Below are positions 1-64,000 of a DNA stretch of 64,000 bases, piece by piece. The notes under the pieces were generated by a model that saw only the letters and a list, made by a program, of their open reading frames with translations, was not told where the DNA came from and made no database searches. The position numbers and the translations under genes were made by a program. The stretch is from a virus. Location of the stretch: the IMG/VR virus record IMGVR_UViG_3300046513_000348, positions 1 through 64,000 of that record; one strand, 5' to 3'. Position 1 is the stretch's first letter, and each line of letters starts with the position of its first letter.

Positions 1-11
1 CTACCAAATGA

Positions 12-593
12 TTAGGAACCGAACAGAACGCGCAGTGTGAACAGCATGTCGGAGATGCCGTCGCGTTGACCCAGCCAGGAGCGGATGAAGTCACGGATAA
101 GCACCGGTCGCCCGGCATGGCTGATCATGAACTGACGAACGTTCGGACCAATCGAAAAGGCATTGTGAGTACCAATGTCGAGCGTGTCGACATAAATCAT
201 CGGATGGTACTTACGGAACCCGGTGTACACGTAGCCGATCGTCTCTTCGACGAGTCGATTCTGCATACTGTCAAAATATGGGTTTTCTTTTTGTTTTTCG
301 ATCCACTCATTGATGGTCGAGGTACCGAATGCATGGAGCGCGGCCACGTAGAGACGCTCACGGAAAGCGAAACTACGCTTCATCACACTTTCGTGTTGCA
401 GCGCTTCATCGAAGAGCTCCTGGATCATCACGTTTGGACTGATAGCGTCGCTTTCATTTTCCAAAGTGATGCGGCCAGAAGCCGTACCTATAAGATCCAC
501 CTGAATGGGCTTCTGGACATGCACCGCACGGTACTCGAGCGGAGCGCCCAGGAAACCGTTAGGATGCAGCTTCAACCCGGCGAAGATCTTCAC
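12..593 (-). CDS. Hypothetical protein, probable virion-associated
   Basis: 193-aa soluble protein with no motif I recognise and no signal peptide or membrane segment. It starts at GTG with a strong ribosome site (AGGAGG) about 4 bases upstream. The start overlaps the TGA of the upstream gene (GTGA), so the two are probably translationally coupled. Context is a minus-strand block of likely structural genes. A tail or baseplate role is inference from neighbours only. Confidence 0.75.
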   Translation of the reverse strand: MKIFAGLKLHPNGFLGAPLEYRAVHVQKPIQVDLIGTASGRITLENESDAISPNVMIQELFDEALQHESVMKRSFAFRERLYVAALHAFGTSTINEWIEKQKENPYFDSMQNRLVEETIGYVYTGFRKYHPMIYVDTLDIGTHNAFSIGPNVRQFMISHAGRPVLIRDFIRSWLGQRDGISDMLFTLRVLFGS

Positions 594-1483
594 AGGTCCT
601 CCTCGGCTTTGTTGATTTTGTACGTGAGGGCTTCGGCCTTGTCACGAAGGATCTCGATCTCTTTCTCGATCTTCGGATTGGCTTTGCCCTGCTCGGCTTC
701 TTCCAGCAGCAGGATGCGCTTCTGGATACGCATCAGGTCTTCCTGGGCTTCCTTGTAGCGCCACGCCTGGAACTCAGCGATCCATTTGCCGATGTGGAAG
801 AACGGATTCAGCGACACCGGGATGAAACCCAGTTGGAACGGATCCATCTTGTTGCGGCCGAACATGTGCAGATCGGCGTCCGAATCGGTGTCGACCTTCA
901 CATTGGGGATGTCCTCGAAGCTCTTGGCGAACGAGTTCGTCGGCAACGAGAAGGTGTTGAACACGTTCAGGAACATCGGGAAACGGTTCTCGACCCACTT
1001 GATCTCGCCGGCGGACAGATTGCGCTTCTGATAGTCCTCGTAGATGCCGCGTTGCTGGGTCTCGTAGACGACGCACATCTCGACGAAGCGGCGGATGAAA
1101 CGCATCATGAACGAGGCGTTGTCCACCATCTGCATCATGACTGCCGTGCGGTAGTCGATGTTGGTCTGCGAGACGGTACCCGGCATTTCGCGATCGATAG
1201 CGTTGCTCAGGTAGTTCAGGTTCGAACCGACCTGTTTCAGGCGATCGTGGATGTCCACGAAGGCGTTCTGGTTCTTGCCGAGCTTGAACTCGTTACGGTA
1301 GCGTTCCTCGAAACCGATGACCTCGGGGGACTTCGGCTTGACGAAACGGAATGCCGCTTGTGCGGTATTCATGATGGGAAAGACTTTCGTGTTCATGTCC
1401 TGGATAACAGAATCCAGAGACGCGAGCACGTCGTCCCGGTCGATAACGCCTTTCAGCGTCTTGACGTAGGAATTGACGTTCAT
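590..1483 (-). CDS. Hypothetical protein with C-terminal coiled coil
   Basis: 297-aa protein. The first 240 residues are mixed helical with no recognised domain. The last 60 (around 240-297) are rich in Glu, Lys, Leu and Ile in heptad-like spacing and probably form a coiled coil. The ATG follows AAGGGCC. It is coupled to the downstream 193-aa gene through a GTGA overlap and lies 15 bases after the 419-aa gene. This looks like a three-gene operon of virion or assembly proteins; that role is inferred. Confidence 0.75.
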   Translation of the reverse strand: MNVNSYVKTLKGVIDRDDVLASLDSVIQDMNTKVFPIMNTAQAAFRFVKPKSPEVIGFEERYRNEFKLGKNQNAFVDIHDRLKQVGSNLNYLSNAIDREMPGTVSQTNIDYRTAVMMQMVDNASFMMRFIRRFVEMCVVYETQQRGIYEDYQKRNLSAGEIKWVENRFPMFLNVFNTFSLPTNSFAKSFEDIPNVKVDTDSDADLHMFGRNKMDPFQLGFIPVSLNPFFHIGKWIAEFQAWRYKEAQEDLMRIQKRILLLEEAEQGKANPKIEKEIEILRDKAEALTYKINKAEEDL

Positions 1484-1498
1484 GGCGGGCCCTTGTGA

Positions 1499-2758
1499 TT
1501 AGAAGCTTGGAGCGTTGCCGAGCTGGTACGCTTTCAACATATCGGTGATCGAAGCGCCTTCCTTCTGGTTGGCGGCACGGCATTCGCGGATCGACAGATC
1601 CGAAGCGGTCGGGATGTCGGTCGTGTAGAACTTCACGCGGTCGTATTCCGGATCGATGACGGCCACGATGAACAGGCCGGTTTCGTCGAACAGCTTCTGG
1701 CGAACACGGAAGTCGTCGAACTTGCCGCCGATTTCCAGTTCCACCTTCTTGATGGTTTCGACCGTCGTCACCACCAGGTTGGTCGAATTGGCCACCGAAG
1801 GATTCAGCGACAGCATGGCCGAGATCTTGTTGTTACGACGCTGGGAAGCCACCGCCGTGTAGATGCCGGTGTTGTCGCGCATCAGGTTCTTCTTGTGCTG
1901 CTTCACCAGATCGCGAGCCGTCAGCAGGTCGACCAGATTGATCTGACCCGAGCGATACTTGATCCAGCGATTGGCGACGCTGTTGTCGACGTTGCCGGTC
2001 GAGAGCAGTTCCTTCAGCAGGTTCGGGACCATGACCGATGCGTTCAGGCGAATCATGATCGGGATGGTGCGCGACTTGTTGTCGTTCGAGATTTGCACCT
2101 CGAGGATCTTGCCCACGGACAGGTTCGACGCTTCCTTGATGACTTCCAGGGAACGCGATGCGAGACCGCCCGGTTCCATCAGGTTCTTTTCGTTCTTGTC
2201 GGCAGTGATTGCGCGCTGGATGTCGTTCTTCATGCCCTTGGCAGCATCCTGCACTGCACCTTGAACGATCTTTCCGGTACGCTTCTCGGCTTCGTCCATG
2301 ACCGCGTCGAGAACGCCACGGGTAGGGATCTTATTGACGGCACGGCCATTGCTGATGGCGCCGTTCGATTCGAGCGAAGGCATGCCGCCGAACTTCGGCA
2401 GTTTGTGCGCATAACCTTCGTTGGACATCATCCAGATGGCGCCGGCGGAGTCGAGCGCACTGTCGCGAACCGAGCGGTTCGGGTTCAGTTTGTCGAGATG
2501 GCGCGCAACGGCGATGTTGTCGATCGACGCTTGCAGCATATTCCAGGCCAGCAGATAGTATGCCGAAAAAGCCGAATGCAGGGACTGTGTCACTACCGGC
2601 GTATGTTCGTAGAAGATTACGCTGGAGTCAACGATGAGCGTTGGCTCTACCCGGGTGGGGCGTGTGTAATCGACGTACGAGTTGGCGGCGCCAGATCGCA
2701 GACCATCGATTACCTTGCCGGCCGTAACCAGGCCGGCTTCTCCAATTTTGTCAAGCAT
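1499..2758 (-). CDS. Putative virion structural protein
   Basis: 419-aa protein, first gene of the minus-strand trio ending at position 12. It begins with ATG after GAGGT. There is no catalytic motif or transmembrane helix. Codon use is C/G-rich in third positions, as in other strongly expressed genes here. It diverges from the plus-strand gene at 2791 with only about 30 bases between them, so promoters for both would have to lie in or beyond that short gap. The structural assignment rests on context and is not a family match. Confidence 0.7.
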   Translation of the reverse strand: MLDKIGEAGLVTAGKVIDGLRSGAANSYVDYTRPTRVEPTLIVDSSVIFYEHTPVVTQSLHSAFSAYYLLAWNMLQASIDNIAVARHLDKLNPNRSVRDSALDSAGAIWMMSNEGYAHKLPKFGGMPSLESNGAISNGRAVNKIPTRGVLDAVMDEAEKRTGKIVQGAVQDAAKGMKNDIQRAITADKNEKNLMEPGGLASRSLEVIKEASNLSVGKILEVQISNDNKSRTIPIMIRLNASVMVPNLLKELLSTGNVDNSVANRWIKYRSGQINLVDLLTARDLVKQHKKNLMRDNTGIYTAVASQRRNNKISAMLSLNPSVANSTNLVVTTVETIKKVELEIGGKFDDFRVRQKLFDETGLFIVAVIDPEYDRVKFYTTDIPTASDLSIRECRAANQKEGASITDMLKAYQLGNAPSF

Positions 2759-2790
2759 GATTTTTACCTCGGGATAACAGGACTTTAAAA

Positions 2791-4086
2791 GTGGATAACA
2801 GATTAGATCTAACCATTGACCAGATCTATAAACTCGGCAAGAAGGGTTCTGAAGACCTTCAAGCGGGACTCGAACGTGTGTACAACTCCACGCCCTTGGG
2901 TCCCTTGCCGAGTAACATAGTAAATACCGTCTATGGTATCAACCATCGTCAAACTCAATTGGCTTTGCCGTTTAACCGTGATGGTTTCGGCTTGACCTTT
3001 TTTACGCGGCCTCGCATGAACTTGACCACGAACAATATTCGTTTTGTGCGTCAGATGTACCCATTACTGAATACTGAGCCGCGTTCGATCCAGCGTATCA
3101 TTCGTACTACTCTCGATCCGCTGATTGCCTATGGGTCCGACCCAAGAAACAAAGAAATCAAATCGCCCTATGTGGACGACTTGAACATGTTTATTCCACT
3201 GCTGACGAACCTCTGTCTGACCATCTCAGGATGGCCTGATTTCGTCGTCGATACTCGCACAACGCCCGAGGGTCATTACCGAGAAGCGCACAGCATGGTC
3301 GACAGCAGTGTTGAAATTAAGAACACATACGAATTGTCGGCGTCCTTCCGGAACATACCGAATAATCCGGTCACATTATTGTTTTATTTCTGGTTGTTCT
3401 ACATGTCGAAGGTTTTCGAAGGGGAACTCATCCCTTACGGCTCTTCGCTGTACGAATGCGAGATGGATTACAATACCCGGATCTACCGTCTGATCCTCGA
3501 TCCGTCGAAGCGATACGTTCAACACATCCTGTCCACTGGTGCAGCATTCCCGCTTAATGCCCCGGTGGGCGCCCTGGGTAACTTTGACAGCACCCAGCCC
3601 TTCAACGATGCAAACGACAACGTGAACATTCGTTTCCAATGCATCGGCATGGATTACAACGATCCAATTCAGATCACGGAATTCAACCAAGCAGTGGCTA
3701 TCATGAACCCTGCCATGGCCGACGACGTTCGTGATGATTATCTCATCCAAATTCCTTACCAGGTCCTGTCGTTCTTCAATATGCGTGGTTATCCACGTAT
3801 CGACCCTTCGTCGATGGAACTGCAGTGGTATATCTCGTACTCCGTGTTCAAGTCGTATGCCACTCAACTGGCGGAAGTCTCGAACCTGAACGGTATGCGT
3901 AACCTGGCGTTCCTCGACTATATTTCTCCAGGGCAGCAGCAGGATTATAGGAAGAGCCTGGCTGACATGGAAGGTGTTCCCATGAACTCGAAGGATGGTG
4001 GCTTGATCACTACGCCTTTGACGGGAGAATACAGCCAGGAACAAATTGAACAGGTAAGGGCTTACTTCACAGGTGGTGGAAAATAA
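2791..4086 (+). CDS. Putative virion/baseplate structural protein
   Basis: 431-aa protein, first of a two-gene plus-strand operon. Its stop overlaps the start of the 967-aa gene (TAATG). The sequence is rich in Asn, Pro, Tyr and aromatic residues, with an RPRMNL segment near residue 75 and several beta-rich stretches, typical of tail or baseplate components. No enzyme motif is visible. Coupling to a baseplate-wedge-like protein suggests a partner in the same assembly. I do not recognise a named family. Confidence 0.7.
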   Translation: MDNRLDLTIDQIYKLGKKGSEDLQAGLERVYNSTPLGPLPSNIVNTVYGINHRQTQLALPFNRDGFGLTFFTRPRMNLTTNNIRFVRQMYPLLNTEPRSIQRIIRTTLDPLIAYGSDPRNKEIKSPYVDDLNMFIPLLTNLCLTISGWPDFVVDTRTTPEGHYREAHSMVDSSVEIKNTYELSASFRNIPNNPVTLLFYFWLFYMSKVFEGELIPYGSSLYECEMDYNTRIYRLILDPSKRYVQHILSTGAAFPLNAPVGALGNFDSTQPFNDANDNVNIRFQCIGMDYNDPIQITEFNQAVAIMNPAMADDVRDDYLIQIPYQVLSFFNMRGYPRIDPSSMELQWYISYSVFKSYATQLAEVSNLNGMRNLAFLDYISPGQQQDYRKSLADMEGVPMNSKDGGLITTPLTGEYSQEQIEQVRAYFTGGGK

Positions 4087-6989
4087 TGGCCGGAAACATT
4101 CGTGACCTCATGAACGATGCCCAAGCGGCTTCGTTCGACCCTAGCGCGACGTATCGAGCGTCGCTGCGTACTCTCTTGCAAGTGATGGGCGGGCAGTTGG
4201 ATAACCTCTCCCCGATCAATCCTGTCGTGTACGCCATCGAAAACCAAGCTGCCTTGATTGGCGGCTTTACTGAAACGATGCAATCGGAAACACGTCGTCT
4301 TCTGCAAGTGCAGGCACTGACGCCCGAGGATTTGTATCCGCATATGGCGGACATCCACTTCAGCAACATCTTCAACCTGCCATCGACAACCGTTTTCACT
4401 CTCGTTCTGAACAAGGCCGAGATCCTGAACAAGATGGTGCCCGTACCAGGTACGATGTCCCGCAAGGTAACCATTCCTCGCAACTCGTACTTCACGATCT
4501 CTGATTACGTCTTCGGTATCCACTATCCGATCGACATCATCGAGCAGGTTCACGGCGCCCTCCGTGTGGCTTACGATACCGACGTCACGACTCCTCTTCA
4601 GGATCTCCAGACGAACGTGCTGAAGTTCCGCACGGTGCAGCGTGATGACATCGAATACCTGGCCATCGACATCCCGGTGTTCCAGTTCGCCATCACGAGC
4701 AAAACGCCGACGGTTACCCAAGCGATGACGTTTAGCTACAACATCGCCCTGCCTGATCTGTACTACGCCACCCGCGTTTATCGCACGAAGAGCGACGGTA
4801 CGCAGGAAGAGATCAAGGTGACCTACAGCGAAGAGATCTATGACCCTCTGAAGGCCACTGCGGTGGTGCGTATTCTGGATGGTCAGGTGAACATCATGAT
4901 TCCGCAGATCTACATCAACAGCGGCTTGATCGCTGGAGAACTGCGTATCGATGTCTACTCAACCAAGGGACCAGTCTCCACGACTTTCGACAGCTACCCG
5001 ATTGGTTCGATCGGCTATCGCTTCCGTGACCTGAACAAACGCGCCGACGCGACGTTCTCGGCTCCAATGCAAAAGTTGGGTACCTGCACGATTCTGGGCG
5101 AGAAGCCTGTGACTGGTGGTGTCCTGGGCATGACCTTCGAAGAGCTGCGTGATGCGGTTATCTCCGATGGCATCGGAGATCCTAACCTGCCGATTACTCC
5201 GGCACAGGTGAAGAACTACCTGAACCGTCGTGGTTACGACATTATCAAGAACACCGACATCGTCACCGACCGCGTGTTCCTGGCCACTCGCAACATGCCT
5301 GAGCCAGCCGGTGCAGGTCTTCTGACGGCAGCCAACGCATCCATTGAAACGATGAATGCGGCCTTTACAGACCTCATCACCAACTCGGCGGTAATCGACA
5401 ACGGAACGAGCGTTACGATCACGCCACGGGCCGTATATCGCCTTGACGACGGTATCCTGAAGCTTATGTCGGACAGTGAGCTCGCTACCGTGCGCTCGAT
5501 GCGTTCGGATCTGCTGGCGGCCCACGTCACGACCAACAGTTATCTGTACTCGCCGTACTACAACGTTCTGGACAAAGCGAACAACCAGTTCCGCTTGGCG
5601 GCCTACTACCTGGATGATCCGGCAGTGGAAAGCCAAACGTTCGTTCAGGACAACGAAGGTACTTTGCTGTCGGTGAATACCAACGGCTACCTCTTGACCA
5701 AGACCGACTCGGGTTACAAGCTGACGCTGAAGACCAAGTCGAGCGACGAGTACAAGGAGCTGAACGATAGCATGGTGCAATGCCTGCTGGGTTTCATCTC
5801 GCCGACTGAAGACGATCCGTGCTGGGTGGTTGGTACCCAGATCGCCGTAGGTTCGGATAAGGAGCGTACGTTCGAGTTTATTCTCGACTCCCGCTTCTCG
5901 ATGAATGCCAGCGATCGTATCGACTTCCGCAACTTCAAGATGTACGACACGACGGACAAGACGATCTATTCGGATCTCGAGCAGGACTTCATGGTCGTGT
6001 ACACCACGACCGAGCAAATGGGTAACCTGTTCCAACCGGGTACGATCGACGCTAAGCTGCCGCGTTACCTGATCCCGATGAATTCCGTCGGCATCACGGA
6101 AGAAAAGCTGAGCCTGCGTTTCGGTTCTGCTCTGTCGAACCTCTGGGCACGCGCGCGTTCGATCGCCTCATCGATTCTGTACGAGACCCATGCGACCGAC
6201 GTGATACTGCGTTACACGAAAGATGTCTTCAAGACCAATCCGGAAACGGGCGGCGACATCTGGTTCGTGGACGGCAAACCGCAGCGCATCTTGCTGCATG
6301 CCAAAGACGATCCTTATCTGGACCCGGAGAACAACCCGATCGTTCAGTATCCGAAAGGCACCGTCGTACTCGATCCCGTGACCGGCGAACCCAAGGTCAA
6401 GGATGCCCGTTACCTGAAGCATCGTTTCGAACTGTTCCTGATTGAAGGCGTATACATCTTCAGTAATGACCAGATCGCAATCGACTATCGTAACTCGGTC
6501 GCCAAGACCGTGGCTGCATGGGTGACTGAAGAAGTCTCGGGTCTCGAGAAAGTCACGATGGACAAGAGCAAAGCTTACTTCTATCCGAAGACCGTGTTCG
6601 GTACGGTGGAAGTCATTGTCACCGATGGTATTGTCCAGCAGATTCCTGCCGGTCAGAGCTTCGATGTCAAACTGTACGTCCCTGCTGAAGTGATGCAGAA
6701 CGACGAACTGAAAGCCCAACTCAAGAAACAAACCATTGCGGTTATTTCGGAATACCTGAAGAACCGCACACTGGCCGTCAGCGACATCATCGAACTCCTG
6801 AAACAAGCCTACGGGAGCGACGTGATCGACGTACAGGTCAGTCAGTTTGGCCCTGCTGCTAACATCCCTGTGATGCAGTTGGTCAATGAGGTTCACCGCT
6901 GTGGTATCCGTAAGCGTCTGGTTTCCCGTGATGACGAGAAGCTGGTCGTGGAAGAAGCCATTACCGTGTCCTACCAGTCGATTCAGTAA
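4086..6989 (+). CDS. Putative baseplate wedge protein (gp6/baseplate-J-like)
   Basis: 967-aa protein, one of the longest in the window. The N-terminal 60 residues are helical (FDPSATYRASLRTLLQVMGG near residues 16-35). A long beta-rich middle follows. The C-terminal 130 residues carry a pattern (VTDGIVQQIPAG, then about 45 residues with SEYLKNRTLAVSDII) that resembles the C-terminal region of contractile-tail gp6 and baseplate J proteins. That likeness is my own reading of the pattern. These proteins form the wedge ring around the tail hub. The gene is coupled to the 431-aa gene and ends just before a strong hairpin terminator. Confidence 0.6.
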   Translation: MAGNIRDLMNDAQAASFDPSATYRASLRTLLQVMGGQLDNLSPINPVVYAIENQAALIGGFTETMQSETRRLLQVQALTPEDLYPHMADIHFSNIFNLPSTTVFTLVLNKAEILNKMVPVPGTMSRKVTIPRNSYFTISDYVFGIHYPIDIIEQVHGALRVAYDTDVTTPLQDLQTNVLKFRTVQRDDIEYLAIDIPVFQFAITSKTPTVTQAMTFSYNIALPDLYYATRVYRTKSDGTQEEIKVTYSEEIYDPLKATAVVRILDGQVNIMIPQIYINSGLIAGELRIDVYSTKGPVSTTFDSYPIGSIGYRFRDLNKRADATFSAPMQKLGTCTILGEKPVTGGVLGMTFEELRDAVISDGIGDPNLPITPAQVKNYLNRRGYDIIKNTDIVTDRVFLATRNMPEPAGAGLLTAANASIETMNAAFTDLITNSAVIDNGTSVTITPRAVYRLDDGILKLMSDSELATVRSMRSDLLAAHVTTNSYLYSPYYNVLDKANNQFRLAAYYLDDPAVESQTFVQDNEGTLLSVNTNGYLLTKTDSGYKLTLKTKSSDEYKELNDSMVQCLLGFISPTEDDPCWVVGTQIAVGSDKERTFEFILDSRFSMNASDRIDFRNFKMYDTTDKTIYSDLEQDFMVVYTTTEQMGNLFQPGTIDAKLPRYLIPMNSVGITEEKLSLRFGSALSNLWARARSIASSILYETHATDVILRYTKDVFKTNPETGGDIWFVDGKPQRILLHAKDDPYLDPENNPIVQYPKGTVVLDPVTGEPKVKDARYLKHRFELFLIEGVYIFSNDQIAIDYRNSVAKTVAAWVTEEVSGLEKVTMDKSKAYFYPKTVFGTVEVIVTDGIVQQIPAGQSFDVKLYVPAEVMQNDELKAQLKKQTIAVISEYLKNRTLAVSDIIELLKQAYGSDVIDVQVSQFGPAANIPVMQLVNEVHRCGIRKRLVSRDDEKLVVEEAITVSYQSIQ

Positions 6990-7002
6990 TACGACAGACA
7001 TA

Positions 7003-7032
7003 CTCTCCCTACCCCGCGAGGGGTAGGGAGAG
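7003..7032. terminator. Intrinsic terminator, convergent junction
   Basis: A 13-bp perfect stem (CTCTCCCTACCCC) closes a GCGA tetraloop and is followed on the plus strand by a short T-run (TCTTTTTG). It lies between the end of the plus-strand 967-aa gene and the end of the minus-strand 581-aa gene and should stop at least the plus-strand transcript. Confidence 0.85.
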
Positions 7033-7048
7033 GAGTCTTTTTGTTTGC

Positions 7049-8794
7049 TTAGTCTTTGCGAGTCACCTGCTGCAGCGCCTGCTGTGCTGCATGGTAGTCG
7101 ACTTGGATTTCCTTATCGTCGATGACGATATGGGAAGTACCGATGTCGCGCACACTCACCGAAGGAGGAAGCATGCGTGCCTGCATCTCGTGCTCACGGT
7201 GGACCTTGAGTTGCTCTTCCAGGTCATCCACGAGCTTCTCGAGAGTAGGTGGCGCATGCTCCTTATGCTTGTTGTAGAATGCCACGATCTTCTTGGCATT
7301 CGAACGCAGCTTTTCGACGATCATGGTGCCGTGCATGGAAGCTTCTTCGTACACCTTGGCAATGATCCCGTAGACCATCATCAGGGCGTCGAAGTTCTTC
7401 GCAACTTGCGTCGCCACCCGGAACAGCACTTGTGCACGCTCGCCGCGGGCCTTGTCGTGCATTGTCATGCCATTGCGTTCACGGGCTTCTTCGGATTTGG
7501 CGATCCTGTCGAAACGGCGCAGGGTCGGCTCGGCCTTTTGCAAAGCGTCGATGAAGTCCAAGATGCCGCCGAAGTTGACGTTACGCAGACGGCGCATTGC
7601 ATCTTCGTGACTGACCAGCAGGTCTTCCAGATCCGTGAAGAACGGACGGTATTCCGACGGATCGTTCGTTGCGTTCTTGACTTCGACAGCCCAGTGAGGC
7701 AGCGACGGATAGCTCTTACCACCGACCTTGAAGTCGCCCGTGTTTAGCATGGCCATGTCCATGACGTCCAGGGCAGACGAAACGCGCGCGCCTGGAGCCA
7801 TTTTGCCCATGCTGTCGGTGCCAGATTCAAGGGTTTCGAGATCCTTGATCAGTTCTTCCATCACGCCGATGTTACCGAGCACGATAGAAGCGCCGGATTT
7901 AAACGCCTCAAATGCCGACGTAACCATTTCCAGGGCATAGCTCTTGTCCTGGTAAATGATCCGGGCCCACTTGTTCGGCTTACGCAGATAGTCGTAGACC
8001 GCAGCACCACCTTCGAGGTCGGCCAGGACGTCGGACAACTTGACCTTGATGTAGTGCTCTTTTTCGTCAAGGTTGGTACGAGGGCCAGTACCCAGCTGCT
8101 TCGTGGTACGGACGATTTCTTTCTTCAGCGGTTCAGGCAGATCCGATTCGGCAATCTTTTTCAGATCGTCGTGATCGGGAACCTTCACTTCGATGTAGTC
8201 GCCGTTGGTATGGCGAACCAACTTCATCGTTTCCGTGATAGCCTTATCCTGCTGAGCCAGATTCTTGTCGGCGTTCTTCACGCCTTCTTTCACCTGATTC
8301 AGATCACCAGTACCGCCGTTACCACCGCCGCCGAAACCGAGCCAGTCCATGAACTTGTAGATCAGGGCGGCAACGAAAGCGATAGCAGCTGCGATGATAC
8401 CCCACAGCTTGAGGTCAATTGCTTCCAGGCTCCAGTCGCAACCGATCATGCTCAGATCTTCGGTGAAGTGCCGGGTCGTGGTATGCGATTCGAGGGAAGG
8501 CATCAGCTCGAGCAGTTCCACAGCCATGCTGCGGTTCATGCCACGAGCTGCGATGACGCGATGGCGGAAGTCCACCAAGCGAGCCACGAAAGATTCGGTC
8601 GACACGATGAGATCGATGTCTTCTTTCATTTCCGGGAATTCGTTGGCGAGTTCGGGCTGCTTGAAGAAGTCCGCGCCTTCGATTTCGAAGCCACTGTTGG
8701 GACCGCCGCTGGCGGCGTTCATCATTGCTTTTTGTTTGATCGCATCCGTGTCGTGGAATTGATCGAAGTTGATGAGAGAACCAGACATCAGCAT
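7049..8794 (-). CDS. Putative virion protein with one transmembrane segment
   Basis: 581-aa protein. Residues 1-125 are acidic and helical. A hydrophobic stretch near residues 130-152 (LWGIIAAAIAFVAALIYKF) is a likely membrane helix, followed by a Gly-rich linker (GFGGGGNGG). The remainder is long, charged and helical. The ATG follows AAGGAA by 5 bases; a second Met two codons later could also serve. Several S-x-E sites (for example near SLES) could be targets of a phiKZ-type head protease, but this is speculative. The gene ends at a convergent terminator and has a likely co-transcribed upstream neighbour. Confidence 0.65.
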   Translation of the reverse strand: MLMSGSLINFDQFHDTDAIKQKAMMNAASGGPNSGFEIEGADFFKQPELANEFPEMKEDIDLIVSTESFVARLVDFRHRVIAARGMNRSMAVELLELMPSLESHTTTRHFTEDLSMIGCDWSLEAIDLKLWGIIAAAIAFVAALIYKFMDWLGFGGGGNGGTGDLNQVKEGVKNADKNLAQQDKAITETMKLVRHTNGDYIEVKVPDHDDLKKIAESDLPEPLKKEIVRTTKQLGTGPRTNLDEKEHYIKVKLSDVLADLEGGAAVYDYLRKPNKWARIIYQDKSYALEMVTSAFEAFKSGASIVLGNIGVMEELIKDLETLESGTDSMGKMAPGARVSSALDVMDMAMLNTGDFKVGGKSYPSLPHWAVEVKNATNDPSEYRPFFTDLEDLLVSHEDAMRRLRNVNFGGILDFIDALQKAEPTLRRFDRIAKSEEARERNGMTMHDKARGERAQVLFRVATQVAKNFDALMMVYGIIAKVYEEASMHGTMIVEKLRSNAKKIVAFYNKHKEHAPPTLEKLVDDLEEQLKVHREHEMQARMLPPSVSVRDIGTSHIVIDDKEIQVDYHAAQQALQQVTRKD

Positions 8795-8803
8795 GACGGT
8801 TCC

Positions 8804-9277
8804 TTACAGCGTGATCGCCATTGCCTTCTTCAGATCGCCGATCATCAGGTTGGCCATGGTGTAAACCTTCGGAGCCGACAGGCCGGTTTCCTTGATCGCT
8901 TCGTAGATCTGCGCAGGCATGATCGAAGCCAGGCCCAGGGCCACGGCCATGAAATCGAATTCCGGATTGACGGCGTAGTCAGCCGGCGAACCGTTGAAGA
9001 TGCGGTGGCGGACCAGGTACATCGTCTTGGCAGCTTCGATGGCGCCCGGAACGTCGATCAGGATTTCTTCGTTCAGGAACGAAACGGCGCGCGACACATT
9101 GGCAACGTGCATGGTGTTGAACACCGTCAGCGGGATCAGTTCGTCACCCTTCTTGACTTCCAGGAAGTTACCGATGGCCATGCCGATCAGGGTCGGCAGG
9201 ATCATGCGGCGCTTCATGGTGTCGGGCAGCAGGAGGGCGGTCTTGTTTGCGAATTCGCGAATGGCGAGATGATTCAT
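8804..9277 (-). CDS. Hypothetical protein
   Basis: 157-aa protein with two mildly hydrophobic helices (MILPTLIGMAIGNFL near residue 25 and FMAVALGLASIMPAQIY near residue 108). They are probably buried rather than membrane-spanning. There is no recognised domain. It sits between the M48-like peptidase gene and the 581-aa membrane protein with only 9 to 24 bases on either side, so the three are very likely one transcript and possibly one membrane-linked virion assembly. Confidence 0.7.
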   Translation of the reverse strand: MNHLAIREFANKTALLLPDTMKRRMILPTLIGMAIGNFLEVKKGDELIPLTVFNTMHVANVSRAVSFLNEEILIDVPGAIEAAKTMYLVRHRIFNGSPADYAVNPEFDFMAVALGLASIMPAQIYEAIKETGLSAPKVYTMANLMIGDLKKAMAITL

Positions 9278-9301
9278 GATGTCTTGATCCTAGGTGAGGA
9301 A

Positions 9302-10612
9302 TTAAGCGTGTTGCAGGCGGTTGGCGTAGTAGAACATCTTGTTCGAGGCCATCTCTTCGAGGGCTTGTTCGAATTCGATCTGCTTACGCTTCTGTACGCC
9401 GGAGGGAATCAGGTAATCGTACACGAGCCCGACCAGCTGCGTATGATCCTTGTATTTTTCGTTGACCTTGTCGATCATCTCGATGTCGGCACGGATACGA
9501 GCCGAGCTTTCTTTCGAGGTAGCGGGGTTCTTCAGCTCTTCGATCAGCTGCATGCGAACACGTTTGAAACGCTGGCCGCCTTTATCGTACCAGTCGTGAT
9601 GCGAGTCCGCGAAGACGAACGACATCACCAGGCCGAAGGTGGTCCAGGCACCGAAGATGTTGCCGATCGACACTTCGAACACGCCCAGCAGAACCAGGGC
9701 GACCTTCACGAATTCCATGAAGAAGTAACCGGCCCAGCCACGACGATAGATCGTGCCCTTCATCAGCTTGTCCAGTGCGGTCACGAGATCGCGGCCGGCG
9801 CCGTGACGAGTTGCGAACTGGTCCGACAGTGCTTCGAAGCTGTTGATGTCGTAGCCCGGCGTGCCCGACTGACTGCGATTGAAACGGGCGATGTTCGAGA
9901 CGAACACGGTGTAGACGGTCGTGTTGTTCTTGGTCGAGAGACCTTGAGCATCGACGAAGGACAGATCCAGCAGATCGCTGGTTTCCTTGATGATGATCTC
10001 GCGTTTGCCGTGGTCTTCGGTACCGTCCAGCTGGCGCACCATGGTGGTCAGGATCTGGTTGGTCGTACGGAAGCGAACCATGAAGTCGAAGAACGTGTAG
10101 ACGTGGCCGACTTCATGCAGGATGACCGCCGAGATTTCAGCGCTGGTGTATTGGCGGCCGTCGAACAGCTTGTACAGCAGGCCCTTGTTGCCGTAGATCA
10201 TCGGAGCATTCAGCAGCATCTGGATCGGCGACAGTTCTGCGAAGTAGCCATGGACATACGACGCATTCGGATCCAGGAGACCACGGACTTCTTTGTCGCG
10301 ACTCTTACGAATGTCCGACAGGCTTTGTTTGGAAAGGGTCGATTCTTTCCAGCCGTAGCCTTCCATCAGCGGGCTGTTTTTGTCGATGTTCGGCGGTTCG
10401 GTCGACATCGGATAATCACCGATAACGATGTTGAAGTTGATGTTCGTGTAGTCCTTGATGCAATCGGCGATTGCGATCTCGAACTCGGTTTGGGTTTGGG
10501 CAGACCAGCTGCCGCGGTATTGGTCGATGATAGCCGTCAACGACGTATGAAACGAGTTGTTCTGAAAGCTGATGCTTTCGGGGCTATAGATCGGATTGAT
10601 GGTTCTGAGCAT
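9302..10612 (-). CDS. M48-like zinc metallopeptidase, membrane-associated
   Basis: 436-aa protein. HEVGH at residues 166-170 is the HExxH zinc motif. About 90 residues later E260, in a SFEALSDQFATRHG context with D264, matches the third zinc ligand and helix of M48 peptidases. A hydrophobic stretch around residues 290-330 (GYFFMEFVKVALVLLG and following) probably spans or lies in a membrane. SHHDWYDKGGQR after it resembles the M48 C-terminal signature region. Residues 1-160 are unrecognised. Possible roles are processing of virion proteins or local opening of the host envelope. The catalytic assignment is strong; the target is unknown. Confidence 0.8.
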   Translation of the reverse strand: MLRTINPIYSPESISFQNNSFHTSLTAIIDQYRGSWSAQTQTEFEIAIADCIKDYTNINFNIVIGDYPMSTEPPNIDKNSPLMEGYGWKESTLSKQSLSDIRKSRDKEVRGLLDPNASYVHGYFAELSPIQMLLNAPMIYGNKGLLYKLFDGRQYTSAEISAVILHEVGHVYTFFDFMVRFRTTNQILTTMVRQLDGTEDHGKREIIIKETSDLLDLSFVDAQGLSTKNNTTVYTVFVSNIARFNRSQSGTPGYDINSFEALSDQFATRHGAGRDLVTALDKLMKGTIYRRGWAGYFFMEFVKVALVLLGVFEVSIGNIFGAWTTFGLVMSFVFADSHHDWYDKGGQRFKRVRMQLIEELKNPATSKESSARIRADIEMIDKVNEKYKDHTQLVGLVYDYLIPSGVQKRKQIEFEQALEEMASNKMFYYANRLQHA

Positions 10613-10710
10613 GATTGCGTCCGGCCTTTTGTCTACGGTAAATTAAAATCAGAGGACACAATTCTGTGCCCGAAAAAGTCCTATGCCTCATAAAAAAGGT
10701 GAGAAACGTC

Positions 10711-12813
10711 ATGTATCATATTCGACTACTCAACAAACGGAACAAGTCGGCTGTTTATCCAGATGACCTCCTGATTTTTGACATCGATCGGAGTTGTCCT
10801 TTAATGGGGAATCCTATCCCTTTGGAGGACAAGGACGACGACGACATGCGTGAAGCTGTCCTCATCGAATACCGAGAACACTTCGAAAAAGAATACGCCG
10901 GTAACCCGGCATTTAAACAACGAATCCATTACTTTGCAGACCTAGTTAAGAGTGGTAAGAAACTAGGCTTTAGTTGCTGGTGTCACCCGAAGCAGTGTCA
11001 CGGCAACGTCATCATCGAAAAGATCATCCAGTTAGTAAAGAAACCCATGGCCAAGTCTATTGAAGCAAAAGCGGTTCCAGAATTCCTCGAAGAACGTTTC
11101 AAGCCGGAAGAGATTGACTACGTCGAATGCCGCTTCGTCATTCACATGCCACGCAAGACCGGCGATACGCCGTTTAACGATCATGATTGGCACATGGTCA
11201 AGGAAGTCATCCATTTGAAGGATGGTCGTACTGTCCCGAACGTTCGTTACGTCAAGGACTACAAGCGGAAGTATTGGGTGACGGCACCCCGCTTCCGCAA
11301 GAGTTACGAACAGAAGCGCGAATGGGAAACCCTGGATCGCCTGATCGAAGGAGAGTCGACCCAATCGGATCTGTACAAGAACGTAGCGATTTCGCTAGGT
11401 CGAATGGATCTGATCAAGCAGCCTCACATGTTGAAGGACTCGCCGCATATTTACGGCCTGGACATTCCTTCCTCGGTCTCTCTCAAGTACGACTATGTCG
11501 AACGCATGAACGGTAAGAAGGATACGCCGTTCAGCATTGCCTATTCGGATACTGAGACCAACATGCTGGGTCTCGAGAATGGCGCATCGAAACACATCAT
11601 CATGCAGTCGCTCTTCTTCGAGGGTAAACTGTACACGGTGATTCTGAAAGACTTCCTGGCCATCGTTCCAAGGCCAGAAGAAACACTGCGTGAGCTCTAC
11701 GAAGAACACATGCCTGAGCAAGGCAAGGAACTGGTCAAGGAATGGGAGTTCGAATTTGTCGATCAACCAATTGACATCGTCAAACGCATTCTGAAACGTT
11801 GCCATACTTGGCAGCCAGATTTCCTGTCCTTCTGGAACATGATCTTCGACTTGGACAAGATGATCGAGTGTGTCGAAGAAGCCGGTTATCGTCCTGAAGA
11901 CATCTTCTGCGATCCTCGCCTGCCTAAAGATCTGCGTACTGCTTTCCTCAAACGCGCCAACCCGAACAAGACAAGTGCTTCCGGCCGTACCATGACCAAG
12001 AAGCCGGCCGATCAATGGCACAGCTGGCTCTGCCCTGCATCGTTTTACATCATCGACCAGATGGCGTCCTATCGCTTCATTCGTAAATCGAAGCAGCTGG
12101 AACCGTCTTATGGCCTGGATGAGATCCTGGGTAAGGAACTGGAAGGTCTGGGTAAGCTTAAGCACAAGCCAGCCGAAGGTTTGAACAAAGCCGAATTCCA
12201 CATCTTCATGCAGCAGAAGTATCCGGGCGAGTATGTGATTTATCACCTCTGGGATGCCGTCTGTATGCACAAGCTGACGCTGAAGACCCAGGACTTGAGC
12301 TACTCGCTTCCTGGTACTACCGAGTACTCGGACTTCGTCAGCTTTGAATCGGAACCGAAGCGCTACATCCACAAGTTCCACCATTACATCCTGAAGAACC
12401 ACAATGCAGTGACTGGCGTGTCGGGCAAGACGCTGGTTCAGGAACACGACGAGCTGACCATCAGTACCAAAGGCCACATCGTTACCCTTGAACCTCATCT
12501 AACGGTCGATACCGGCATGAAGATCTTCAAGGACTATCCGGGCCTGCAGACGAACTTCTATGGTCACAATGCCGACTTGGACGTGAAGTCCAGTTATCCA
12601 TATGGCCAATGGGTGTTCAATATGTCACGACAGACGACCGTTCGTGAACTGGTGGACATCGAAGGCGTACGTGATCACCAACGACGCATTCAAGGCCTCA
12701 ACATCTCTGGCGGGCGCAGCAACGCGGTCGAGTTCTGTACTGAGATCTTCAAAGTACCGACCTTGGCCAATCTGGGCGACATCTTCGACAAAGCAAAAGC
12801 TGCACAAAACTAA
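10711..12813 (+). CDS. DNA polymerase B, N-terminal half (exonuclease + motif A) fused to DUF4326-like domain
   Basis: 700 aa from ATG 10711 (AAGGTGAG seven bases upstream); a GTG at 10666 after AGAGGA is an alternative. Residues 1-105 look like DUF4326: IDRSCPLMGNPIP, then GKKLGFSCWCHPKQCHGNVI. The rest is family B polymerase: Exo I DTE at 280-282, Exo II N376..D380 (NMIFD), Exo III Y511..D515 (YHLWD), and polymerase motif A DVKSSYP from D624. The protein stops about 70 residues after motif A, before any motif B or C. Those motifs lie in the gene at 61913-64000, so the enzyme is split. It should replicate phage DNA once both halves assemble. The three Exo motifs are intact, so proofreading is expected. 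Confidence 0.9.
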   Translation: MYHIRLLNKRNKSAVYPDDLLIFDIDRSCPLMGNPIPLEDKDDDDMREAVLIEYREHFEKEYAGNPAFKQRIHYFADLVKSGKKLGFSCWCHPKQCHGNVIIEKIIQLVKKPMAKSIEAKAVPEFLEERFKPEEIDYVECRFVIHMPRKTGDTPFNDHDWHMVKEVIHLKDGRTVPNVRYVKDYKRKYWVTAPRFRKSYEQKREWETLDRLIEGESTQSDLYKNVAISLGRMDLIKQPHMLKDSPHIYGLDIPSSVSLKYDYVERMNGKKDTPFSIAYSDTETNMLGLENGASKHIIMQSLFFEGKLYTVILKDFLAIVPRPEETLRELYEEHMPEQGKELVKEWEFEFVDQPIDIVKRILKRCHTWQPDFLSFWNMIFDLDKMIECVEEAGYRPEDIFCDPRLPKDLRTAFLKRANPNKTSASGRTMTKKPADQWHSWLCPASFYIIDQMASYRFIRKSKQLEPSYGLDEILGKELEGLGKLKHKPAEGLNKAEFHIFMQQKYPGEYVIYHLWDAVCMHKLTLKTQDLSYSLPGTTEYSDFVSFESEPKRYIHKFHHYILKNHNAVTGVSGKTLVQEHDELTISTKGHIVTLEPHLTVDTGMKIFKDYPGLQTNFYGHNADLDVKSSYPYGQWVFNMSRQTTVRELVDIEGVRDHQRRIQGLNISGGRSNAVEFCTEIFKVPTLANLGDIFDKAKAAQN

Positions 12814-12828
12814 TCAAAAGGAGCAAAC

Positions 12829-13167
12829 ATGGCTTACCACTACTATCGTGACGACTACAAGCCCGAGCCAGTCTTCATCAAGGACGACGAACTGGGCGAA
12901 GAGCGCTTCAAAGCGCTCGAGGAGCAGCTGAAACACTTCAAGCTGAGTCCTGAGCACACCCGAGCTCGCGACCGCACTGTGGCCGTTTTCTACTACCGCC
13001 TGGAGCTGGCCAAGCAAGCCCTGTTCCCACGTCAGTTCCCCGGTGCCCGTGAACGTCTCGAGAAGTTCCGTAAGCCGAAGTTCTTCCTCGATGCCATGAC
13101 GGATCTGGTCGAACAAGTCAAGAAGGCAGTACCGGCGCCGAAGGCCAAACGTCGTTCTAGCTGGTAA
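12829..13167 (+). CDS. Hypothetical small basic protein
   Basis: 112 aa, rich in Lys, Arg, Glu and Tyr (MAYHYYRDDYKPEPVF at the start, PKAKRRSSW at the end). It has a good ribosome site (AAAAGGAGCAAAC ATG) and lies 15 bases after the polymerase N-half, so it is probably co-transcribed. No domain is recognised. A charged, possibly DNA- or polymerase-associated accessory protein is a guess from context. Confidence 0.75.
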   Translation: MAYHYYRDDYKPEPVFIKDDELGEERFKALEEQLKHFKLSPEHTRARDRTVAVFYYRLELAKQALFPRQFPGARERLEKFRKPKFFLDAMTDLVEQVKKAVPAPKAKRRSSW

Positions 13168-13183
13168 AAAAGAAAGCATAAAG

Positions 13184-13217
13184 ATTACTCCTCCTGCCGT
13201 AAGGCAGGAGGAGTAAT
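13184..13217. terminator. Bidirectional hairpin terminator
   Basis: A 15-bp perfect stem (ATTACTCCTCCTGCC) with a GTAA (GNRA) tetraloop, between the plus-strand polymerase operon and the minus-strand SPRY-like gene. T-rich sequence (TGTTTGTTT) follows on the plus strand and an A-rich stretch precedes it, so it may work in both directions. Confidence 0.8.
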
Positions 13218-13225
13218 ATGTTTGT

Positions 13226-13813
13226 TTACCAAGGACTGAAACTTGCTGGAAGATACAGAGGACTCGGATTGATGTCGGTGATGCCGTCTATCGGACTCGT
13301 TGTAGCCGGACTACCGACGAGGGGATAGAACGGACCTGCTACACTGTTTACGTAATCTGCAATGTTTTTCAGGCCACTCGGTGCGCCATTGAAGTAGAAC
13401 TGGAAGGTACCGGAATCGAAGTCCATACCCAAGCCGAGTATTCCGCCTTGAGAAAAAGCAGCACTGAAGGTTTGACGTAAATCGCTCTTGTAAATGAACA
13501 TACCGCCGGAGAAGCTATACCAAACGACCTGATTGGTATTGGCCGCCCAGCAGTTGGTGAGGACTGCTGAATTCCGATTACTGAAGCCGATCAGTGGAGC
13601 AACATCTCCTCGTTCGAACTGGGTGGCCTTTACTTCGAAGTAGCGTTTTCCCTTGTTATAACCAGTCGTTCCGAGAACGGCACCACCGAAGCCCGTAATG
13701 TCGGCTCTCTGATTGCTGTTAGTTAGCGTAACGCCAGAGCCTTTGAAAGTTGGGTCGAAGGTCCAGCCACTAGCGGCGGCTTTCTTCTTAGAACCCAATA
13801 CCATTTCATGCAT
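13226..13813 (-). CDS. SPRY/lectin-like appendage protein
   Basis: 195 aa. After a short N-terminal MHEMVLGSKKK segment, the body has the pattern of a SPRY/concanavalin-like beta sandwich: GKRYFEVK, IGFSNRN, then ILGLGMDFDSGTFQFYFNG. Such domains in phages decorate tail fibres or capsids and bind surface glycans. The MHExxL start is shared with four other appendage genes in this window and may be a docking peptide. The ATG follows GAGGAAGAT. It is flanked by two strong hairpins, so it is probably a single-gene unit. Confidence 0.75.
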   Translation of the reverse strand: MHEMVLGSKKKAAASGWTFDPTFKGSGVTLTNSNQRADITGFGGAVLGTTGYNKGKRYFEVKATQFERGDVAPLIGFSNRNSAVLTNCWAANTNQVVWYSFSGGMFIYKSDLRQTFSAAFSQGGILGLGMDFDSGTFQFYFNGAPSGLKNIADYVNSVAGPFYPLVGSPATTSPIDGITDINPSPLYLPASFSPW

Positions 13814-13853
13814 ATCTTCCTCATTGGTTGTTTGCTTCTCTCACAGCATATTC

Positions 13854-13885
13854 CCTCTACTACTGGCGAAAGCCAGTAGTAGAGG
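13854..13885 (-). terminator. Hairpin terminator after thymidylate kinase
   Basis: A 14-bp perfect stem (CCTCTACTACTGGC) with a GAAA tetraloop, directly downstream of the minus-strand thymidylate kinase gene and upstream of the SPRY-like gene. Only a weak T-rich tail is visible. Confidence 0.7.
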
Positions 13886-13896
13886 TATGCGAGGTT

Positions 13897-14592
13897 TTAA
13901 GCAGACCGCAGGGACGGCGAGGTCAGATGGTGCAGGCGGGCACGCACGAGCTTCTTCACGTATTCCAGATCGTTGTTCGCATCGATGACCATCAGCGGGT
14001 TCGCTTCGTGGTCACGGACATGATAACGCTGGTTGAAGCCTGACTGCAAACGAATGAAGAAAGCATCGTCAGCTTTCTCGAACGCATCCTTGGCAGCAGG
14101 ACGGCTCGAGACACGGGCGCGTGAGGTTTCCAGGCTCACGTCCAGATGGACAGTGTTGTAGCCATAGATCTGCTTCCGCAGGAAGACACGTTCATCGAAG
14201 GATAGGTCTGTGAAGAACGTTTCCAGATCGAACATGTACTGGAAGACATGACGCATGACTTCATAGGGGATGCCCATGCCGTAATGCTGATAGACCCAGG
14301 TCGTATCATGCCAGCGATCAGTGATCACTACCTTACCCTCGAGGAGAGCAGGGATAATCGTTTCCTTCATAACACGGGCACGCAGTTCGAGGATCAGGGA
14401 CAGAACAGCAACGTTCGGAACCTTCTGCTGAATCCACAGATCGCGTTTGAACATCGCGTCTTCATCTCGCGGATATGCTTCGACAACGACGTTAGGAACG
14501 CCATTCTCAGTCAGGTATTCGCCCATGTACTTGGCAGTAGTGGACTTCCCACTACCATCCAAGCCTTCTACACTAAACAGCATACTTTCCAT
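13897..14592 (-). CDS. tmk: Thymidylate kinase (dTMP kinase)
   Basis: 231 aa, normal length. It phosphorylates dTMP to dTDP for phage DNA synthesis in the cytoplasm. The P-loop GLDGSGKST is at residues 10-18. The DRWHDTTWVYQ segment (about 105-115) corresponds to the family DR(Y/W)xxSTxAYQ motif. A C-terminal LDVSLETSRARVSSR followed by the lid region is typical. The ATG at 14592 follows GAGGGCAAG. It is set among fibre-like genes and flanked by hairpins on both sides, so it is probably expressed as its own unit. The family assignment is secure. Confidence 0.93.
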   Translation of the reverse strand: MESMLFSVEGLDGSGKSTTAKYMGEYLTENGVPNVVVEAYPRDEDAMFKRDLWIQQKVPNVAVLSLILELRARVMKETIIPALLEGKVVITDRWHDTTWVYQHYGMGIPYEVMRHVFQYMFDLETFFTDLSFDERVFLRKQIYGYNTVHLDVSLETSRARVSSRPAAKDAFEKADDAFFIRLQSGFNQRYHVRDHEANPLMVIDANNDLEYVKKLVRARLHHLTSPSLRSA

Positions 14593-14603
14593 CTTGCCCT
14601 CTC

Positions 14604-14631
14604 AGGTGGTTAACTAAATCATTAACCACCT
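14604..14631 (-). terminator. Hairpin between fibre gene and tmk
   Basis: A 10-bp perfect stem (AGGTGGTTAA / TTAACCACCT) with an 8-base loop, just after the stop of the minus-strand 333-aa fibre-like gene and ahead of tmk. There is no clear T-run on the minus strand, so it may act as an attenuator or RNA-stability element instead. Confidence 0.5.
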
Positions 14632-14641
14632 CTGTTTTATT

Positions 14642-15643
14642 TTAGATCATTTCCAGGACCGGTCGCCAGTAACCAGCGGTGGTATAGCCCATGGTGGCGA
14701 TGAAACCAGGATGATAGCTGTAGTACGAATACGCAGAGCCGCGCGAAATGATTGTATTCGCGGCGGTCATTTCCATCATCATGGAATCTCGGTTGATGCC
14801 GTTGCGGCTGTTATTGTCCGACTGCCATGCGACCTCTCCGTCGAAGCGTTCCCAGTTTTCACCTTTCTGGCTTGGAGCGGTCCAGGTCATGACCTTCGCC
14901 ATCAGGGAATTCCACTCACTACCACTGAGGTCCATTGTCGAATCGTAGGAATCCTGAGTGATGCGATTGCCGGTATAGCTGTTCACGGCTGGCGTGTTGG
15001 AAGCAGCGCTATACGTTTTCGTGACGTCGTAAGGATCTGGCAAACCGTGCATCAGACGAACCTTGAAGGTCGAACCTTTGATGTCGATAAATTTCTGTTG
15101 GTTGACGCCGGCCAAGGTATTGAACTCACGAGGTCCGATGCCATCGACGCCGTATACGAGACCGAGATTATACAAATCGCGCCAGTTCGTTACTGCAATC
15201 GGCTGGCGTGGTACAAACAGGATCTTGCCCTTGAATGCGAACTTGAACCAGTCCTGTACGACGGTATTACTCCTGGTCGCGTTGACAAGACCGGACCAGC
15301 TGGTGACGGTGTCCCAATCAGTGAAGTCATTGGAGTTTACCAAGCCGTAATAACCACAGCTCAGATCGCCGCCCTTCAAGGACTGATTGCCAGGACCACT
15401 ATAGAAAGTCGCCGTTGCCGCGATGTTACCGCTGCGAACTTTCTCGGTTCCGTTGAAGACTTCGAAGATGTAGTTATACGAGCCATCTTTCTCGACGGTG
15501 GTGTCGGAAAAGGACGTCGAATTGCCGGGAATCGTCGCAAGCGGCGCCGGCAGGTTTGTAGGATCGAGGGGACCAACGCCTCGATAAACATTGATACCCT
15601 CGGCATTAATGTTGGGATTGGTGAAACTAATCTTGATTTCCAT
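14642..15643 (-). CDS. Fibre/appendage protein, FnIII-like N-domain (paralogue A)
   Basis: 333 aa. Residues 1-75 look like a fibronectin-III-type sandwich (GINVYRG, LATIPGNSTSFSDTTV, YIFEVFNG). A C-terminal domain follows, with WFKFAFKGKILFVPR, LYNLGLVYGVDGIGP and a final YWRPVLEMI. Both parts are shared with the next upstream gene, and the C-terminal part also with the 369-aa gene, so these arose by tandem duplication. The likely site is the tail-fibre or capsid surface, binding host or glycan. No enzyme motif is visible. Confidence 0.75.
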   Translation of the reverse strand: MEIKISFTNPNINAEGINVYRGVGPLDPTNLPAPLATIPGNSTSFSDTTVEKDGSYNYIFEVFNGTEKVRSGNIAATATFYSGPGNQSLKGGDLSCGYYGLVNSNDFTDWDTVTSWSGLVNATRSNTVVQDWFKFAFKGKILFVPRQPIAVTNWRDLYNLGLVYGVDGIGPREFNTLAGVNQQKFIDIKGSTFKVRLMHGLPDPYDVTKTYSAASNTPAVNSYTGNRITQDSYDSTMDLSGSEWNSLMAKVMTWTAPSQKGENWERFDGEVAWQSDNNSRNGINRDSMMMEMTAANTIISRGSAYSYYSYHPGFIATMGYTTAGYWRPVLEMI

Positions 15644-15654
15644 TTTTTACCTTT

Positions 15655-16656
15655 TTACATTACCAGTTCGAGAATAGGACGCCATCCGCTGTATACCATC
15701 GAGCTCGTGAAAGTTCCCGACGTGGCGACGGTACCCGATGCATTGCCGACTGGAACCTGAGCGATGGTGGCCACGCGCGGTTCATCGCTGTAACGACGAC
15801 CACCTCGGGCGACGGCAAGACCGGCATTATTGTAGCTCGCCATTTGTTGGCAAAGGTCATGGATTCCAGCGCCGCTCTGAAGCTGACGACACACGGTTTC
15901 GTCGATGCGAGCGAATAGACCGTAAGTGGTATCCGCGTTGTGGCGCTTAGACATCATGAGTGCGCCCATGATGTCGTCGTATTCGTTGACCGCTGGAATG
16001 GTCGCATCCGGGTTCAATTTGCCCGTTGGGAGAGCTGCGCCGTCGGCAGTACCCTTCATCAGGCGAGGAATGAAGCTGAAGCCGGAGATGTCTTGCAGCT
16101 TGAATTGGTTAGTCGGCACTGCGCCGGTCGGTACCACTGGACCATTGTCGTTGGTACCGAAGACGGCTCCAGCCTGGTAGATCTGGTTGTACGAAACGGT
16201 GTCGCGAAGAACGCTACGTGGAACGAAGATCACCTTGCCTTTGTAGGCCATCTTCATCCAGCCGAAGTCCGTAGCAGCCGTACCGACTTCCAGGCCAAGG
16301 GCCGAGACCAGGCCGCCGTAGCTGATGAAGTTTGCAGAGGTACAGAAACCGAAGAGGCCGAGATCCCAATCTCCTGCCACGAGAATTTGAGGACCCGGAC
16401 CGGTATCGACAGGAGCCACTGCCAGAATCAGACGATTCTTCGTGAGAACCTCATCGCCGCCCAGGAAGACGCCGAAACGGTAGTAGTATTTGTTTCCACG
16501 GACAGCGGTGGCGTCGACGTACTGCGTAGCGCCCGGCGGAAGTGTCGCAAGCGGCTCGGGCAGGGCCGCGGAATCAATGGGAGTATCGCTACGATAGACG
16601 CGAACGCCTTCTTCGGAGCCACCATTGTAGTTATCGAATTTGATAGTAATATCCAT
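15655..16656 (-). CDS. Fibre/appendage protein, FnIII-like N-domain (paralogue B)
   Basis: 333 aa, the same length and architecture as the gene at 14642. An FnIII-like N-domain (GVRVYRSDTPID, LATLPPGATQYVDAT, YYRFGVFLGG) is followed by a C-domain with WMKMAYKGKVIFVPR, IYQAGAVFGTNDNGP and a terminal WRPILELVM. The low identity with its neighbour means the copies have diverged a lot, as expected for receptor-binding proteins under selection. It is spaced 11 and 15 bases from its neighbours and is probably co-transcribed with them. Confidence 0.75.
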   Translation of the reverse strand: MDITIKFDNYNGGSEEGVRVYRSDTPIDSAALPEPLATLPPGATQYVDATAVRGNKYYYRFGVFLGGDEVLTKNRLILAVAPVDTGPGPQILVAGDWDLGLFGFCTSANFISYGGLVSALGLEVGTAATDFGWMKMAYKGKVIFVPRSVLRDTVSYNQIYQAGAVFGTNDNGPVVPTGAVPTNQFKLQDISGFSFIPRLMKGTADGAALPTGKLNPDATIPAVNEYDDIMGALMMSKRHNADTTYGLFARIDETVCRQLQSGAGIHDLCQQMASYNNAGLAVARGGRRYSDEPRVATIAQVPVGNASGTVATSGTFTSSMVYSGWRPILELVM

Positions 16657-16671
16657 CTTTATTCTCAGTCG

Positions 16672-17781
16672 TTAAGTTGTAATGTTGACGTTCGATACAC
16701 GAACGATCGGCGTATGGATGATCTTGATCGACATCAGTCTTGCTGGATCACCGCCAGAAATAGAGCTAACGACACCAAGAGGAATCTTGAGTTCTCGAGA
16801 AGCCTTAAAATTCGTCAGGCGATTCGGATCACCGGTGGCTGCCACGTAGGTACCGCCGACTGGTTTCTTATAACCGCCATCACTGTCGAAATCGGCAAGT
16901 CGAACAATGGTAGTTTCCGTACCAGAGGCCGATGAGCCAAACACAAGTCCTGAAATCGCTCCACGAAGGAAACCGGCAACCGAGATGCGGTAGGTGCCAA
17001 GCTTGAACAGTTCGTTTTGCGCAATCAGTTCCAACACGGGACGCCAGTAATAAGCACTGGTCAGAGGTGTTCCGCCTTGAAGCGAGTAGCCCGTGATGTA
17101 AATCGGCGCGGCGCCATTAAATGATCCGCGAAGGAGCGGGGTGCCGTTGGGATAACTTGCATTGAGCAAAATTTCCCGGTTGATTTCGATGTTCGCGATA
17201 AGATCCTGCCAAGGATACTTTGCAAACTTCTTTTCCGGATAAAGAGGTATTACGTTATCGGAGACCCGGTAGAGCAATTCAGTGAACATCGATTTACGAC
17301 GAGGCGATGCGTCGGAGCCCGATGAGTTAACCACTTGAGTTGCCAGGCCGGTTTCATCGCCAGTGATGGTTCTTACCTTGAAACTGTAGGAACCCTTTTT
17401 GACGATTCGAAGCTGATCGGTCTGTCCGAACGGATAAACGCCAGGACCAATACCTTCCTCACCGTAGATGAGGCCAGCTCTATAAAGAGAAATCCAACTT
17501 GTCGAGAAGTTGGTGGATGAGAGTGTGAAAATAGCTTGTTTCTTGATGAACAGAAACTTGCCGTAGTAACGGAACTTCAGCCATGGAATGTTGTCATTCG
17601 TTACCGACGCTGCAAAGAACTCAGGAATCTGAGCCTTGAATTCGTCTGCGGTTAAAACCTCCGCATTGGATACTTCGCCGAAAAATGCAACATCGTCTGT
17701 CCCGACGGCGGAAATCGGACCAGGTCCGGAATTCGGGTAGACGAGTTTTGCTGCTCCGGCCGCTAGTAATGCTTCATGCAT
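16672..17781 (-). CDS. Fibre/appendage protein with MHEALL N-terminus
   Basis: 369 aa, first gene of the three-gene fibre operon (AAGGAG before ATG). It begins MHEALLAAGAAK, the shared appendage N-terminus, and lacks the FnIII-like domain of the two downstream paralogues. It shares their core domain: WLKFRYYGKFLFIKK, SLYRAGLIYGEEGIGP and YYWRPVLELI near residue 245. A further 120-residue beta-rich C-terminal domain is unique to it. It may be the anchored member, with the paralogues attaching to it; that is inference. Confidence 0.75.
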   Translation of the reverse strand: MHEALLAAGAAKLVYPNSGPGPISAVGTDDVAFFGEVSNAEVLTADEFKAQIPEFFAASVTNDNIPWLKFRYYGKFLFIKKQAIFTLSSTNFSTSWISLYRAGLIYGEEGIGPGVYPFGQTDQLRIVKKGSYSFKVRTITGDETGLATQVVNSSGSDASPRRKSMFTELLYRVSDNVIPLYPEKKFAKYPWQDLIANIEINREILLNASYPNGTPLLRGSFNGAAPIYITGYSLQGGTPLTSAYYWRPVLELIAQNELFKLGTYRISVAGFLRGAISGLVFGSSASGTETTIVRLADFDSDGGYKKPVGGTYVAATGDPNRLTNFKASRELKIPLGVVSSISGGDPARLMSIKIIHTPIVRVSNVNITT

Positions 17782-17840
17782 CGCAGCTCCTTAATCAGGG
17801 TTACATAACCCAGACTATCTAAAAACATACAGATAAGCAA

Positions 17841-17869
17841 AAAAAATACCCAGGTTCTGCCTGGGTATT
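17841..17869 (-). terminator. Intrinsic terminator of the 255-aa gene
   Basis: On the minus strand, the stem AATACCCAGG / CCTGGGTATT (10 bp, 5-base loop) is followed by a run of T's, a classic rho-independent terminator. It lies 14 bases after the stop of the 255-aa gene. Confidence 0.88.
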
Positions 17870-17883
17870 TTCGGATATTCCCT

Positions 17884-18651
17884 TTACACGGTTTTCATGT
17901 ATTGGGAAAGAGAGACATAGTGCGGACGGACGAAGCGATACATTGCTTCAGCCATTTGTTCCTGATGTCGCTGGTCGTCTGCCTTGAGAACCACGTCTGC
18001 AAGTTCGTGCATGTCTTTGGCCATGCCGAAATGCATGTTCTTACCGTTCTTGGAAGAGTAGTACCGAACGCGGAAGTGTTTGCCGTGATTCATGACATTC
18101 ACGCCGGGCGGAAGGATGAGTCCACTGAACTCACGCTCGTCTTTCCAGTTGTACTTGACAGGGAACCAGAGCGACTCGTTGATCGCCTCGGTGACCGTGC
18201 GGATATTGGCGAAGTAATGCTCAGATGCAGCCGCAACCATACTCTCGTAATTAGAGTAGTGAAAGTTCTTCGCGAATTCAGTTCCGCTGAATACTCGGAT
18301 CTGGATATCGCGAGGACCGCGCTTCACTACCTGCATCTTCGAGGGAAGGAAGAACACGCCGTGACCTGGAATGATCTTGACACCTTCTTCTTTACGATCG
18401 AAGAGCTTGCGCAGTTTCCCGCGCTCATTGAAAGCGATCGAATGATGCAGGGCCTTGTTGTAGGTCCTGAACGCTTCCGGCGATACCTCTCCATCCTGGA
18501 ACGGATTGAAGACATGCTGCTCTTCCTGGGAGCGAACATTCCAAGAACGCTGGAAGTCGCCGAAACGTACGATGGACAGATCGGTATCAATTGGGAATTC
18601 GCGGTCGAGAATTCGTGCTACATTTTTGCCGACAGAGATGGTCATTGCCAT
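17884..18651 (-). CDS. Hypothetical protein with AP2-like C-terminal segment
   Basis: 255 aa. The first 170 residues are unrecognised. A segment near residues 183-230 (LPPGVNVMNHGKHFRVRYYS, then GKNMHFGMAKDMHELADVVL) resembles the three-strand-plus-helix AP2 DNA-binding fold seen in phage proteins and homing endonucleases. No HNH or other nuclease residues are visible beside it. The ATG follows GAAGGATT. It ends at a strong terminator and lies downstream of the 235-aa gene. DNA binding is a moderate inference. Confidence 0.6.
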   Translation of the reverse strand: MAMTISVGKNVARILDREFPIDTDLSIVRFGDFQRSWNVRSQEEQHVFNPFQDGEVSPEAFRTYNKALHHSIAFNERGKLRKLFDRKEEGVKIIPGHGVFFLPSKMQVVKRGPRDIQIRVFSGTEFAKNFHYSNYESMVAAASEHYFANIRTVTEAINESLWFPVKYNWKDEREFSGLILPPGVNVMNHGKHFRVRYYSSKNGKNMHFGMAKDMHELADVVLKADDQRHQEQMAEAMYRFVRPHYVSLSQYMKTV

Positions 18652-18690
18652 GGTCGATTTTAATCCTTCTAAGTTTGAACAAACTGCCCG

Positions 18691-19398
18691 TTAAGCTGCA
18701 ACCATGTTACTGGTAGCGGCTTCCGGTTTGTCTTGCTGGGCGTTAACTTCTTCACCTGCTTGACGCGCTTTGATGATGCACTTTGCCATTTCCACGGCCA
18801 CCAGGAAGTGGGCATGGCTGACAAGGTACGGGTTCCGAGGAACACCAGTGTTGGCTGCCAGTCGACGTGGGTCGCCTGCCAGCTCGTACGACGTGAGGAC
18901 ACGTTCGTTCTGGAACGCATCGATCATCTCTTTAACTGCTGCGATGACCGTATCGACCCAGACATACTGCTTCTTCCAAGCAGCTTTGTAGTAGCGAGCA
19001 GCTTCCTCGCTTGTGTAGCCGGCCGCCTTCAGCACCGTCAGACGACCCTGCTCGAAGATTGCTCGGGTACGCACCGTAAGCGGCAGAGCCACAATGGTTC
19101 GGCCGACCACGACGTTGTCGACGCGACGAACATTGACCTTGAGATTCCAGTCGCCGATACGGCTGGGAATATCTCGCCATTTATCGAAGAACGCCGTGAT
19201 ATCGTTCTGGCGTCCCTCGCGTACCATCTTTTCGATCTCGAGTGCAGTTGGATCGACAATGGTCTGTTTGGGTTCAGAATAGCCGACGTTGATTGCACCG
19301 GCACGACGACGAGAAGCTTTACTGTTAAAGCCTGCGTGGTTCGGATTTGCCATGGTTTTATTCCCGCCTCCGAGTTGAGGCACACTTAAGAAAGTCAT
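18691..19398 (-). CDS. Hypothetical protein, early-type promoter
   Basis: 235 aa. I chose the ATG at 19398 because GGAGT lies 5 bases upstream; a Met at residue 16 (MANPNHAGF) is an alternative with a more distant GGAGG. It is mostly helical and basic in the first 35 residues (SKASRRRAG). No domain is recognised. An AT-rich early-type element lies about 90 bases upstream, and the gene is followed by the 255-aa gene in the same direction. It may be part of a short early operon. Confidence 0.7.
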   Translation of the reverse strand: MTFLSVPQLGGGNKTMANPNHAGFNSKASRRRAGAINVGYSEPKQTIVDPTALEIEKMVREGRQNDITAFFDKWRDIPSRIGDWNLKVNVRRVDNVVVGRTIVALPLTVRTRAIFEQGRLTVLKAAGYTSEEAARYYKAAWKKQYVWVDTVIAAVKEMIDAFQNERVLTSYELAGDPRRLAANTGVPRNPYLVSHAHFLVAVEMAKCIIKARQAGEEVNAQQDKPEAATSNMVAA

Positions 19399-19489
19399 GA
19401 TGACTCCTATTCAATTGTTGCAGTCGTATAGACTGTTTTAATGTTACGATTGGACAAGACCTCCATTTATTTTTGGGGCTGTTCACGTT

Positions 19490-19520
19490 TGTTATATATT
19501 TCTGATTTATTCTGCAGTGA
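19490..19520 (-). promoter_or_regulatory. Early-type AT-rich promoter candidate
   Basis: Reading the minus strand, TATATAAC (one mismatch from the TATATTAC core of phiKZ early promoters) lies about 90 bases before the 235-aa gene. The flanking pattern matches the other early-type elements here, with a T-rich block about 10 bases from the core. Confidence 0.45.
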
Positions 19521-19535
19521 GACAAACATAAACCG

Positions 19536-19565
19536 ATACTACCAGCCCGTGAGGGCTGGTAGTAT
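19536..19565 (-). terminator. Hairpin terminator
   Basis: A 13-bp perfect stem (ATACTACCAGCCC) with a GTGA tetraloop, touching the stop codon of the small gene that ends at 19565. It separates that gene from the downstream 235-aa gene and its promoter. A T-run is present only on the plus side. Confidence 0.75.
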
Positions 19566-19945
19566 TAGCTTTTTGTTGATGCGTTTGGCTGTGACCTCAG
19601 GAGATCCTCAAGCTTCTTCAATTCCCTGCCAGCACCGCCTAGCGTTTTCGCGCTATGCTTCTTAGCAGATTGAATTACCTTAAGGAAGTCTCGTCGAGGA
19701 AACTGGATTAGCTGATCGAACGGAATGCCGAAGATTTCGAAGACTCGATTTTCAGCGAATTGATCGAGTCTGAAATCCAGCGGGTCCACTTCCGCAAGAG
19801 ACTCTTTGGGCGACAGGTAGAGAAGAGGCCAGGGCACATCTGGATTTTCCGGACCGTGATGGTCGTAGATCCCGAACGCTGTTTCGTAGTGCATCCTCAT
19901 GATGAGGTCTGCCTCCACGACATTCGGGAACTTCAACTTGGTCAT
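19565..19945 (-). CDS. Hypothetical protein, start uncertain
   Basis: About 126 aa from the ATG at 19945 (MTKLKFPNVVEADLIM). The open frame extends further upstream, but that part reads as a shadow of the 505-aa gene's 3' end. No good ribosome site precedes this ATG. Instead an 8-bp inverted repeat (GCCTGCAA / TTGCAGGC, 19947-19970) sits directly before it, so translation may be low, coupled, or from a GTG/TTG a few codons upstream. The C-terminus is basic and Lys-rich. No domain is recognised. Confidence 0.55.
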   Translation of the reverse strand: MTKLKFPNVVEADLIMRMHYETAFGIYDHHGPENPDVPWPLLYLSPKESLAEVDPLDFRLDQFAENRVFEIFGIPFDQLIQFPRRDFLKVIQSAKKHSAKTLGGAGRELKKLEDLLRSQPNASTKS

Positions 19946-20007
19946 CGCCTGCAACACAACGTTTGCAGGCGAATTGTTTCTGTCCTCTGCCCTGGCTAGC
20001 TCCGGCT

Positions 20008-21525
20008 CTAGTCCGACGTGTCCTCCAAGCTCCGCGACGTGATCCCATGCAACTTCTGCTCGACCAGCTGAAAAAAAACCGAAATCGAGTCGATGGGAAT
20101 CAGACGCGGCCACTTGTCACCCGACTTCGTGTCTTCGTATTCGTTGACCGAGGTCGTGGCGATGAGTGCCACTTGCGTCTTGTTGATGTAGTCCGAGACT
20201 GCCTTGAAGAACTTCTTGGAGATCTCGTCCGAGGTCGACAGGGAGGTCAGCACCTTGTCCACGTTTTCACGGGTGGTGTAGAGCTCGCCGTCTTCCTCGA
20301 TGGCCTTGATGTAGTGCGAGTACTGGCGCAGACGGGATGCCAGCGCCAGCTGGCTGATGTAGGCCAGACGTTTGCGTTCGTCTGCATCGGCGCCGAGAGC
20401 AGCGTGGACGGCTGCCTGGATCTCGTTAATCCACTTCTCGCCGGAGTCGAACCATTCGCGCAGGCTCGGCGTATGCAGGTGCAACTTAACGCCTTCGCCG
20501 ATATCGACCACGGTGTTCTGGTTGAACACGAAGCCATCGCGGTAGTCCTTGACGGTCTTCAGGGTCATCGGCTGTTCGATGCGCTTCACCATGTGCGACA
20601 GCTGAGCGTCGTTGAACATGTTCGCGTCCATGAACAGCGACTTGCGCACGTCGATCAGCTGTTTGACTTCGCCCTTCGGCAGCTTGGTATCTTCGGTGAA
20701 GACCGAGCGCTTCAGTGGGAAACCATTCGGATAGACGGCCGTTGCCACCGAGTGGGCGATCAGCGGCATGTCGTTGATGGTGATGTGGTCCGACAGGTTT
20801 TCGATCGGCAGATCCGACACGGTGGTCTCGACCAGCGAACCGACCCAGTGCTGATAGATCGCACGAGCCGTGAACACCTGGTTGTTCGAGAACAGCAGGC
20901 CGTGGGTCTTGCGACCGAGCTTGACGGTTTCAGCCAGCACTTCACGCCACATCGAGATGATCTCGTCTTCACCCAGTGGCTTGACCGTGGCGTAGAAGCC
21001 CGATGCCATCAGGGGAACCTGCACCGGCGAACCCAGGCCGAGCTTGGCACGGATCGACAGCTGCAGACGTTCGGAGCTCATCTTGGCGCCGCGGCCCTTG
21101 TTGGTGAACTTGGGGCGACCGATGTTGATGTTGCTGCCGGCGAACGACAGGGTGTTACGCCAGGATGCGTTTGGGTTGGCCAGTGCATCTTCGAAAATGC
21201 CGTGAGCCGGATGCGAAACGAAACCGCTCAGCAGGTTCTGATACCAGCTGACCGAATCTTCGCTGATGTCGACTTCACCGATCTTGGAGGATTCCAGATC
21301 GGCATTGACGGCATCGGCGGTGTCCGGCAGAACCGGGACCATGATGTCCTGGAACTTGTCGGCCTGCTCGTCGGTCATGTCGGTGACGACTGGCGCCTTG
21401 ATTTCGTAGTTCTTGTCTTGCTTGGGGACGACTGCGGACTGCGGGTCCACCGAAAGAGGGGTATCTTCCGGCAGACTCAGGTCCACGTCATCGCCGTTCG
21501 GATGATCTTCAGGAGCGACGGACAT
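20008..21525 (-). CDS. Putative virion/baseplate structural protein
   Basis: 505 aa with strongly C/G-biased third codon positions, suggesting high expression. Residues 1-85 are acidic and disordered-looking. A segment near residues 130-180 (RLQLSIRAKLGLGSPVQVPL followed by SGFYATVKP) resembles segments I associate with T4-like baseplate hub proteins, though I cannot confirm the family. It follows AAGGAACCAAC and lies 9 bases after the 256-aa gene, so the two are co-expressed and perhaps form a complex. Confidence 0.65.
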   Translation of the reverse strand: MSVAPEDHPNGDDVDLSLPEDTPLSVDPQSAVVPKQDKNYEIKAPVVTDMTDEQADKFQDIMVPVLPDTADAVNADLESSKIGEVDISEDSVSWYQNLLSGFVSHPAHGIFEDALANPNASWRNTLSFAGSNINIGRPKFTNKGRGAKMSSERLQLSIRAKLGLGSPVQVPLMASGFYATVKPLGEDEIISMWREVLAETVKLGRKTHGLLFSNNQVFTARAIYQHWVGSLVETTVSDLPIENLSDHITINDMPLIAHSVATAVYPNGFPLKRSVFTEDTKLPKGEVKQLIDVRKSLFMDANMFNDAQLSHMVKRIEQPMTLKTVKDYRDGFVFNQNTVVDIGEGVKLHLHTPSLREWFDSGEKWINEIQAAVHAALGADADERKRLAYISQLALASRLRQYSHYIKAIEEDGELYTTRENVDKVLTSLSTSDEISKKFFKAVSDYINKTQVALIATTSVNEYEDTKSGDKWPRLIPIDSISVFFQLVEQKLHGITSRSLEDTSD

Positions 21526-21534
21526 GTTGGTTCC

Positions 21535-22305
21535 TTACATGTTGGGACGGATCAGGCCGTGGCGCGTCGCCGGGTCAGCCTGGACTTCTTCGGTAGCGGC
21601 CGTATCGGCGACTTCCACGGCGGCGAGTTCATCGACCGGCGATGCGACGTTGGTCTGGCCACGAGCCGCGATGTTTTCGGCGACTTCAGCCGGAACGATC
21701 AGGTCGGCGATGGTCGCCGGCAGTTCTTCTTCTTTCTTGACTTCGGTGAACTCGACGTCGGACACGACTTTCACGTCGACCATTTTGGCCTGGGCATCGG
21801 CAATCGTGGTCTTGGCCAGTTCGTCCTTGGCGTCCAGCAGCTGCTTCAGTGCCTTGTTGAAAATGGCGTTGAGCTCTTCGATGATCGGCTGGTAGGTGGA
21901 GAAGAAGTCGGTGTCGAAGGCCTGGTACATGTCGAAGATGCGGTAGGCTTCTTCCAGTTCCTTGACGCTCAGGCACAGCTTGTTCTTGTCCTTGTGCAGG
22001 TTCCACAGCGACTCGAAGTCGGCGCCGGTGACCACTGCCTTTTCCTGCAACAGTTTTTGCAGTTCATTGAAGCGCGCCGTATCGCCGTTCTTCGAGATCT
22101 TCAGCAGCACGATCGGGTGTGCGTACTGGACCATGCGGTGGGCCAGCTGTTCGATGTACTGCTGGGTACGGCCGTGGACGATCTTCAGCTCGAACCAGGC
22201 ACGAGTGGTTTTCTCGCGAACGACGCGTGCGGACTGCTTCTTGCCGCCAGCGGCTTCGTGGGCTGCTGCGTCTTTTGCGCGGCGGGACATGGATTTACGG
22301 GTCAT
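21535..22305 (-). CDS. Hypothetical helical protein, partner of the 505-aa protein
   Basis: 256 aa. It has a basic N-terminus (MTRKSMSRRAKDAA), a helical middle with coiled-coil character (about 50-160), and an acidic, Ala/Val/Glu-rich C-terminal tail that is probably disordered. Codon bias is high. It is the first gene of a minus-strand pair with the 505-aa gene (AAGGATTATCC before ATG). The divergent gap to the plus-strand 296-aa gene is about 118 bases and must contain promoters for both directions. No family is recognised. Confidence 0.7.
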   Translation of the reverse strand: MTRKSMSRRAKDAAAHEAAGGKKQSARVVREKTTRAWFELKIVHGRTQQYIEQLAHRMVQYAHPIVLLKISKNGDTARFNELQKLLQEKAVVTGADFESLWNLHKDKNKLCLSVKELEEAYRIFDMYQAFDTDFFSTYQPIIEELNAIFNKALKQLLDAKDELAKTTIADAQAKMVDVKVVSDVEFTEVKKEEELPATIADLIVPAEVAENIAARGQTNVASPVDELAAVEVADTAATEEVQADPATRHGLIRPNM

Positions 22306-22423
22306 GACTGGATAATCCTTTGTAATGGATTGAAGAGAATTCGTTCAGACGATAGGTTCATTCACATAAAAAAATACTTATTTATGTTCTTGAGAGATCT
22401 TCTGGACAAACAAGGAGAAACTT

Positions 22424-23314
22424 ATGCTCGACGAGAGCCTTGACAACTTTCTGGAAACTTCGCTGACGGCGGAGCGTTACAAACTATACGTCGATGTCAT
22501 TTCCTATCTGGAAAGCATAGAATACAGCACGATCCAGGATGAACTCCTGAATCTGGCATTCTCGTCTATCAGTGACGAAGATGACAACCACGACAAACCG
22601 GACTCCCTGATCTGCGACGAAATGCATGCGCATCTCATCCAGGTTCTGGTATCCCAGCTGCGCGTCAACGGCGTGACTATCTCGGAAGAGACCACGCTGA
22701 AAGATACCTACGATCTGGCAGTGGGCATTGCTCACATCGTTGGTCATGAAGACGTGGCGAGTATTCTGGCTACGGCTGGTAACGACGAAGGTCCGATCGA
22801 TCAGTTGGCAGAAATCCTGCATCTGGTCACGACCGTCGCTACCGAACACTGGCTGACGATGATCGATGAGGTTTCTCCTCAGCTGATCAAACGCATCGTG
22901 GAGCTGGCAAACCGTACCGTCGATGCCGAGTATCAAGAGATGGAAGCCACGGCTGAATATTTACAGAAGCTGCGTATCTATTCCGAGTTCGCCCACAACG
23001 CGGGCCGTGATCTGAAGTGCTTCGATCTGGTCGAGACCAACATCCTTGGCCGGGACTTCACTTTCTACATCAACGGAGGTACGATCAACGAACTGTTCGA
23101 AGGCAACGAGATGGAGCGCCTGGCCCTCGAGCTCTACGGTATGGCATTGATGTCGGCCGATGCAAAGGACGATCCACCGGCGGCAGTTCGTGCCATCATC
23201 GAGCAGTATCTTTCCGACACGACTCGTATCGTGAAACTCAATAACGAAATCACCAAGATCAATTCGACCTTCGTGAAATTTTTTCAAACCACCACCAAGG
23301 GATTGACCTCCTAA
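22424..23314 (+). CDS. Hypothetical protein, upstream of the RNAP beta' C subunit
   Basis: 296-aa acidic helical protein with no motif I know. It starts after AAGGAGAAACTT and ends two bases before the beta'-like gene at 23316, so the two are co-transcribed and probably translated together. This placement suggests either an RNA-polymerase-associated factor or another virion component packaged with the polymerase. That is inference from adjacency only. Confidence 0.7.
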   Translation: MLDESLDNFLETSLTAERYKLYVDVISYLESIEYSTIQDELLNLAFSSISDEDDNHDKPDSLICDEMHAHLIQVLVSQLRVNGVTISEETTLKDTYDLAVGIAHIVGHEDVASILATAGNDEGPIDQLAEILHLVTTVATEHWLTMIDEVSPQLIKRIVELANRTVDAEYQEMEATAEYLQKLRIYSEFAHNAGRDLKCFDLVETNILGRDFTFYINGGTINELFEGNEMERLALELYGMALMSADAKDDPPAAVRAIIEQYLSDTTRIVKLNNEITKINSTFVKFFQTTTKGLTS

Positions 23315-23315
23315 A

Positions 23316-24614
23316 ATGGACAAGCGAGACTTTTTCATGCAATGCATGAAACAAGGCAAATATAAATACAAACCATGGGTTCTCCGCGCCTTCTCTCTGG
23401 TGCGGGAAACCAAGACGGTTGAGAATATTGAGTTCTTCGATATTCTCCAGACCCCAGCCGGTTTCTTCTACAAGGATCCGGAAACGAAAGGTCTTGAACC
23501 GATTACTGGCATGGGCATCGTGGCAGGTAAGCCGATGTTCAACGCCAAAGAAAAACTGACCATTCGTAAAGGCGAGTTGCCAGGAGTGGATAAGGACATC
23601 GAAACCGATTACGGCCGCGTCCTCTACTTCTTCGTGATCTTCGACTACTCATTCGGTACGAAGGTTCCATTCCAGAACAAAGCGCTGAACATGCGTGCGT
23701 TCGAAGATGAACTGGCTTCTCGTCTGGACGACGATGTGGCTCCTGGTCAACAGGAAAAGCTGGATCGCTTCTATCCGCGTGAACTGATCAAGTACTACGA
23801 GGCAATGGCGTATAGCCGTGGCCTTGCGATGCTATTCGTTCCTGCGGCTTCGCCTAAGTCAATGACTGTGTCGAAGGAAGTCCTCAAGCGGCGCGATGAA
23901 TTGTTCAATGATCCGAAGATCGATCTGAATAACCAGGCTGTTGCCGCTGCGGTTGAGAACGAACTCATGGCCCTGGACAAGAAGACCTTCGAGGGCGATC
24001 CGGCTTCCGGTTACCTGATCAGTAAGAAGAACTGGGCATCTCGTAAGAAGTGCTTCATCTCCTTCGGTTCGGGTGCCAGCCTGACGCCTGATTCCCAGAC
24101 CGCTTATGTCAAGATGAGTCTGGATGAAGGAACGGACATCAGTCAGTTCAAAGACTACAACGACGAGATGCGTACGGGCTCCTACAAGCGTGGTGTGGAA
24201 ACCATGTTCGGTGGTGAACTCGATAAGTGGCTCGTTCGAGAGTCGTCCAACATCCGTGTCGACTTCACGGACTGTGGTAGCACTGTCGGTATTCCTGACA
24301 CTGTTACCGACTTCAACAAGGTTTCGTTCATCGGAAAATACATCGTGGCTGGCAAACAACCACTGAAGTTGACCGAGGACAACATCGGAACTTATATGGG
24401 TAAGGTCGTTTTGCGGCGATCACCAGCTGCTTGCTGGACCGGCGCGCCTGACTACTGTCACGTATGTTTGGGCGACAGACTTTCCATGAACCCCGATGCA
24501 ATTTCCATCGCATTCTCCCAATACGGACACGACTTCATGGGCGAATCGATGAGCGCGATGCACGGCAAGGCTTTGGCTATTGCCCGCATGGATTTCCATT
24601 CCGAAGTTTCTTAA
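23316..24614 (+). CDS. RNA polymerase beta'-like C-terminal subunit (small paralogue)
   Basis: 432 aa. Residues 290-400 align by eye with bacterial beta' from the trigger-loop approach to the second zinc site: GSYKRGVETMFGGELDKWLV, then FTDCGSTVGI (compare TEDDCGTHEGI in E. coli beta'), then C373, C381 and C384 (CWTGAPDYCHVC). With C320 these match the four zinc cysteines of beta' (C814/888/895/898). Residues 1-280 are divergent. It is much shorter than the 684-aa paralogue at 37386. Its location among probable virion genes on the plus strand suggests the virion polymerase; that is inference. Confidence 0.8.
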   Translation: MDKRDFFMQCMKQGKYKYKPWVLRAFSLVRETKTVENIEFFDILQTPAGFFYKDPETKGLEPITGMGIVAGKPMFNAKEKLTIRKGELPGVDKDIETDYGRVLYFFVIFDYSFGTKVPFQNKALNMRAFEDELASRLDDDVAPGQQEKLDRFYPRELIKYYEAMAYSRGLAMLFVPAASPKSMTVSKEVLKRRDELFNDPKIDLNNQAVAAAVENELMALDKKTFEGDPASGYLISKKNWASRKKCFISFGSGASLTPDSQTAYVKMSLDEGTDISQFKDYNDEMRTGSYKRGVETMFGGELDKWLVRESSNIRVDFTDCGSTVGIPDTVTDFNKVSFIGKYIVAGKQPLKLTEDNIGTYMGKVVLRRSPAACWTGAPDYCHVCLGDRLSMNPDAISIAFSQYGHDFMGESMSAMHGKALAIARMDFHSEVS

Positions 24615-24629
24615 CAGGAGTTTACACTC

Positions 24630-25436
24630 ATGAGCACTGCAAAAGACCAGTCGACCGAAATCAACAAGGCCGACACCACCACGACCACGACCGCTACCAC
24701 CGCCTCGGGCGACAGCAAGGGCGAGCAGCAGACCATCACCTCCAGCGATGTTGGCGATCTGAACGCAGTCCTGGGTGCCGCTGCTACCGAGCAGAAGGCT
24801 CCGGAACCGACCGGCGTGACCACCACCCAGCGCACCGTCGTGCAACAACCTGCTGCCAAGGTCCAGGGCGTTCAGACCGCCGCCGCCAAGCCTGCTACGC
24901 CGGCGCCTGCTCCGGTTGTCAAGACCGTCGCAACCGGCGTGACGGTGACCGACACTGCCCCTGTGGCCGACGAGCAACTGCCGGAAGTCGTGGAGGCACT
25001 GAAGGTCGGCAAGATGCAAACCAACGCCGCCATGCACGACATCCTGAACTACGTGCAGGACATGCATCCGGGCAAGCCGCAAAGCGCCGCTTCGATTGAA
25101 GCCAACCAGCTGAAACTGCTGAACGCGCTGTACACGATCGTGATCTCCGAAGACACGAACTTCGCGACCGTGTTCAAAGGCGTCATCGCCATCGTGCGTC
25201 GTCACCGCAACGACTGCTTCAAGGTCACCATGCGTAACCGCGGCCTGAACACCGTGAGCATGGCAACGATCGACAACAAGAACATGCGCTTCCTGACCCG
25301 TCTCGTCGACACCCTGTTCGTCGCCTCGGGCCTGAAAGACATGTCGACCGTGAAACAACACGTCGACATGAAGAAGCTGTTCGAAGCGATCGCCAACGTG
25401 CGTGCCAAGCAGAACCTGACCGCCTTCTTCTCCTAA
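24630..25436 (+). CDS. Abundant hypothetical protein with Thr/Ala/Pro-rich N-terminus
   Basis: 268 aa. Residues 1-110 are low complexity (Thr, Ala, Val, Pro, Gln) and probably disordered. Residues 125-268 form a compact helical domain (LNALYTIVISEDTNFATVF, RFLTRLVDTLFVASGL). Codon bias is among the strongest in the window, suggesting a high-copy virion or infection protein. It lies 15 bases after the beta' C gene with a strong ribosome site (CAGGAG) and ends at a bidirectional terminator. No family is recognised. Confidence 0.7.
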   Translation: MSTAKDQSTEINKADTTTTTTATTASGDSKGEQQTITSSDVGDLNAVLGAAATEQKAPEPTGVTTTQRTVVQQPAAKVQGVQTAAAKPATPAPAPVVKTVATGVTVTDTAPVADEQLPEVVEALKVGKMQTNAAMHDILNYVQDMHPGKPQSAASIEANQLKLLNALYTIVISEDTNFATVFKGVIAIVRRHRNDCFKVTMRNRGLNTVSMATIDNKNMRFLTRLVDTLFVASGLKDMSTVKQHVDMKKLFEAIANVRAKQNLTAFFS

Positions 25437-25455
25437 TCGAGAACATAGCGTCATA

Positions 25456-25489
25456 GATACTCCTACCGCCTCACGGCGGTAGGAGTATC
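25456..25489. terminator. Bidirectional terminator, convergent junction
   Basis: A 15-bp perfect stem (GATACTCCTACCGCC) with a TCAC loop (GTGA on the other strand, a GNRA loop). It lies between the plus-strand 268-aa gene and the minus-strand 311-aa gene. Confidence 0.85.
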
Positions 25490-25502
25490 TACTTATGCTG
25501 TC

Positions 25503-26438
25503 TTAACGACGCTTCTTGCGGGTAACACGCTTCGCACGTTGCCGGCGATTCTTCTCGTGTTCCAGCTGGTCCTTGCGGGCCTGTGCTGCGAAGTTGGTAC
25601 GCTCGGTTTCCTGCATGATGTCCGAGTAGGTCACGTCGATGGCATTCTGATAGAAGTCACGACGGAACTTTTCATTCGGGATCAGCTCGTTCGTACCCAG
25701 CAGGTCGAACGGCAGCATCGATGCTTCCTTCGCGCCCTTCGACAGGAATTGCGTGAAGTAGCGAACGATTGCAATCGACATACCCTCGCAACGATCGTTG
25801 TAGTGGATATGACCCTTGTGACGGTACAGGACGCCGTTCAGGCCGTTCAACTTGTAGTACTTCTCGCAGATCTTGATCAGGTCGAGTGCGATCGCCTGGA
25901 GGCCTTTGCCGCCGGAGTACTCGGTGATTGCCTGGGCCACCACATTCATCAGCATCCATTGGTAAGTCGCCACGTAGGTTTCGACACGACCCTGGATCAT
26001 GGAACGACCATTGTATTCCACGAGAGCCTTCTCGAGTTCTTGCAGGACGTTCTTGCCGAAAGTGAACACCGACCAGCGATGGACTTTGCCAGCTTGCAGA
26101 AGACGGTCAACGACAGCCAGGAAGCGGTTGAATTCTTCTTCCTGCTTGATGCGACGCCGGTTGACGGTAGTGTTGGCGTCGACTTCAGCGAATTCGACAT
26201 TGCGACGCTCGGCGCGGTTGGCGGGACCGTTCTCGGTGAACCATTGTTCGTAGGTACCGGAGTAGCCTTTCTTTTTCGCAGCTTCGTAGGAAAGCCGGAA
26301 GGATTCGTCGAAGTTCGACTTGCGGTCGATAGGGCCAGTCTTGGGGCGCGTCTTGCGCTGATTCCAGATCAGGCCGAGGATTACCAGGATTACCAGCACT
26401 GCGACGAGGAGTGCTCGGAAGTCTTGAAAGATGGTCAT
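25503..26438 (-). CDS. Membrane-anchored hypothetical protein
   Basis: 311 aa. A single N-terminal transmembrane helix (ALLVAVLVILVILGLIW, residues 9-25) is followed by a basic stretch and a large, mostly helical soluble domain. The last 45 residues are very basic (RRQRAKRVTRKKRR). With positive charges just after the helix, the soluble part is probably cytoplasmic (N-out/C-in). The basic tail could bind nucleic acid or membrane. It is the last gene before the convergent terminator and follows the 133-aa gene by 13 bases. Confidence 0.7.
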   Translation of the reverse strand: MTIFQDFRALLVAVLVILVILGLIWNQRKTRPKTGPIDRKSNFDESFRLSYEAAKKKGYSGTYEQWFTENGPANRAERRNVEFAEVDANTTVNRRRIKQEEEFNRFLAVVDRLLQAGKVHRWSVFTFGKNVLQELEKALVEYNGRSMIQGRVETYVATYQWMLMNVVAQAITEYSGGKGLQAIALDLIKICEKYYKLNGLNGVLYRHKGHIHYNDRCEGMSIAIVRYFTQFLSKGAKEASMLPFDLLGTNELIPNEKFRRDFYQNAIDVTYSDIMQETERTNFAAQARKDQLEHEKNRRQRAKRVTRKKRR

Positions 26439-26451
26439 TTCATTTTCTCAC

Positions 26452-26853
26452 TTAGGAAGGAATATAAGTCATTACGACATGTCGGATGCCACCGTCACCA
26501 TTTGTTGAGGTTACAGGTACCAATTGAAGATCTTCCGCCTTGAAGATTACCAAAGCGGTAAGACCGGCCTTATCGTTTTCGAAGGACAAGTCCGTGTAAA
26601 AGCGACCATCCTTCTCAACGATTTCCCCGATGCTAATTAAGCCATCGAGTTCTTTCTTCTCCGGGTTTTTCTGCCGGATGTATTGCTGAATCATCTCAGC
26701 AACTTTCGTTTTGCGATCAGTGCGATTGAAGAACTGGATCAACTCTCGCCATTTGTCCAGTTCGATCTCATATTCCGGAGGGAAGAACAAAGGAACGTCC
26801 CTTACCGTTTTGTGAGTGTTCTTGGTTATGTTCAAAAGTTGATCCAAGCTCAT
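26452..26853 (-). CDS. Hypothetical protein
   Basis: 133-aa mixed alpha/beta protein with no motif I recognise. The ATG follows AGGGATAAGAA. It is the middle gene of a three-gene run with the ACP-like gene (3 bases upstream) and the membrane-anchored 311-aa gene (13 bases downstream). The tight spacing implies one transcript. Confidence 0.7.
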   Translation of the reverse strand: MSLDQLLNITKNTHKTVRDVPLFFPPEYEIELDKWRELIQFFNRTDRKTKVAEMIQQYIRQKNPEKKELDGLISIGEIVEKDGRFYTDLSFENDKAGLTALVIFKAEDLQLVPVTSTNGDGGIRHVVMTYIPS

Positions 26854-26856
26854 TTC

Positions 26857-27132
26857 TTATCCCTGATTCATGAGTGCAATAAGTTTTTCGAAGAACTGCT
26901 TCCAGGTGGGGAAGTGTTCATCGGGAATGGAGATTTCGAGTTGTTCCTCGAGCTCCGTCGTAATATCCATGTAGTCCAGCGAGTCCACGGAGTCCGTCAA
27001 ATTCTTTTCGAGGAATGCGCAGAACTCTTCGCTGTTATCTACAGCAGACTTGCGCACAACCTTCGGGTCATAAGACGAGACAACCAGGACCAGGACTCGT
27101 CGCGCGCGCTGCGCATTCGTTGCCGTTGGCAT
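26857..27132 (-). CDS. Acyl-carrier-protein-like protein
   Basis: 91 aa, ACP-sized. DSVDSLDYMDITTELEEQ followed by ISIPDEHFPTW matches the helix II signature of acyl carrier proteins, in which the Ser of DSLD (here S51) carries 4'-phosphopantetheine. The helix after it and the acidic character also fit, although residues 8-30 are more basic than usual. No acyltransferase, ketosynthase or phosphopantetheinyl transferase is visible nearby, so any modification would use host enzymes. It could instead be a structural mimic that binds host ACP partners. It is co-transcribed with two genes of unknown role, one membrane-anchored. Confidence 0.7.
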   Translation of the reverse strand: MPTATNAQRARRVLVLVVSSYDPKVVRKSAVDNSEEFCAFLEKNLTDSVDSLDYMDITTELEEQLEISIPDEHFPTWKQFFEKLIALMNQG

Positions 27133-27237
27133 TTTGGAACCTCGTACGTTGTAAAAAGTGGGTGGGTGTCTTCACATGAAAACCATAGTAAATGAAAAAA
27201 AATTTCCCCACGGTAACAAAATGGCAGCATAAGTCCA

Positions 27238-27265
27238 CTCCAGGATACCCTGAGGTATCCTGGAG
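27238..27265. terminator. Hairpin upstream of the ACP-like gene
   Basis: A 12-bp perfect stem (CTCCAGGATACC) with a CTGA loop, in the 460-base gap before the ACP-like gene. On the minus strand it follows the hairpin-rich block and is probably its terminator or processing end. Confidence 0.6.
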
Positions 27266-27269
27266 CTTC

Positions 27270-27590
27270 CTCTTTATCTGAACTCCCGTGTCGGCCCAAT
27301 TGGCCCCGCGGTCAGCCGCATCCAGCACAAAGGCAGGCGCGAGCAGCAGGCGGAGGCAAGGCAGTCACTGACTCTCCAGTAGTGGCTGGAGAGTCGCTAG
27401 GCGATTGGCGGCCTAATCGGAGAGGCGGCCCAACCTAGAGCAACACGGCGCGGTATAGGAATCATCATCGAGGACTATCCTACCCGCAAACGTACACGGG
27501 AGTTTCGTGGGCCTTTCACCCAACCGTAACAGAGACTACCCGCCGGGTAATCGCGCTACGTTTCCGGACTTGAACCGGTCATCAGCAGAT
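27270..27590 (-). ncRNA. Candidate structured non-coding RNA
   Basis: About 320 bases with no credible ORF on either strand but several successive potential helices and a GC content above the adjoining intergenic DNA. On the minus strand: CCGG/CCGG near 27575; TACCC/GGGTA near 27540; GCGG+TAGG paired with CCTA+CCGC at 27448-27490; CTAGG/CCTAG enclosing CGATT/AATCG at 27396-27438; and a perfect 10-bp GACTCTCCAG hairpin at 27370-27395. It lies between the DUF3307-like and ACP-like genes, near the tRNA. The strand is inferred from the flanking genes. No known RNA family is identified. Confidence 0.35.
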
Positions 27591-27592
27591 TT

Positions 27593-27967
27593 CTAGCTTA
27601 TCACTACGAGTGGCAGAATACCGTATCCCCAATTCGGCGCCACAACCGCAGCGATTGCAAATGCGACCTTGCAGATCACATGGAATAACTGGTCTTCCTT
27701 GAACGTAATGAAGTTCCGGCATTTCGCATCGTCGATGAGGAAGTGCAGGAACAGTTCTACGAGACCCAACCACAGGCTTCCCGTAATGAACCAGACGCCG
27801 CCTGCATGGATGACACTGTGCCAGAAGAGAACAATGTACCAGTCAATGCCAGGGAACGGCGTATTACGATTCTTGGCTTTCGCCAGGAAGTCGTTTTGGA
27901 GGGGATAGTCGGCGAGTGCGTGCCAGAACATCAGGGCAGCAAACACCACGAAGAACGGATACATCAC
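27593..27967 (-). CDS. DUF3307-like membrane protein
   Basis: 124 aa with three or four hydrophobic helices. HALADYPLQNDFLAKAKN near residue 16 and HFLIDDAKCRN near residue 78 match the conserved HxxxDxxLQ and HxxID segments of DUF3307 integral membrane proteins, which occur in phages and bacteria with unknown function. It is located in the inner membrane if expressed. The ATG follows AAGAGGTGAGTG, and a second Met follows immediately. Confidence 0.75.
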   Translation of the reverse strand: MMYPFFVVFAALMFWHALADYPLQNDFLAKAKNRNTPFPGIDWYIVLFWHSVIHAGGVWFITGSLWLGLVELFLHFLIDDAKCRNFITFKEDQLFHVICKVAFAIAAVVAPNWGYGILPLVVIS

Positions 27968-28081
27968 TCACCTCTTGAATAGGTGCCCAAGGTCTTTATC
28001 GGGATTAGCGCTTTGCATGAGACGGACATGTGGGTCTGTGGTTGGGACATGCTCTCTTGCTCGACCTTTGAACGGGCATTG

Positions 28082-28155
28082 TGGAGCGGGAACCGAGAAT
28101 CGAACTCGAGTGGGAGGCTTGGAAGGACTCCGCTTTACCACTAAGCTATCCCCGC
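28082..28155 (-). tRNA. tRNA-Gly (anticodon UCC)
   Basis: A 74-nt cloverleaf on the minus strand. The acceptor stem GCGGGGA/TTCCCGC pairs fully (one G-U), followed by discriminator T and an encoded CCA. The D-arm is GCTT-AGTGGTA-AAGC, the anticodon loop CTTCCAA gives UCC, and the T-arm is TCGAG-TTCGATT-CTCGG. The anticodon stem has one T-C mismatch. It reads GGA (and perhaps other GGN) codons and probably supplements the host pool. The 5' end lies directly after the T-run of a terminator. Confidence 0.95.
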
Positions 28156-28193
28156 AAAAAAAATGGTGGGAATGTTTTCTAGGCATTCCCACC
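28156..28193 (-). terminator. Intrinsic terminator directly upstream of tRNA-Gly
   Basis: On the minus strand, GGTGGGAATG/CATTCCCACC (10 bp, 9-base loop) is followed by eight or more T's, ending at the first base of the tRNA. It should stop transcripts from the 267-aa gene. Bases 28200-28248 just upstream hold a second imperfect two-helix structure (CCAGGCGC with GCGCTGG, enclosing CGAGG/CCTCG). Confidence 0.85.
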
Positions 28194-28281
28194 AAAGCAC
28201 CCAGGCGCTTGCTACGAGGGGCCTTCTCAAGTCCTCGCGCTGGCAGTTCTGGGCAAATTATTAACAGGTTACATTAATTTT

Positions 28282-29085
28282 TTATTTACGCAGGTGTTCC
28301 GGAACTTCAGGCTTACCGTAGCCGTTGTCGTAGAACATCTTGATGAATGCTTTCAGCTGCGGTTCCTTACGCGCAAGATCCCTAAGGGAAGTCCACCCTT
28401 CGTTACGGAAAGTGCGAATAATGTTTACCATCGCTGGCATTACCTTGACGTTCTCGAACTTGTCTTCCTTGACCTGCACCGAGATGTCGTCCGGGACACC
28501 CCCGAGACTGAAGGTAACCCGCACGAGATTTTCCATGGGGTAGTAGTTCAGCGAACGTGGAGTCTTGTAAGACAGGTCTTCCGGATCATCGTGGAACCGG
28601 GTATAGACCGACATACGGTTGTACTGGTAGTTGGTTTCCACCAGTTGTTCATGCAGACTCGGCGTGTTCAGCAGGTCATGCAAGGACTCAAGCAGGCGAA
28701 GAATCGGATGCTGGAACACCTCCTTGGAATCGAAAGTCTTTTCGACCATGCCGGAGTCTATCGAGAAAGACGCTTGACGCGATGCATGCAGAGGACCATT
28801 GTAAAGATTGGCCAGGTACTGCAAGCGAATGGCTTTCGACGAATTACCCATCGGTCCAGTCCAGACCAAGAAGAGTTCATTCGGTACCACAATGGCGTCA
28901 CCTCGCTTACGGCAAGGGATCTCGATGTATGCCCCGGCATTCGGATTGGGAACGTCATTTGCGTTTGCCACGTAATACGCTTCCTTCTCGGACCGTACAT
29001 CCAAGAGGATAACGCCTTCACCACCACCCTTGATGTCGAAACGACGGATGACTTGGAAGAACATGGCTGGTTTAGGTTGATTCAT
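28282..29085 (-). CDS. Hypothetical protein
   Basis: 267 aa, with a beta-rich N-terminal half and helical C-terminal half. No catalytic motif is recognised. The ATG follows GGAG at 9 bases. It ends about 90 bases before the terminator that precedes tRNA-Gly. The 82-base leader contains two small hairpins (GTCCTA/TAGGAC at 29109-29124 and CCTC/GAGG just beyond), which may regulate expression from the upstream two-gene unit. Confidence 0.7.
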   Translation of the reverse strand: MNQPKPAMFFQVIRRFDIKGGGEGVILLDVRSEKEAYYVANANDVPNPNAGAYIEIPCRKRGDAIVVPNELFLVWTGPMGNSSKAIRLQYLANLYNGPLHASRQASFSIDSGMVEKTFDSKEVFQHPILRLLESLHDLLNTPSLHEQLVETNYQYNRMSVYTRFHDDPEDLSYKTPRSLNYYPMENLVRVTFSLGGVPDDISVQVKEDKFENVKVMPAMVNIIRTFRNEGWTSLRDLARKEPQLKAFIKMFYDNGYGKPEVPEHLRK

Positions 29086-29167
29086 TTTAAAAACTCCAAT
29101 TAAGATTGCGTCCTAGCGTAGGACAAGGGGACCGCCTCATAACCCAGAGGCTAACGGGTATTGCTCT

Positions 29168-29653
29168 TTACAGCTCAACGAAGTCGATCGTGGGTGGTCG
29201 ACGAACCGATGCAGCCCAGTCACTGGAACGATGAAGCTTCTGTCGAAGTTGCGATTCGATGATCGTCTTTCGTTCACGTTCGTTGTAGTACAGTTTCGGG
29301 ATATGGAATTTGCATTCCACTGTTACGTTGTCGACCGACACCAAGGCATGCACTGGCAGCATGTGATCGTAACGACCCATGATGCTGACGTCGTTCATGA
29401 CCTCGGCCCACTTGAGCATGTTATTGCGAGTGGTGACCAGGTACATGAAAGCCGGATCATGGGCCGGCGTAAATTGAAGAATGTCGTCGTTCTCTTCCGC
29501 CAGTCGCATTGCTTCGTCGTAGGTTAGTCCGCCGTAGTCCTTCTCCATGAGGGTCTTCGTCAGACGAGCTTTCAAGGACTGTTCTTGAATACCGACTCCG
29601 CGGTCTTCGATGAGGTCCTTGAGCTTTTGTTCTTGAACACTGAGAGCAGTCAT
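29168..29653 (-). CDS. Hypothetical protein
   Basis: 161 aa from ATG 29653 (MTALSVQEQKLKDLIED). The longer open frame upstream overlaps the 229-aa gene and is a shadow. The start lies one base past that gene's stop (TGATATG), so translation is probably coupled. The N-terminal 45 residues are helical and the rest mixed. No family is recognised. It belongs to the early-type unit driven from about 30390. Confidence 0.7.
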   Translation of the reverse strand: MTALSVQEQKLKDLIEDRGVGIQEQSLKARLTKTLMEKDYGGLTYDEAMRLAEENDDILQFTPAHDPAFMYLVTTRNNMLKWAEVMNDVSIMGRYDHMLPVHALVSVDNVTVECKFHIPKLYYNERERKTIIESQLRQKLHRSSDWAASVRRPPTIDFVEL

Positions 29654-29654
29654 A

Positions 29655-30344
29655 TCACTTCTCGAAGAAAGAGTAGAGGCTCGCCGACAGATCTTCTTTT
29701 TCCATGTCGCCGATTTCGTACTCGTTGTAAAAGTTCGTTGCAGTACGAAGCATCTCTTGTTGAGGCGCATTCGAATTACGACGTTTGCCGTAGAAGGACA
29801 GTGCCGTTTGTTCCGGCGGGTCCATATTTTCAAAAGCCTGCAAGAGACGGCCATTTGCAGGATGTTCGTAGAAGCCGAGTGGCTTCATGTCTTCGATGCA
29901 ATCGATCGCCACTACCATACGCTGGCCTTGTCGGTTCGTTGCCAACTGCACGCAAACAGCAGTCAGGTTCAGATCCGCAAATGCTTCCAGGTTGTTGCTG
30001 GAACGCAGGAAGTCGAAGAGAGTACGCAACAGAATCGATGAGTCACCGCATGGTGCCACATACGCCACTCCTTCGAAGTCGTTCAGGTGATCGTCAACGA
30101 AGTTGTATTGCAATGGAATTTCGTAAAAGAAGGGTTTGAAGTTGCTCCTGTTTTCTTTGACGAAGTAGGAACCGAAAGGCCCTACTGCGAGGAATTGGTT
30201 TTTCAACATCTCGATGATTGTTTTCAATTCATCCGAGATGGGTTTCTTGCCAGAACGATAAAGCCACCATTCGATTTCTCGACGGTTAACTTCCGAGGTC
30301 ATTTCGTCATATCGTTCTTTGTGTTGCGACCCTAAGAGCGACAT
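29655..30344 (-). CDS. Hypothetical protein, early-type promoter
   Basis: 229 aa from ATG 30344 (MSLLGSQHKERYDEMTSEV), chosen because GGAG lies 7 bases upstream; the frame open further upstream crosses a promoter and is not coding. It is a mixed alpha/beta protein without a recognised motif. An early-type element with an exact TATATTAC core lies 43 bases upstream, so it is probably expressed early, together with the 161-aa gene. Confidence 0.72.
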   Translation of the reverse strand: MSLLGSQHKERYDEMTSEVNRREIEWWLYRSGKKPISDELKTIIEMLKNQFLAVGPFGSYFVKENRSNFKPFFYEIPLQYNFVDDHLNDFEGVAYVAPCGDSSILLRTLFDFLRSSNNLEAFADLNLTAVCVQLATNRQGQRMVVAIDCIEDMKPLGFYEHPANGRLLQAFENMDPPEQTALSFYGKRRNSNAPQQEMLRTATNFYNEYEIGDMEKEDLSASLYSFFEK

Positions 30345-30386
30345 ACATTCTCCAAATTGGTGTACAACTAATAGTACTGCACGGTT

Positions 30387-30411
30387 GTAATATATTTGTT
30401 CAATTAATTTC
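30387..30411 (-). promoter_or_regulatory. Early-type promoter (TATATTAC core)
   Basis: On the minus strand an exact TATATTAC (30387-30394) preceded by an AT-rich block lies 43 bases before the 229-aa gene. This matches the core of phiKZ early promoters read by the virion RNA polymerase. It directly abuts the terminator of the preceding transcription unit. Confidence 0.65.
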
Positions 30412-30444
30412 AAAAAAAAAGATCCCGTCGTACTGACCGGGATC
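30412..30444 (-). terminator. Intrinsic terminator of the paralogue block
   Basis: On the minus strand GATCCCGGTC...GACGGGATC (one bulged base) is followed by nine T's. It is the end of the transcription unit that contains the 200-aa gene at 30466 and its upstream paralogues. Confidence 0.88.
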
Positions 30445-30465
30445 AAACGGATAAACCGTAAGTGC

Positions 30466-31068
30466 TTACAGGCCCGACACTGCGAGGTCGCGGCCGAGCG
30501 AAGCGCCGCTTTCCAGGCGACCATGCGGGACGAGAATCTCGTCGTCGTTGCGATCGTAATCGAAGCCAATGAGGCTGCACATCATGACCTTGTCGTGATT
30601 GTTGCCGTCTTTCCATTCCGGCGACATGCGCAATGCACGGCGCATATTGTCATGTGCCAGCAAGCCGATCTTGGTAACCTTGGCGTTGTCCGGCGTCTGC
30701 TGATAGAACACGACGTTGTGGCCTGGCAGGCCGACCAGGATATAGACGTCGCGCTTGTTCACGCGATCGTTAATGCCCACGGTATAGCCCGGCCCGACGA
30801 TGCCGCCGTGCTGGTCGATGAAGGTCCCGTTGCGGAACTGCATGTAGATGTTTTCCAGATTCTCTTTCGAGTCCGGATTGGCGAGATCGAAATCCGTCAG
30901 CTCGAGATGGTAGTCAGCCATCATGGTGCCGAGACCGAGGGCATGTGCCAGCGAAGCGACGTTGTCGCCCATCTTCGAACGATATTCTTCCATGTAGACG
31001 ACGACGCGTTGCGAGTCCATCGGAGCGACGTTGAAGATGATCGGGTCTTGTTGGGTATTGATGTTCAT
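30466..31068 (-). CDS. Tandem paralogue family member 1
   Basis: 200 aa. It shares with three other genes in this block the segment MGDNVASLAHALGLGTMMADY, i.e. a G-D/N-x-V ... G-x-x-x-A-D/N-Y pattern near residues 33-53, followed by a beta-rich domain with an internal DQHGGIVGPGYTVGI stretch. Its function is unknown and there is no catalytic signature. The ATG follows AAGGAAACACC. A GGGGAC hairpin lies in its leader. It is last in the unit before the terminator. Confidence 0.75.
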   Translation of the reverse strand: MNINTQQDPIIFNVAPMDSQRVVVYMEEYRSKMGDNVASLAHALGLGTMMADYHLELTDFDLANPDSKENLENIYMQFRNGTFIDQHGGIVGPGYTVGINDRVNKRDVYILVGLPGHNVVFYQQTPDNAKVTKIGLLAHDNMRRALRMSPEWKDGNNHDKVMMCSLIGFDYDRNDDEILVPHGRLESGASLGRDLAVSGL

Positions 31069-31096
31069 GGTGTTTCCTTATAAAAAAGTTGTGGTA

Positions 31097-31112
31097 GGGG
31101 ACCGAAGTCCCC
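31097..31112 (-). promoter_or_regulatory. Leader hairpin GGGGAC-UUCG-GTCCCC
   Basis: A 6-bp stem with a TTCG loop on the minus strand, about 28 bases before the start of the 200-aa gene. Near-copies precede the genes starting at 33280 and 34083. It could be an RNA-stability or attenuation element, and also a weak terminator of the preceding gene. Confidence 0.5.
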
Positions 31113-31140
31113 CGTTTTCAAAAGGTGCTACAGGTAAAGC

Positions 31141-31749
31141 TTATTCGACGACTTCGGCGGCATGCGGGATCAGTTGATCGCGATACGACTTGAACCAGTT
31201 GGCGACGCGTCTGGTCGGAACGATGATGCTGTTCGAATGGCGATCGAACTCGAATCCGAACAGGCGAGCCGCATGCAGAAGGTCATGGATGTTCGATTCT
31301 TCCCAGACGGGATTCATGCCGAGGATGCCCTGGACATTCACCTTCGAAGTTGCGATGATGGTCGCTCGCTGATGTCGATCGTTCTTCGAGATCTTGTCGT
31401 GCACGACGATGTTCAGCCCCGGCTCGAGAACCACGACAAAGATGCGACGGTCAGTTGCCGGATCCCACAACGCAATACCGCTGTTGACTGGCACCATGAT
31501 GCCGTTTGCGTCGACGAAGATTGCCGACTGGAGCGGGTTGAAATAACCGGTACCATTGGTACGATCTGCCTTCAGGAACTCGTCTTTAGTTACGACGTAG
31601 TCGGCGTGGAGGCGCGCCATGTTGAAGAAAAGATCCAGCGACGTAAGACGATCGCCAGCACCACAGATGCGAATGTTCATCGCTTTCTCGATCTCGACAT
31701 CGGAAGTGGTGGCGACGTAGATAACGTTTTGTGCGGTAAGTGCGTTCAT
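31141..31749 (-). CDS. Tandem paralogue family member 2
   Basis: 202 aa from ATG 31749 (GGAG 6 bases upstream); the frame is open a few codons further to a TTG. The segment GAGDRLTSLDLFFNMARLHADY matches the family pattern near residues 28-50, and a later WDPATDRRIFVVV resembles the corresponding strand in the other members. An early-type promoter lies about 80 bases upstream. Function is unknown. Confidence 0.75.
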   Translation of the reverse strand: MNALTAQNVIYVATTSDVEIEKAMNIRICGAGDRLTSLDLFFNMARLHADYVVTKDEFLKADRTNGTGYFNPLQSAIFVDANGIMVPVNSGIALWDPATDRRIFVVVLEPGLNIVVHDKISKNDRHQRATIIATSKVNVQGILGMNPVWEESNIHDLLHAARLFGFEFDRHSNSIIVPTRRVANWFKSYRDQLIPHAAEVVE

Positions 31750-31825
31750 AGAGAACTCCAAGGTTTAACTGCGGAACTACGATTTTAAAAGCTCCGAACT
31801 AACCAAAACTAAAGCTAGCTCATGA

Positions 31826-31860
31826 GTAGGATATATTGCTGAAATTTTCTATAGCTCAGC
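31826..31860 (-). promoter_or_regulatory. Early-type promoter variant
   Basis: The plus-strand text GATATATTGCTGAAATTTTC then TATAGCTCAG aligns closely with the elements at 35160, 46963 and 55681. On the minus strand it lies about 80 bases upstream of the 202-aa gene. It begins inside the last codons of the preceding paralogue. Confidence 0.6.
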
Positions 31861-32425
31861 TTTTATTGTTCTTAGGACGAAATCCCCAGATGTACTTTTC
31901 CGGCACTTGGTAGTGCTCGATCGTATTAGGAACATGACACAGGTTCATCTCGGTACCAAGCATGATGCGGTCATACTTGTCTTTATTGTTAAGTTCATTT
32001 GCCAAATCGTAAGAAGTATAACTGGCATTGGGACCAACGGCAAGGATAACGTTCTTCTTATCCTTCAGACCTTCCACGGTACTGTAAGTTACAAAGATTG
32101 TCCCACTGGCGGTCAGCGATACGAATGCCTGAATTCCTAATACCGGGTGATGAACGGCAATCGATTCGGCTCCCTCCAGAACGGTTTTCTGTTCGGTCAC
32201 ATAAGTGCCTAGGACAAGAGCGCTGAGGAACTTTTCTTTCGTGAGCGAATAGAGAATATGATTTTCGTCAACGACAATCTCATAGTCAGCATTTAACATG
32301 CCGAGAGAGAAAATGTCGTTAACACCCGTTACCTTATCGCCATGTTCTTTGCGGAAGGCTTCGAGATTTTTATCGGCTTTGTTCTGATCCAACGGCTTAA
32401 CGTAAAAATGCAAACGGACTGACAT
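31856..32425 (-). CDS. Tandem paralogue family member 3
   Basis: 189 aa from ATG 32425 (AAGGAGAACAAC); an in-frame Met 11 codons upstream has no ribosome site. HGDKVTGVNDIFSLGMLNADY near residue 30 carries the family pattern. The C-terminal end is basic (GFRPKNNKS). Function is unknown. Identity to the other members is low, which points to an old duplication or fast divergence. Confidence 0.75.
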   Translation of the reverse strand: MSVRLHFYVKPLDQNKADKNLEAFRKEHGDKVTGVNDIFSLGMLNADYEIVVDENHILYSLTKEKFLSALVLGTYVTEQKTVLEGAESIAVHHPVLGIQAFVSLTASGTIFVTYSTVEGLKDKKNVILAVGPNASYTSYDLANELNNKDKYDRIMLGTEMNLCHVPNTIEHYQVPEKYIWGFRPKNNKS

Positions 32426-32494
32426 GTTGTTCTCCTTTAATAAAAACAATAGACGCATTGATAAGGGCCACGAGGACCCTTGCCAATTAACCCA

Positions 32495-33280
32495 TTAGGA
32501 CCAAAGGCCTTCTTCGCGCAGCTTCTCCATCGCTACGCCACCGGCATACTCGACATCGACATCGAGCACGTAGACGTTACGCTTGGTCGGATCGAAGTTC
32601 TCGCTGAGGAAAGCGTCCTTGAACTGCTCGAAAGGAATCCCGTGGTAGGTTGCAATACTCGGCGGATTCTCTTCGTCGCCCATCCACAGGGTCACGTAGA
32701 TCTGCTTCTCCTTGTCGCCCATGAAGCGATGCTTGGGATGATCAGGAATCTTCTTCCAGAGCATACCGAAGCGTTCGATGAAGCGACCGGTCTCGCCATG
32801 CGGTTCGACTCGCGGGAAGACGAACAACGAAGGTTCGCGAACCCTGAAGTTCTCTGCACGGAAAATCGGCTTCAGTTTCGACACTGGCGAAATGTCGACT
32901 TTGACTTCGGCCGGAGGCGGCGGCAGTTCAGCAGAGAACTGGGCCGCGAATTGATCACCCAGCCACTTCACCACAGGCGAATTCATGTCAAGCTTCCGTG
33001 GTGCCGGTACTTCCCCACTGGCTAGCATTTCCTTAGCAGCAGTCGAAGCGACATCGCTTGCAGCCATCAAGACATGTTGCTCGTAAATAGCGAGCTTCAG
33101 ATCGTCCGGGTACAGCGGACCCACGTACAGCTCTTGCAGGATCTTGATGCGCTCGATACCGATCTCGGAGATCGGAGTCATTGCGTTCAGGCCCAGTTTG
33201 TTACCTTCAACGCACCAGCCAAAGATCATATCTTTAGCCATGAAGACATCATTACCAATTGCGTAAACAGTTGCGTTCAT
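32495..33280 (-). CDS. Hypothetical protein inside the paralogue block
   Basis: 261 aa from ATG 33280 (GGAG 8 bases upstream). It does not obviously carry the family pattern, but its first 45 residues (AIGNDVFMAKDMIFGWCVEG) look like a diverged start. There is a Pro-rich linker (AELPPPPAEVKV) near residue 135, then a separate domain. A GGGGAC hairpin lies in its leader. It may be a related protein that has gained another domain, or an unrelated insertion. Confidence 0.65.
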   Translation of the reverse strand: MNATVYAIGNDVFMAKDMIFGWCVEGNKLGLNAMTPISEIGIERIKILQELYVGPLYPDDLKLAIYEQHVLMAASDVASTAAKEMLASGEVPAPRKLDMNSPVVKWLGDQFAAQFSAELPPPPAEVKVDISPVSKLKPIFRAENFRVREPSLFVFPRVEPHGETGRFIERFGMLWKKIPDHPKHRFMGDKEKQIYVTLWMGDEENPPSIATYHGIPFEQFKDAFLSENFDPTKRNVYVLDVDVEYAGGVAMEKLREEGLWS

Positions 33281-33307
33281 TCTTTTTCTCCAAACAAAAT
33301 TGTGAGC

Positions 33308-33323
33308 GGGGACCGAGGTCCCC
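33308..33323 (-). promoter_or_regulatory. Leader hairpin, second copy
   Basis: A stem GGGGAC/GTCCCC with a 4-base loop, 28 bases before the 261-aa gene's start, the same position and sequence as the copy at 31097. The loop reads CTCG on the minus strand. Confidence 0.5.
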
Positions 33324-33339
33324 ATTTTTGATAAGACGT

Positions 33340-34083
33340 TTATTCGTCGGGCTGGACGAACGGGAATGCCTTGGCGGCGAGTTCCTGCATTTGCTTTCGA
33401 GCCTCGGACAATTCCACGGGTGCGGGATCGAGCGGTTTAGTTGCCAGCTGCATATCGTGCGGCCGATTCTGATTGCGATCAAAATCCTTGAGGATCTTCG
33501 CACCAATGACTTCGCGAACGGGCGTGTCCGGATGCTGGGCCGGAATCTCCAGCTGGTAGTCAGCACGCTCTTGCTTGCCCAGTTGCAGCGCGTCAATCAG
33601 CGTTCCAAGATCTTCCTGCTCGGTAGCTGACAGTCGGTACAGCTTCTCGTAAAAGCCGACTCGAACCATCGCGACATCGCGCGCTGGCCTGATTGCCTGA
33701 ATGACAAACTCCTCCTCTTCAGCATCACGATGATTCGTGTGATACAGAACAAAGACTTCACCATCCTTGCGAACATGCACAAAAATGTGCTTGCCGGTAT
33801 TCTGATGATGGATGCCGATGGTCGAATTCGGCTTTATCGGATCACCCGATTCTTCGAAGTAATCTGCCGTTGCCAGAAGCGTCAGCAGCTGCTCGAGGTC
33901 CAGCGGGCCCAGGGTGTCGTGTTTACCAATTCGTACTTCGTAGTTCGCCATCAGCAGGCCGATGCCATAGATGTCGCACATGCGAACGACGGTATTGCCG
34001 TATTCACGACGCAGCTCGGTCAGGCGGGCAGTTGCCAGATCCGGGTTGGTTTTGAAAGCAATAACGATGTTTGGCTGATTCAT
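33340..34083 (-). CDS. Tandem paralogue family member 4 (long form)
   Basis: 247 aa. YGNTVVRMCDIYGIGLLMANY near residue 28 is the clearest copy of the family pattern. IGIHHQNTGKHIFVHVRKDG corresponds to the beta-rich core of the others. About 50 extra C-terminal residues are Pro/Glu-rich. The ATG follows CAGGAG. It is probably the first paralogue of the block, downstream of the small coiled-coil genes. Confidence 0.75.
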   Translation of the reverse strand: MNQPNIVIAFKTNPDLATARLTELRREYGNTVVRMCDIYGIGLLMANYEVRIGKHDTLGPLDLEQLLTLLATADYFEESGDPIKPNSTIGIHHQNTGKHIFVHVRKDGEVFVLYHTNHRDAEEEEFVIQAIRPARDVAMVRVGFYEKLYRLSATEQEDLGTLIDALQLGKQERADYQLEIPAQHPDTPVREVIGAKILKDFDRNQNRPHDMQLATKPLDPAPVELSEARKQMQELAAKAFPFVQPDE

Positions 34084-34106
34084 GTTTTTTCTCCTGAGTT
34101 AGATGC

Positions 34107-34122
34107 GGGGGCCGAAGCCCCC
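34107..34122 (-). promoter_or_regulatory. Leader hairpin, third copy
   Basis: A stem GGGGGC/GCCCCC closing a TTCG loop on the minus strand, 24 bases before the start of the 247-aa paralogue. One compensatory base-pair change relative to the GGGGAC copies supports a selected structure. Confidence 0.5.
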
Positions 34123-34142
34123 ATTTTAAAAAGTTTTGCTAC

Positions 34143-34340
34143 TTAGAACGCTTTCGCGATCTTGAGCAGTTTGTTAATCCGCTCGATTCGGCGATTGATC
34201 TTTCTCAGTTCTCTCCGATATGCTACTTCAGTGAGAATGTAACCTTCGCCTAGCAGAGTGATCTTATCCAACTCTGCCCTATGCAGGTCTTTCAACCACT
34301 GCGCGATTCGCTCGTGCAGTCTTTTACTTCTGAAGAACAT
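34143..34340 (-). CDS. Small basic helical protein (paralogue of 34871)
   Basis: 65 aa, Arg/Lys-rich, all helical. Its second half (ILTEVAYRRELRKINRRIER then INKLLKIAKAF) matches the end of the 72-aa protein at 34871 (ILTDRTYYRAMAAIKHRLNR then VNKLLEMAEAI). AAGGAGG lies just upstream and the ATG follows the previous stop directly (TGAATG). It may bind nucleic acid or a host protein; no family is known. Confidence 0.75.
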   Translation of the reverse strand: MFFRSKRLHERIAQWLKDLHRAELDKITLLGEGYILTEVAYRRELRKINRRIERINKLLKIAKAF

Positions 34341-34838
34341 TCATCCTCCTTGTTTTTGGTCGGTATCGAAGACAGCCTTCGTTACATGCGACCTAAACAT
34401 GTTACCCAATTCCACGATCATTGACAAGTACTTTTCATCAATATCGCGAATTCTTTTGATGTCGTTGGGATTAGCAACGGCATCGAGAACGACGTCAAGA
34501 CACGCCCTGATTGCATTTGCAATCGGAGGATGCTTCGCCATTCGATCCCCGGCCATTAGGAGTTTGGCCCCGTACAGTACGGAAGCATAGAAACTCCAAT
34601 CAGCATTCGTCCTCATGAGACGCTGGTATTCCATCTCCAGGTTCTCCGCCCGCAGTTGCAGGTTGAAGATGTCAGACTCTGTGAGTTTGGATGTACTCGT
34701 GACGGCTTCAATTTTAGCCAACCGATTATCCAGATCGGCCTGAGCTCTTTCCCTGGTGACTTTCCGAAACCGAAGTTCATAACTAACGAACTCCTGAATC
34801 AGCTCGTCTAACCTTGCTACGCTAACTCGACCGATCAT
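34341..34838 (-). CDS. Hypothetical helical protein
   Basis: 165 aa, mostly helical. A coiled-coil-prone N-terminal half (RKVTRERAQADLDNRLAKIE) and a second helical bundle follow. The ATG follows GGGGAAAAGAA. It is sandwiched between the two small paralogous helical proteins, with its stop touching the next start. No recognised domain. Confidence 0.72.
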   Translation of the reverse strand: MIGRVSVARLDELIQEFVSYELRFRKVTRERAQADLDNRLAKIEAVTSTSKLTESDIFNLQLRAENLEMEYQRLMRTNADWSFYASVLYGAKLLMAGDRMAKHPPIANAIRACLDVVLDAVANPNDIKRIRDIDEKYLSMIVELGNMFRSHVTKAVFDTDQKQGG

Positions 34839-34870
34839 TTCTTTTCCCCTAAGACAAACGTCTGCAGAGC

Positions 34871-35089
34871 TTAAATAGCTTCTGCCATTTCCAGCAGTTT
34901 GTTAACGCGGTTCAGGCGATGCTTGATTGCAGCCATTGCGCGGTAGTATGTACGGTCGGTCAAGATCTCTGCTTTCTCGACCAGACGGAATTTCTCTTCG
35001 ATCAGCTTAGCGCGAATGTCCATGTACTTCTTAACGATGCGGGCTTTCTTTTCGTCGCTGTAGTAGAACTTAATGAGTGCTTTGAACAT
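34871..35089 (-). CDS. Small basic helical protein, early-type promoter
   Basis: 72 aa from ATG 35089, chosen because AAGGAG lies 7 bases upstream; the Met at 35116 has none. It is Lys/Arg-rich and helical, with a C-terminal half shared with the 65-aa protein at 34143. An early-type element lies about 75 bases upstream. Small, basic, early phage proteins of this kind often take over host functions; no target can be read from the sequence. Confidence 0.75.
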   Translation of the reverse strand: MFKALIKFYYSDEKKARIVKKYMDIRAKLIEEKFRLVEKAEILTDRTYYRAMAAIKHRLNRVNKLLEMAEAI

Positions 35090-35159
35090 GGTAATCTCCT
35101 TGGTTATTGTTGCCATTGATGGCTAATTAGAATGCTTTCTTTCGACTAATGCCGAATGT

Positions 35160-35204
35160 CACGATAACTATATATACTTGAAATTCTTTATAGTTCGATA
35201 ATTT
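35160..35204 (-). promoter_or_regulatory. Early-type promoter, copy of 55681
   Basis: The first 22 bases are identical to 55681-55702, and the following 15 differ at only a few places (both contain TATAGTTC). The element contains ATATATA and lies upstream of the 72-aa gene on the minus strand. Confidence 0.65.
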
Positions 35205-35209
35205 ACAGC

Positions 35210-35249
35210 AAAAAAAATAGCACACTCCCAGGGCTTTCGCCCTGGGAGT
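35210..35249 (-). terminator. Intrinsic terminator of the helicase gene
   Basis: On the minus strand an 11-bp stem (ACTCCCAGGGC and complement) with a GAAA loop, followed after a few bases by a run of T's. It lies directly after the stop of the SF2 helicase gene. Confidence 0.85.
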
Positions 35250-35256
35250 ATATGCT

Positions 35257-36846
35257 TTATGCAGCGCCTAGAGAGACGTTGTGCTGTGCGTTCGATATGG
35301 ACACGACTTTGTCCTTCAGTAACTCCAGCTTAGACCGGTGATACCGCTTGTGCTTATCGAAGTTATCGCAGACGAACCAGACGAAGGTAGGAACACGATC
35401 GAGCCCATACAGCTTCTTGATGTCACGGAGACGACCAGCGCCTTGCAAAACGGCCTGGACAGAATCAATGGCAACCGTCATAATGACAGTGGTCAAGTAA
35501 GGGATGTCGATCGCAGTACCAGCTTTACCCAGTGTAGCGAAACACAGGTCGGATTCCGTGATGTTCTTTAACGGATCGCCCTGATTGTACTTGTTGATTT
35601 TCAAATGAGGTAAGAGCTGCTTGAAGAAAGCCATTGCATCCTCGCACATCTTCCTGGTAGCGAAGTAAACCAAGCAGCGCTCGGGATCCTTACGTTCCAC
35701 CATGTACGTACGACGCATGACCTCGTAGATCATCAGGAAGTATTCTTTCGTCAACTTGCCCGAACGCATGATCGACTTCTCGAACTCGACGTGGGCGTAT
35801 GAACTACGACCACGAGAAGTTGTCTTAATTCGTTCCGGATACATGAAGTCAAAGTGCCAGCTAAGACCGCGCATGTATTTGCGATACTCAGGCACCTTCA
35901 TCCAGGTAGCATCCGGATAAGCCAGCTTGTACATCTTTTTCAAGTACTCACTCTTGGTCACCAGAGTAGCCGAAAGCGAGAGTGATTGCTCGACGTGAGT
36001 AATCAGGTCGAAGCGGAAGTTTGCGAGGAAATCCTGGTGCACTTCGTCAATGGCTCGGAAGCCGAAGCCACACCACTGCATGAACTCCCATGGGAAACAC
36101 GGATAACCAGGAACGACTTCGCCAGGAGGCATCTTTTCCTGTTCAGCAATCCAGTTACGGAAGGTAGCGTTCGAGATCAGAACGATGTCGTAATCCCGCC
36201 AACCACCATGGAATCCGTGGAGCAAGTCTTTCAACTGCTCACTGCCCATGACTGTACCGATTCGGTCCAGTTCGATGTCCAACGTTTTGGCAATGTCGCC
36301 GACCCACTTGTCGATGTAGCCTGGCTTCATCAGGTATACCGAACGGTAGCCCCAATGGTGAGCTGCTACTAGAGATAGATAAGATTTACCTCCGCCAGTC
36401 TGAAGGGGCAAGAGCTTCGAGATTGGACCAGGTGCACAGATCTGTGGTATGATAGGTTCTTGTTCAGGGAACGGTTTAAAGTGAGGTTTGATTTTGAATT
36501 CAACCTTCACTGGTTCGTAAATAGGCTCGGTGGTATACTCGATGTCCTCTGTACGAACATGCTCCTTTTCCAGAAGCTGTTTAAAATGGGGTAACGAATT
36601 GATGTGGAAACGGTATTCGAGTTTTGGATCTTTCCAATCCACTTCCTCGACGTCTGCTTGTGGGTATGAGAAGCTTTGTTTGTACTGCCGCTCCCAACTA
36701 CCACCTGCTTCGACCATTTCATATTCGTCGAACCAACTGGCGAAACGCTCAATGACAGAGCGTAACGCCTTAGGTATCGCAGTAACACTGAAGTTATGCG
36801 AGTAGATCCTGACTTGCAATTTATCCACTTGTAAAACCTCATACAT
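35257..36846 (-). CDS. SF2 DNA/RNA helicase (UvsW-like)
   Basis: 529 aa. Motif I TGGGKS is at residues 150-155, motif II DEVH at 267-270, motif III SAT at 292-294, and motif VI QGAGRL at 468-473. These define an ATP-dependent superfamily 2 helicase of the UvsW/restriction-helicase type. Residues 1-120 form an N-terminal domain that may contact DNA. Likely roles are remodelling of replication or recombination intermediates. The printed ATG has no clear ribosome site; a GTG at 36828 preceded by GAGG at 8 bases may be the real start. Its end is marked by a strong terminator. Confidence 0.88.
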   Translation of the reverse strand: MYEVLQVDKLQVRIYSHNFSVTAIPKALRSVIERFASWFDEYEMVEAGGSWERQYKQSFSYPQADVEEVDWKDPKLEYRFHINSLPHFKQLLEKEHVRTEDIEYTTEPIYEPVKVEFKIKPHFKPFPEQEPIIPQICAPGPISKLLPLQTGGGKSYLSLVAAHHWGYRSVYLMKPGYIDKWVGDIAKTLDIELDRIGTVMGSEQLKDLLHGFHGGWRDYDIVLISNATFRNWIAEQEKMPPGEVVPGYPCFPWEFMQWCGFGFRAIDEVHQDFLANFRFDLITHVEQSLSLSATLVTKSEYLKKMYKLAYPDATWMKVPEYRKYMRGLSWHFDFMYPERIKTTSRGRSSYAHVEFEKSIMRSGKLTKEYFLMIYEVMRRTYMVERKDPERCLVYFATRKMCEDAMAFFKQLLPHLKINKYNQGDPLKNITESDLCFATLGKAGTAIDIPYLTTVIMTVAIDSVQAVLQGAGRLRDIKKLYGLDRVPTFVWFVCDNFDKHKRYHRSKLELLKDKVVSISNAQHNVSLGAA

Positions 36847-36883
36847 AGGGCCATAGTCAAAGGATCAGGCCCTTGACTCGGTT

Positions 36884-37327
36884 TTAATCTTCTTTTGCTT
36901 GTGGTTTCTTTTCGTAAAGCCGGTCGCAATCCTCGAACATTAATTTGACTTTGGGAAGATCTTCGCCCAGGATTTCATCCAATTTGTAAGCATTCGGATC
37001 TTTCATTCCGAGATTAAGCATTCGATAAGCGGACATTGGATTGGTCGGATAGCGACCTTTAGCTGCGACGATCGTCAGTTCGCCACGACGGAAACCGCCA
37101 TCTGGAATTTGAGTGGCAGTCATCATTTCATCCAACGTCGGCAGCTTGTAAAGACATTCGGTAAGGGCTCGAATCGGAGAAATGTCCTCGACGTTCGGCA
37201 GCAAATCGATTTCCCTCTGCGTCACGCTTTCCGATGTTGGCGTGACGAATACAATCTTACTGTCCTTTGCAAACTGTCGCAAAGAATCCCACATAGTGTC
37301 ACCAGACACTTTCTTTTCGTTTTCCAT
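36884..37327 (-). CDS. Hypothetical protein with RecA/DnaB-like P-loop remnant
   Basis: 147 aa. GGFRRGELTIVAAKG near residues 87-101 looks like the strand leading into the Walker A of DnaB/RecA ATPases, but the following residues (RYPTNPM) lack GKT/S, so ATP binding is unlikely as drawn. It is otherwise acidic and helical. The ATG follows GAGGAACAA. It lies between the helicase and the beta' C gene. It may be a truncated ATPase core or an unrelated protein with a chance resemblance. Confidence 0.65.
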   Translation of the reverse strand: MENEKKVSGDTMWDSLRQFAKDSKIVFVTPTSESVTQREIDLLPNVEDISPIRALTECLYKLPTLDEMMTATQIPDGGFRRGELTIVAAKGRYPTNPMSAYRMLNLGMKDPNAYKLDEILGEDLPKVKLMFEDCDRLYEKKPQAKED

Positions 37328-37352
37328 TTGTTCCTCGCAAACAAAAAAGAAA

Positions 37353-37372
37353 GAGGAGCCCGAAGGCCCCTC
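37353..37372 (-). terminator. Intrinsic terminator of the RNAP beta/beta' operon
   Basis: On the minus strand GAGGGGCC-TTCG-GGCTCCTC (one mismatch) followed by a T-rich tail, 14 bases after the beta' C stop codon. Confidence 0.8.
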
Positions 37373-37385
37373 GATCTAACTGCTG

Positions 37386-39440
37386 TTATTTAAGATCACG
37401 TACTGCCGGATCATCACGATGATACAACTGACCAGTGCCAGCTGCATCGTGAATGACTTCACCAGCCATGAGGACTGCATCCATCGGATGGTCCGGACGA
37501 TTCTTCGTGATGAAGGACTCGACCGAGCTGAAGATGATGGTGTGTTTCTCGAACGCCATCGTAGCCGCAAGAGAACGCATTGCCATCGCACGAGACATGA
37601 CGCCGATGCCATACTTCGACCACGGCTTCGGCATTGCATACTGACCATAAGCAGCGGAACGGATCATGATGCCGTACACAGCCACTTCCACTTGAGCGTG
37701 GTTGATGGTCAGTTCCTTATTCAGGAGCTCGAACGTTTCTTCCAGGAAGGTGTCTGGGTCGATGAGGAGATCGCGCATTTCCTCACGCTTGACTTCCGAC
37801 TCGATATGAGACTTGAAGCCCAGCGAGAAGTCGATAAGACTATCGTTCTTCATCGGCACATAAGCGAACGGCTTGGTCGTATCCCAGCCGCTCATGTCGA
37901 TAACGAAGTTGTTCTTGTTATCGATTTCCCAGTACTTCTCCTTCACGTACTTCAGCATGTCATGACTGAACGACGCCATGCGTTTGCCCGTGCCCAGAAT
38001 CATGGCGAAGCGATCTTCATACATGCCATAATCCACGACCATCGACATCGAACCGATTTCCGTCAGCCGGCTAATCGAAACGCGATCGATATCGTTCAAG
38101 TACATCACGTCAGTCAGGGACTTACCTTCATCGTGACTAATGATGATCTTGAAGTTCTTATCCTTCATGTGTTCCGTGAAGTAATAAGAGACACCGTCTT
38201 TACCCACGCTGAGGTACTTGGCGTTGTCGCCTTCGACCCGCAGCTTTTGCACCACCGAGTTAGCCAGGTAGTGCTTCTTCGACAGCTGGCGCTGAATGAT
38301 GAATGCATACAGGTCAGTGGTCATCAGCTGACCCAGGTTAGTGCGACGTGGGATCGTCAAGCTCATCGCACCCAAGCAGGTTTCACACACACCGTTTGCA
38401 TCGATGTGGGCACAATGGTTAATCGTGCGCATGTGGATGATCTTCTCGTAGAGATGATCATCGTCCACCGTGATCTCGTGCAATTCCTGGTTCGGATCGT
38501 CAGGCATGAAGTAGTACTTACCTGCATGCAGCGCCAGATCACTATCCGTCAAGTTATTGTTGCGCTTGAGGCGAGTGGTCTTGAAGTTCTTCGTACCACA
38601 ATCTCCAGGATGCACCGTCATCAGGATTTCGTTGAGGATCTCCTGACGACGAGACTGGTACACCGCATCTTCCAGCTCGGCCTTGGTCGCTTCGATTGCC
38701 TGGGAGGCTTTACGAGACTCGACCATGTTGTCGTGCAGGGAACGATGACCGTCGGTGTAGTTCGACATCAGCGGATGCTTGAAAATCGAACCATCGATAT
38801 CCTCGATGTAACCGGTCGGCGCAATTGCCTGCACAAGCTGGTTGGTCTTGATAATACCGGCCCTAGCCATACGGACCACCCGGTTGTTCGCGATCTCGGG
38901 AATGTTCGATTTCGCAATGAGCTTCGTGATCTCGTTGGTCGTACCGATAACCGATTCCTCGGTAGGCCGCATCTTGTCGAGCAGCGCTTTGATCTCGGGA
39001 ACTTCGAACAACACGATGACGTCGCCGATCGAAACCGACGAGACGTACGGCTCCATCCAGATGGTCAGCAGGTTGTAGTTGACGTTACCGTACTGATAGA
39101 TCTCCTCCGTCAGTTCTTCAAGCAATTCATAGTCGCCGAAACGACCGTGGCGCTTGTAGGTATTGTAAATGTCCCAGTGAATCACGTTCAGCAGTTCCAT
39201 TGCGGAGTTCTTGTGGAACATCCGTTTCTGGATTGCATGGGACAGGTGATGCTTCATTCGGAGCTCGATGGGACGTTTGCGAATCCAATCCCACAGAGGC
39301 ATCGTGAGGATGGTCTCACGATCATTGGTAAACAGAATCCCGTCGGAGAACTCGAGATAGAATTCTCCGGTCAGGACTTCGCGAAGCTGGCTGTAGGAAT
39401 ACTGCAGCAGTTCCTTCGCTGGGAAGATAAGGTGAGACAT
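37386..39440 (-). CDS. RNA polymerase beta' C-terminal subunit (large paralogue)
   Basis: 684 aa. The DCGT at 280-283 and C343, C352, C355 (INHCAHIDANGVCETC) reproduce the second zinc site of bacterial beta', with C281 as first ligand. The region before it (NYTDGHRSLHDNMVESRKAS) corresponds to the conserved segment that in beta' reads [20 protein letters not shown]. The C-terminal 300 residues (around PRRTNLGQLMTTDLYAFIIQ) cover the trigger-loop and beta' tail regions, more diverged. It is 5 bases downstream of the beta gene and must act with it and with beta' N at 52302. Early-type promoters upstream suggest the non-virion polymerase. Confidence 0.88.
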   Translation of the reverse strand: MSHLIFPAKELLQYSYSQLREVLTGEFYLEFSDGILFTNDRETILTMPLWDWIRKRPIELRMKHHLSHAIQKRMFHKNSAMELLNVIHWDIYNTYKRHGRFGDYELLEELTEEIYQYGNVNYNLLTIWMEPYVSSVSIGDVIVLFEVPEIKALLDKMRPTEESVIGTTNEITKLIAKSNIPEIANNRVVRMARAGIIKTNQLVQAIAPTGYIEDIDGSIFKHPLMSNYTDGHRSLHDNMVESRKASQAIEATKAELEDAVYQSRRQEILNEILMTVHPGDCGTKNFKTTRLKRNNNLTDSDLALHAGKYYFMPDDPNQELHEITVDDDHLYEKIIHMRTINHCAHIDANGVCETCLGAMSLTIPRRTNLGQLMTTDLYAFIIQRQLSKKHYLANSVVQKLRVEGDNAKYLSVGKDGVSYYFTEHMKDKNFKIIISHDEGKSLTDVMYLNDIDRVSISRLTEIGSMSMVVDYGMYEDRFAMILGTGKRMASFSHDMLKYVKEKYWEIDNKNNFVIDMSGWDTTKPFAYVPMKNDSLIDFSLGFKSHIESEVKREEMRDLLIDPDTFLEETFELLNKELTINHAQVEVAVYGIMIRSAAYGQYAMPKPWSKYGIGVMSRAMAMRSLAATMAFEKHTIIFSSVESFITKNRPDHPMDAVLMAGEVIHDAAGTGQLYHRDDPAVRDLK

Positions 39441-39445
39441 CAGTC

Positions 39446-41743
39446 TTAGCCTTCCTTGTCAAAAAGTTTTCGAAGGGCCTTGATGGCCTTTTGTGCGGTG
39501 GACTTAACTGCCATCGCGACGCGTTTGTCGAACCGTGGCTTGACCTTGATGTGGACTTCACGATCCTTGTTGACGTAAGCATGGCGATGCTCGATGTCGG
39601 GATCCTTATACTTCTGCCACACAAAGCGATAGCCGTTGCAGGTGATGATGTGTTTGAAAAGTTGCAGGGCACGGTTGTTACCCAGCGGGACGTACTTGCG
39701 GTCGACACCTCGTTCGATGTTGGTAGGTTGCGGAGAATCCAGCAGCGAGTAGACGTATTCGCGGTGAGTAGCGAGGCTATTGTTGCGGTCCAGCAGGTCC
39801 GCGGCCACACGACCACCACAGTACGACAGGATGATTCGCAGTTCGGCTTCGGAGATCGCCTTGACTGCCTGCATCTTAGCCGGACTGGAATACTTATCCG
39901 AACTCGTGACTTGACCCAACACACCCATGTGTTGAACCTTTGCCGTTGGCGTAGCGATCCAGTCGTCCGAGATCTTTTCCAGGAGCATGAAGTACTTGTG
40001 TCCCAGTTCGACCTCTTCTTCACTCCAGACCATGTTACCCGAGAAGCCACGATATTGAACACGACTAACACGAGGTTTGAAGTGTTTCTCACATTGCCAC
40101 CAGGCCCAACGCCAAGGCGTCATCTGGTCAGTCGGACTCAGGATGTGAATGCACGGATACTTGAGTAGCCAGGACAAGTGCAGAGCACGCATCTTGGGAT
40201 CATCGAACGTTGCGCTCGAATAGTTCTCGTACATTGCTGGCGACAGGATCTGATACAGATGCGTCAGACGCTTCCATACGTGATCGTAGTCATCCTGATG
40301 CTTCGGCATGTCTTCGAGGATCTGCTTCTCGCTCGGCGCTTCATCTTTCGGGATGTCGAGCGTGGTACGGATCTCGCCCAGGAACTCACGAGTCACCTGG
40401 TTGAAGTACGGTTCGTACAAGCCGCCAAAGTTCTGACGGTTGAACGGCGATTCTGGCGACATGACGACTTCAGCACGAACGCCGAACTCATTCATCGGCA
40501 TGTCTTCATCGTCCATGACCATACAGACAACACCCTTGTCACCTGCACCGCCGGTTGCTTTGTTACCGATGTTCGGAGTGACGGTGTACTTGATCTTGAA
40601 CTCGACGCGCCAGTCATCGATCGGTGCTTTGTGATACAGCTTCTGCACCACGTCGCCGATGTCATAGTCGGTCATTGCACAAGCTTCGAGCACCAGGCGA
40701 TGGAACTCGTCGGTCACGACCATCTTGCCGCCGTGCTTACGATACAGCTCGTTGTACGTGTCCAGGATCTCGCGATAGAAGCGATCCGTCAACTCCTTGT
40801 AGTGTTCCACTTGACTGTTCATGCCGTTTGGCAGCGAACGATTGTCGTGGTACACCATGATGTCGATAACGGTTCCGTTACCGAGATTCATCATGCCATT
40901 GTTCATGGTAGTGAATTCACCAGGAGCACGAGTGTACAGCTTCTCGTCATACATCATGTCGAGCATCATCGTGTCATACAGACCCATGCTCGTCACGCCC
41001 AGTCGCTCATCGTACTCGCGAGTTGCCATCAGCAGACCGTCAGGACGAATGATCTCGCCGACATCACGGAACAGTTTGACCTTGTTCTCGTCGCCGAACA
41101 GATTCAGTGCGAAACGGCTTTGACCCCACGAACCAACTCGGGTCTCGATCATGTCGAACTTCATTTTCTGCAAGGCCGACTTCGAGATCAGAATACCGTC
41201 TTCAGATACCGCTGGATGCGATACATTGCCGAAGACGAGATTCAGCCCAAAGCCATAACCACCACCTTTCTTGACCGATGGCGAAACGAGGAATTCTGTA
41301 CCAGCCTCGAAAACTGCGCCCTTGGTGATTTTATGATACGCATCAGTCTTCCGGTAGGCGAAGCCGAAGTACTGGTGTTCCAGGCTGTGATCGCGGAGAT
41401 CCAGCACGCCGACACGACGAGTGTCGAGTTCGGTATAGATGACGATCGTTTGCGGATTCTTGATCGTCGTGTTGAGGACTCGAGATTTTGGAAAGCGTTC
41501 GATGACACGGTTGATCTCGATATCAGCCGGTGCCTTTACTCCGAACGTGTATTCTCCGAAACGGGCCTCCGTGCCCGTTTGCCAGTAGCGTTCTTCGGAT
41601 CCTGAAAGGACGAGTGCTTGCGGAAGGTGTCCGGCAAACATCACTTTACGAGGACCAGAGTTCACGTCTACCCACGGATCGTTTGCATTGTTCGATAGGA
41701 ACTGTGCGTGCAGTTCGCTGGGATGACGTTCAAGTAGACTCAT
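39446..41743 (-). CDS. RNA polymerase beta C-terminal subunit
   Basis: 765 aa from ATG 41743 (TTGGAACC upstream); a GTG at 41782 in frame would add 13 residues. IGNKATGGAGDKGVV near residues 392-406 matches the catalytic GDKMAGRHGNKGV of bacterial beta, and MPMNEFGVRAEVVMSPESPF matches [20 protein letters not shown] just after it. An earlier SEDGILISKSALQKM matches the FEDSILVSE region. The beta N-terminal lobe is not seen in the window and is probably encoded elsewhere. It is the first gene of an operon with beta' C, with an early-type promoter about 60 bases upstream. Confidence 0.92.
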   Translation of the reverse strand: MSLLERHPSELHAQFLSNNANDPWVDVNSGPRKVMFAGHLPQALVLSGSEERYWQTGTEARFGEYTFGVKAPADIEINRVIERFPKSRVLNTTIKNPQTIVIYTELDTRRVGVLDLRDHSLEHQYFGFAYRKTDAYHKITKGAVFEAGTEFLVSPSVKKGGGYGFGLNLVFGNVSHPAVSEDGILISKSALQKMKFDMIETRVGSWGQSRFALNLFGDENKVKLFRDVGEIIRPDGLLMATREYDERLGVTSMGLYDTMMLDMMYDEKLYTRAPGEFTTMNNGMMNLGNGTVIDIMVYHDNRSLPNGMNSQVEHYKELTDRFYREILDTYNELYRKHGGKMVVTDEFHRLVLEACAMTDYDIGDVVQKLYHKAPIDDWRVEFKIKYTVTPNIGNKATGGAGDKGVVCMVMDDEDMPMNEFGVRAEVVMSPESPFNRQNFGGLYEPYFNQVTREFLGEIRTTLDIPKDEAPSEKQILEDMPKHQDDYDHVWKRLTHLYQILSPAMYENYSSATFDDPKMRALHLSWLLKYPCIHILSPTDQMTPWRWAWWQCEKHFKPRVSRVQYRGFSGNMVWSEEEVELGHKYFMLLEKISDDWIATPTAKVQHMGVLGQVTSSDKYSSPAKMQAVKAISEAELRIILSYCGGRVAADLLDRNNSLATHREYVYSLLDSPQPTNIERGVDRKYVPLGNNRALQLFKHIITCNGYRFVWQKYKDPDIEHRHAYVNKDREVHIKVKPRFDKRVAMAVKSTAQKAIKALRKLFDKEG

Positions 41744-41799
41744 GTTGGTTCCAATCGGTTTTAAAAAGTATTGCTTAGCCACTACTAGGCAATATCCAA

Positions 41800-41830
41800 T
41801 AGATAATATATCTCTCTAATATTTTACAGG
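41800..41830 (-). promoter_or_regulatory. Early-type promoter of the RNAP beta/beta' operon
   Basis: On the minus strand TATATTAT (one change from TATATTAC) with an AT-rich block on its 5' side, about 60 bases before the beta start. It lies in the divergent gap with the plus-strand 113-aa gene. Confidence 0.55.
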
Positions 41831-41836
41831 ACTGTT

Positions 41837-42178
41837 ATGCCATCTCTGCTTTCCACGATCGACGGCTTCGGGCCGCAGATCTATTACAGTCAAAAATTCA
41901 GACAGATGATCGAGGATCACCTGTTAACGATTCGTGCCATGCCAACGAACATTGTGCGTGAGCTTGGCGAAGATGAAGGCGCCATTCTCAATCGTTACGT
42001 GGGCGATTTCTACGGTTTCCTGACAGCAATGAACTACGATCGTCGCTATCATTGGACGATCATGCGTATGAACGGTTATCGTTGCCGGTTTGATCTGGAT
42101 CTGACGCTTCAGCGTTTGATTCTGCCAGACTGGTCTTACATCGATAAGCTCGCTCAGCTGTGCAAAGAAAAAAGGTAG
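41837..42178 (+). CDS. Hypothetical protein
   Basis: 113 aa, helical, moderately basic. The ATG follows GGACTGTT. It is a single plus-strand gene diverging from the RNAP beta operon and ending at a strong bidirectional terminator, so it has its own promoter in the 50-base AT-rich gap. No family is recognised. The position next to the polymerase genes is suggestive but not evidence of a shared role. Confidence 0.72.
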   Translation: MPSLLSTIDGFGPQIYYSQKFRQMIEDHLLTIRAMPTNIVRELGEDEGAILNRYVGDFYGFLTAMNYDRRYHWTIMRMNGYRCRFDLDLTLQRLILPDWSYIDKLAQLCKEKR

Positions 42179-42190
42179 CAAACAAAAGAA

Positions 42191-42224
42191 AATATACCCA
42201 GTGCCTCACGGCACTGGGTATATT
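42191..42224. terminator. Bidirectional terminator, convergent junction
   Basis: A 15-bp perfect stem (AATATACCCAGTGCC) with a TCAC/GTGA loop, between the plus-strand 113-aa gene and the end of the minus-strand mixed-charge protein. Confidence 0.85.
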
Positions 42225-42237
42225 CATCTATGCCGGT

Positions 42238-43881
42238 TTAGCGGCGACCACGACCGCGGTAACGGTCACGATCTTCGTAGCGGTCATCGTAACGATCGTC
42301 GTAACGATCGGATACGTAACGGTCACGGAGGTCACGAACACGACGACCATTGCCACGGTCATCGCGGGAATCACGACGACGGCCATGGCGGTCACGATCT
42401 TCTTCGTCACGCAGTGCTGCACGCAGAACTGGGTTATCGTCGAAGATGTCACCACTGCGACGACCTTCACGATCATCACGATCGTCGCGGTCATCACGAT
42501 CATCACGATCACGACGGCTGCGACCACGGTCGCGATCACGGTCATCGTAATCGTCATCGCGATCACGGCTGCGACCACGATCACGATCTCGGTCACGTTC
42601 GCGATAACGACGCTCTTCTTCATCGCGTTCACGACGACGACGATCGCGTTCTTCCTGCTCTTCACGTTCACGCTCGCGACGCTCACGTTCGGCAGCTTCA
42701 CGCTTACGGCGCTCTTCTTCACGCGACAACTCGCTATCGCGCATTACCGTACGACCGCTGCTGACTGCCCGATCAGAACTTGAAGCGGAGTGTGCCTGAT
42801 CGGGCTTGGTCTTTCCCAGGCTGTCCGCCGTCGACGATGAAGTCGCACCGAGAGTCATGCGGCCACGAGGACGAGGAGCTTCTTCCTGTTGAGACGGACG
42901 CTCTTCACGAACTTCTTCGCGACGCACGTCATCCCGACGTTCGCTGCGAGTAGACTCAGGCCGACGCTCTTCTTCGACTTCACCCTCGTCACCGCGGTTG
43001 AGGTTCGGAATCGCACCAGCCAATTTCTCGACCTCGCCTTTGTTGTCGAAGATCTCGATCCAGACGCCCATGTCCTTCGGGAATTCCAGGAGCGAAGGCA
43101 TGTCGACCAGGTTCATGTACGGCTGCGCCGATTCGACCAGCTGATCGACGACTTTGAAGGTTGCACGGATCAGTGCTTCCATGAACGGCGCCGAGTTCGA
43201 GTTGATGCCCGCGTTGTAGGCGTCCTTGTTGTCGATCTCAGGGAAGATGAAGCGATACAGCGCGATCAGCATTTCGCGATCTTTGCCGGAGATCTTCACG
43301 CCATTGATCTTCTCTTCACCAGACATCAACTGCTGATAGATCGGGAAGGTGACGATTGCAGCACGGCCGTAAGTCTGGCCGCCGACCATGCCGCCCTTCT
43401 TGATGAAGATGTTGATGAATTGGTCGAGATCGTTGCGAGCACGAGTCTTCTTTTGCAGATCGTCAAAGCTGCTGACGGTCTTGTCGGACACGAGCTTCAG
43501 GGCATCCAGGACGCGACCTTGTTCGGTGGTCAGGTTTTTCTGGTTAGCCTGATCGTGAGCGATTGCGATCAGTTCCTTCATGAGGTAAGCGATGGACGCG
43601 TTCAGGCGCATCACAAACTGGTCACGCAGGTTTGCCAGGATATCGGAGATACCCAGGTTGTAGGATTCACGCAGCGGGTGGAAGCCGATGCGATTGTCCT
43701 TGCTCTTGATCTTCATCTGCTCACGAGTCGGCAGGAACACGCGTTTCCCGTCGATCGTTGCAGGGCGTTCGTCGTCGCCGATCACCAGCGAGACATAGCC
43801 GTCCTCGTCCACTTTCAGCCAGCCAATGGCCAGCAGGATTTTGTAGTAGTCAAGGACCAAGTCGCGATAACTTTTACTCAT
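42238..43881 (-). CDS. Mixed-charge (RD/RE-rich) protein
   Basis: 547 aa. Residues 1-300 are an ordinary globular helical domain with no recognised motif. Residues 305-400 are disordered. From about residue 395 to the end the sequence is dominated by Arg-Asp, Arg-Glu and Arg-Arg (RDRDRDRGRSRDRDDD, RDDRDDRDDRDDR), then SDRYDDRYDDRYEDRDRY and RGRGRR. This resembles mixed-charge domains of eukaryotic nuclear-speckle and splicing proteins, which drive condensates and nuclear retention. The tail motif is shared with the 655-aa protein at 56360. The underlying DNA is a degenerate CGATCACGA-type repeat. It may bind RNA/DNA or organise a phage compartment; this is inference. Confidence 0.85.
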   Translation of the reverse strand: MSKSYRDLVLDYYKILLAIGWLKVDEDGYVSLVIGDDERPATIDGKRVFLPTREQMKIKSKDNRIGFHPLRESYNLGISDILANLRDQFVMRLNASIAYLMKELIAIAHDQANQKNLTTEQGRVLDALKLVSDKTVSSFDDLQKKTRARNDLDQFINIFIKKGGMVGGQTYGRAAIVTFPIYQQLMSGEEKINGVKISGKDREMLIALYRFIFPEIDNKDAYNAGINSNSAPFMEALIRATFKVVDQLVESAQPYMNLVDMPSLLEFPKDMGVWIEIFDNKGEVEKLAGAIPNLNRGDEGEVEEERRPESTRSERRDDVRREEVREERPSQQEEAPRPRGRMTLGATSSSTADSLGKTKPDQAHSASSSDRAVSSGRTVMRDSELSREEERRKREAAERERREREREEQEERDRRRRERDEEERRYRERDRDRDRGRSRDRDDDYDDRDRDRGRSRRDRDDRDDRDDRDDREGRRSGDIFDDNPVLRAALRDEEDRDRHGRRRDSRDDRGNGRRVRDLRDRYVSDRYDDRYDDRYEDRDRYRGRGRR

Positions 43882-43901
43882 TATAATTTTCTCTTCCTAT
43901 T

Positions 43902-45341
43902 TTAAAAACCGAACCCGCGACCGCCGCCACCACCAGCAATATCGCTAGGCAGGAACTCGTCGAAGAGATCGTTGAAGTCACGTCCCATCTTGCGAACGTC
44001 ATCGAGCGAGTCGGTAACGATCGGAGATGCAAGTGCATTGGTAAACACAGGGATAACGAACCGGCCTTGGTTCTTGCCATCCCAGAACATCGTGAAGTCC
44101 ACCTCGCCGAATGCACGGCAAGTTACGTTCAGGCCGACATCGAAGTCGTTACCCGCGGTGATCGGCATCAGGAGCTCATCGATGATGCGATCTTCGAACA
44201 TGTCCAGGAACGGACCCAGCTCCATATCCTTCACGAACGAACGAGCGTTGGACGGAGTGAACGCCCACTTGTGACCGAGTTCCTGGTTGTGCACCTGGAA
44301 GCTGATCTGGTGGATACCGCATTCCATCATCAGTGCCGGGACGGCGATACCGACGAGGGCTGCGATGCGGTCTTCTTCTTCCTGGCCGTCGAGACGGTTG
44401 TACTCGTCGTAACGCGTAATGGCCTTTGCGTCATTGTCCAGCAGCAGCGGATTGGTACGACGCTCTGCATCCGGATCGATCTTCAGCAGGTCGTCGAAGG
44501 TGAAGTTATCCACCGTCACGTTCTTGCCTCGGATGTTCGAGATCTGGCGCAGGAAGATGTCGTCCGATGCATACGACTCTTGCACATAGCCTTGTGCGGT
44601 TGCGTTGATGTCTGCAACTGCATTGCCGTAGTCCGAATTCTCCAAGGCCTTTTGACGGCTATTGAGAACGCTGGCCATGAAGCGCGAGCCCAGGCGGTTG
44701 GAAGTGCTGGACTTGATGGCGTTCTTCGACAGCGTAGTACGCAGATCGGTAACGTCATCGACGAGTTCCATGGTCTGCTCGGAGTCGAGCGACGAGAACA
44801 CGTCTTCAGGACGCATCGTGAACAGACGATCATGGCGACGACGCAGGCCTGCGTTTTCGCGATCCGACAGAACGTCAGCGGTGTGGCTCGGAACGTACAC
44901 ACGCTCGTAACGACCGCTGCGGGTCTTTACGGTTTTCTCGGTGAGCATGAAGGTCGAGTTGACGTAGAACTCCATGTCATGATCGACGTGACGAGTCGTG
45001 AAGCCCACCGAATTGGTGTAGCCCATGATGACTTGCTTCAGGCGATCGCCGGTGCCGACTTCGATCATCAGCGTCAGGATGAAGCGGCCGCGACGGGTAC
45101 CCCAGCCATGCGGGATGTCGATGATGCCACGGGTCTCGTAGTCAGGAACGATGAATTGGTTTGCGATGTTCGCCAGGATGGAAGGAGTGAAACGACGGGA
45201 TTTCGCAAAGCGTTCCTCAATGCGATCAATCACGCCGCCTTTGACTTCGGTAACGTAGGGACGAAGGAACTGATCGGAGTACGTGCCCGATTCGATGATG
45301 TTCAGTTCTTCAACCCAGATTTTCAAGTCTTGCCTTTTCAT
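43902..45341 (-). CDS. Hypothetical protein with Gly-rich C-terminus
   Basis: 479 aa. No catalytic motif is recognised. The last residues are GGGGGRGFGF. It is internally mixed alpha/beta with moderately strong codon bias. The ATG follows AAGGAAGAAGC. It lies 16 bases after the 521-aa gene and 20 before the mixed-charge protein, so the three probably form an early operon driven from the promoter near 46963. The role is unknown. Confidence 0.7.
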   Translation of the reverse strand: MKRQDLKIWVEELNIIESGTYSDQFLRPYVTEVKGGVIDRIEERFAKSRRFTPSILANIANQFIVPDYETRGIIDIPHGWGTRRGRFILTLMIEVGTGDRLKQVIMGYTNSVGFTTRHVDHDMEFYVNSTFMLTEKTVKTRSGRYERVYVPSHTADVLSDRENAGLRRRHDRLFTMRPEDVFSSLDSEQTMELVDDVTDLRTTLSKNAIKSSTSNRLGSRFMASVLNSRQKALENSDYGNAVADINATAQGYVQESYASDDIFLRQISNIRGKNVTVDNFTFDDLLKIDPDAERRTNPLLLDNDAKAITRYDEYNRLDGQEEEDRIAALVGIAVPALMMECGIHQISFQVHNQELGHKWAFTPSNARSFVKDMELGPFLDMFEDRIIDELLMPITAGNDFDVGLNVTCRAFGEVDFTMFWDGKNQGRFVIPVFTNALASPIVTDSLDDVRKMGRDFNDLFDEFLPSDIAGGGGGRGFGF

Positions 45342-45357
45342 GCTTCTTCCTTAAGTT

Positions 45358-46923
45358 TTAAAAGTTGTACAAAGAGAGGAATTCTTTATTCCGCTGCTGT
45401 ACGTGGATGACGTATTCCGCCAATCTGATCCGAATGTCGTACCCCACTCGGTATGTTTTATTTGCAGAGCTTCCTCGGAACTCTGCGATCTGCTCATCGG
45501 AAAGGTTCAGGAACCAGGTGTGATCGGAGAGATCGTCACTCAGCTTCTTAATTTCCTCGATTGCTTCGTTGGTTGGGTTCGCCACCTTCTTGGTCGGATG
45601 TCGACGGTAGAAGGGGTAGAGCTCATTGAGTTTATCGACGAGCGCCTTCGGGATGTGAGCACGAGACTCATTACCGTAAGCACCATACCCTTCGGCATTC
45701 ATGCTGCGTGCAGTTGGAATGCCCGCCAGATCCTTGAAGCCCGTGTTCCAGAGCACGAATTGTGCAATACCGGCCAGGCGCAAGTTACTAGCTTTGTTGA
45801 TGTCCCACAACGCCCTTGCGGAGATGATGGGGCTGACGACCCAGCGGATCAGTTGGATTTGACATTCTTCCACGACATGGGGGCTCAGTTGGTCTGCGCT
45901 TTCCAATGCCCGGTCGAGATCGGCCATTTCCTGTTCCGTCAGTTCGTTCTTCAGCAACAGACGTGCCGCGATCTGGTAGACGTACTCGGTGTACTTCTCC
46001 ACGACCGTGAAGTCGCCAGGTGGAACCAGCGGCTTGTTCTTGTACTTCTCAGCACGAGAAGACGAGTCCTCGGACGAATCGTCCTCACCCGGATTGAGCT
46101 TTTCGAGGATCGCATTCTGATGGCTTTCATTCTGCGACAGCCGATTGCGAAGCGTCTTGTGCACAACCTGTACCAGGTGCGTATCCGTCGGCTCACGCGT
46201 CAGGCTTGCAACCACCAGGAACCGAACCAGGATGTTGGCGATCAGGTTCGTCAAGAACGTTTCCGAACCGATGCCGTTGATGGACGAACGAATGTCGATG
46301 TCGTTCTGCTTGACGTTCTTTGCCACATAGTGGTTCAGACGTTCCATCGCCGGACTCGAAATGAACTTCGTCTTCGAGATCAGGTAGTAAGCATTCAGGT
46401 CACGGAAGGTTGCTCCCGATTCCTTCTTGGTGGCTTCCACGAACTCGCCCCAGATTGGAGAGATGACGCGAAGCTTGATCACCATGAACACCAGTTCCCA
46501 ATAGTCCGAGACCAGATAGGTCTGCTCACGGCTACCAGGCTTTTCGTGCGAATACTTGTACTCGACATCGAGTTCTTCCGGGATCCAGATACCGCCGTGG
46601 AAACGCGTCCAGCGTTCGAAGTCTTCGGTGTCGTGCATATCCAACAGCTCTTCGACAACAGGACGAAGCTGAAGGATCAGGGAATTCACCTGGAAGGTAC
46701 CGTTGAAGATTTCCTTGGCTTCACGATACAACTCGAAGACGCGATCCTGCATCTCCGGATCTTGACGATTCCAGAATTTATTCAGCTGGGTGAAAGGTTC
46801 GTACGATCCTTTCTTAAAGGCCTGTTGGTAGGCTGACCCATTGAACTCGAGCGTTTCACCGCGGTGCTCGACGTGGATCATGCTCAGACCACCACCGCCT
46901 GCATGGAGAAACTTTACTTGCAT
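45358..46923 (-). CDS. Hypothetical protein, possible fifth subunit of the non-virion RNAP
   Basis: 521 aa from ATG 46923, chosen because AAAAGGAGCGTT precedes it; the frame open further upstream crosses the promoter. It is all helical in prediction-like reading, with an acidic Ser-rich insert (GEDDSSEDSSS) near residue 290. No known domain. I raise the phiKZ gp68-type non-virion polymerase subunit because of its size, its early-type promoter with exact TATATTAC, and its place among RNAP genes. There is no sequence motif to support that, so it remains a hypothesis. Confidence 0.55.
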   Translation of the reverse strand: MQVKFLHAGGGGLSMIHVEHRGETLEFNGSAYQQAFKKGSYEPFTQLNKFWNRQDPEMQDRVFELYREAKEIFNGTFQVNSLILQLRPVVEELLDMHDTEDFERWTRFHGGIWIPEELDVEYKYSHEKPGSREQTYLVSDYWELVFMVIKLRVISPIWGEFVEATKKESGATFRDLNAYYLISKTKFISSPAMERLNHYVAKNVKQNDIDIRSSINGIGSETFLTNLIANILVRFLVVASLTREPTDTHLVQVVHKTLRNRLSQNESHQNAILEKLNPGEDDSSEDSSSRAEKYKNKPLVPPGDFTVVEKYTEYVYQIAARLLLKNELTEQEMADLDRALESADQLSPHVVEECQIQLIRWVVSPIISARALWDINKASNLRLAGIAQFVLWNTGFKDLAGIPTARSMNAEGYGAYGNESRAHIPKALVDKLNELYPFYRRHPTKKVANPTNEAIEEIKKLSDDLSDHTWFLNLSDEQIAEFRGSSANKTYRVGYDIRIRLAEYVIHVQQRNKEFLSLYNF

Positions 46924-46962
46924 AACGCTCCTTTTGAAAAATTGTCTAAGTACTTCAATGCA

Positions 46963-46990
46963 GTAATATATCGCTGTATTTTCTTTAAAC
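46963..46990 (-). promoter_or_regulatory. Early-type promoter (TATATTAC core)
   Basis: On the minus strand an exact TATATTAC (46963-46970) preceded by an AT-rich block (reads AAAATACAGCGA next to the core). It is 40 bases before the 521-aa gene and just downstream of the SSB terminator. Confidence 0.7.
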
Positions 46991-47000
46991 GATAGTGTTT

Positions 47001-47026
47001 GCACAGCGGCCCGAAGGCCGCTGTGC
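47001..47026 (-). terminator. Terminator of the SSB gene
   Basis: An 11-bp perfect stem (GCACAGCGGCC) closing a TTCG tetraloop on the minus strand, 23 bases after the SSB stop codon. The downstream T-run is short, but the C(UUCG)G loop is highly stable. Confidence 0.75.
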
Positions 47027-47049
47027 TTTGATTAGGTTATGGGTATTGC

Positions 47050-47814
47050 TTAGAAGGGCATGTCGTCGTCGTCGCCGAAGCTGCTGCCGCCGCTATTGCC
47101 ACCACTGTAGCCACCCGACGAATCGTCGTTGCTGCTGTTGTTGTTTCCTTTCCAGCCACCGCCGCCACCGCCACGGTTGTTGTTGTAACCGCCGCCACCG
47201 CCGCCGTTACCCTTCCAGCCACCGCCACCGCCGCCTTGCTGCTTCGGTTCCGGATGCTTGTAGGTGACCAGGGAGACGCCGACCATGATCTTCGAGATCA
47301 GGTTGTACACGCCGCGTGCGACCAGGACCGAGATTTCCGCTTCCGTCACCGGCTGGCCGTTGACTTCGAAGTTGTGGAAACGGGTCGGTGCGAACGGGAA
47401 GTAGATCTTCGGACGGCTCTGGTTTTCCAGGTCTTCGACCATGATGTACACGACGCCGTCGGGACGCTTGCCGACTTCGACTTTCGCCACGTCGACCGGA
47501 CGCTTGTCTTGACCGCGAATCGACTTGCAGATGACGCTCGCTTTGATCGGGTCCTTGCTGCGGGTAACCATGTCCAGCTGTTCGAGGTGAACTTGCAGGT
47601 CCAGGATACCGAACTTGGCCTGGATACGGCCGAAGTTGTTTTCCTTGTCGCTCGGGTCGTTGGTGTAGACCGTGATGCCAGGGTTGTCGTTGTTCGCGTA
47701 GTACTGCAGCGTCGACCATGCCTTGATGCCCTTGACGGGGCAAGGAACGGACAACTGGATTTTCTTGGAATCGAGCAGGTTCTTGTCCCGCGCTTTGGGC
47801 TTGAAGTCAGCCAT
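47050..47814 (-). CDS. ssb: Single-stranded DNA-binding protein
   Basis: 254 aa. Residues 15-185 form a beta-rich domain consistent with an OB fold. Residues 193-245 are Gly/Asn/Ser-rich and flexible (GGGGGGWKGNGGGGGG). The protein ends in the acidic tip DDDDMPF, equivalent to the DDDIPF tip through which bacterial SSBs recruit partner enzymes. It coats single-stranded DNA during replication and recombination. Codon bias is strong, fitting the high copy number needed. The ATG follows GAGGC. The tip is the decisive evidence, since the OB core is diverged from E. coli SSB. Confidence 0.88.
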   Translation of the reverse strand: MADFKPKARDKNLLDSKKIQLSVPCPVKGIKAWSTLQYYANNDNPGITVYTNDPSDKENNFGRIQAKFGILDLQVHLEQLDMVTRSKDPIKASVICKSIRGQDKRPVDVAKVEVGKRPDGVVYIMVEDLENQSRPKIYFPFAPTRFHNFEVNGQPVTEAEISVLVARGVYNLISKIMVGVSLVTYKHPEPKQQGGGGGGWKGNGGGGGGYNNNRGGGGGGWKGNNNSSNDDSSGGYSGGNSGGSSFGDDDDMPF

Positions 47815-47884
47815 GTTTGCCTCTGCAATGAAAAAGTTGTTGAGGGTTTCGGACCATCAAACCATGAGTAGTCCGGGTAAATCT

Positions 47885-48724
47885 TTACATCATGTCTTTC
47901 ACGACTTCACGGAAGTATGGGTTCTGGAGTTTGCCCAGACTCATTCTTACTCGTGCATCAGTCGTCAAAGGACCCCAGTTATCCGCAATCGCAACTTCAA
48001 CAATCGCTTTGCGGAGCGCCGAGTCTTTCGGTGAAAAGAATTCCTTGTCTCCGAAGATACGAAGGAAGTACTGCGTAAAAGGAATCATCGAGAGTTCTTT
48101 GCCGTTATTGTACTTGGTGTACCACAGCGACTTATTCTTGATGGCACCAGTATGCGATTCAAGCAGATCAAGTTCGTCGAAATAACGATCAGAGACTAGG
48201 TCGAATGCAATGTGGGTTTGGATCAGGTAGCGAGCATCTTTGCGATCAGGCTTGATATCGGTATCGAACCCTTTCACATAGCCTTCGCCAACATCGTGCA
48301 GAAACTGCGAGATGCTTTTCTCCATCCGCTTACGTTCATCCTTCTGCTTTTGGGTCTGGTCGGATTTAAAGACAGAATGCTTATTGTAGCGGTTGTAGAT
48401 TTGTCGGTAATTAGGAAGATACAGAACCGGCGTCAGTCGAGAGTTCTCGGTGACTACCTTCTTGATCATTTCCCACTCGTCATGCATCAGTTCAGCAATG
48501 ATACCGGGCATGAGGAGGATGTTGATGTCGGATGTGTACGAACCAACGATGTTTCGGTAAAGAGTACGGGCATTCATCCAGTACTCGTCGTAGTTTAAAT
48601 GAGGAGGCTTCGGCCACTGACGTTCGGGATGAATTCCCATCAGCGATTCGAGAGCCAGAGAAGTTGGAATGTTGATCGGATATTGACCACGCTCCATCTT
48701 CTCTGTGAATGAGAAGACATTCAT
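47885..48724 (-). CDS. Hypothetical protein
   Basis: 279-aa helical protein, basic in the middle (QTQKQKDERKRMEKS near residue 120). There are two His-Asp pairs (LHDVGEGY near residue 140 and MHDEW near residue 80), but I cannot support an HD-hydrolase pattern. Its start overlaps the previous stop (ATGA) with no ribosome site of its own, so it is translated by coupling. It is the last gene of a run from the SbcD-like gene. Confidence 0.68.
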   Translation of the reverse strand: MNVFSFTEKMERGQYPINIPTSLALESLMGIHPERQWPKPPHLNYDEYWMNARTLYRNIVGSYTSDINILLMPGIIAELMHDEWEMIKKVVTENSRLTPVLYLPNYRQIYNRYNKHSVFKSDQTQKQKDERKRMEKSISQFLHDVGEGYVKGFDTDIKPDRKDARYLIQTHIAFDLVSDRYFDELDLLESHTGAIKNKSLWYTKYNNGKELSMIPFTQYFLRIFGDKEFFSPKDSALRKAIVEVAIADNWGPLTTDARVRMSLGKLQNPYFREVVKDMM

Positions 48725-49044
48725 GATTTTAATAAATGGTGGATCCAGCGATGCATGAACTCATGCTGTTCGATTGGATAGACGTCGTGACTTTTGTGGC
48801 TCGTGACCAATTGGAAATAGAACCAGGGATCGAGCGTGGCGCGACGGACCACTTCTTTCTCATTTACAAAAGTAATGTTGGTTCTTTTCAAAGGATGCCA
48901 TGGAGGCATTGGCATCTGAGCTTCACCAAAGCGGAAGTCGGAATAAAAAGCAGGTTCCACAATCCGAACCGTGGTGGCGATAAATGTTTTTTCGTGAGGA
49001 CGTAAGTTCAGGTTCGTTCGAATCGGAATCAGTCCGCCTATCAT
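48721..49044 (-). CDS. Hypothetical protein
   Basis: 107 aa, with a beta-rich first half and a basic, His-rich end. The ATG follows GAGGTGAAGAA. It overlaps both neighbours by ATGA junctions, a compact cistron of a coupled run. No family is recognised. Confidence 0.7.
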   Translation of the reverse strand: MIGGLIPIRTNLNLRPHEKTFIATTVRIVEPAFYSDFRFGEAQMPMPPWHPLKRTNITFVNEKEVVRRATLDPWFYFQLVTSHKSHDVYPIEQHEFMHRWIHHLLKS

Positions 49045-49193
49045 TTCTTCACCTCAGTGGCCTTGCTAAGCAGAACAACTGTGATTGCTGCCAACAGCAT
49101 TGTATTTTTACGCGGAGTCCCGATACGACCCGTCTTAACTTCCGGTTTCTTAATCGGGAACGCACTTGGACCAGTTGGACCTTTATGGCTCAT
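49041..49193 (-). CDS. Small membrane protein
   Basis: 50 aa from ATG 49193 (AGGTTCAGA upstream). It has a short basic N-terminal part and one hydrophobic helix (MLLAAITVVLLS, about residues 32-43). The upstream open frame belongs to another reading frame and is replaced by the 58-aa gene described below. It is coupled to the downstream gene by ATGA. Tiny single-helix proteins often modify host membrane proteins, but no function can be assigned. Confidence 0.65.
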   Translation of the reverse strand: MSHKGPTGPSAFPIKKPEVKTGRIGTPRKNTMLLAAITVVLLSKATEVKK

Positions 49194-49359
49194 TCTGAAC
49201 CTCCGCTCGTGGAAACGACAACCACAAGGCCAGGAAAATCTTGTAAAGGATTTCCCGGTTCTGTTGCTGAATTCTCGCCGAGCTACCATAGGGGCTTACG
49301 AGTGACACCCTGTAATCGGGTGTCTGTTTTACGTTTGGATCATAAGTCAAGAGAAGCAT
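49183..49359 (-). CDS. Small hypothetical protein (58 aa)
   Basis: A short gene: ATG 49359, preceded by AAGGAAGATGCA, runs 58 codons to a TAA at 49183, overlapping the next start by 11 bases. The product begins MLLLTYDPNVKQTPDYRVSL and contains an aromatic helix (REILYKIFLALWLSFP). It fills the whole gap after the SbcD-like gene with no stop in this frame, and has a ribosome site and operon spacing typical of this genome. A hairpin (GACACCC/GGGTGTC, 49304-49324) lies inside it. No homologue is known to me. Confidence 0.6.
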   Translation of the reverse strand: MLLLTYDPNVKQTPDYRVSLVSPYGSSARIQQQNREILYKIFLALWLSFPRAEVQNEP

Positions 49360-49370
49360 TGCATCTTCCT

Positions 49371-50561
49371 TTACATTACGGATGCCATGAGACTGTCAAA
49401 GTATTGTTTCTCTGACGGACGAAGAGTTTCGCTCATACGTTCTTCCACGATAGTTACGATGTTGGACTCATCAATGGTGAACGGAACGTAGTCTTTGTCT
49501 TCAGTTACTTCGACAATCTTCTCGGACGCATCCGCTTCTTCATCCAGAATTTTCTTGGAGAAGCGGATGAATGGGTATTGTGCTTGAAATGTATCGACCG
49601 CAGCGAGTAATGGGTGAGTTTTACGGGCAGCGATACGAATGTGAGAATGCAGATGATGGCGATCACAAAGATCACGAACTTGGGCAGTTGCCACGTCCAC
49701 GTCCTCATCCACTTCCACGGTCTTGAAAACCATTGCATGTTCGTTCACCTCGAACTTAGCGTGGAAGGTACCATCACGATGTACGATAGCACGAACGAAG
49801 CCTTTGTCTTCTTCCATGCCATGACGCTGACGATCAGGACTACCTTGTACGATTAGGTTACCACGTTGCTGGAACGTGTGGTCATGACCAATGAAACCGA
49901 GGTAGCGAATGATCGCGCGGTACGCTTCGGAATCGTGGAAACGGCGTACCTGACCAACGGGAACTTGGAAATCGAAGAATCCGTGCATGAGTGCAAAGTC
50001 AACTTTCTCCAAAGCACGAGTTTGCATCAGGTCACGGACCTGTCGGTAAGTTACTTCATCCGACGTATTCTTTTCATCAGGAATACAGAGAAGATGCAGG
50101 TCGTACTTCTCAATGTATTCGATCGACACTTCCTTGATGTAACGCAGGTCACACTTCTCGTGTTCTTCAGCGGCATCATTAATCGCAACAAACAGCTGCG
50201 ACTGTAAACGGTCGTGAGAAGGCGTACCTTCCAGAACGATAACAGTAATGCCAAGCTTCGCACAACGAGCAAGTAATCGGCGTATCCAAGAAGTGATGTG
50301 GGGAACGTCACGATGATTCAGCGGGAGACCTCGATCGAACACGTCGCCATTGATGAAGAGTAGGTCTAAACCCTTCAGGTACTTCGGCGTAAGTTTCTTC
50401 TCGAGGCCTCGGATTACGAATTCAGCAGGATTGGCTGCGTTTCCCAGATGGATATCTGAGATCGACAGAACATCAATCCGTGTCCAGTTCGTATTCGCCG
50501 ACACCGTCGTCGGGAACGCTTGCTCCAGCGAGTCCGACAGCTTTGTCTTTGTTGGGGTCAT
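49371..50561 (-). CDS. SbcD/Mre11-like metallophosphoesterase nuclease
   Basis: 396 aa. The phosphoesterase motifs are in order: SDIHLG at 35-40, GDVFDRG at 72-78, GTPSHD at 112-117 (in place of GNHD), MHG at 192-194 and GHDH at 225-228. These bind two metal ions in SbcD/Mre11/gp47 nucleases, which trim or open DNA ends. A 30-residue N-terminal extension precedes the core. The gene starts 89 bases inside the preceding reading frame, an unusually long overlap, with GGAAA before the ATG. No SbcC/gp46 partner is visible in the window. Confidence 0.85.
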   Translation of the reverse strand: MTPTKTKLSDSLEQAFPTTVSANTNWTRIDVLSISDIHLGNAANPAEFVIRGLEKKLTPKYLKGLDLLFINGDVFDRGLPLNHRDVPHITSWIRRLLARCAKLGITVIVLEGTPSHDRLQSQLFVAINDAAEEHEKCDLRYIKEVSIEYIEKYDLHLLCIPDEKNTSDEVTYRQVRDLMQTRALEKVDFALMHGFFDFQVPVGQVRRFHDSEAYRAIIRYLGFIGHDHTFQQRGNLIVQGSPDRQRHGMEEDKGFVRAIVHRDGTFHAKFEVNEHAMVFKTVEVDEDVDVATAQVRDLCDRHHLHSHIRIAARKTHPLLAAVDTFQAQYPFIRFSKKILDEEADASEKIVEVTEDKDYVPFTIDESNIVTIVEERMSETLRPSEKQYFDSLMASVM

Positions 50562-51186
50562 TTTCCAGGTTCAGCAAGTTGATGATTTTGTCTTGCTTAC
50601 CGTAGCGAGTGAAGATCTCGTTCCAGGTACGCATGTTCGCGTACACTTCTTCGGTAGGCTTCTGTTTGATGTGCATGCTCTGCAGCGTCCGGGAGAGGAA
50701 GGTCTGCGAAGCACTGGCGTCGACTTCTTTCAGGCGTGAGTAGTGGCGCTCGACGCGGGTCATCGACATGCCGCCAGGACGGCCTTGTTCCAGGACCGAG
50801 GTATCGAACATGGCGGGCACGGTGAACAGCACTTTGCCTTCGCTATCGATGATCTCGACGGGAACAGTCTCGCCGCCGGCGACTTTGTCGATCCAGGTAC
50901 GAACGTTCAGTTCCGGCGTCGGCTTGATTTCGTCAGCAAACAGCGGCAGGAAGTGTTCGATGAACAGTTCTTCCGGGAACTGGGACTTGGGTACTGCAGC
51001 CTGCAGTTGGCTTGCGATATCGGCGATATTCACGCTGATGCCCATGTTGCGGTTGCGCTGTACCTTGGCGAAGATCGCCATTGCTTCAGCATGTTTCGGA
51101 TGCGGCTGTGCCACATCATGCGGTGGTGCAACCGGACGAGGCGAAGTGCCATCCAGTTTCTGATCGAGTTTGTCTTGCGGATTCAT
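50473..51186 (-). CDS. Hypothetical protein
   Basis: 237-aa acidic protein with a Pro-rich N-terminal 30 residues and an extended acidic end (GVGEYELDTD). There is no recognised motif. It overlaps the SbcD-like gene by 89 bases and the 136-aa gene by an ATGA. The product has moderate codon bias. Because of the overlap it may be a partner of the nuclease; that is inference. Confidence 0.7.
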   Translation of the reverse strand: MNPQDKLDQKLDGTSPRPVAPPHDVAQPHPKHAEAMAIFAKVQRNRNMGISVNIADIASQLQAAVPKSQFPEELFIEHFLPLFADEIKPTPELNVRTWIDKVAGGETVPVEIIDSEGKVLFTVPAMFDTSVLEQGRPGGMSMTRVERHYSRLKEVDASASQTFLSRTLQSMHIKQKPTEEVYANMRTWNEIFTRYGKQDKIINLLNLENDPNKDKAVGLAGASVPDDGVGEYELDTD

Positions 51187-51593
51187 GTCAGTTGTCCCGT
51201 TTCATCGAGTCGTTGGATACGTTTCACATTCGTACCCAGGAGTTCGATGGCATGCGAAAGTGAATAACGTTTGCCATCAGAGTCGAAGGTACATCCTATT
51301 GTTACTGTCTGTTCGGAATTATCCGGAATGCCGAATGCGTCATCGACGGATACCGAAAGCTGGACATTTTGGAACTGCGTTTTGAAGTAATCGAGCAGAA
51401 CCGTTTCCAGTTCCGATGCGATCAATGCTGGGGAATTGTTGTCCGCCAGGATCGTCTGGTAAGATTTCACCGCGCCTTTGTGGAAGTGCGATTGAGACTT
51501 TTGGGTCTCGAAGAAATACGCCAGCATGTAATCCACCACTTCGAGCGGATTCTTCACCCAGCCAGCTGGGGAAAAGGTAGGCAAAAGCGACAT
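51183..51593 (-). CDS. Hypothetical protein
   Basis: 136 aa from ATG 51593 (MSLLPTFSPAGWVKNPLEVV) with GGAT upstream; the extra open codons begin at a TTG. It is mixed alpha/beta, with a repeating beta pattern in the C-terminal half (LSVSVDDAFGIPDN, QTVTIGCTFDSDG) reminiscent of structural virion proteins. It is the first gene of a unit running towards the SbcD-like nuclease and is preceded by a strong terminator. Confidence 0.68.
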   Translation of the reverse strand: MSLLPTFSPAGWVKNPLEVVDYMLAYFFETQKSQSHFHKGAVKSYQTILADNNSPALIASELETVLLDYFKTQFQNVQLSVSVDDAFGIPDNSEQTVTIGCTFDSDGKRYSLSHAIELLGTNVKRIQRLDETGQLT

Positions 51594-51611
51594 AAGGTTA
51601 TCCAATCAAGC

Positions 51612-51644
51612 AAAAAAAAATAGCGGGGTGCAACCCCCGCTATT
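51612..51644 (-). terminator. Intrinsic terminator of the beta' N operon
   Basis: On the minus strand AATAGCGGGG/CCCCGCTATT (10 bp, 6-base loop) is followed by nine T's, 11 bases after the stop of the 215-aa gene. Confidence 0.9.
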
Positions 51645-51654
51645 TTCAGTCCGT

Positions 51655-52302
51655 TTACATGTTCTCGTTGAGGATGTTCGTCGGATCTTTCTTCTTGGCC
51701 TTGAGAGCCATCTCGAGGATGTCCCAAGTCGAGAGAATATCCGCCTGCTCCACAACATCGAGATCACGTTCGTCGCCATGATCGAACAGATCCTGGTGAG
51801 CGACCCATGCATTCTCCGGATCATCATTCACCACGACACCGAAACGATCGTCATCGAAGATCACGCCATCGATGACGCGCATGAAGTCAGGATCCTTGAA
51901 ACCACGACGACCGACATGCTCGTTACGATAGCTGTCCGAGTACGAATCGATCGATTGGTTCTCTTCTGCGATACGTGCCATGATGTTAGCCATGACGTAC
52001 CGCTGCATCGTGGGTTTCGCGTGCTGGATCTCTTTCACCGTACGGAGACGACGAACGACGTCACGCTGGAACACGTCACCAACTTTACGGACGCGCTGAC
52101 GAATACGACGAAGTGCTTTCTCGCCGTTGTAACGCTCGAAGGTTTCACGAGCGTCTTCGAAGAACCCGTCGAAGACTTCACGAGCTCGAGGTGCGTAACG
52201 TTCTACACGGTCACGCAGATAGTCGATGGTCCCACGGCTGGGCTCACCGAACAACTCGGCATCGATGTCATCGACTGATACATAGCCGCCTTTCATTCCC
52301 AT
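51655..52302 (-). CDS. Hypothetical basic helical protein
   Basis: 215 aa. Arg-rich helices around residues 27-100 (YLRDRVERYAPRAREVF, ALRRIRQRVRKVG) are followed by an acidic C-terminal half. The start overlaps the beta' N stop (TAATG), so it is made with the polymerase subunit. It may be a polymerase- or nucleic-acid-associated factor; there is no known domain. Confidence 0.7.
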   Translation of the reverse strand: MGMKGGYVSVDDIDAELFGEPSRGTIDYLRDRVERYAPRAREVFDGFFEDARETFERYNGEKALRRIRQRVRKVGDVFQRDVVRRLRTVKEIQHAKPTMQRYVMANIMARIAEENQSIDSYSDSYRNEHVGRRGFKDPDFMRVIDGVIFDDDRFGVVVNDDPENAWVAHQDLFDHGDERDLDVVEQADILSTWDILEMALKAKKKDPTNILNENM

Positions 52303-53948
52303 TAATGTAACCTCGTTGAAAACATGTTTTTCATGCGGTCCAGTTTGTCAGGATCTGGAAGCCGCGCCTCTGGAGGATAGTTGTACAGATAGTTCACCAC
52401 CGAGGAGACGATTGGTTTCGGCAACGGCATGTTGTCGCCAATCTTCCTTGGGCCGGACAGTTTCCATGCACCGAAGTGCGGGGCCAGATAACGGAGTTCG
52501 TCCGTAGTCCAGTTGTCCAGAGTCAGGAAACCAAACATCTGATCGCCGTCGAAGTCGGCGTTCGGACCAGCCACCGAGATGATCGGATAGCTGATCGAGA
52601 AGATCTTCGGATCCTTCTTGATCTTCGTGATGAACATGCGCTGAATCGAAGTACGGTACATCGACGGATTACGACCGAAGATGCACGGGATACCACGACG
52701 AGCTTGATACTTCTCTTCACGAATGTCATAGCTTCCATCTTCGAGTTGCTTCGGCGTAAGCTTGCCGTTGATGATGGATGCTTCGATGGTGGGCGACAGT
52801 TGGTACGGCGATTCCTCCAGCATTTCGTCAAACAGTTCGTCGAGCAACTCACTGAAGACGTGGGTGTGGAAGTTCAGGTAATACGCTGCGTCATTGTAGC
52901 CGTAGCCACGTTTCATCAGCTTACCCATGAGGTGAATACGGAAGGTCGTCACTGCCAGCGCCCATGGCAGATGGATCTCGTCGTGGTGGTGCGGTTCCGT
53001 GAGCGAGTTAATAACTGCACGGAAGCTGAACCAGCAACGAGTGGCATAGACGTGCTTGCGAACCAGGCCCGGTTTACCAGCGATGAAGTTCTTTTCGTAA
53101 TCACGGCCAAACAGCGACAGCGATTCCGAAAGCTTGGACGAACGGTTCTCTTTCTGCGAAACCGAGAAGTCCTTGATCTCCGAGTCGATGCCCGCGATAT
53201 TGCGAACAGCGTCGATGATCGTCTTCAACGTGGTATCCATGTAAGTACCGAACTTGGTGTTTTCAATCACCAGGATGGTCTTGTTGTGGATCGGGATATA
53301 GTCGGCGAAGATGCGGTCGCGATACATTGCGATGAAGATCTGCATCTCCTTCAGCTTTTCCTTCTTGTCCTTCGTCGACGTGAACTGTGGGATTGTCGAA
53401 ATGCGTCCGATGATTTCATCGAACTTCCAGTAAAAGTTGTTCAGTCCACGGTCGATCTTCAGATCGTCCAACATCGCATCGATCACTTCCATCCAGCGGC
53501 CATGCTGATTGCGGTTCGGCCGATAGTCGGTATTGGTCAGATACTTGATGATGTTGAACTTCTGGTTGCTGTTGTTCGACAGGCTGTAGAAGTCCGAGAG
53601 CAGTCGCCATGCTTCCGGATTGATCAGCGCATCGACGCCCTTGGGTTTTTCAACCCAGATGATGGGCTCCAGCGGTTTGTCCAGCATCGGCTGAACCATC
53701 TGTTTGCACTTCTTGCAGATGGTGCCTTTCCCCTTACGGTCAACGTGGTGTTGTCCTTGTGTATAGCCGCACGGACACTTGGGGATCGTGTCGAGCAGGT
53801 CTGTGTCAGTGTAAGTGACGAAGAAGTTTTCGTCAAATGCATTCTTCTCGGTCTCGAGAGTGTCGAGGACTCGGTTCACGATGATTGGATCACCGGTAAC
53901 GGAACGGAAAAGTTCGTTATAGTTTTCCAGTTCCAAATGTACGCCCAT
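52302..53948 (-). CDS. RNA polymerase beta' N-terminal subunit (catalytic)
   Basis: 548 aa. NADFDGDQM at 463-471 is the universal catalytic motif of beta' whose three Asp residues hold the active-site magnesium. NPSMYRTSIQRMF about 30 residues earlier equals NRAPTLHRLGIQAF. A zinc finger with C58, C60, C78 and C81 corresponds to the N-terminal beta' zinc site. The C-terminus stops soon after the catalytic motif, so the rest of beta' (bridge helix, trigger loop) must come from the separate C-terminal subunit, probably the one at 37386. The ATG follows AGGAGGCGTA, and an early-type promoter lies just upstream. Confidence 0.93.
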   Translation of the reverse strand: MGVHLELENYNELFRSVTGDPIIVNRVLDTLETEKNAFDENFFVTYTDTDLLDTIPKCPCGYTQGQHHVDRKGKGTICKKCKQMVQPMLDKPLEPIIWVEKPKGVDALINPEAWRLLSDFYSLSNNSNQKFNIIKYLTNTDYRPNRNQHGRWMEVIDAMLDDLKIDRGLNNFYWKFDEIIGRISTIPQFTSTKDKKEKLKEMQIFIAMYRDRIFADYIPIHNKTILVIENTKFGTYMDTTLKTIIDAVRNIAGIDSEIKDFSVSQKENRSSKLSESLSLFGRDYEKNFIAGKPGLVRKHVYATRCWFSFRAVINSLTEPHHHDEIHLPWALAVTTFRIHLMGKLMKRGYGYNDAAYYLNFHTHVFSELLDELFDEMLEESPYQLSPTIEASIINGKLTPKQLEDGSYDIREEKYQARRGIPCIFGRNPSMYRTSIQRMFITKIKKDPKIFSISYPIISVAGPNADFDGDQMFGFLTLDNWTTDELRYLAPHFGAWKLSGPRKIGDNMPLPKPIVSSVVNYLYNYPPEARLPDPDKLDRMKNMFSTRLH

Positions 53949-53997
53949 TACGCCTCCTAGTACAATTGTAAAAGCCTCTTAACTGCAGGTCATACCA

Positions 53998-54035
53998 ATG
54001 ATATATGTCTATTCGTTTTTATATATGAATATATC
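53998..54035 (-). promoter_or_regulatory. Early-type promoter of beta' N
   Basis: An AT-rich element with ATATAT repeats (GATATATGTCTATTCGTTTT on the plus strand) aligned in spacing with the cores at 46963 and 55681, about 50 bases before the beta' N start on the minus strand. A second ATATATGAATATATC block follows. Confidence 0.5.
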
Positions 54036-54135
54036 AGGTAATTATTTATACAAAAAAATAAGGCAAGAAAAAAACCCTTACTGGCGTTCTTTCTTTATCC
54101 CTCATCAAGACTTCTGATAGGGATTCTCGCGGGGC

Positions 54136-54369
54136 TCATGAAGCCACCTCTGGTGACTGTACTGCTTTTTGCATATTGGCATACCAGCCGTCAATCAACA
54201 GGAACAGCATGCCGACCTCCAGAGTCATCAAGTGCTCGTAGTCATCCAACACTTCGTTCTTGATTTCCTTCAGAGTCAGCGTAGTTGGTTCCTTACCGAA
54301 GTACTTCAGTTGGATATCTGCTGCTGCCAAGATGGCTGGGTTTACTTTCTTTTCTTGAGTCTCATTCAT
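54136..54369 (-). CDS. Hypothetical protein
   Basis: 77 aa, acidic and helical, with a hydrophobic C-terminal helix (LEVGMLFLLIDGWYANMQKA). The ATG follows GGAGAAGAAGAA. An imperfect hairpin (ATCCCT-ATCA/TGATAGGGAT, 54097-54124) lies downstream and may be its terminator. No family is recognised. Confidence 0.7.
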   Translation of the reverse strand: MNETQEKKVNPAILAAADIQLKYFGKEPTTLTLKEIKNEVLDDYEHLMTLEVGMLFLLIDGWYANMQKAVQSPEVAS

Positions 54370-54388
54370 TTCTTCTTCTCCAAGAATT

Positions 54389-54414
54389 AAGGGGAAACAA
54401 TAACGCTTCCCCTT
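54389..54414. repeat. Intergenic hairpin
   Basis: An 8-bp stem (AAGGGGAA/TTCCCCTT) with a 10-base loop and T's on the plus strand, between the genes at 54136 and 54451. On the minus strand there is no T-run, so its role as a terminator is doubtful. Confidence 0.4.
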
Positions 54415-54450
54415 TTTAATACTACCTAAGATCTAGTTTGGCTCTAAGCT

Positions 54451-54927
54451 TTAACCGAACCGTTTCCTTTCAATCCGCTTTTCACCAGTCTGCATCTCGG
54501 GTTGGGCGAATCGAACAACCGCCTGCATGAATTCCTTCCACTCTTCATGAGTCAGCTCCACGGGATCCAGCGCATGCTTCCCTTTGATGTACATGTCCAC
54601 GTCTTGGATCACGTACTTGTGGTCTTCATCCCAGCCGAAGTTATCGTTGCCGCCCCATGCCACGCGGCCTTCGAAGAACTTCGTATTCCTCAGGATCGTA
54701 AACCAGAAGCGATAGTTCTCTTCCCTGATCAACGGGCCCACGCATTCGACATTGAGAGCTGCGATGATGTTGATTGCGTAGTACGACATCGCTTCGAGAA
54801 TGTCGTAATTGTTATTTACGGCAAAGCCGAAAAGAGCATTGCCCAGGAAGTCAATGCGGGAGGTCGACGAAACTGCGCCGCGGTTGTATTCGGCGTAGGC
54901 TTTGTTCAGGTCTTCAATATAGCTCAT
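54451..54927 (-). CDS. Hypothetical protein, paralogue of 55774
   Basis: 158 aa from ATG 54927 (AAGGA at 7 bases); the upstream Met is too close to the ribosome site. SRIDFLGNALFGF, ENYRFWFTILRNTKFFEGRV and VRFAQPEM correspond in order to SRLEFLANAVFDF, ENYQWYLIMVNMPFFQDRL and VEFAKPEM in the 159-aa protein at 55774, so the two are paralogues. It ends in a basic RIERKRFG. The role is unknown. Confidence 0.75.
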   Translation of the reverse strand: MSYIEDLNKAYAEYNRGAVSSTSRIDFLGNALFGFAVNNNYDILEAMSYYAINIIAALNVECVGPLIREENYRFWFTILRNTKFFEGRVAWGGNDNFGWDEDHKYVIQDVDMYIKGKHALDPVELTHEEWKEFMQAVVRFAQPEMQTGEKRIERKRFG

Positions 54928-54984
54928 TTCCATTCCTTTGTAAAAGTTACCAGGTGTCGAACGACACCTGGTGATTATAGGTTA

Positions 54985-55626
54985 TTAACGACGAGTGGGG
55001 AACGGCCAAGCGGCAACACCCGTAATCAACTTCGGTGCCTCAGGCTGAGCTGCCGGCTTCACGTCGTCGTAGTGCTGTGCCGGATCATTGTCCTGGTCGT
55101 GGTCATGATCGTGACTGGGCGAATTGTCGTAGTGGGTCGGATCTACGCATTTCGGATCATGGCAGTCCAGGTTATGGCATACACCGCAATCTTGGTCTTC
55201 GGGCTGATCATTGTCATCGTTATGCTGATCGTCGCCGAACTCTTCGTCGTAAGCACGACGATCTGCTTCAACACGAGCCAGATGCGTCGGCAACTTCTTG
55301 CAGCAGTTGCAGATGAATGGCGCTACGTCGCCTTGAGCTTCGTAGAAGTCGTACCACTTCCAGAGAATGCCGTCCTTCAGAGGTTTCTCCTGCTTGCAGT
55401 CTTTGCAGGTATGGAGCTCATTGCCCTCTTCCTCTTCGTACTGCTTCTTACAGCAGTCGCAAGCGACATTGGAACCAACGATGCCGAAGGAATCTCTCTC
55501 GCAGAGATACCATGCCGCGACGCTGATGTTAGCCTGGGCATGATCGCATCCACCATCCTGATCGAACAGAGCCTGCTTTTCGGCGTCAGATTTCTTGGCG
55601 ATATAGGTGCTAGTAAACCAGTTCAT
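54985..55626 (-). CDS. Cys/His-rich zinc-ribbon protein
   Basis: 213 aa. Four Cys clusters (CDCC, CKDC, CNCC, CGVC...C...C) suggest two or three zinc-binding modules over residues 55-160, one around GNELHTCKDCKQEKPLKDG. The region from about residue 130 is rich in Asp, His and Gln (SHDHDHDQDNDPAQHYDD) and probably disordered and metal-binding. The early-type promoter copy at 55681 is about 60 bases upstream. It could bind DNA, RNA or a host protein; no family name can be given. Confidence 0.7.
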   Translation of the reverse strand: MNWFTSTYIAKKSDAEKQALFDQDGGCDHAQANISVAAWYLCERDSFGIVGSNVACDCCKKQYEEEEGNELHTCKDCKQEKPLKDGILWKWYDFYEAQGDVAPFICNCCKKLPTHLARVEADRRAYDEEFGDDQHNDDNDQPEDQDCGVCHNLDCHDPKCVDPTHYDNSPSHDHDHDQDNDPAQHYDDVKPAAQPEAPKLITGVAAWPFPTRR

Positions 55627-55680
55627 AATGAACTCCTTGTATTAAATTGTGGCCCTCTAATGAGGATTTTGGTAGAACTT

Positions 55681-55722
55681 CACGATAACTATATATACTT
55701 GAGTTTTTCTATAGTTCAGGTT
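55681..55722 (-). promoter_or_regulatory. Early-type promoter, copy of 35160
   Basis: The first 22 bases are identical to 35160-35181, followed by TTTTTCTATAGTTCAGG. It is located upstream of the zinc-ribbon gene on the minus strand and just downstream of a terminator. Confidence 0.65.
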
Positions 55723-55741
55723 TTCATGAAAAGAAAAAAGA

Positions 55742-55766
55742 CCCGGAAATCGTAAGATTTCCAGGC
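55742..55766 (-). terminator. Intrinsic terminator
   Basis: A stem CCGGAAATC with GATTTCC(A)GG, GTAA loop on the plus strand, followed on the minus strand by TTTTTTCTTTTC. It ends the 159-aa gene's transcript 30 bases before the next promoter. Confidence 0.8.
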
Positions 55767-55773
55767 CCGGGCC

Positions 55774-56253
55774 TTATGCCTGGTTCATTTCAGGTTTGGC
55801 GAATTCGACGAGTGCTTGTGCGAATTGTTCGAACTCGGAAAGTTGGTCAGACTGCATGTAGTTTTTATCGGCGAACTTCAATTCCCGAAGTTGTTCGTCC
55901 TCGACATACAGTCCGCAGCTATCAATCGACGGCTGCTTACCATCCCACCAGGCACCGCGAATGGAGCTGCCCCAATTGAGACGGTCCTGGAAGAAAGGCA
56001 TGTTGACCATGATCAGGTACCACTGGTAGTTTTCTGCACCCACCTCCTGATAAGCAAAAGTCGCCTTGTTCGAAATGGCCGCAATTACCTCAACTGCCTT
56101 AGTGGCAAACAGAACACTCATTGAACTGTCATAAGTCGTGAAATCGAAGACGGCATTTGCCAAGAATTCGAGGCGCGATGGATGTCGTTCGGTCGGATGA
56201 AGATTGCTGTTGTCCTGCAAGAAACTGTTTTCGAGAAGTTCGAGGTAATTCAT
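55774..56253 (-). CDS. Hypothetical protein, paralogue of 54451
   Basis: 159 aa, similar in length and in three conserved blocks to the 158-aa protein at 54451 (see there). The ATG follows GGAGACTTA. It lies downstream of the 655-aa gene with a terminator between them, and upstream of the zinc-ribbon gene. The role is unknown. Confidence 0.72.
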   Translation of the reverse strand: MNYLELLENSFLQDNSNLHPTERHPSRLEFLANAVFDFTTYDSSMSVLFATKAVEVIAAISNKATFAYQEVGAENYQWYLIMVNMPFFQDRLNWGSSIRGAWWDGKQPSIDSCGLYVEDEQLRELKFADKNYMQSDQLSEFEQFAQALVEFAKPEMNQA

Positions 56254-56293
56254 TAAGTCTCCAACATTGTAAAATATAAAGCATAAGGAACAT

Positions 56294-56325
56294 AAATCCC
56301 AGGAGCCCGAAGGCTCCTGGGATTT
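56294..56325 (-). terminator. Terminator of the 655-aa gene
   Basis: A 14-bp perfect stem (AAATCCCAGGAGCC) closing a TTCG loop on the minus strand, 35 bases after the stop codon. The T-rich tail is weak. Confidence 0.78.
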
Positions 56326-56359
56326 ACTTAAGCACTATTGCAGTACCGATGCTGCTGGA

Positions 56360-58327
56360 TTACCAGCGGCCGCCGAAACGCTCGTCCGAGCGGTCCGAGT
56401 AGCGATCGTCGTAACGGTCGCGACCTTGACGCTGGTTGCGGTACAGGCCGCCCGAACCAGGACGGTTCAGGATCTGGTCGATGTTGCCGTAGGTGGTACG
56501 GAAACGATCGTTGCCATCGCGGCTCGACGAGGTCGGGTTGAGCGACAGCTTGCAGCGGGTGATGGCTTCCAGCAGGGCCTCGTTGAAGCCGAGGGTGAAG
56601 TTGAAGCGCTGGTGGTAGCCGGTGATCACCGAGGTCGGCACGAAGTCCTTGATGATTTCGTAGCGTTCCGATTGGGTCAGGACGTTGTCTTCGTTCGAAG
56701 TCGCAGCCATGCCCCAACGCTGGATGATCTCCAGGTCTTCTTCCTTTTCCGGGCGCAGGAAGTTCAGCAGCGCCAGGTAGTCGAAGTCACGCAGGTCCAG
56801 ACGCTGGCCGCCCGATGCCTCGGTGTAGTAGCCGGCGTGGATACGCTCGATGTGCGGATCGATGATGGCTTCCGAACGATCGTACAGGTCTTCAAAGTGG
56901 CCATTGGTCAGCACGCAGGCCGCATCGTAGATACGACGCATTGCGCTTTCATTGCCCTGCGCAGCTGCCAGCAGGTCGATGTGCTGCCAGGTGCTGGCGC
57001 CGCATTCCGGAACGTCGATCGAGAAGATGATGCCCGGACGGACGGTTGCACGCAGCAGTGCTTGACGCTTGGCCGTGGTGAACGACGAGGTTTTGGTTTC
57101 CCAGCGTTCGCCGAAGCCACGTTCCATGTCCTGCAGGTTCGGCTCGATTGCCAACGCACCGATGTTGCGCGGATCGTCTTCACCCAGGGACTGGTTCGGC
57201 TCGAAGGCACGCATCACTTCCTGCGACTCGCCCATGGCGTTCATGGTCGCCATCGCCAGCAGCATGGTCGTCGGCGAGAAGTCGACGGTGTCCACGAAGG
57301 TGGTGATGAAGCGCAGCGCGTACAGCTGATACTCTTCGCCCGAGATGCGGCGATCGCGGCGGCTGTACAGGTCGTTGCGGTTGTTGGCGCCTTCGGCCGG
57401 CGCGTAGACGAAGTCGAAGTAGCCACCCAGGCGCGAGATGCGGGTGCCGGTCACCAGCTGGTCGATCGAGTCGCGGCTGTTGCGGCCCTTGGCTTCGCGG
57501 GACTGCAGATCCACGATCACGTCGGCACGGGTCGGCATGTGGCCGCGGTCGAAGATGTGGTTCTGGCGATGCTGGACGTGCACGCTGTTGTAGGTGTCGA
57601 CGTTGTCGTCGGCGCTCAGCACCAGTGCGATCGCGTCCGGATCGTTGCGGTCGATGAAGGTCTTGATCGCGGCGAATGCGTTCTTGACGCAGTCGGCGAT
57701 TGCCTGCGGGTCTTCCTTGGCGGTCGGGAAACCTTCCGAGATGACTTCAGCGTCGGCCGAGAACAGGTTCTTGTTGCCGTAGTGGCGTTCCAGAACGTCC
57801 TTGATGACCTGACGGGTCTTGTTGTTGTAACCATCGCCCGGGACCTGGACGATGAACACGCGCTGGCCGCGATAGCTTTCTTCACGCGGACGCAGGGTCT
57901 CGGCCGAACCGGCGAGCAGGAAGGTGTGGTAGCCCACGCCCAGGTGCTCTTTGCCGCGGCGGGTGCCGGCGACGACCAGCAGCGAGAACGGGATACCGGC
58001 CGACGAGGCGTCGATCGGGAACACGCTCACGTTCAGCATGTTGTTGTCGTCTTTTGCCGGCATTGCTTCGACGAAGTCGCGGCGGAACGATTCCAGCGCT
58101 TCGGCGGTGTTGCTCATCGCCAGCGGCGTCGGGTTGGCACGGCCGATGCTCGACAGGGATGCGAAGCGGGACGGTGCATTGGTTTCGCTGCGACGCGATT
58201 CTTCACGGCGGCTGCCGCGATCTTCTTGTTGACCGCCACGATCGGTGTTGCCACCGGATTGACGCTCTTGCGCTTCTTTCATTGCCGAGCGAACTTGGGA
58301 TTGACGGTCTTGACCTTCGATTGCCAT
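56360..58327 (-). CDS. Highly expressed early protein, candidate nuclear shell protein (chimallin)
   Basis: 655 aa with the strongest G/C-ending codon bias in the window and an early-type promoter about 105 bases upstream. Residues 1-60 are a disordered Arg/Gln/Glu-rich leader. Residues 65-610 form a large globular body with no enzyme motif. The C-terminal tail ends RDRYDDRYSDRSDERFGGRW, closely resembling the tail of the mixed-charge protein at 42238. Length (about 600-660 aa), early promoter, abundance and a flexible C-terminal tail match what is known of ChmA/gp105-type shell proteins. I cannot confirm family membership from motifs, so this remains a candidate. Confidence 0.5.
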   Translation of the reverse strand: MAIEGQDRQSQVRSAMKEAQERQSGGNTDRGGQQEDRGSRREESRRSETNAPSRFASLSSIGRANPTPLAMSNTAEALESFRRDFVEAMPAKDDNNMLNVSVFPIDASSAGIPFSLLVVAGTRRGKEHLGVGYHTFLLAGSAETLRPREESYRGQRVFIVQVPGDGYNNKTRQVIKDVLERHYGNKNLFSADAEVISEGFPTAKEDPQAIADCVKNAFAAIKTFIDRNDPDAIALVLSADDNVDTYNSVHVQHRQNHIFDRGHMPTRADVIVDLQSREAKGRNSRDSIDQLVTGTRISRLGGYFDFVYAPAEGANNRNDLYSRRDRRISGEEYQLYALRFITTFVDTVDFSPTTMLLAMATMNAMGESQEVMRAFEPNQSLGEDDPRNIGALAIEPNLQDMERGFGERWETKTSSFTTAKRQALLRATVRPGIIFSIDVPECGASTWQHIDLLAAAQGNESAMRRIYDAACVLTNGHFEDLYDRSEAIIDPHIERIHAGYYTEASGGQRLDLRDFDYLALLNFLRPEKEEDLEIIQRWGMAATSNEDNVLTQSERYEIIKDFVPTSVITGYHQRFNFTLGFNEALLEAITRCKLSLNPTSSSRDGNDRFRTTYGNIDQILNRPGSGGLYRNQRQGRDRYDDRYSDRSDERFGGRW

Positions 58328-58637
58328 TTTGAAATCCTTCAGGTAGTATAAATGAAAAGTAACACACGTACAGGGATTGTCGTGTGGGTAAAAAGCTGAT
58401 CTTTGTTAGATTCCTAACATTGATCAACTTTGTAATATATCAGTGAAATTAGTTTAAAACCCAATCTCAAGGATACATCGAAGAATAGGGAACATAGGTG
58501 CCAACACGACGCAGACGTTTCATCTGCACATTATAGGAGAAATCCAATAACTTTTTACATGCTGGTGGTTTAGCCTATATCCAAGTTCATGGTATGACTA
58601 CTGATAATAGAAAAATATTTTCCATGGCCGATTAACT
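58328..58637. other. 310-bp divergent intergenic region
   Basis: It holds the early-type promoter at 58432 for the 655-aa gene, a possible leader hairpin (CACACG/CGTGTG near 58362-58385), a GCAGA/TCTGC hairpin near 58514, and the unassigned leader of the plus-strand 358-aa gene. The only ORFs are under 20 codons and look non-coding. Confidence 0.5.
58432..58460 (-). promoter_or_regulatory. Early-type promoter of the 655-aa gene (TATATTAC core)
   Basis: On the minus strand an exact TATATTAC (58432-58439) with an AT-rich block on its 5' side (reads TTTAAACTAATTTCACTGA next to the core). A 100-base leader follows. Confidence 0.7.
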
Positions 58638-59714
58638 ATGCTCAGTCTCTTTAACAATCTGTCGACCCGCATCAAAGGTACGGTCCGATTGCCCGAATGG
58701 AATTATGTCCGTGACGGCTTGATGATGAACCTGGATCATGCGAATAAGTACTATCGGAGTGGTGCTTATGCGGTTGGCTCGGATCATGAACTGATCAAAC
58801 TCCTGTTCGGATTGGCCACGTCTGTCGATCTGGACCTCAATCGTTACTACAAGACTGTTGACGCGAAAGCATTGACGGTTGCCCAGCAATTGGGCTTCAC
58901 GACCACTATGAGTAAAGGACATGTCTTCAACAATGTCTTCTTCTCGGGCAAGAGTCGTGAGGTAATCATTATTACCGATGAAACTTTCGATCCAGCAGAA
59001 GTAACTGCTAACTGGCGAGATGCAAGACCCATCAAGGTTCTGCGTCATGGCTTTGATAAGATCGACTGCTTCCCACTGACAGGAAAGATCGAGAGTAATG
59101 GCATTAGTGTCTTTGCGATCAATCTCCCGATGCTGGCTGTCCAGTATCGTGCCTATCGTGAATGGCAGAATACGTACGTAACTGAAGCGACTGGTCGTAA
59201 CTCGATCTATCATTTCTGCTACGCGTATCCAATCAATAACATGATGTACGAAGCAATGGATCACGCGGTGTTCAATCGCATGGTTCGCATTCATCAGGGT
59301 CTTCCGACTTCGGACAATGAGTTCCAGCATCCGTTCCATGTGACGAACTATACGGATCGCTGCGATCGCTTGTTGTCAATGCTCAATGAAGATCTGAACG
59401 ACATGCATCGTGACATCGGAAACATTGCGATGACCATCCCTCTCGTGGATAAGAGCGATGCTTTCCAACTCCTGAAGCTACCAGACATCTCCGAGTCGCG
59501 TCAAGTGAACTGGGCGATTTATCTGGCGCGTATCGACATGCTGCTGTTCTTCCTGGACTTCAAGGGCGTGAAGAATCAAAATGCGAACGAGGTCAACCGA
59601 ATCAAGTATGAGCTCAAACTCTACTTGAAAGACGGCACGATTCAAAGTGCTGTCCCGGCAGAACTCTTCCAGAAACAAAGAGCGGTGATTGAAAGACTCG
59701 TTGCGACGCTATAA
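58638..59714 (+). CDS. Hypothetical protein
   Basis: 358-aa mixed alpha/beta protein with no motif I recognise. The ATG at 58638 has only a weak upstream purine stretch. Codon use is moderate. It stands alone on the plus strand between the candidate shell protein and the appendage cluster and ends at a 16-bp hairpin terminator. It was checked for tubulin-type (PhuZ) and nucleotide-binding signatures and has none. Confidence 0.68.
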   Translation: MLSLFNNLSTRIKGTVRLPEWNYVRDGLMMNLDHANKYYRSGAYAVGSDHELIKLLFGLATSVDLDLNRYYKTVDAKALTVAQQLGFTTTMSKGHVFNNVFFSGKSREVIIITDETFDPAEVTANWRDARPIKVLRHGFDKIDCFPLTGKIESNGISVFAINLPMLAVQYRAYREWQNTYVTEATGRNSIYHFCYAYPINNMMYEAMDHAVFNRMVRIHQGLPTSDNEFQHPFHVTNYTDRCDRLLSMLNEDLNDMHRDIGNIAMTIPLVDKSDAFQLLKLPDISESRQVNWAIYLARIDMLLFFLDFKGVKNQNANEVNRIKYELKLYLKDGTIQSAVPAELFQKQRAVIERLVATL

Positions 59715-59716
59715 CG

Positions 59717-59752
59717 CATATACTCCCTGGCCTCGCGGCCAGGGAGTATATG
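59717..59752. terminator. Bidirectional terminator, convergent junction
   Basis: A 16-bp perfect stem (CATATACTCCCTGGCC) with a TCGC loop, between the plus-strand 358-aa gene and the minus-strand appendage genes. The plus side continues TTGTTTG. Confidence 0.85.
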
Positions 59753-59762
59753 TTGTTTGCCT

Positions 59763-60422
59763 TTAAAACAAGAACGGGGCTGCCGGTGGGGTGAAGTCGG
59801 CCTTGTAGTACGCCACATTACTGTCGACCCGGAACTCGTCTGCGTATCCACAAAGCGAATACGAAGTAATTCCTGTCCAAGTAAAGATGGCGTCCATGGT
59901 GACCGATTCCACAGGCGCAATGCGTTCGAGTACTTTCTTTCCATCCACAAAAAGGCGATGGATTTCGCCTTCTCGAGTCGATGCAAAATGTTGCCATGCG
60001 TTGTAGTACAGCGGTACTGAGACAACTACGATGCCTGTGGTATTGAGCCACATGGCTACCGTATTCGGATCTGGACCCAATGCCATCGGAATTTGACGGG
60101 CTGTTCCGATGCGGTTCGAGATAAGAGGCATCATATAACCGCTTGGATTTGCACCCGTACGGTAAATGTAGCATTCGACCGTGTAGTCTCCCGCCAGAAC
60201 AATCTGGTCGTTCGTTTCGAAGAGCAGGTTTTCGTAGTTGAAGAAGGCCGAACTTCCGCCGAACTTCGACTGAGTTGTGGAAATGTACGGACTGCCATTG
60301 CGGACAAACGTGCGACCGTATTCGTCTTTAAAGTTTGTCGAGTTGTTTGCGCCATCGAAATGCAAAAGAATGTTATTTCCTTTGTACTTCTTCTTGGCAT
60401 TGAGTAGGTTTGCTTCATGCAT
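59763..60422 (-). CDS. LamG/concanavalin-A-like appendage protein
   Basis: 219 aa. It starts MHEANLLNAKKK, the shared appendage N-terminus. The remainder is a LamG-type beta sandwich: ILLHFDGANNS, TTQSKFGGSSAFF, DYTVECYIYR, WQHFASTREG, YADEFRVDSNVAYYKADFTP. Such domains bind sugars on tail fibres or capsid decorations. The ATG follows GGAG. It is last of three in a row of appendage genes and ends at the convergent terminator. Confidence 0.8.
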   Translation of the reverse strand: MHEANLLNAKKKYKGNNILLHFDGANNSTNFKDEYGRTFVRNGSPYISTTQSKFGGSSAFFNYENLLFETNDQIVLAGDYTVECYIYRTGANPSGYMMPLISNRIGTARQIPMALGPDPNTVAMWLNTTGIVVVSVPLYYNAWQHFASTREGEIHRLFVDGKKVLERIAPVESVTMDAIFTWTGITSYSLCGYADEFRVDSNVAYYKADFTPPAAPFLF

Positions 60423-60434
60423 ACTTGACTACTC

Positions 60435-61157
60435 CTAAATACCGCGATCCGAGAAAGCTCGCGATGGAATCGTGAAGTCGCTGATGTAACGTGCAACTCC
60501 CTTAGTGATTCGAATGTCGTCGGCGTTACCATCAACCGATTGCGCATATGCCGAGCTGGCACCAATACGAATCGGATAACCAGACTGGGCATTAAGAATC
60601 TTGTTGTCGGTTCCGGTACCCAGTAGAACTCCATTCAGGAAAATTCGAATGGTGCCATTTTGTCGAGTAACGGCGATGTGATTCCAGAACCTTAAGGGGA
60701 TGCCTCCTGAAACATTGCCATCGATATAAGCTTGGTTTGGTGTGGCTCCATTATAGGCGCCGTCGTAGGAAATCCATTCGATCGTTCCGTTACCGTTAAT
60801 ACAACGGAGAATGAAGTTGCCGTTACCTGCAACCGCATACTGGGAGTGACCAATCAGGCCAGTATTGCCGCTCAGTGCATTGAACCAATACCAGCCTTCG
60901 ATCGTGAAATCGCCAGGAAGTTCAAGATCCGTGCCAGTGAATTCCACATAGCCTTTAGCAATTGCCAATGACCGAGGTCCGAACTTAGGCGTTCCATTCG
61001 GGAAGATATATGCGCCGTTATAGGCTCTGATTACGTGATTTTTTTGATCGATGAAACTGATACCATCTGCGCCACCATCAAAATGTGACAGAAAGATGAC
61101 TTTATCCCAATAAGGATCCGGTGGATTCAGTTTCGCCAGGAGTAAAGGTTCGTGCAT
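60435..61157 (-). CDS. LamG/concanavalin-A-like appendage protein
   Basis: 240 aa, paralogue of the preceding gene: MHEPLLLAKLNPPD start, VIFLSHFDGGADG, GDFTIEGWYWFN, FWNHIAVTRQNGTIRIFLNG, and the typical ending DDIRITKGVARYISDFTIP. It is probably a glycan-binding appendage. The 39-base leader before its ATG is nearly identical to that of the 198-aa gene, so expression is likely matched. Confidence 0.82.
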   Translation of the reverse strand: MHEPLLLAKLNPPDPYWDKVIFLSHFDGGADGISFIDQKNHVIRAYNGAYIFPNGTPKFGPRSLAIAKGYVEFTGTDLELPGDFTIEGWYWFNALSGNTGLIGHSQYAVAGNGNFILRCINGNGTIEWISYDGAYNGATPNQAYIDGNVSGGIPLRFWNHIAVTRQNGTIRIFLNGVLLGTGTDNKILNAQSGYPIRIGASSAYAQSVDGNADDIRITKGVARYISDFTIPSRAFSDRGI

Positions 61158-61161
61158 ATTC

Positions 61162-61200
61162 GATCCTGTAAAAAATTATTTGTTCTATCACAGTATCGAC
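61162..61200 (-). repeat. Duplicated leader/late-promoter candidate, copy 1
   Basis: It contains a 20-base block (61162-61181) and a 13-base block (TCACAGTATCGAC, 61188-61200) identical to 61836-61855 and 61862-61874. The spacer differs slightly. Both copies precede appendage genes on the minus strand. They may be a shared late promoter or the trace of a gene duplication. Confidence 0.6.
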
Positions 61201-61228
61201 TACTCCTGGCTGAGGCCAGGAGTAGTCG
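61197..61228 (-). terminator. Terminator of the 198-aa gene
   Basis: A 14-bp perfect stem (CGACTACTCCTGGC) with a TGAG loop on the plus strand, directly downstream of the 198-aa gene on the minus strand and overlapping the leader repeat of the next gene. Confidence 0.78.
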
Positions 61229-61234
61229 TGCCTA

Positions 61235-61831
61235 TTAGATTCGTTTAGCCGAGAAGCCAAGCAAAGTCCATTTGGCCGGGAATGAGAAGGAACTCGTAAT
61301 GACTCCATTGGAGCCGTTTAGATAACTTCCGAATACCCAATCCCACGTATTTGCGTAAATGCCAGGGTAATTCAAAGTCAGGATAAGATTGTCATTCAGG
61401 TAAACATAGTAAAAGTCACCCTGCCGCCTGAGAACGATTTTCTGTTCGATGCCAAATTGGATTTTGTACGGACCCGTCATGGTCGCCCATCGGTTATTAT
61501 AGACATAGTTAACCGACCCGTCTGCTTCGATGCAAATCATCCATGATGGAGGATCACTTCCCTGTCGATAACGGCTGAACAGATCTAGCCTTGTTGACGG
61601 AATCGTTTCGACAACAAAACGACAAACGATCTCGGTATTTTCTCCTACCAATGATGGGGTTCCAGAATAAGGAATGCGCATCCAGTTAACTTGCTCAGCC
61701 GTAAAGCTATAGCTATCTCCAACTTTAGTTACGCCAGAAGACTGTGTTGGGGTTCCATTAAAGCCATCAATGTTGATTCCGGTAGCTGAGCCGAACTTCG
61801 GTTTCTTCTTAGTAAGTAGAGCTTCTAGCAT
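61235..61831 (-). CDS. Lectin-like appendage protein
   Basis: 198 aa. It starts MLEALLTKKKPKFGSATG, a variant of the shared N-terminus. The body is a beta sandwich (FTAEQVNWMRIPYSG, EIVCRFVVETIPSTRLDLFS, YYVYLNDNLILTLNYPG) related in style to LamG and phage-tail concanavalin-like domains but without the RITKGVARY ending. The ATG follows AGGATCTGAG. Confidence 0.7.
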   Translation of the reverse strand: MLEALLTKKKPKFGSATGINIDGFNGTPTQSSGVTKVGDSYSFTAEQVNWMRIPYSGTPSLVGENTEIVCRFVVETIPSTRLDLFSRYRQGSDPPSWMICIEADGSVNYVYNNRWATMTGPYKIQFGIEQKIVLRRQGDFYYVYLNDNLILTLNYPGIYANTWDWVFGSYLNGSNGVITSSFSFPAKWTLLGFSAKRI

Positions 61832-61835
61832 CTCA

Positions 61836-61874
61836 GATCCTGTAAAAAATTATTTATTCACTCACAGTATCGAC
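61836..61874 (-). repeat. Duplicated leader/late-promoter candidate, copy 2
   Basis: The matching copy of the element at 61162-61200, here just before the 198-aa gene. See that entry. Confidence 0.6.
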
Positions 61875-61876
61875 GC

Positions 61877-61902
61877 CTCCCCTAGCCTTTCGGCTAGGGG
61901 AG
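61877..61902 (-). terminator. Terminator of DNA polymerase C-half
   Basis: An 11-bp perfect stem (CTCCCCTAGCC) with a TTTC loop (GAAA on the minus strand), 11 bases after the polymerase stop and abutting the leader element of the appendage gene. Confidence 0.75.
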
Positions 61903-61912
61903 ATGCGCTCGA

Positions 61913-64000
61913 TTAATACAAGTCGTAAATCATTCGTGTATTTTTCTTATTGGCCATACCAACGCCCATTGCTTCTAGGATGTGGTAATAGGCACCGCAG
62001 GATTCGCGAACGATCTTGCGTGCATTCGAACCAGCCAGTATCTCGTCAGGGATACCGGAGATTTGAACGATGCTCACTGGAACGTAAAGAGTCGTAAGGA
62101 TCTTGCGACCAATCCTTTCCATTTCGGTTTTGATGTCTTCAACAAGACGTTGGTCCTTGATCTGTTCGAGCCAAGTCGCAAACTCAGTCACGTTGTTAAC
62201 TTCAAGCGAAACCTTCAGCATGGTGTAAGGAGGCTCATCAACCATTCCGTAGACTTTGCCGAATGTACGATTCCAGAACAGATGGTTCCAGTACGGGGTA
62301 CGATCCTCGTCCTGAACCTTGTAGGCCTTTGCAGGCTTCAAGTGAGCCATCTTGAAGTACTCGGTCTTGCCGGATTTCACATCGCTGTAGATTCCGTTTT
62401 CCTTCTCGGCGATGGTGTCGATCAGATCGTTCAGGTAGATATCCTTCCCGGCCACTATGTCTTTCATCTGGTCGAGCAGGAACTTCTTCACATTCTTCAC
62501 GATATCACCAGGCGTAGCTGAGGAGATCATGTTCGCACCCTTCAGTTCCAGTTCCGGCTTCTTAAAGACGTTACCTTCCTGAGCAGATTTCATTGCCCAG
62601 TAGTGCTTTGCCATCAAGGTTGGGACGAAGATGTCGAACTTGTACTCGTTCTTCATCTGCACGTCGAACAGACGATCGCGATGGACGCCATAGTTCGCGC
62701 TCATCTTGGCATGCAGGTGCGAGGAGGTCTGTGCTGCGAGATAAACTACAACGTCAGACGTCGAGTTCATTTCGTCAGTGAAACCAATCGTACCGTAAAT
62801 GCGCTGAACCCATTCCTGTACGGTGAACAGAGTCGAGTCAGTATCGCCACCCAGCACGGAACGACGGACCGAGGTCGGGAAGTTACCGGTGGATGCTGGC
62901 ATGTTGTCGCTGAGCCAGAATGCATTGATGATCGGCTGTACGCCAACGAGGACGTCGTTGATGTTCTTGGCCACATGCGCCAGAATGCCGTAGTTGCGTT
63001 CGTCGGTCTTGCGAATCTCTTTCGGCTTCATGCCTTTCGAGAAAGAACGGCACAGCTGACGAGCCAGATTGAGCGTATCTTCCGAAACAGCTTTCAGAAC
63101 GAAGTCGGCTTCTTCAACTGGTAGGGATTCACTCGGAATCCAAATCAGACGACCAAGCAGATCCGAAACGAATTGCTTGTTGTGCTTGTACAGATGGTAG
63201 AAATCACCAACGTACACAAATGCCGCACGTTCCAGCGGAGACATCTTCGAGATGAACTCGTACACCGGACCCATCATCTTGTTCGACTGGAAGTACAGCT
63301 GCCTGGACCGCTCGATACATTCCAATACTTCGTCGGATGTCGGATAAGCCAGGCCGTAGATCCGCATTGCGGTTTCGACCTTTTCCATGTCGGTGATTTG
63401 CGAGATCGACACCAGGTTGTTCAGGATGGTATCGACGTCCATGTAATGGCGATTGCCTTCGATGAACTTCTCGTTGTTGGCGTTACCGTACGCCGTGGTA
63501 TTGCGGCAGTTCGTCGTGAGGGACGAGTGCGAGGTCGGATTGAACAGGCAGGTCGACGGAGTCAGCGATGCGCCCGACAGCGAGTTGTTGGTGGTCTTCT
63601 TGTTATTCTGTTCGAGGTTCTTAAAGATGTACAGAACATCGTCACCAGCATTCTTCGCATCGAACATCTGACCCTTACTAATGTCTCGGCCCACGATGTT
63701 GTCCATGGTGTACAGGGACAGAAGCGATTGTCGCACATCTGGCGAGCAGTAAGAGGTGAAGGTCGGTGACATGGATTCGTCGTTAGCGATCACGTCCGAC
63801 AGGTATTTCGACATCGTAGTTTCTTCGAGACGGCGGTCTTCGAAGTTGCTGCGATGCAGGAAGCGAACCTTCGGGTCATGGAATTCAAACAGACCACCCG
63901 GGCGTAGGTTTTGGATAACGAACTCGCGAGCTTCTTCCAGCGAGATGTTCTTGGTTTTGTGGAGATAGAAAGATGCCTGGTCAACGTAACCATTGAGCAT
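61913..64000 (-). CDS. DNA polymerase B, C-terminal half (motifs B and C, thumb)
   Basis: At least 695 aa; the frame is open to the window edge with an ATG exactly at 64000, so the true start may lie outside. Motif B (KKTTNNSLSGAS at 134-145) and motif C (GGDTDST at 384-390, the two catalytic Asp residues 386 and 388) are present, and the thumb KHY at 465-467 followed by LKGAN at 486-490 matches family B polymerases. The exonuclease domain and motif A are absent; they are encoded at 10711-12813. The two halves must assemble to make one replicative polymerase. It is downstream of nothing else in the window and ends at a hairpin terminator. Confidence 0.9.
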   Translation of the reverse strand: MLNGYVDQASFYLHKTKNISLEEAREFVIQNLRPGGLFEFHDPKVRFLHRSNFEDRRLEETTMSKYLSDVIANDESMSPTFTSYCSPDVRQSLLSLYTMDNIVGRDISKGQMFDAKNAGDDVLYIFKNLEQNNKKTTNNSLSGASLTPSTCLFNPTSHSSLTTNCRNTTAYGNANNEKFIEGNRHYMDVDTILNNLVSISQITDMEKVETAMRIYGLAYPTSDEVLECIERSRQLYFQSNKMMGPVYEFISKMSPLERAAFVYVGDFYHLYKHNKQFVSDLLGRLIWIPSESLPVEEADFVLKAVSEDTLNLARQLCRSFSKGMKPKEIRKTDERNYGILAHVAKNINDVLVGVQPIINAFWLSDNMPASTGNFPTSVRRSVLGGDTDSTLFTVQEWVQRIYGTIGFTDEMNSTSDVVVYLAAQTSSHLHAKMSANYGVHRDRLFDVQMKNEYKFDIFVPTLMAKHYWAMKSAQEGNVFKKPELELKGANMISSATPGDIVKNVKKFLLDQMKDIVAGKDIYLNDLIDTIAEKENGIYSDVKSGKTEYFKMAHLKPAKAYKVQDEDRTPYWNHLFWNRTFGKVYGMVDEPPYTMLKVSLEVNNVTEFATWLEQIKDQRLVEDIKTEMERIGRKILTTLYVPVSIVQISGIPDEILAGSNARKIVRESCGAYYHILEAMGVGMANKKNTRMIYDLY

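Follow-up and report, generated by a model that had tools for sequence, protein, structure and literature searches.

A φKZ-type family B DNA polymerase probably assembled from two subunits whose genes lie far apart on opposite strands

Two polymerase genes and their surroundings

The stretch of DNA analysed here, referred to as the window, comprises the first 64 kb of a virus record of 218,660 bp, and contains two genes orthologous to DNA polymerase genes of phage phiKZ. The gene at 10711–12813 on the plus strand encodes a protein of 700 aa (the exonuclease half), an orthologue of phiKZ gp82 that matches PHROG 3011 (“DNA polymerase”) over residues 129–699 (2e-192); an in-frame GTG at 10666 is a possible alternative start. 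Its 3′–5′ exonuclease domain (11536–12300) carries Exo I (D280, E282), Exo II (N376, D380) and Exo III (Y511, D515), and is followed by the predicted polymerase motif A, DVKSSYP (12580–12600; D624-V-K-S-S-Y629-P630), with D624 as the catalytic Asp. The stop codon falls 70 residues beyond motif A, and the C-terminal tail in this region (12646–12810), which lies at the split site, possesses conserved residues G652, R659, N671 and P683.

At the N-terminus, the exonuclease half is fused to a DUF4326 domain (PF14216; residues 25–103, 10783–11019), with a score of 3.8e-12 in the record. The fusion is kept in three close relatives, giving four Ralstonia/Burkholderia-type phages in all, and in one of these, phage SURPRISE13, the annotated start removes part of the domain. 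Neither the DUF4326 domain nor the replacement of Tyr by Ser in motif B, described below, was mentioned in an earlier, sequence-only reading of this DNA.

The second gene, an orthologue of phiKZ gp50, encodes the fingers, palm-C and thumb half (the polymerase half) and occupies 61913–64000 of the window on the minus strand. The sequence-only reading had described this gene as holding motif B, motif C and the thumb, with neither exonuclease nor motif A, and this description of its content stands, but 64000 is not the limit of the gene. In the record it extends to 64054 (713 aa), 54 nt beyond the window edge, and the 18 residues gained bring no exonuclease or motif A. The Pfam family PF20286 (“Divergent Family B DNA polymerase”) spans the entire protein (4.8e-259), which also matches PHROG 2927 (“DNA polymerase”; 3.6e-247). 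In the numbering of the full-length 713-aa protein, an N-terminal extension at the split site (residues 1–92; 63779–64000 in the window), mostly unaligned to gp43, precedes motif B, KTTNNSLSG (63572–63598; K153-x3-N157-S-L-S160-G161), in which Ser takes the place of the usual Tyr. Motif C, DTDS (D404-T-D406-S), lies at 62834–62845, and K483-x-Y485 (62600–62608), the equivalent of RB69 K706/Y708, is in the region that aligns with RB69 705–760.

Directly upstream of the polymerase half is the SH3DP gene (64170–64586 of the record, minus strand), whose product is related to phiKZ gp49 and matches PF20287, “SH3 fold domain associated with phage DNA polymerases” (2.1e-29). The gene ends of the two halves are 49.1 kb apart, and the 49 kb between them are collinear with phiKZ gp49–gp82, with genes for the nuclear shell protein (chimallin; 56360–58327, minus strand; PHROG 4795, 3e-157), multisubunit RNAP, SbcD and a helicase. 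No further family A, B or C polymerase was detected in the 218,660-bp record with PF00136, PF03104, PF00476 and PF07733, a search bounded by the record, which is perhaps slightly incomplete given close relatives of 223–228 kb. The second intact family B polymerase that the sequence-only reading had named as evidence against a split enzyme was therefore sought and not found in this record, where PF20286 and the exonuclease-half profile have one match each.

Position of the cut on family B polymerases

The sequence-only reading had proposed that the two genes, read in order, give a complete family B enzyme divided between motifs A and B, and this agrees with the profile alignments to T4/RB69 gp43. 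A profile of 11 exonuclease-half sequences aligns to RB69-type gp43 at 106–225, 281–348 and 409–430 (motif A), and a profile of 12 polymerase-half sequences at 435–569 (fingers, motif B), 617–647 (motif C) and 705–760. The segments of the two halves are collinear, have zero overlap and abut near RB69 430/435, and Exo I–III and motifs A, B and C are all found across the two chains, motif B with Ser for Tyr. Comparison of each half with family B polymerases and with related phages, as earlier suggested, gave matches to gp43 and showed the split to be shared by φKZ-related phages.

In the profile alignment, motif A of the exonuclease half pairs with RB69 DLTSLYPS. By itself, the RB69 alignment of this stretch is weak (0.5 bits), making phage AR9 an important bridge. 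The AR9 proteins fall in the same two PHROGs as the halves of the record (8.6e-128 and 2.4e-170), and are less diverged from classical PolB. In the AR9 exonuclease chain, a PF03104 match is followed by one to PF00136 positions 45–91 (26.4 bits, cut-off 23), and the AR9 polymerase chain matches PF00136 at 103–211. The intact-polymerase family PHROG 262 is covered by the same two chains at 18–449 (exonuclease) and 565–828 (polymerase). The record gives no match at the cut-offs of PF00136 and PF03104, its sequence being too divergent, whereas both AR9 halves and the polymerase half of phage EL do score. Support for the assignment of the putative motif A comes from AR9, from its position and from its invariance. 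On these sequence grounds, the cut is placed inside the palm, between the first catalytic strand and the fingers, because of both the gp43 profile segments and the division of PF00136 and PHROG 262 between the AR9 chains.

The single-chain structure model of the exonuclease half has a pLDDT of 80 and a pTM of 0.72, with the exonuclease domain as the confident part (pLDDT mostly >90) and residues 613–647, containing motif A, below 50. The polymerase-half model (pLDDT 86, pTM 0.81; numbering equal to full length minus 18) has low confidence at motif C (residues 371–390, block means of 67 and 55), and its lowest-confidence stretch, residues 143–159, adjoins motif B. Low confidence near the motifs would be expected if the active site forms on assembly, although this is indirect and may have other causes. 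Structural matches in the PDB have T4/RB69-type gp43 on top for both halves; the best match is RB69 gp43 for the exonuclease half (E 8.1e-13) and likewise for the polymerase half (2e-4), with low global TM-scores of 0.2–0.3.

Conservation of the split and alternative explanations

Conservation was assessed on sequences from named phages and from IMG/VR, 81 for the exonuclease half and 92 for the polymerase half; IMG/VR was searched for the exonuclease half with a five-sequence alignment as the query profile. The Asp and Glu of Exo I, the Tyr and Asp of Exo III and the Asp, Tyr and Pro of motif A are invariant (81/81), and the Asn and Asp of Exo II are present in 80 of the 81. In the polymerase halves, the Lys, Asn and Gly of motif B, the DTD of motif C and K483-x-Y485 are invariant (92/92), while Ser replaces the Tyr of motif B (RB69 Y567) in all except AR9 (91/92). 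Invariance or near-invariance of the catalytic residues in relatives excludes chance. As stated in the sequence-only reading, the gene at 10711–12813 contains Exo I–III and motif A and then stops.

The motifs are divided between the chains identically in all of these sequences. Every exonuclease half ends 68–147 aa after the motif A Asp (81/81, median 80), and every polymerase half starts 109–213 residues ahead of the conserved finger Arg (R123). The extensions of both halves at the split site are conserved in relatives, and these extensions, including the C-terminal tail of the exonuclease half, may form a contact region between the chains. Searches with tblastn identified the exonuclease half in 274 phage records and the polymerase half in 279. 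Of 22 IMG/VR contigs with both halves, 21 carry these on opposite strands, at distances of about 28–47 kb when circular maps are allowed for (one 79.8-kb fragment being counted by its linear gap, 47 kb). In the family, the halves lie on either side of the same core block. Identity-based distance matrices of the two halves across 30 genomes are strongly correlated (r = 0.978, Mantel p = 0.0001), which is vertical co-inheritance, something that contact between the chains would require, yet is also expected without contact.

With a single virus record in hand, an artefact of assembly or sequencing, or a decayed polymerase gene, might be suspected, but at least 270 phage records share the arrangement, as do the 22 IMG/VR contigs, and the catalytic residues are intact, leaving this explanation with a negligible probability. 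An artefact or frameshift was rejected on the identical arrangement across hundreds of records; the sequence-only reading had likewise taken the split to be genetic, and the opposite strands, the distance and the recurrence all agree with it. A further explanation is that a split intein or a trans-splicing intron joins the halves post-transcriptionally or post-translationally into one chain. It has parallels in the split intein reported for DNA polymerase B of jumbo phage MIJ3 (PMC6892783) and in the group I introns inside the exonuclease-half gene of relatives. It is nevertheless very improbable, as neither protein has an intein domain in Pfam, all relatives conserve the extensions at the two split-site ends, and the introns of relatives break the exonuclease half before its normal end without linking it to the other half.

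The published view treats the PF20286 protein as a polymerase complete in itself, with the palm fold within its chain, and has a separate exonuclease “encoded elsewhere” join the replisome as a stand-alone proofreading enzyme (Iyer et al., 2021; PMC7824862). Against this, the exonuclease chain has an invariant motif A of the DxxSxYP type (81/81), aligned to that of gp43, and the part of the PF20286 chain homologous to gp43 begins downstream of motif A. Furthermore, in the palm-A region the AR9 exonuclease chain exceeds the cut-off of PF00136, and the annotators of AR9 recorded a “partial catalytic domain” alongside the exonuclease. A self-contained PF20286 polymerase is accordingly considered improbable. 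What is added here is the family-wide, palm-internal cut predicted from sequence comparison, which argues against the 2021 description of the palm in one chain, and with it against a stand-alone exonuclease.

The proposed two-subunit enzyme and known split polymerases

The two genes very probably encode two subunits of one φKZ-type replicative family B DNA polymerase, assembling, we infer, as a heterodimer. Chain 1 would run from DUF4326 through the N-domain and the 3′–5′ exonuclease to the first palm strand, which bears motif A; chain 2 would supply the fingers with motif B, the remaining palm with motif C, and the thumb. Associating non-covalently, the chains would complete the metal site in trans, chain 1 giving the Asp of motif A and chain 2 the Asps of motif C. 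Proofreading would follow the style of T4/RB69 gp43, with the primer end shifting from the two-chain site to the exonuclease site of chain 1. For a replicative polymerase, a catalytic metal site contributed by two unlinked gene products is unusual, though found in hundreds of φKZ-like phages, and the palm-internal cut predicts that neither chain is active alone and that the motif A Asp of one is essential to synthesis by the other. In an antisense (ASO) screen of phiKZ, ΦKZ050 and ΦKZ082, both annotated as DNA polymerase, were among the top hits (PMC12571901); the phage is thus impaired when either gene is knocked down, which offers genetic support for a two-chain polymerase. A biochemical precedent is Aeromonas phage 25, of which gp43A and gp43B are reported to co-purify with DNA polymerase activity (PMC2988022).

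The presence of the split in both φKZ-like phages and the AR9/PBS1 lineage points to a split that is ancient and vertically inherited. It probably began when a gp43-like gene was broken by a mobile element or rearrangement at a point after palm strand 1 and before the fingers; the two parts would then have moved away from each other and acquired extra sequence at the broken ends. Group I introns interrupt the exonuclease-half gene in relatives, and in phiPA3 and two IMG/VR contigs they do so at the motif A codons, which shows that this site is a target of mobile introns; the ancient split may plausibly have been caused by such an insertion. It is also conceivable, if rather unlikely, that the split has been kept because it is useful: with no metal site until two separately expressed, perhaps separately imported, chains meet, DNA synthesis would be licensed only inside the phage nucleus, and in the Ralstonia/Burkholderia clade DUF4326 would place the proofreading chain under a further control linked to nucleotides or ADP-ribose.

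The surprise implied by the sequence-only reading does not hold, as a split polymerase has already been published for φKZ-related phages. Two papers on phage SPN3US (PMC5105663, PMC5694885) credit the split subunit DNA polymerase of this group to Cornelissen et al. (2012), with the first report in phage OBP and the subunits given as SPN3US gp18 and gp44 and phiKZ gp50 and gp82. The orthologues in 201phi2-1 are gp83 and gp144, the latter noted to have a T4-like polymerase type exonuclease domain. The φKZ pair is unnamed in the main texts of the φKZ co-fractionation and Grad-seq papers, and a literature search for structural or enzymological work on the φKZ polymerase found no paper. With the split known throughout the φKZ-like group, the record is a new example of an ancient group trait and not a new kind of enzyme.

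Among more distant systems, the B-type polymerase of Methanothermobacter is reported to consist of two polypeptides (Kelman et al., 1999, as listed in PMC3984812), and is archaeal. In Aeromonas phages 25 and 44RR, gp43A and gp43B similarly place motif A on chain 1 and motif B onward on chain 2. The cut in phage 25, however, falls within the fingers, between adjacent genes separated by a homing endonuclease gene, whereas that of the record falls before the fingers with 49 kb between the halves; the split of phage 25 is a separate event in T4-like phages. The AR9/PBS1-type split PolB (AR9 gp131 and gp151) shares the PHROG families and the cut of the record, but is much nearer classical PolB, retains the motif B Tyr, and is encoded by two genes that share a strand, with about 15 kb between them. 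In phiKZ, the halves are orthologous (33% and 31% identity), with the same cut, the same core block and SH3DP beside the polymerase half, but both genes are on one strand, and DUF4326 on the exonuclease half is a feature of the record. The greatest similarity is to Burkholderia phages SURPRISE13 and FLC6 and two IMG/VR genomes of 223,932 and 222,888 bp, at 72–75% identity, with the DUF4326 fusion shared by SURPRISE13 and the two IMG/VR genomes; from these four the record differs by sequence divergence only.

Group I introns within the exonuclease-half genes of relatives

Group I introns (RF00028) were found within the gene for the exonuclease half, the chain of the split polymerase that carries motif A, in phiPA3 (locus L169, local coordinates 4339–4644), in the IMG/VR contigs of loci L126 (3962–4290) and L136 (3980–4273), in L173 (3937–4358), and in L161, which has two (3849–4200 and 4354–4687). 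Three of these genes, those of L169, L126 and L136, have their ORF broken at the codons for motif A; for L161 and L173 the break lies at a second site, slightly upstream. The ORFs of L139 and L154 likewise end at motif A, although no intron was detected in either gene.

DUF4326 fusion and neighboring genes

The exonuclease half is fused to a DUF4326 domain (10783–11019, + strand), a fusion present in four Ralstonia/Burkholderia-type phages; DUF4326 was not detected in L107, a relative at 56% identity. The domain belongs to the rhodanese-phosphatase superfamily, and ADP-ribose phosphates are its proposed substrates (PMC9503650). As annotated, the polymerase gene of SURPRISE13 begins within DUF4326 (L026 4192, PP856017.1:184191), and alignment supports a true start that would lie ∼110 nt upstream.

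Three consecutive ORFs of 333, 333 and 369 aa (14642–17781, − strand) all match one and the same SURPRISE13 ORF at 26–28% identity, and may represent a lineage-specific tandem expansion.

Polymerase half

Immediately upstream of the polymerase half is an SH3DP gene (L001 4170–4586, record 64170–64586, − strand) related to phiKZ gp49, whose product is possibly a third polymerase subunit. Within motif B (63572–63598, − strand), the position of RB69 Y567 is Ser, not Tyr. Among 92 polymerase halves of the φKZ type, 91 have Ser here, whereas phage AR9, with the same split, retains the Tyr.

Follow-up and report, generated by a model that had tools for sequence, protein, structure and literature searches.

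The gp70 locus of a nucleus-forming jumbo phage

The window analysed here is a 64-kb stretch of a 218,660-bp virus record that also encodes chimallin (ChmA), the nuclear shell protein, at 56360-58327 on the minus strand. Because chimallin is encoded, the record is assigned by gene content to a nucleus-forming jumbo phage, in line with the earlier note, which had expected a phage that builds a nucleus-like compartment. Its closest named relatives are the Burkholderia phages FLC6, FLC8 and SURPRISE13 (Chiangmaivirus and kin). In a six-frame search, the record of one further relative, L052, shows one in-frame TAG in the chimallin frame (G002:C1:219973-221892), which may be a genuine stop or may reflect a sequencing error or an effect at the end of the frame.

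The gene under study (42238-43881) encodes a protein of 547 amino acids. The earlier note had placed it at the correct coordinates, but it lies on the minus strand; the plus-strand reading of the same interval contains stops, and plus-strand open reading frames over the locus were rejected as an antisense artefact of the R/D codons. Directly upstream lies an orthologue of PicA/Imp1 (43902-45341, minus strand), an import factor (PMC11087766), preceded in turn by an orthologue of phiKZ gp68, a sigma-like subunit of nvRNAP (45358-47004, minus strand), and by an orthologue of the RNA-binding protein ChmC/Imp6 (47050-47814, minus strand), the latter two named according to PMC12571901. An nvRNAP beta-type subunit is encoded downstream (39446-41782, minus strand). 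In pairwise comparisons the PicA-like protein matches PhiPA3 gp63/PicA (E 2e-25) and the gp68-like protein PhiPA3 gp62 (E 2e-39), and the ChmC-like protein was recovered with E 4e-19 in a one-genome search. The order ChmC-like, gp68-like, PicA-like, gp70 and nvRNAP beta subunits is that of 201phi2-1, phiKZ and PhiPA3, and the window thus retains the arrangement gp67-gp68-gp69-gp70-gp71/73-gp74 that characterizes the phiKZ gp70/PhiPA3 gp64 family. Furthermore, the gene product matches phrog_3520 (E 1.9e-55), and its N-terminal domain aligns pairwise with PhiPA3 gp64 over 257 residues (E 5e-36, 28% identity). Given the shared gene order and the pairwise E-values, we identify the gene from its sequence as an orthologue of phiKZ gp70, PhiPA3 gp64 and 201phi2-1 gp126, a core protein of nucleus-forming phages. 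Each of the 31 gp70-bearing records that were tested also carries ChmA.

Pfam contains no domain matching gp70, PicA, ChmC or chimallin, and a single-protein scan of viral contigs returned no matches. No paper on the function of phiKZ070/gp70 was found in the literature searched, and phiKZ070 is not among the ASO top hits in the part of that table (PMC12571901) covered here.

Several further features of the genome were recorded. A 113-aa ORF (phrog_3455; 41837-42178, plus strand) is convergent with the gp70 gene, and most phages examined likewise have an ORF of about this size on the opposite strand after gp70. The ChmC orthologues (47050-47814 on the minus strand of the window, and loci L031-L048) end in a Gly/Asn-rich tail, in most cases followed by an acidic tip such as DDDDMPF (the form in the window), DEDIPF or FDESIPF. 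This tip resembles the C-terminal tip of bacterial SSB (xDDDIPF) and by analogy could serve for docking partners. A 717-aa protein encoded outside the window (phrog_36323; L113:8735-10885, minus strand; record 172735-174885) contains an internal RGG/RD-rich stretch, RGGRDRDRDERYDDRDRGGR, which is the clearest other R/D-like stretch seen in the genome. A small protein without a PHROG or Pfam match (L114:2868-3263, minus strand; record 186868-187263) ends in an RGG/NGG-rich tail.

Architecture of the window protein

Residues 1-297 (42991-43881, minus strand) form a conserved domain that closes with the motif (I/V)PxLxxN(E)G typical of the family. AlphaFold models residues about 1-297 as a single confident alpha/beta domain (pLDDT 92.9, pTM 0.91) and not as the ordinary helical domain previously described. 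The PDB yielded nothing significant for the gp70 protein by sequence and no match for the N-domain by fold (best E 0.73). In the viral fold library, every relative with a named source belongs to a jumbo phage, and the top match in the BFVD fold search is from Ralstonia phage RSF1. The N-domain shares 63-66% identity with those of FLC6, FLC8, SURPRISE13 and the IMG/VR contigs L051/L052.

The remainder of the protein (residues 298-547; 42241-42990, minus strand) is a charge-balanced, low-complexity tail with 76 R, 3 K, 47 D and 35 E, giving a net charge of -3 among 161 charges, an R/(R+K) of 0.96 and a kappa of 0.084. R, D and E make up 75% of residues 383-547 (61 R, 40 D and 22 E of 165) and 76% of the best 150-residue stretch (387-536), so that the earlier description of about 150 C-terminal residues as nearly all Arg with Asp or Glu captured the dominance of these residues and was slightly strong in its 'nearly all'. 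The dipeptide repeats it reported are likewise present, with RD and DR occurring 23 times each in residues 298-547. The best 60-residue stretch of the protein is 90% R/D/E, and this richness is far from chance, since no other open frame anywhere in the 218,660-bp record exceeds 52% over 60 residues. RS occurs only four times in the 250 tail residues, without the long RS/SR runs of SR proteins, and the FG dipeptide of nucleoporin repeats is absent from the protein. At the DNA level, GC at third codon positions is 0.76 in the N-domain but 0.42 in the tail (window 42241-42990), where CGT and GAT are preferred, perhaps easing mRNA structure or using abundant tRNAs.

Rather than a uniform R/D domain, the tail is a series of segments: a linker with an island, an E/R helix, an R/D stretch, a second island and an R/D/Y/G end. 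Island 1 (residues 338-361, PRGRMTLG...SLGK; 42799-42870, minus strand) is kept among close R/D relatives, although its SLGK part is absent from the close relative L054. It is followed by an E/R-rich helix of ~68 residues (378-445; 42547-42750, minus strand) with pLDDT mostly above 90 and favourable i+3/i+4 charge pairs, which is modelled in a form compatible with either a single alpha-helix or a coiled coil. In the full-length AlphaFold model, disordered R/D dipeptides (446-475; 42457-42546, minus strand) separate this helix from island 2 (477-494, GDIFDDNPVLRAALRDEE; 42400-42453, minus strand), a conserved short segment predicted as a weaker helix at 479-498 between disordered R/D stretches, and a disordered R/D/Y/G stretch completes the protein (500-547; 42241-42384, minus strand). 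Residues 310-377, 445-475 and 501-547 have pLDDT <50 almost throughout in the same model.

Tail chemistry and selection in the gp70 family

We compared 64 distinct family members from named phages and IMG/VR. The ~290-residue N-domain is conserved across these relatives, and in 64 of 64 the (I/V)PxLxxN(E)G motif (IPxLxGNEG) is followed by a C-terminal tail of ~110-300 residues whose absolute net charge per residue is about 0.06 or less. The last 100 residues have a mean entropy of 3.19 bits and an ILV content of 0.077, compared with 3.96 bits and 0.222 in the last 100 residues of PicA. Most tails are clearly low-complexity; this is least marked in a few members that include XC32, Aphrodite1, Miami and Goslar, with near-normal entropies of 3.85-3.98.

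In contrast to length and neutrality, tail composition varies widely. The charged fraction is two-humped, with 0.53-0.65 in 17 R/D members and 0.22 or less in the other 47. The earlier note had named poor conservation of the composition in close relatives as a refutation; instead, R/D tails are kept in seven close relatives and two further lineages. The first clade comprises the window protein, phages FLC6, FLC8 and SURPRISE13 and four IMG/VR contigs; outside it, R/D tails are found in Klebsiella Kp24, in Serratia PCH45 and Moabite/Totoro, in Erwinia PhiEaH1, and in the pair of Vibrio pVa-21 and L090. Other tails, labelled here from a reading of their composition, are Q/M/P/Y/N-rich and prion-like (phiKZ, PhiPA3, D6, Simmy50 and SA002), Gly-Trp- or RGG-like (LucasX, FLC9, L069 and L075) or, in Phabio (L093), FG-rich with five FG including GLFG, TLFG and SLFG. 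The tail of PhiPA3 gp64 is Q/M/P-rich with 5% charged residues. From these comparisons, length, disorder and neutrality seem to be conserved while the sticker chemistry is exchanged between lineages. Co-variation with the tail of ChmC was considered and rejected, as the ChmC tails that could be read are rich in Gly and Asn whether or not the phage has an R/D tail on gp70, and the switch in chemistry therefore looks specific to gp70. Neither an exchange of tail chemistry across this family of shell-associated proteins nor a disordered-tail reading of it was found in the literature searched, which for the former excluded the primary papers on ChmC and Imp.

On the tree of PicA and the gp70 N-domain, the R/D state requires three changes, two of them forced by well-supported branches. 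A single origin of R/D tails is disfavoured (AU p=0.015), a result to be read with caution as the tree has long branches. Within the R/D group, tail dN/dS is 0.06-0.25 in close pairs with both rates computable and 0.28 in the more distant pair of the window protein and L051, with N-domain values of 0.01-0.25 in the same comparison. Charge-neutral changes (RD, DR or RE) account for many of the tail indels. The R/(R+K) ratio is 0.76-0.97 in R/D tails versus 0.31-0.46 in the N-domains of the same proteins, on which basis a GC-driven excess of Arg was rejected. Across nine representatives, charge balance is tighter than expected from coin-tossing (sum z2 0.69, 9 df, P=1.2e-4), with shared ancestry ignored and with the reservation that duplication of RD units would by itself preserve balance.

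These observations bear on whether the tail could be a functionless by-product of short DNA-repeat expansion. Tandem Repeats Finder does report arrays with units of 6-51 bp inside the tail, as such an origin would predict, but they are short and imperfect (72-91% matched), synonymous changes per site far exceed replacements (dN/dS 0.06-0.28) and the R/D composition recurs in separate lineages. Pure repeat slippage was rejected on account of the arrays and the purifying selection, and the by-product explanation as a whole is scarcely credible. Taken together, dN/dS, charge-neutral indels, the preference for Arg over Lys, charge balance and the short, imperfect arrays argue that R/D composition is kept at the protein level.

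The same data allow a more modest role to be weighed, in which the tail is a flexible, soluble spacer carrying short docking motifs (PRGRM..SLGK and GDxFxDNPxLR) and its bulk composition serves solubility and reach only. Both islands are kept in close relatives while the R/D sequence drifts, NP(F/Y/A) motifs recur in many relatives across tail chemistries, widely differing bulk compositions are tolerated and an ER helix is a typical rigid spacer. However, several members have no NPx motif, and the Arg-over-Lys and charge-balance biases go beyond a spacer's needs, so that we regard this role as rather unlikely.

A proposed disordered layer at the phage nuclear shell

Within the family, shell localisation has been shown for PhiPA3 gp64 only, whose tail is non-R/D: it is labelled by both ChmA- and RecA-miniTurboID, its GFP fusion is found at the nuclear shell, it co-purified with ChmB/gp2, its expression is early, and virions were found to lack it (PMC10643120). 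A review names PicA, ChmC and Imp3 among the proteins identified in the PhiPA3 shell study (PMC12908238). By elimination from that list, Imp3 could be gp64. Another gene, gp59, is also possible.

The earlier note had suggested that the R/D tail is a compartment-targeting signal, and R/D domains do direct eukaryotic proteins to nuclear speckles (PMC9324279). However, in the orthologue that reaches the shell the tail is of the Q/M/P type and 5% charged, and import into the phage nucleus reads folded surfaces rather than terminal signals or tails (PMC12908238), making a nuclear localisation signal very improbable. If an uncharged tail does not keep an orthologue from the shell, it should be the folded N-domain rather than the tail that anchors gp70, either on the shell itself or on shell partners (ChmB, PicA, ChmC or ChmA).

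We hypothesize from the sequence comparisons, with about even confidence, that gp70 is docked at the shell and that its long, near-neutral tail builds a disordered, multivalent layer at an import/export site near PicA and ChmC. This layer would concentrate client proteins and/or mRNA, or hold partners via the two short embedded helical motifs. In the lineage of the window it would consist of R/D mixed-charge sequence projected by the charged helix, with Q/M/P/Y-rich, Gly-Trp/RGG-like or FG-like sequence doing the same job elsewhere; as other lineages use other chemistries, the conserved property would be a long, neutral, disordered and cohesive tail and not the R/D residues themselves. Against such a layer count the predicted helicity of a 68-residue part of the tail, its even charge mixing (kappa 0.08) and the non-R/D tail of the orthologue localised to the shell. 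The earlier note had also considered a condensate scaffold. In vitro, however, (DR)n peptides with evenly mixed charges formed no separate phase on their own, unlike blocky ones (PMC9324279), which makes a cohesion or client domain that depends on partners more likely than a scaffold sufficient by itself.

Alternatively, the tail might mainly be an RNA-contacting arm that, together with ChmC and nvRNAP, gathers newly made phage mRNA on the inner side of the shell so that it can be exported, like the RD/RE/RS and RGG tails of eukaryotic mRNA proteins. The gene order ChmC-gp68-PicA-gp70-nvRNAP fits this idea, and R/D tails, like the Gly-Trp/RGG-like ones, contain arginine and belong to classes known to contact RNA. 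Most tails in the family, however, are low in charge or Arg (mostly 0-5% R) and would be expected to bind RNA poorly, and the R/D tails themselves are net neutral and evenly mixed; we consider this function unlikely.

Traffic of mRNA out of the phage nucleus and of proteins into it is not yet understood, PicA and ChmC being the main known players. A third conserved shell protein is encoded near both, and in separate lineages its tails look like the sticky tails found in nuclear bodies and pores of eukaryotes; gp70 would therefore allow a test of whether traffic in a viral 'nucleus' is under the control of a disordered layer. The larger point reaches beyond the R/D tail to the family-wide swap of chemistry on a conserved shell-associated protein, a natural tail-swap experiment on how condensate chemistry evolves under constant function. 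A broader form of the layer hypothesis, which we advance tentatively and hold to be doubtful, is that the gp70 layer is the functional counterpart of eukaryotic FG and R-MCD phases, with length, disorder and neutrality kept, R/D, Gly-Trp/RGG-like, prion-like and FG stickers freely exchanged, and each phage nucleus acquiring its own selectivity.

Among known systems, FLC6, FLC8, SURPRISE13 and L051/L052 share the R/D tail and islands of the window protein, but have leucine heptads in the charged helix that the window protein lacks. The Chimalliviridae shell-associated core proteins PhiPA3 gp64, phiKZ gp70 and 201phi2-1 gp126 (PHROG 29928 and 3520) share its N-domain, gene neighbourhood and combination of folded domain and long tail; their tails are Q/M/P/G-rich instead of R/D mixed-charge, and the charged helix is an addition of the window's lineage. 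Like the R-MCDs of eukaryotic nuclear-speckle proteins, the window tail balances R with D/E, strongly prefers Arg over Lys, has a low kappa and is largely disordered, which bears out its initial description as eukaryote-like mixed charge. It is not homologous to them, however, being partly helical, attached to a shell-associated fold of a bacterial virus and replaced by other chemistries in relatives. FG-nucleoporins are comparable as work-alikes only, without homology and with no FG in the window tail, in that they too place disordered tails on a protein of the nuclear boundary, and the Phabio relative (L093) carries GLFG, TLFG and SLFG. The range of tail chemistries in the family suggests by analogy that nucleus-forming phages arrived anew at the types of sticky disordered tail known from eukaryotic nuclei.
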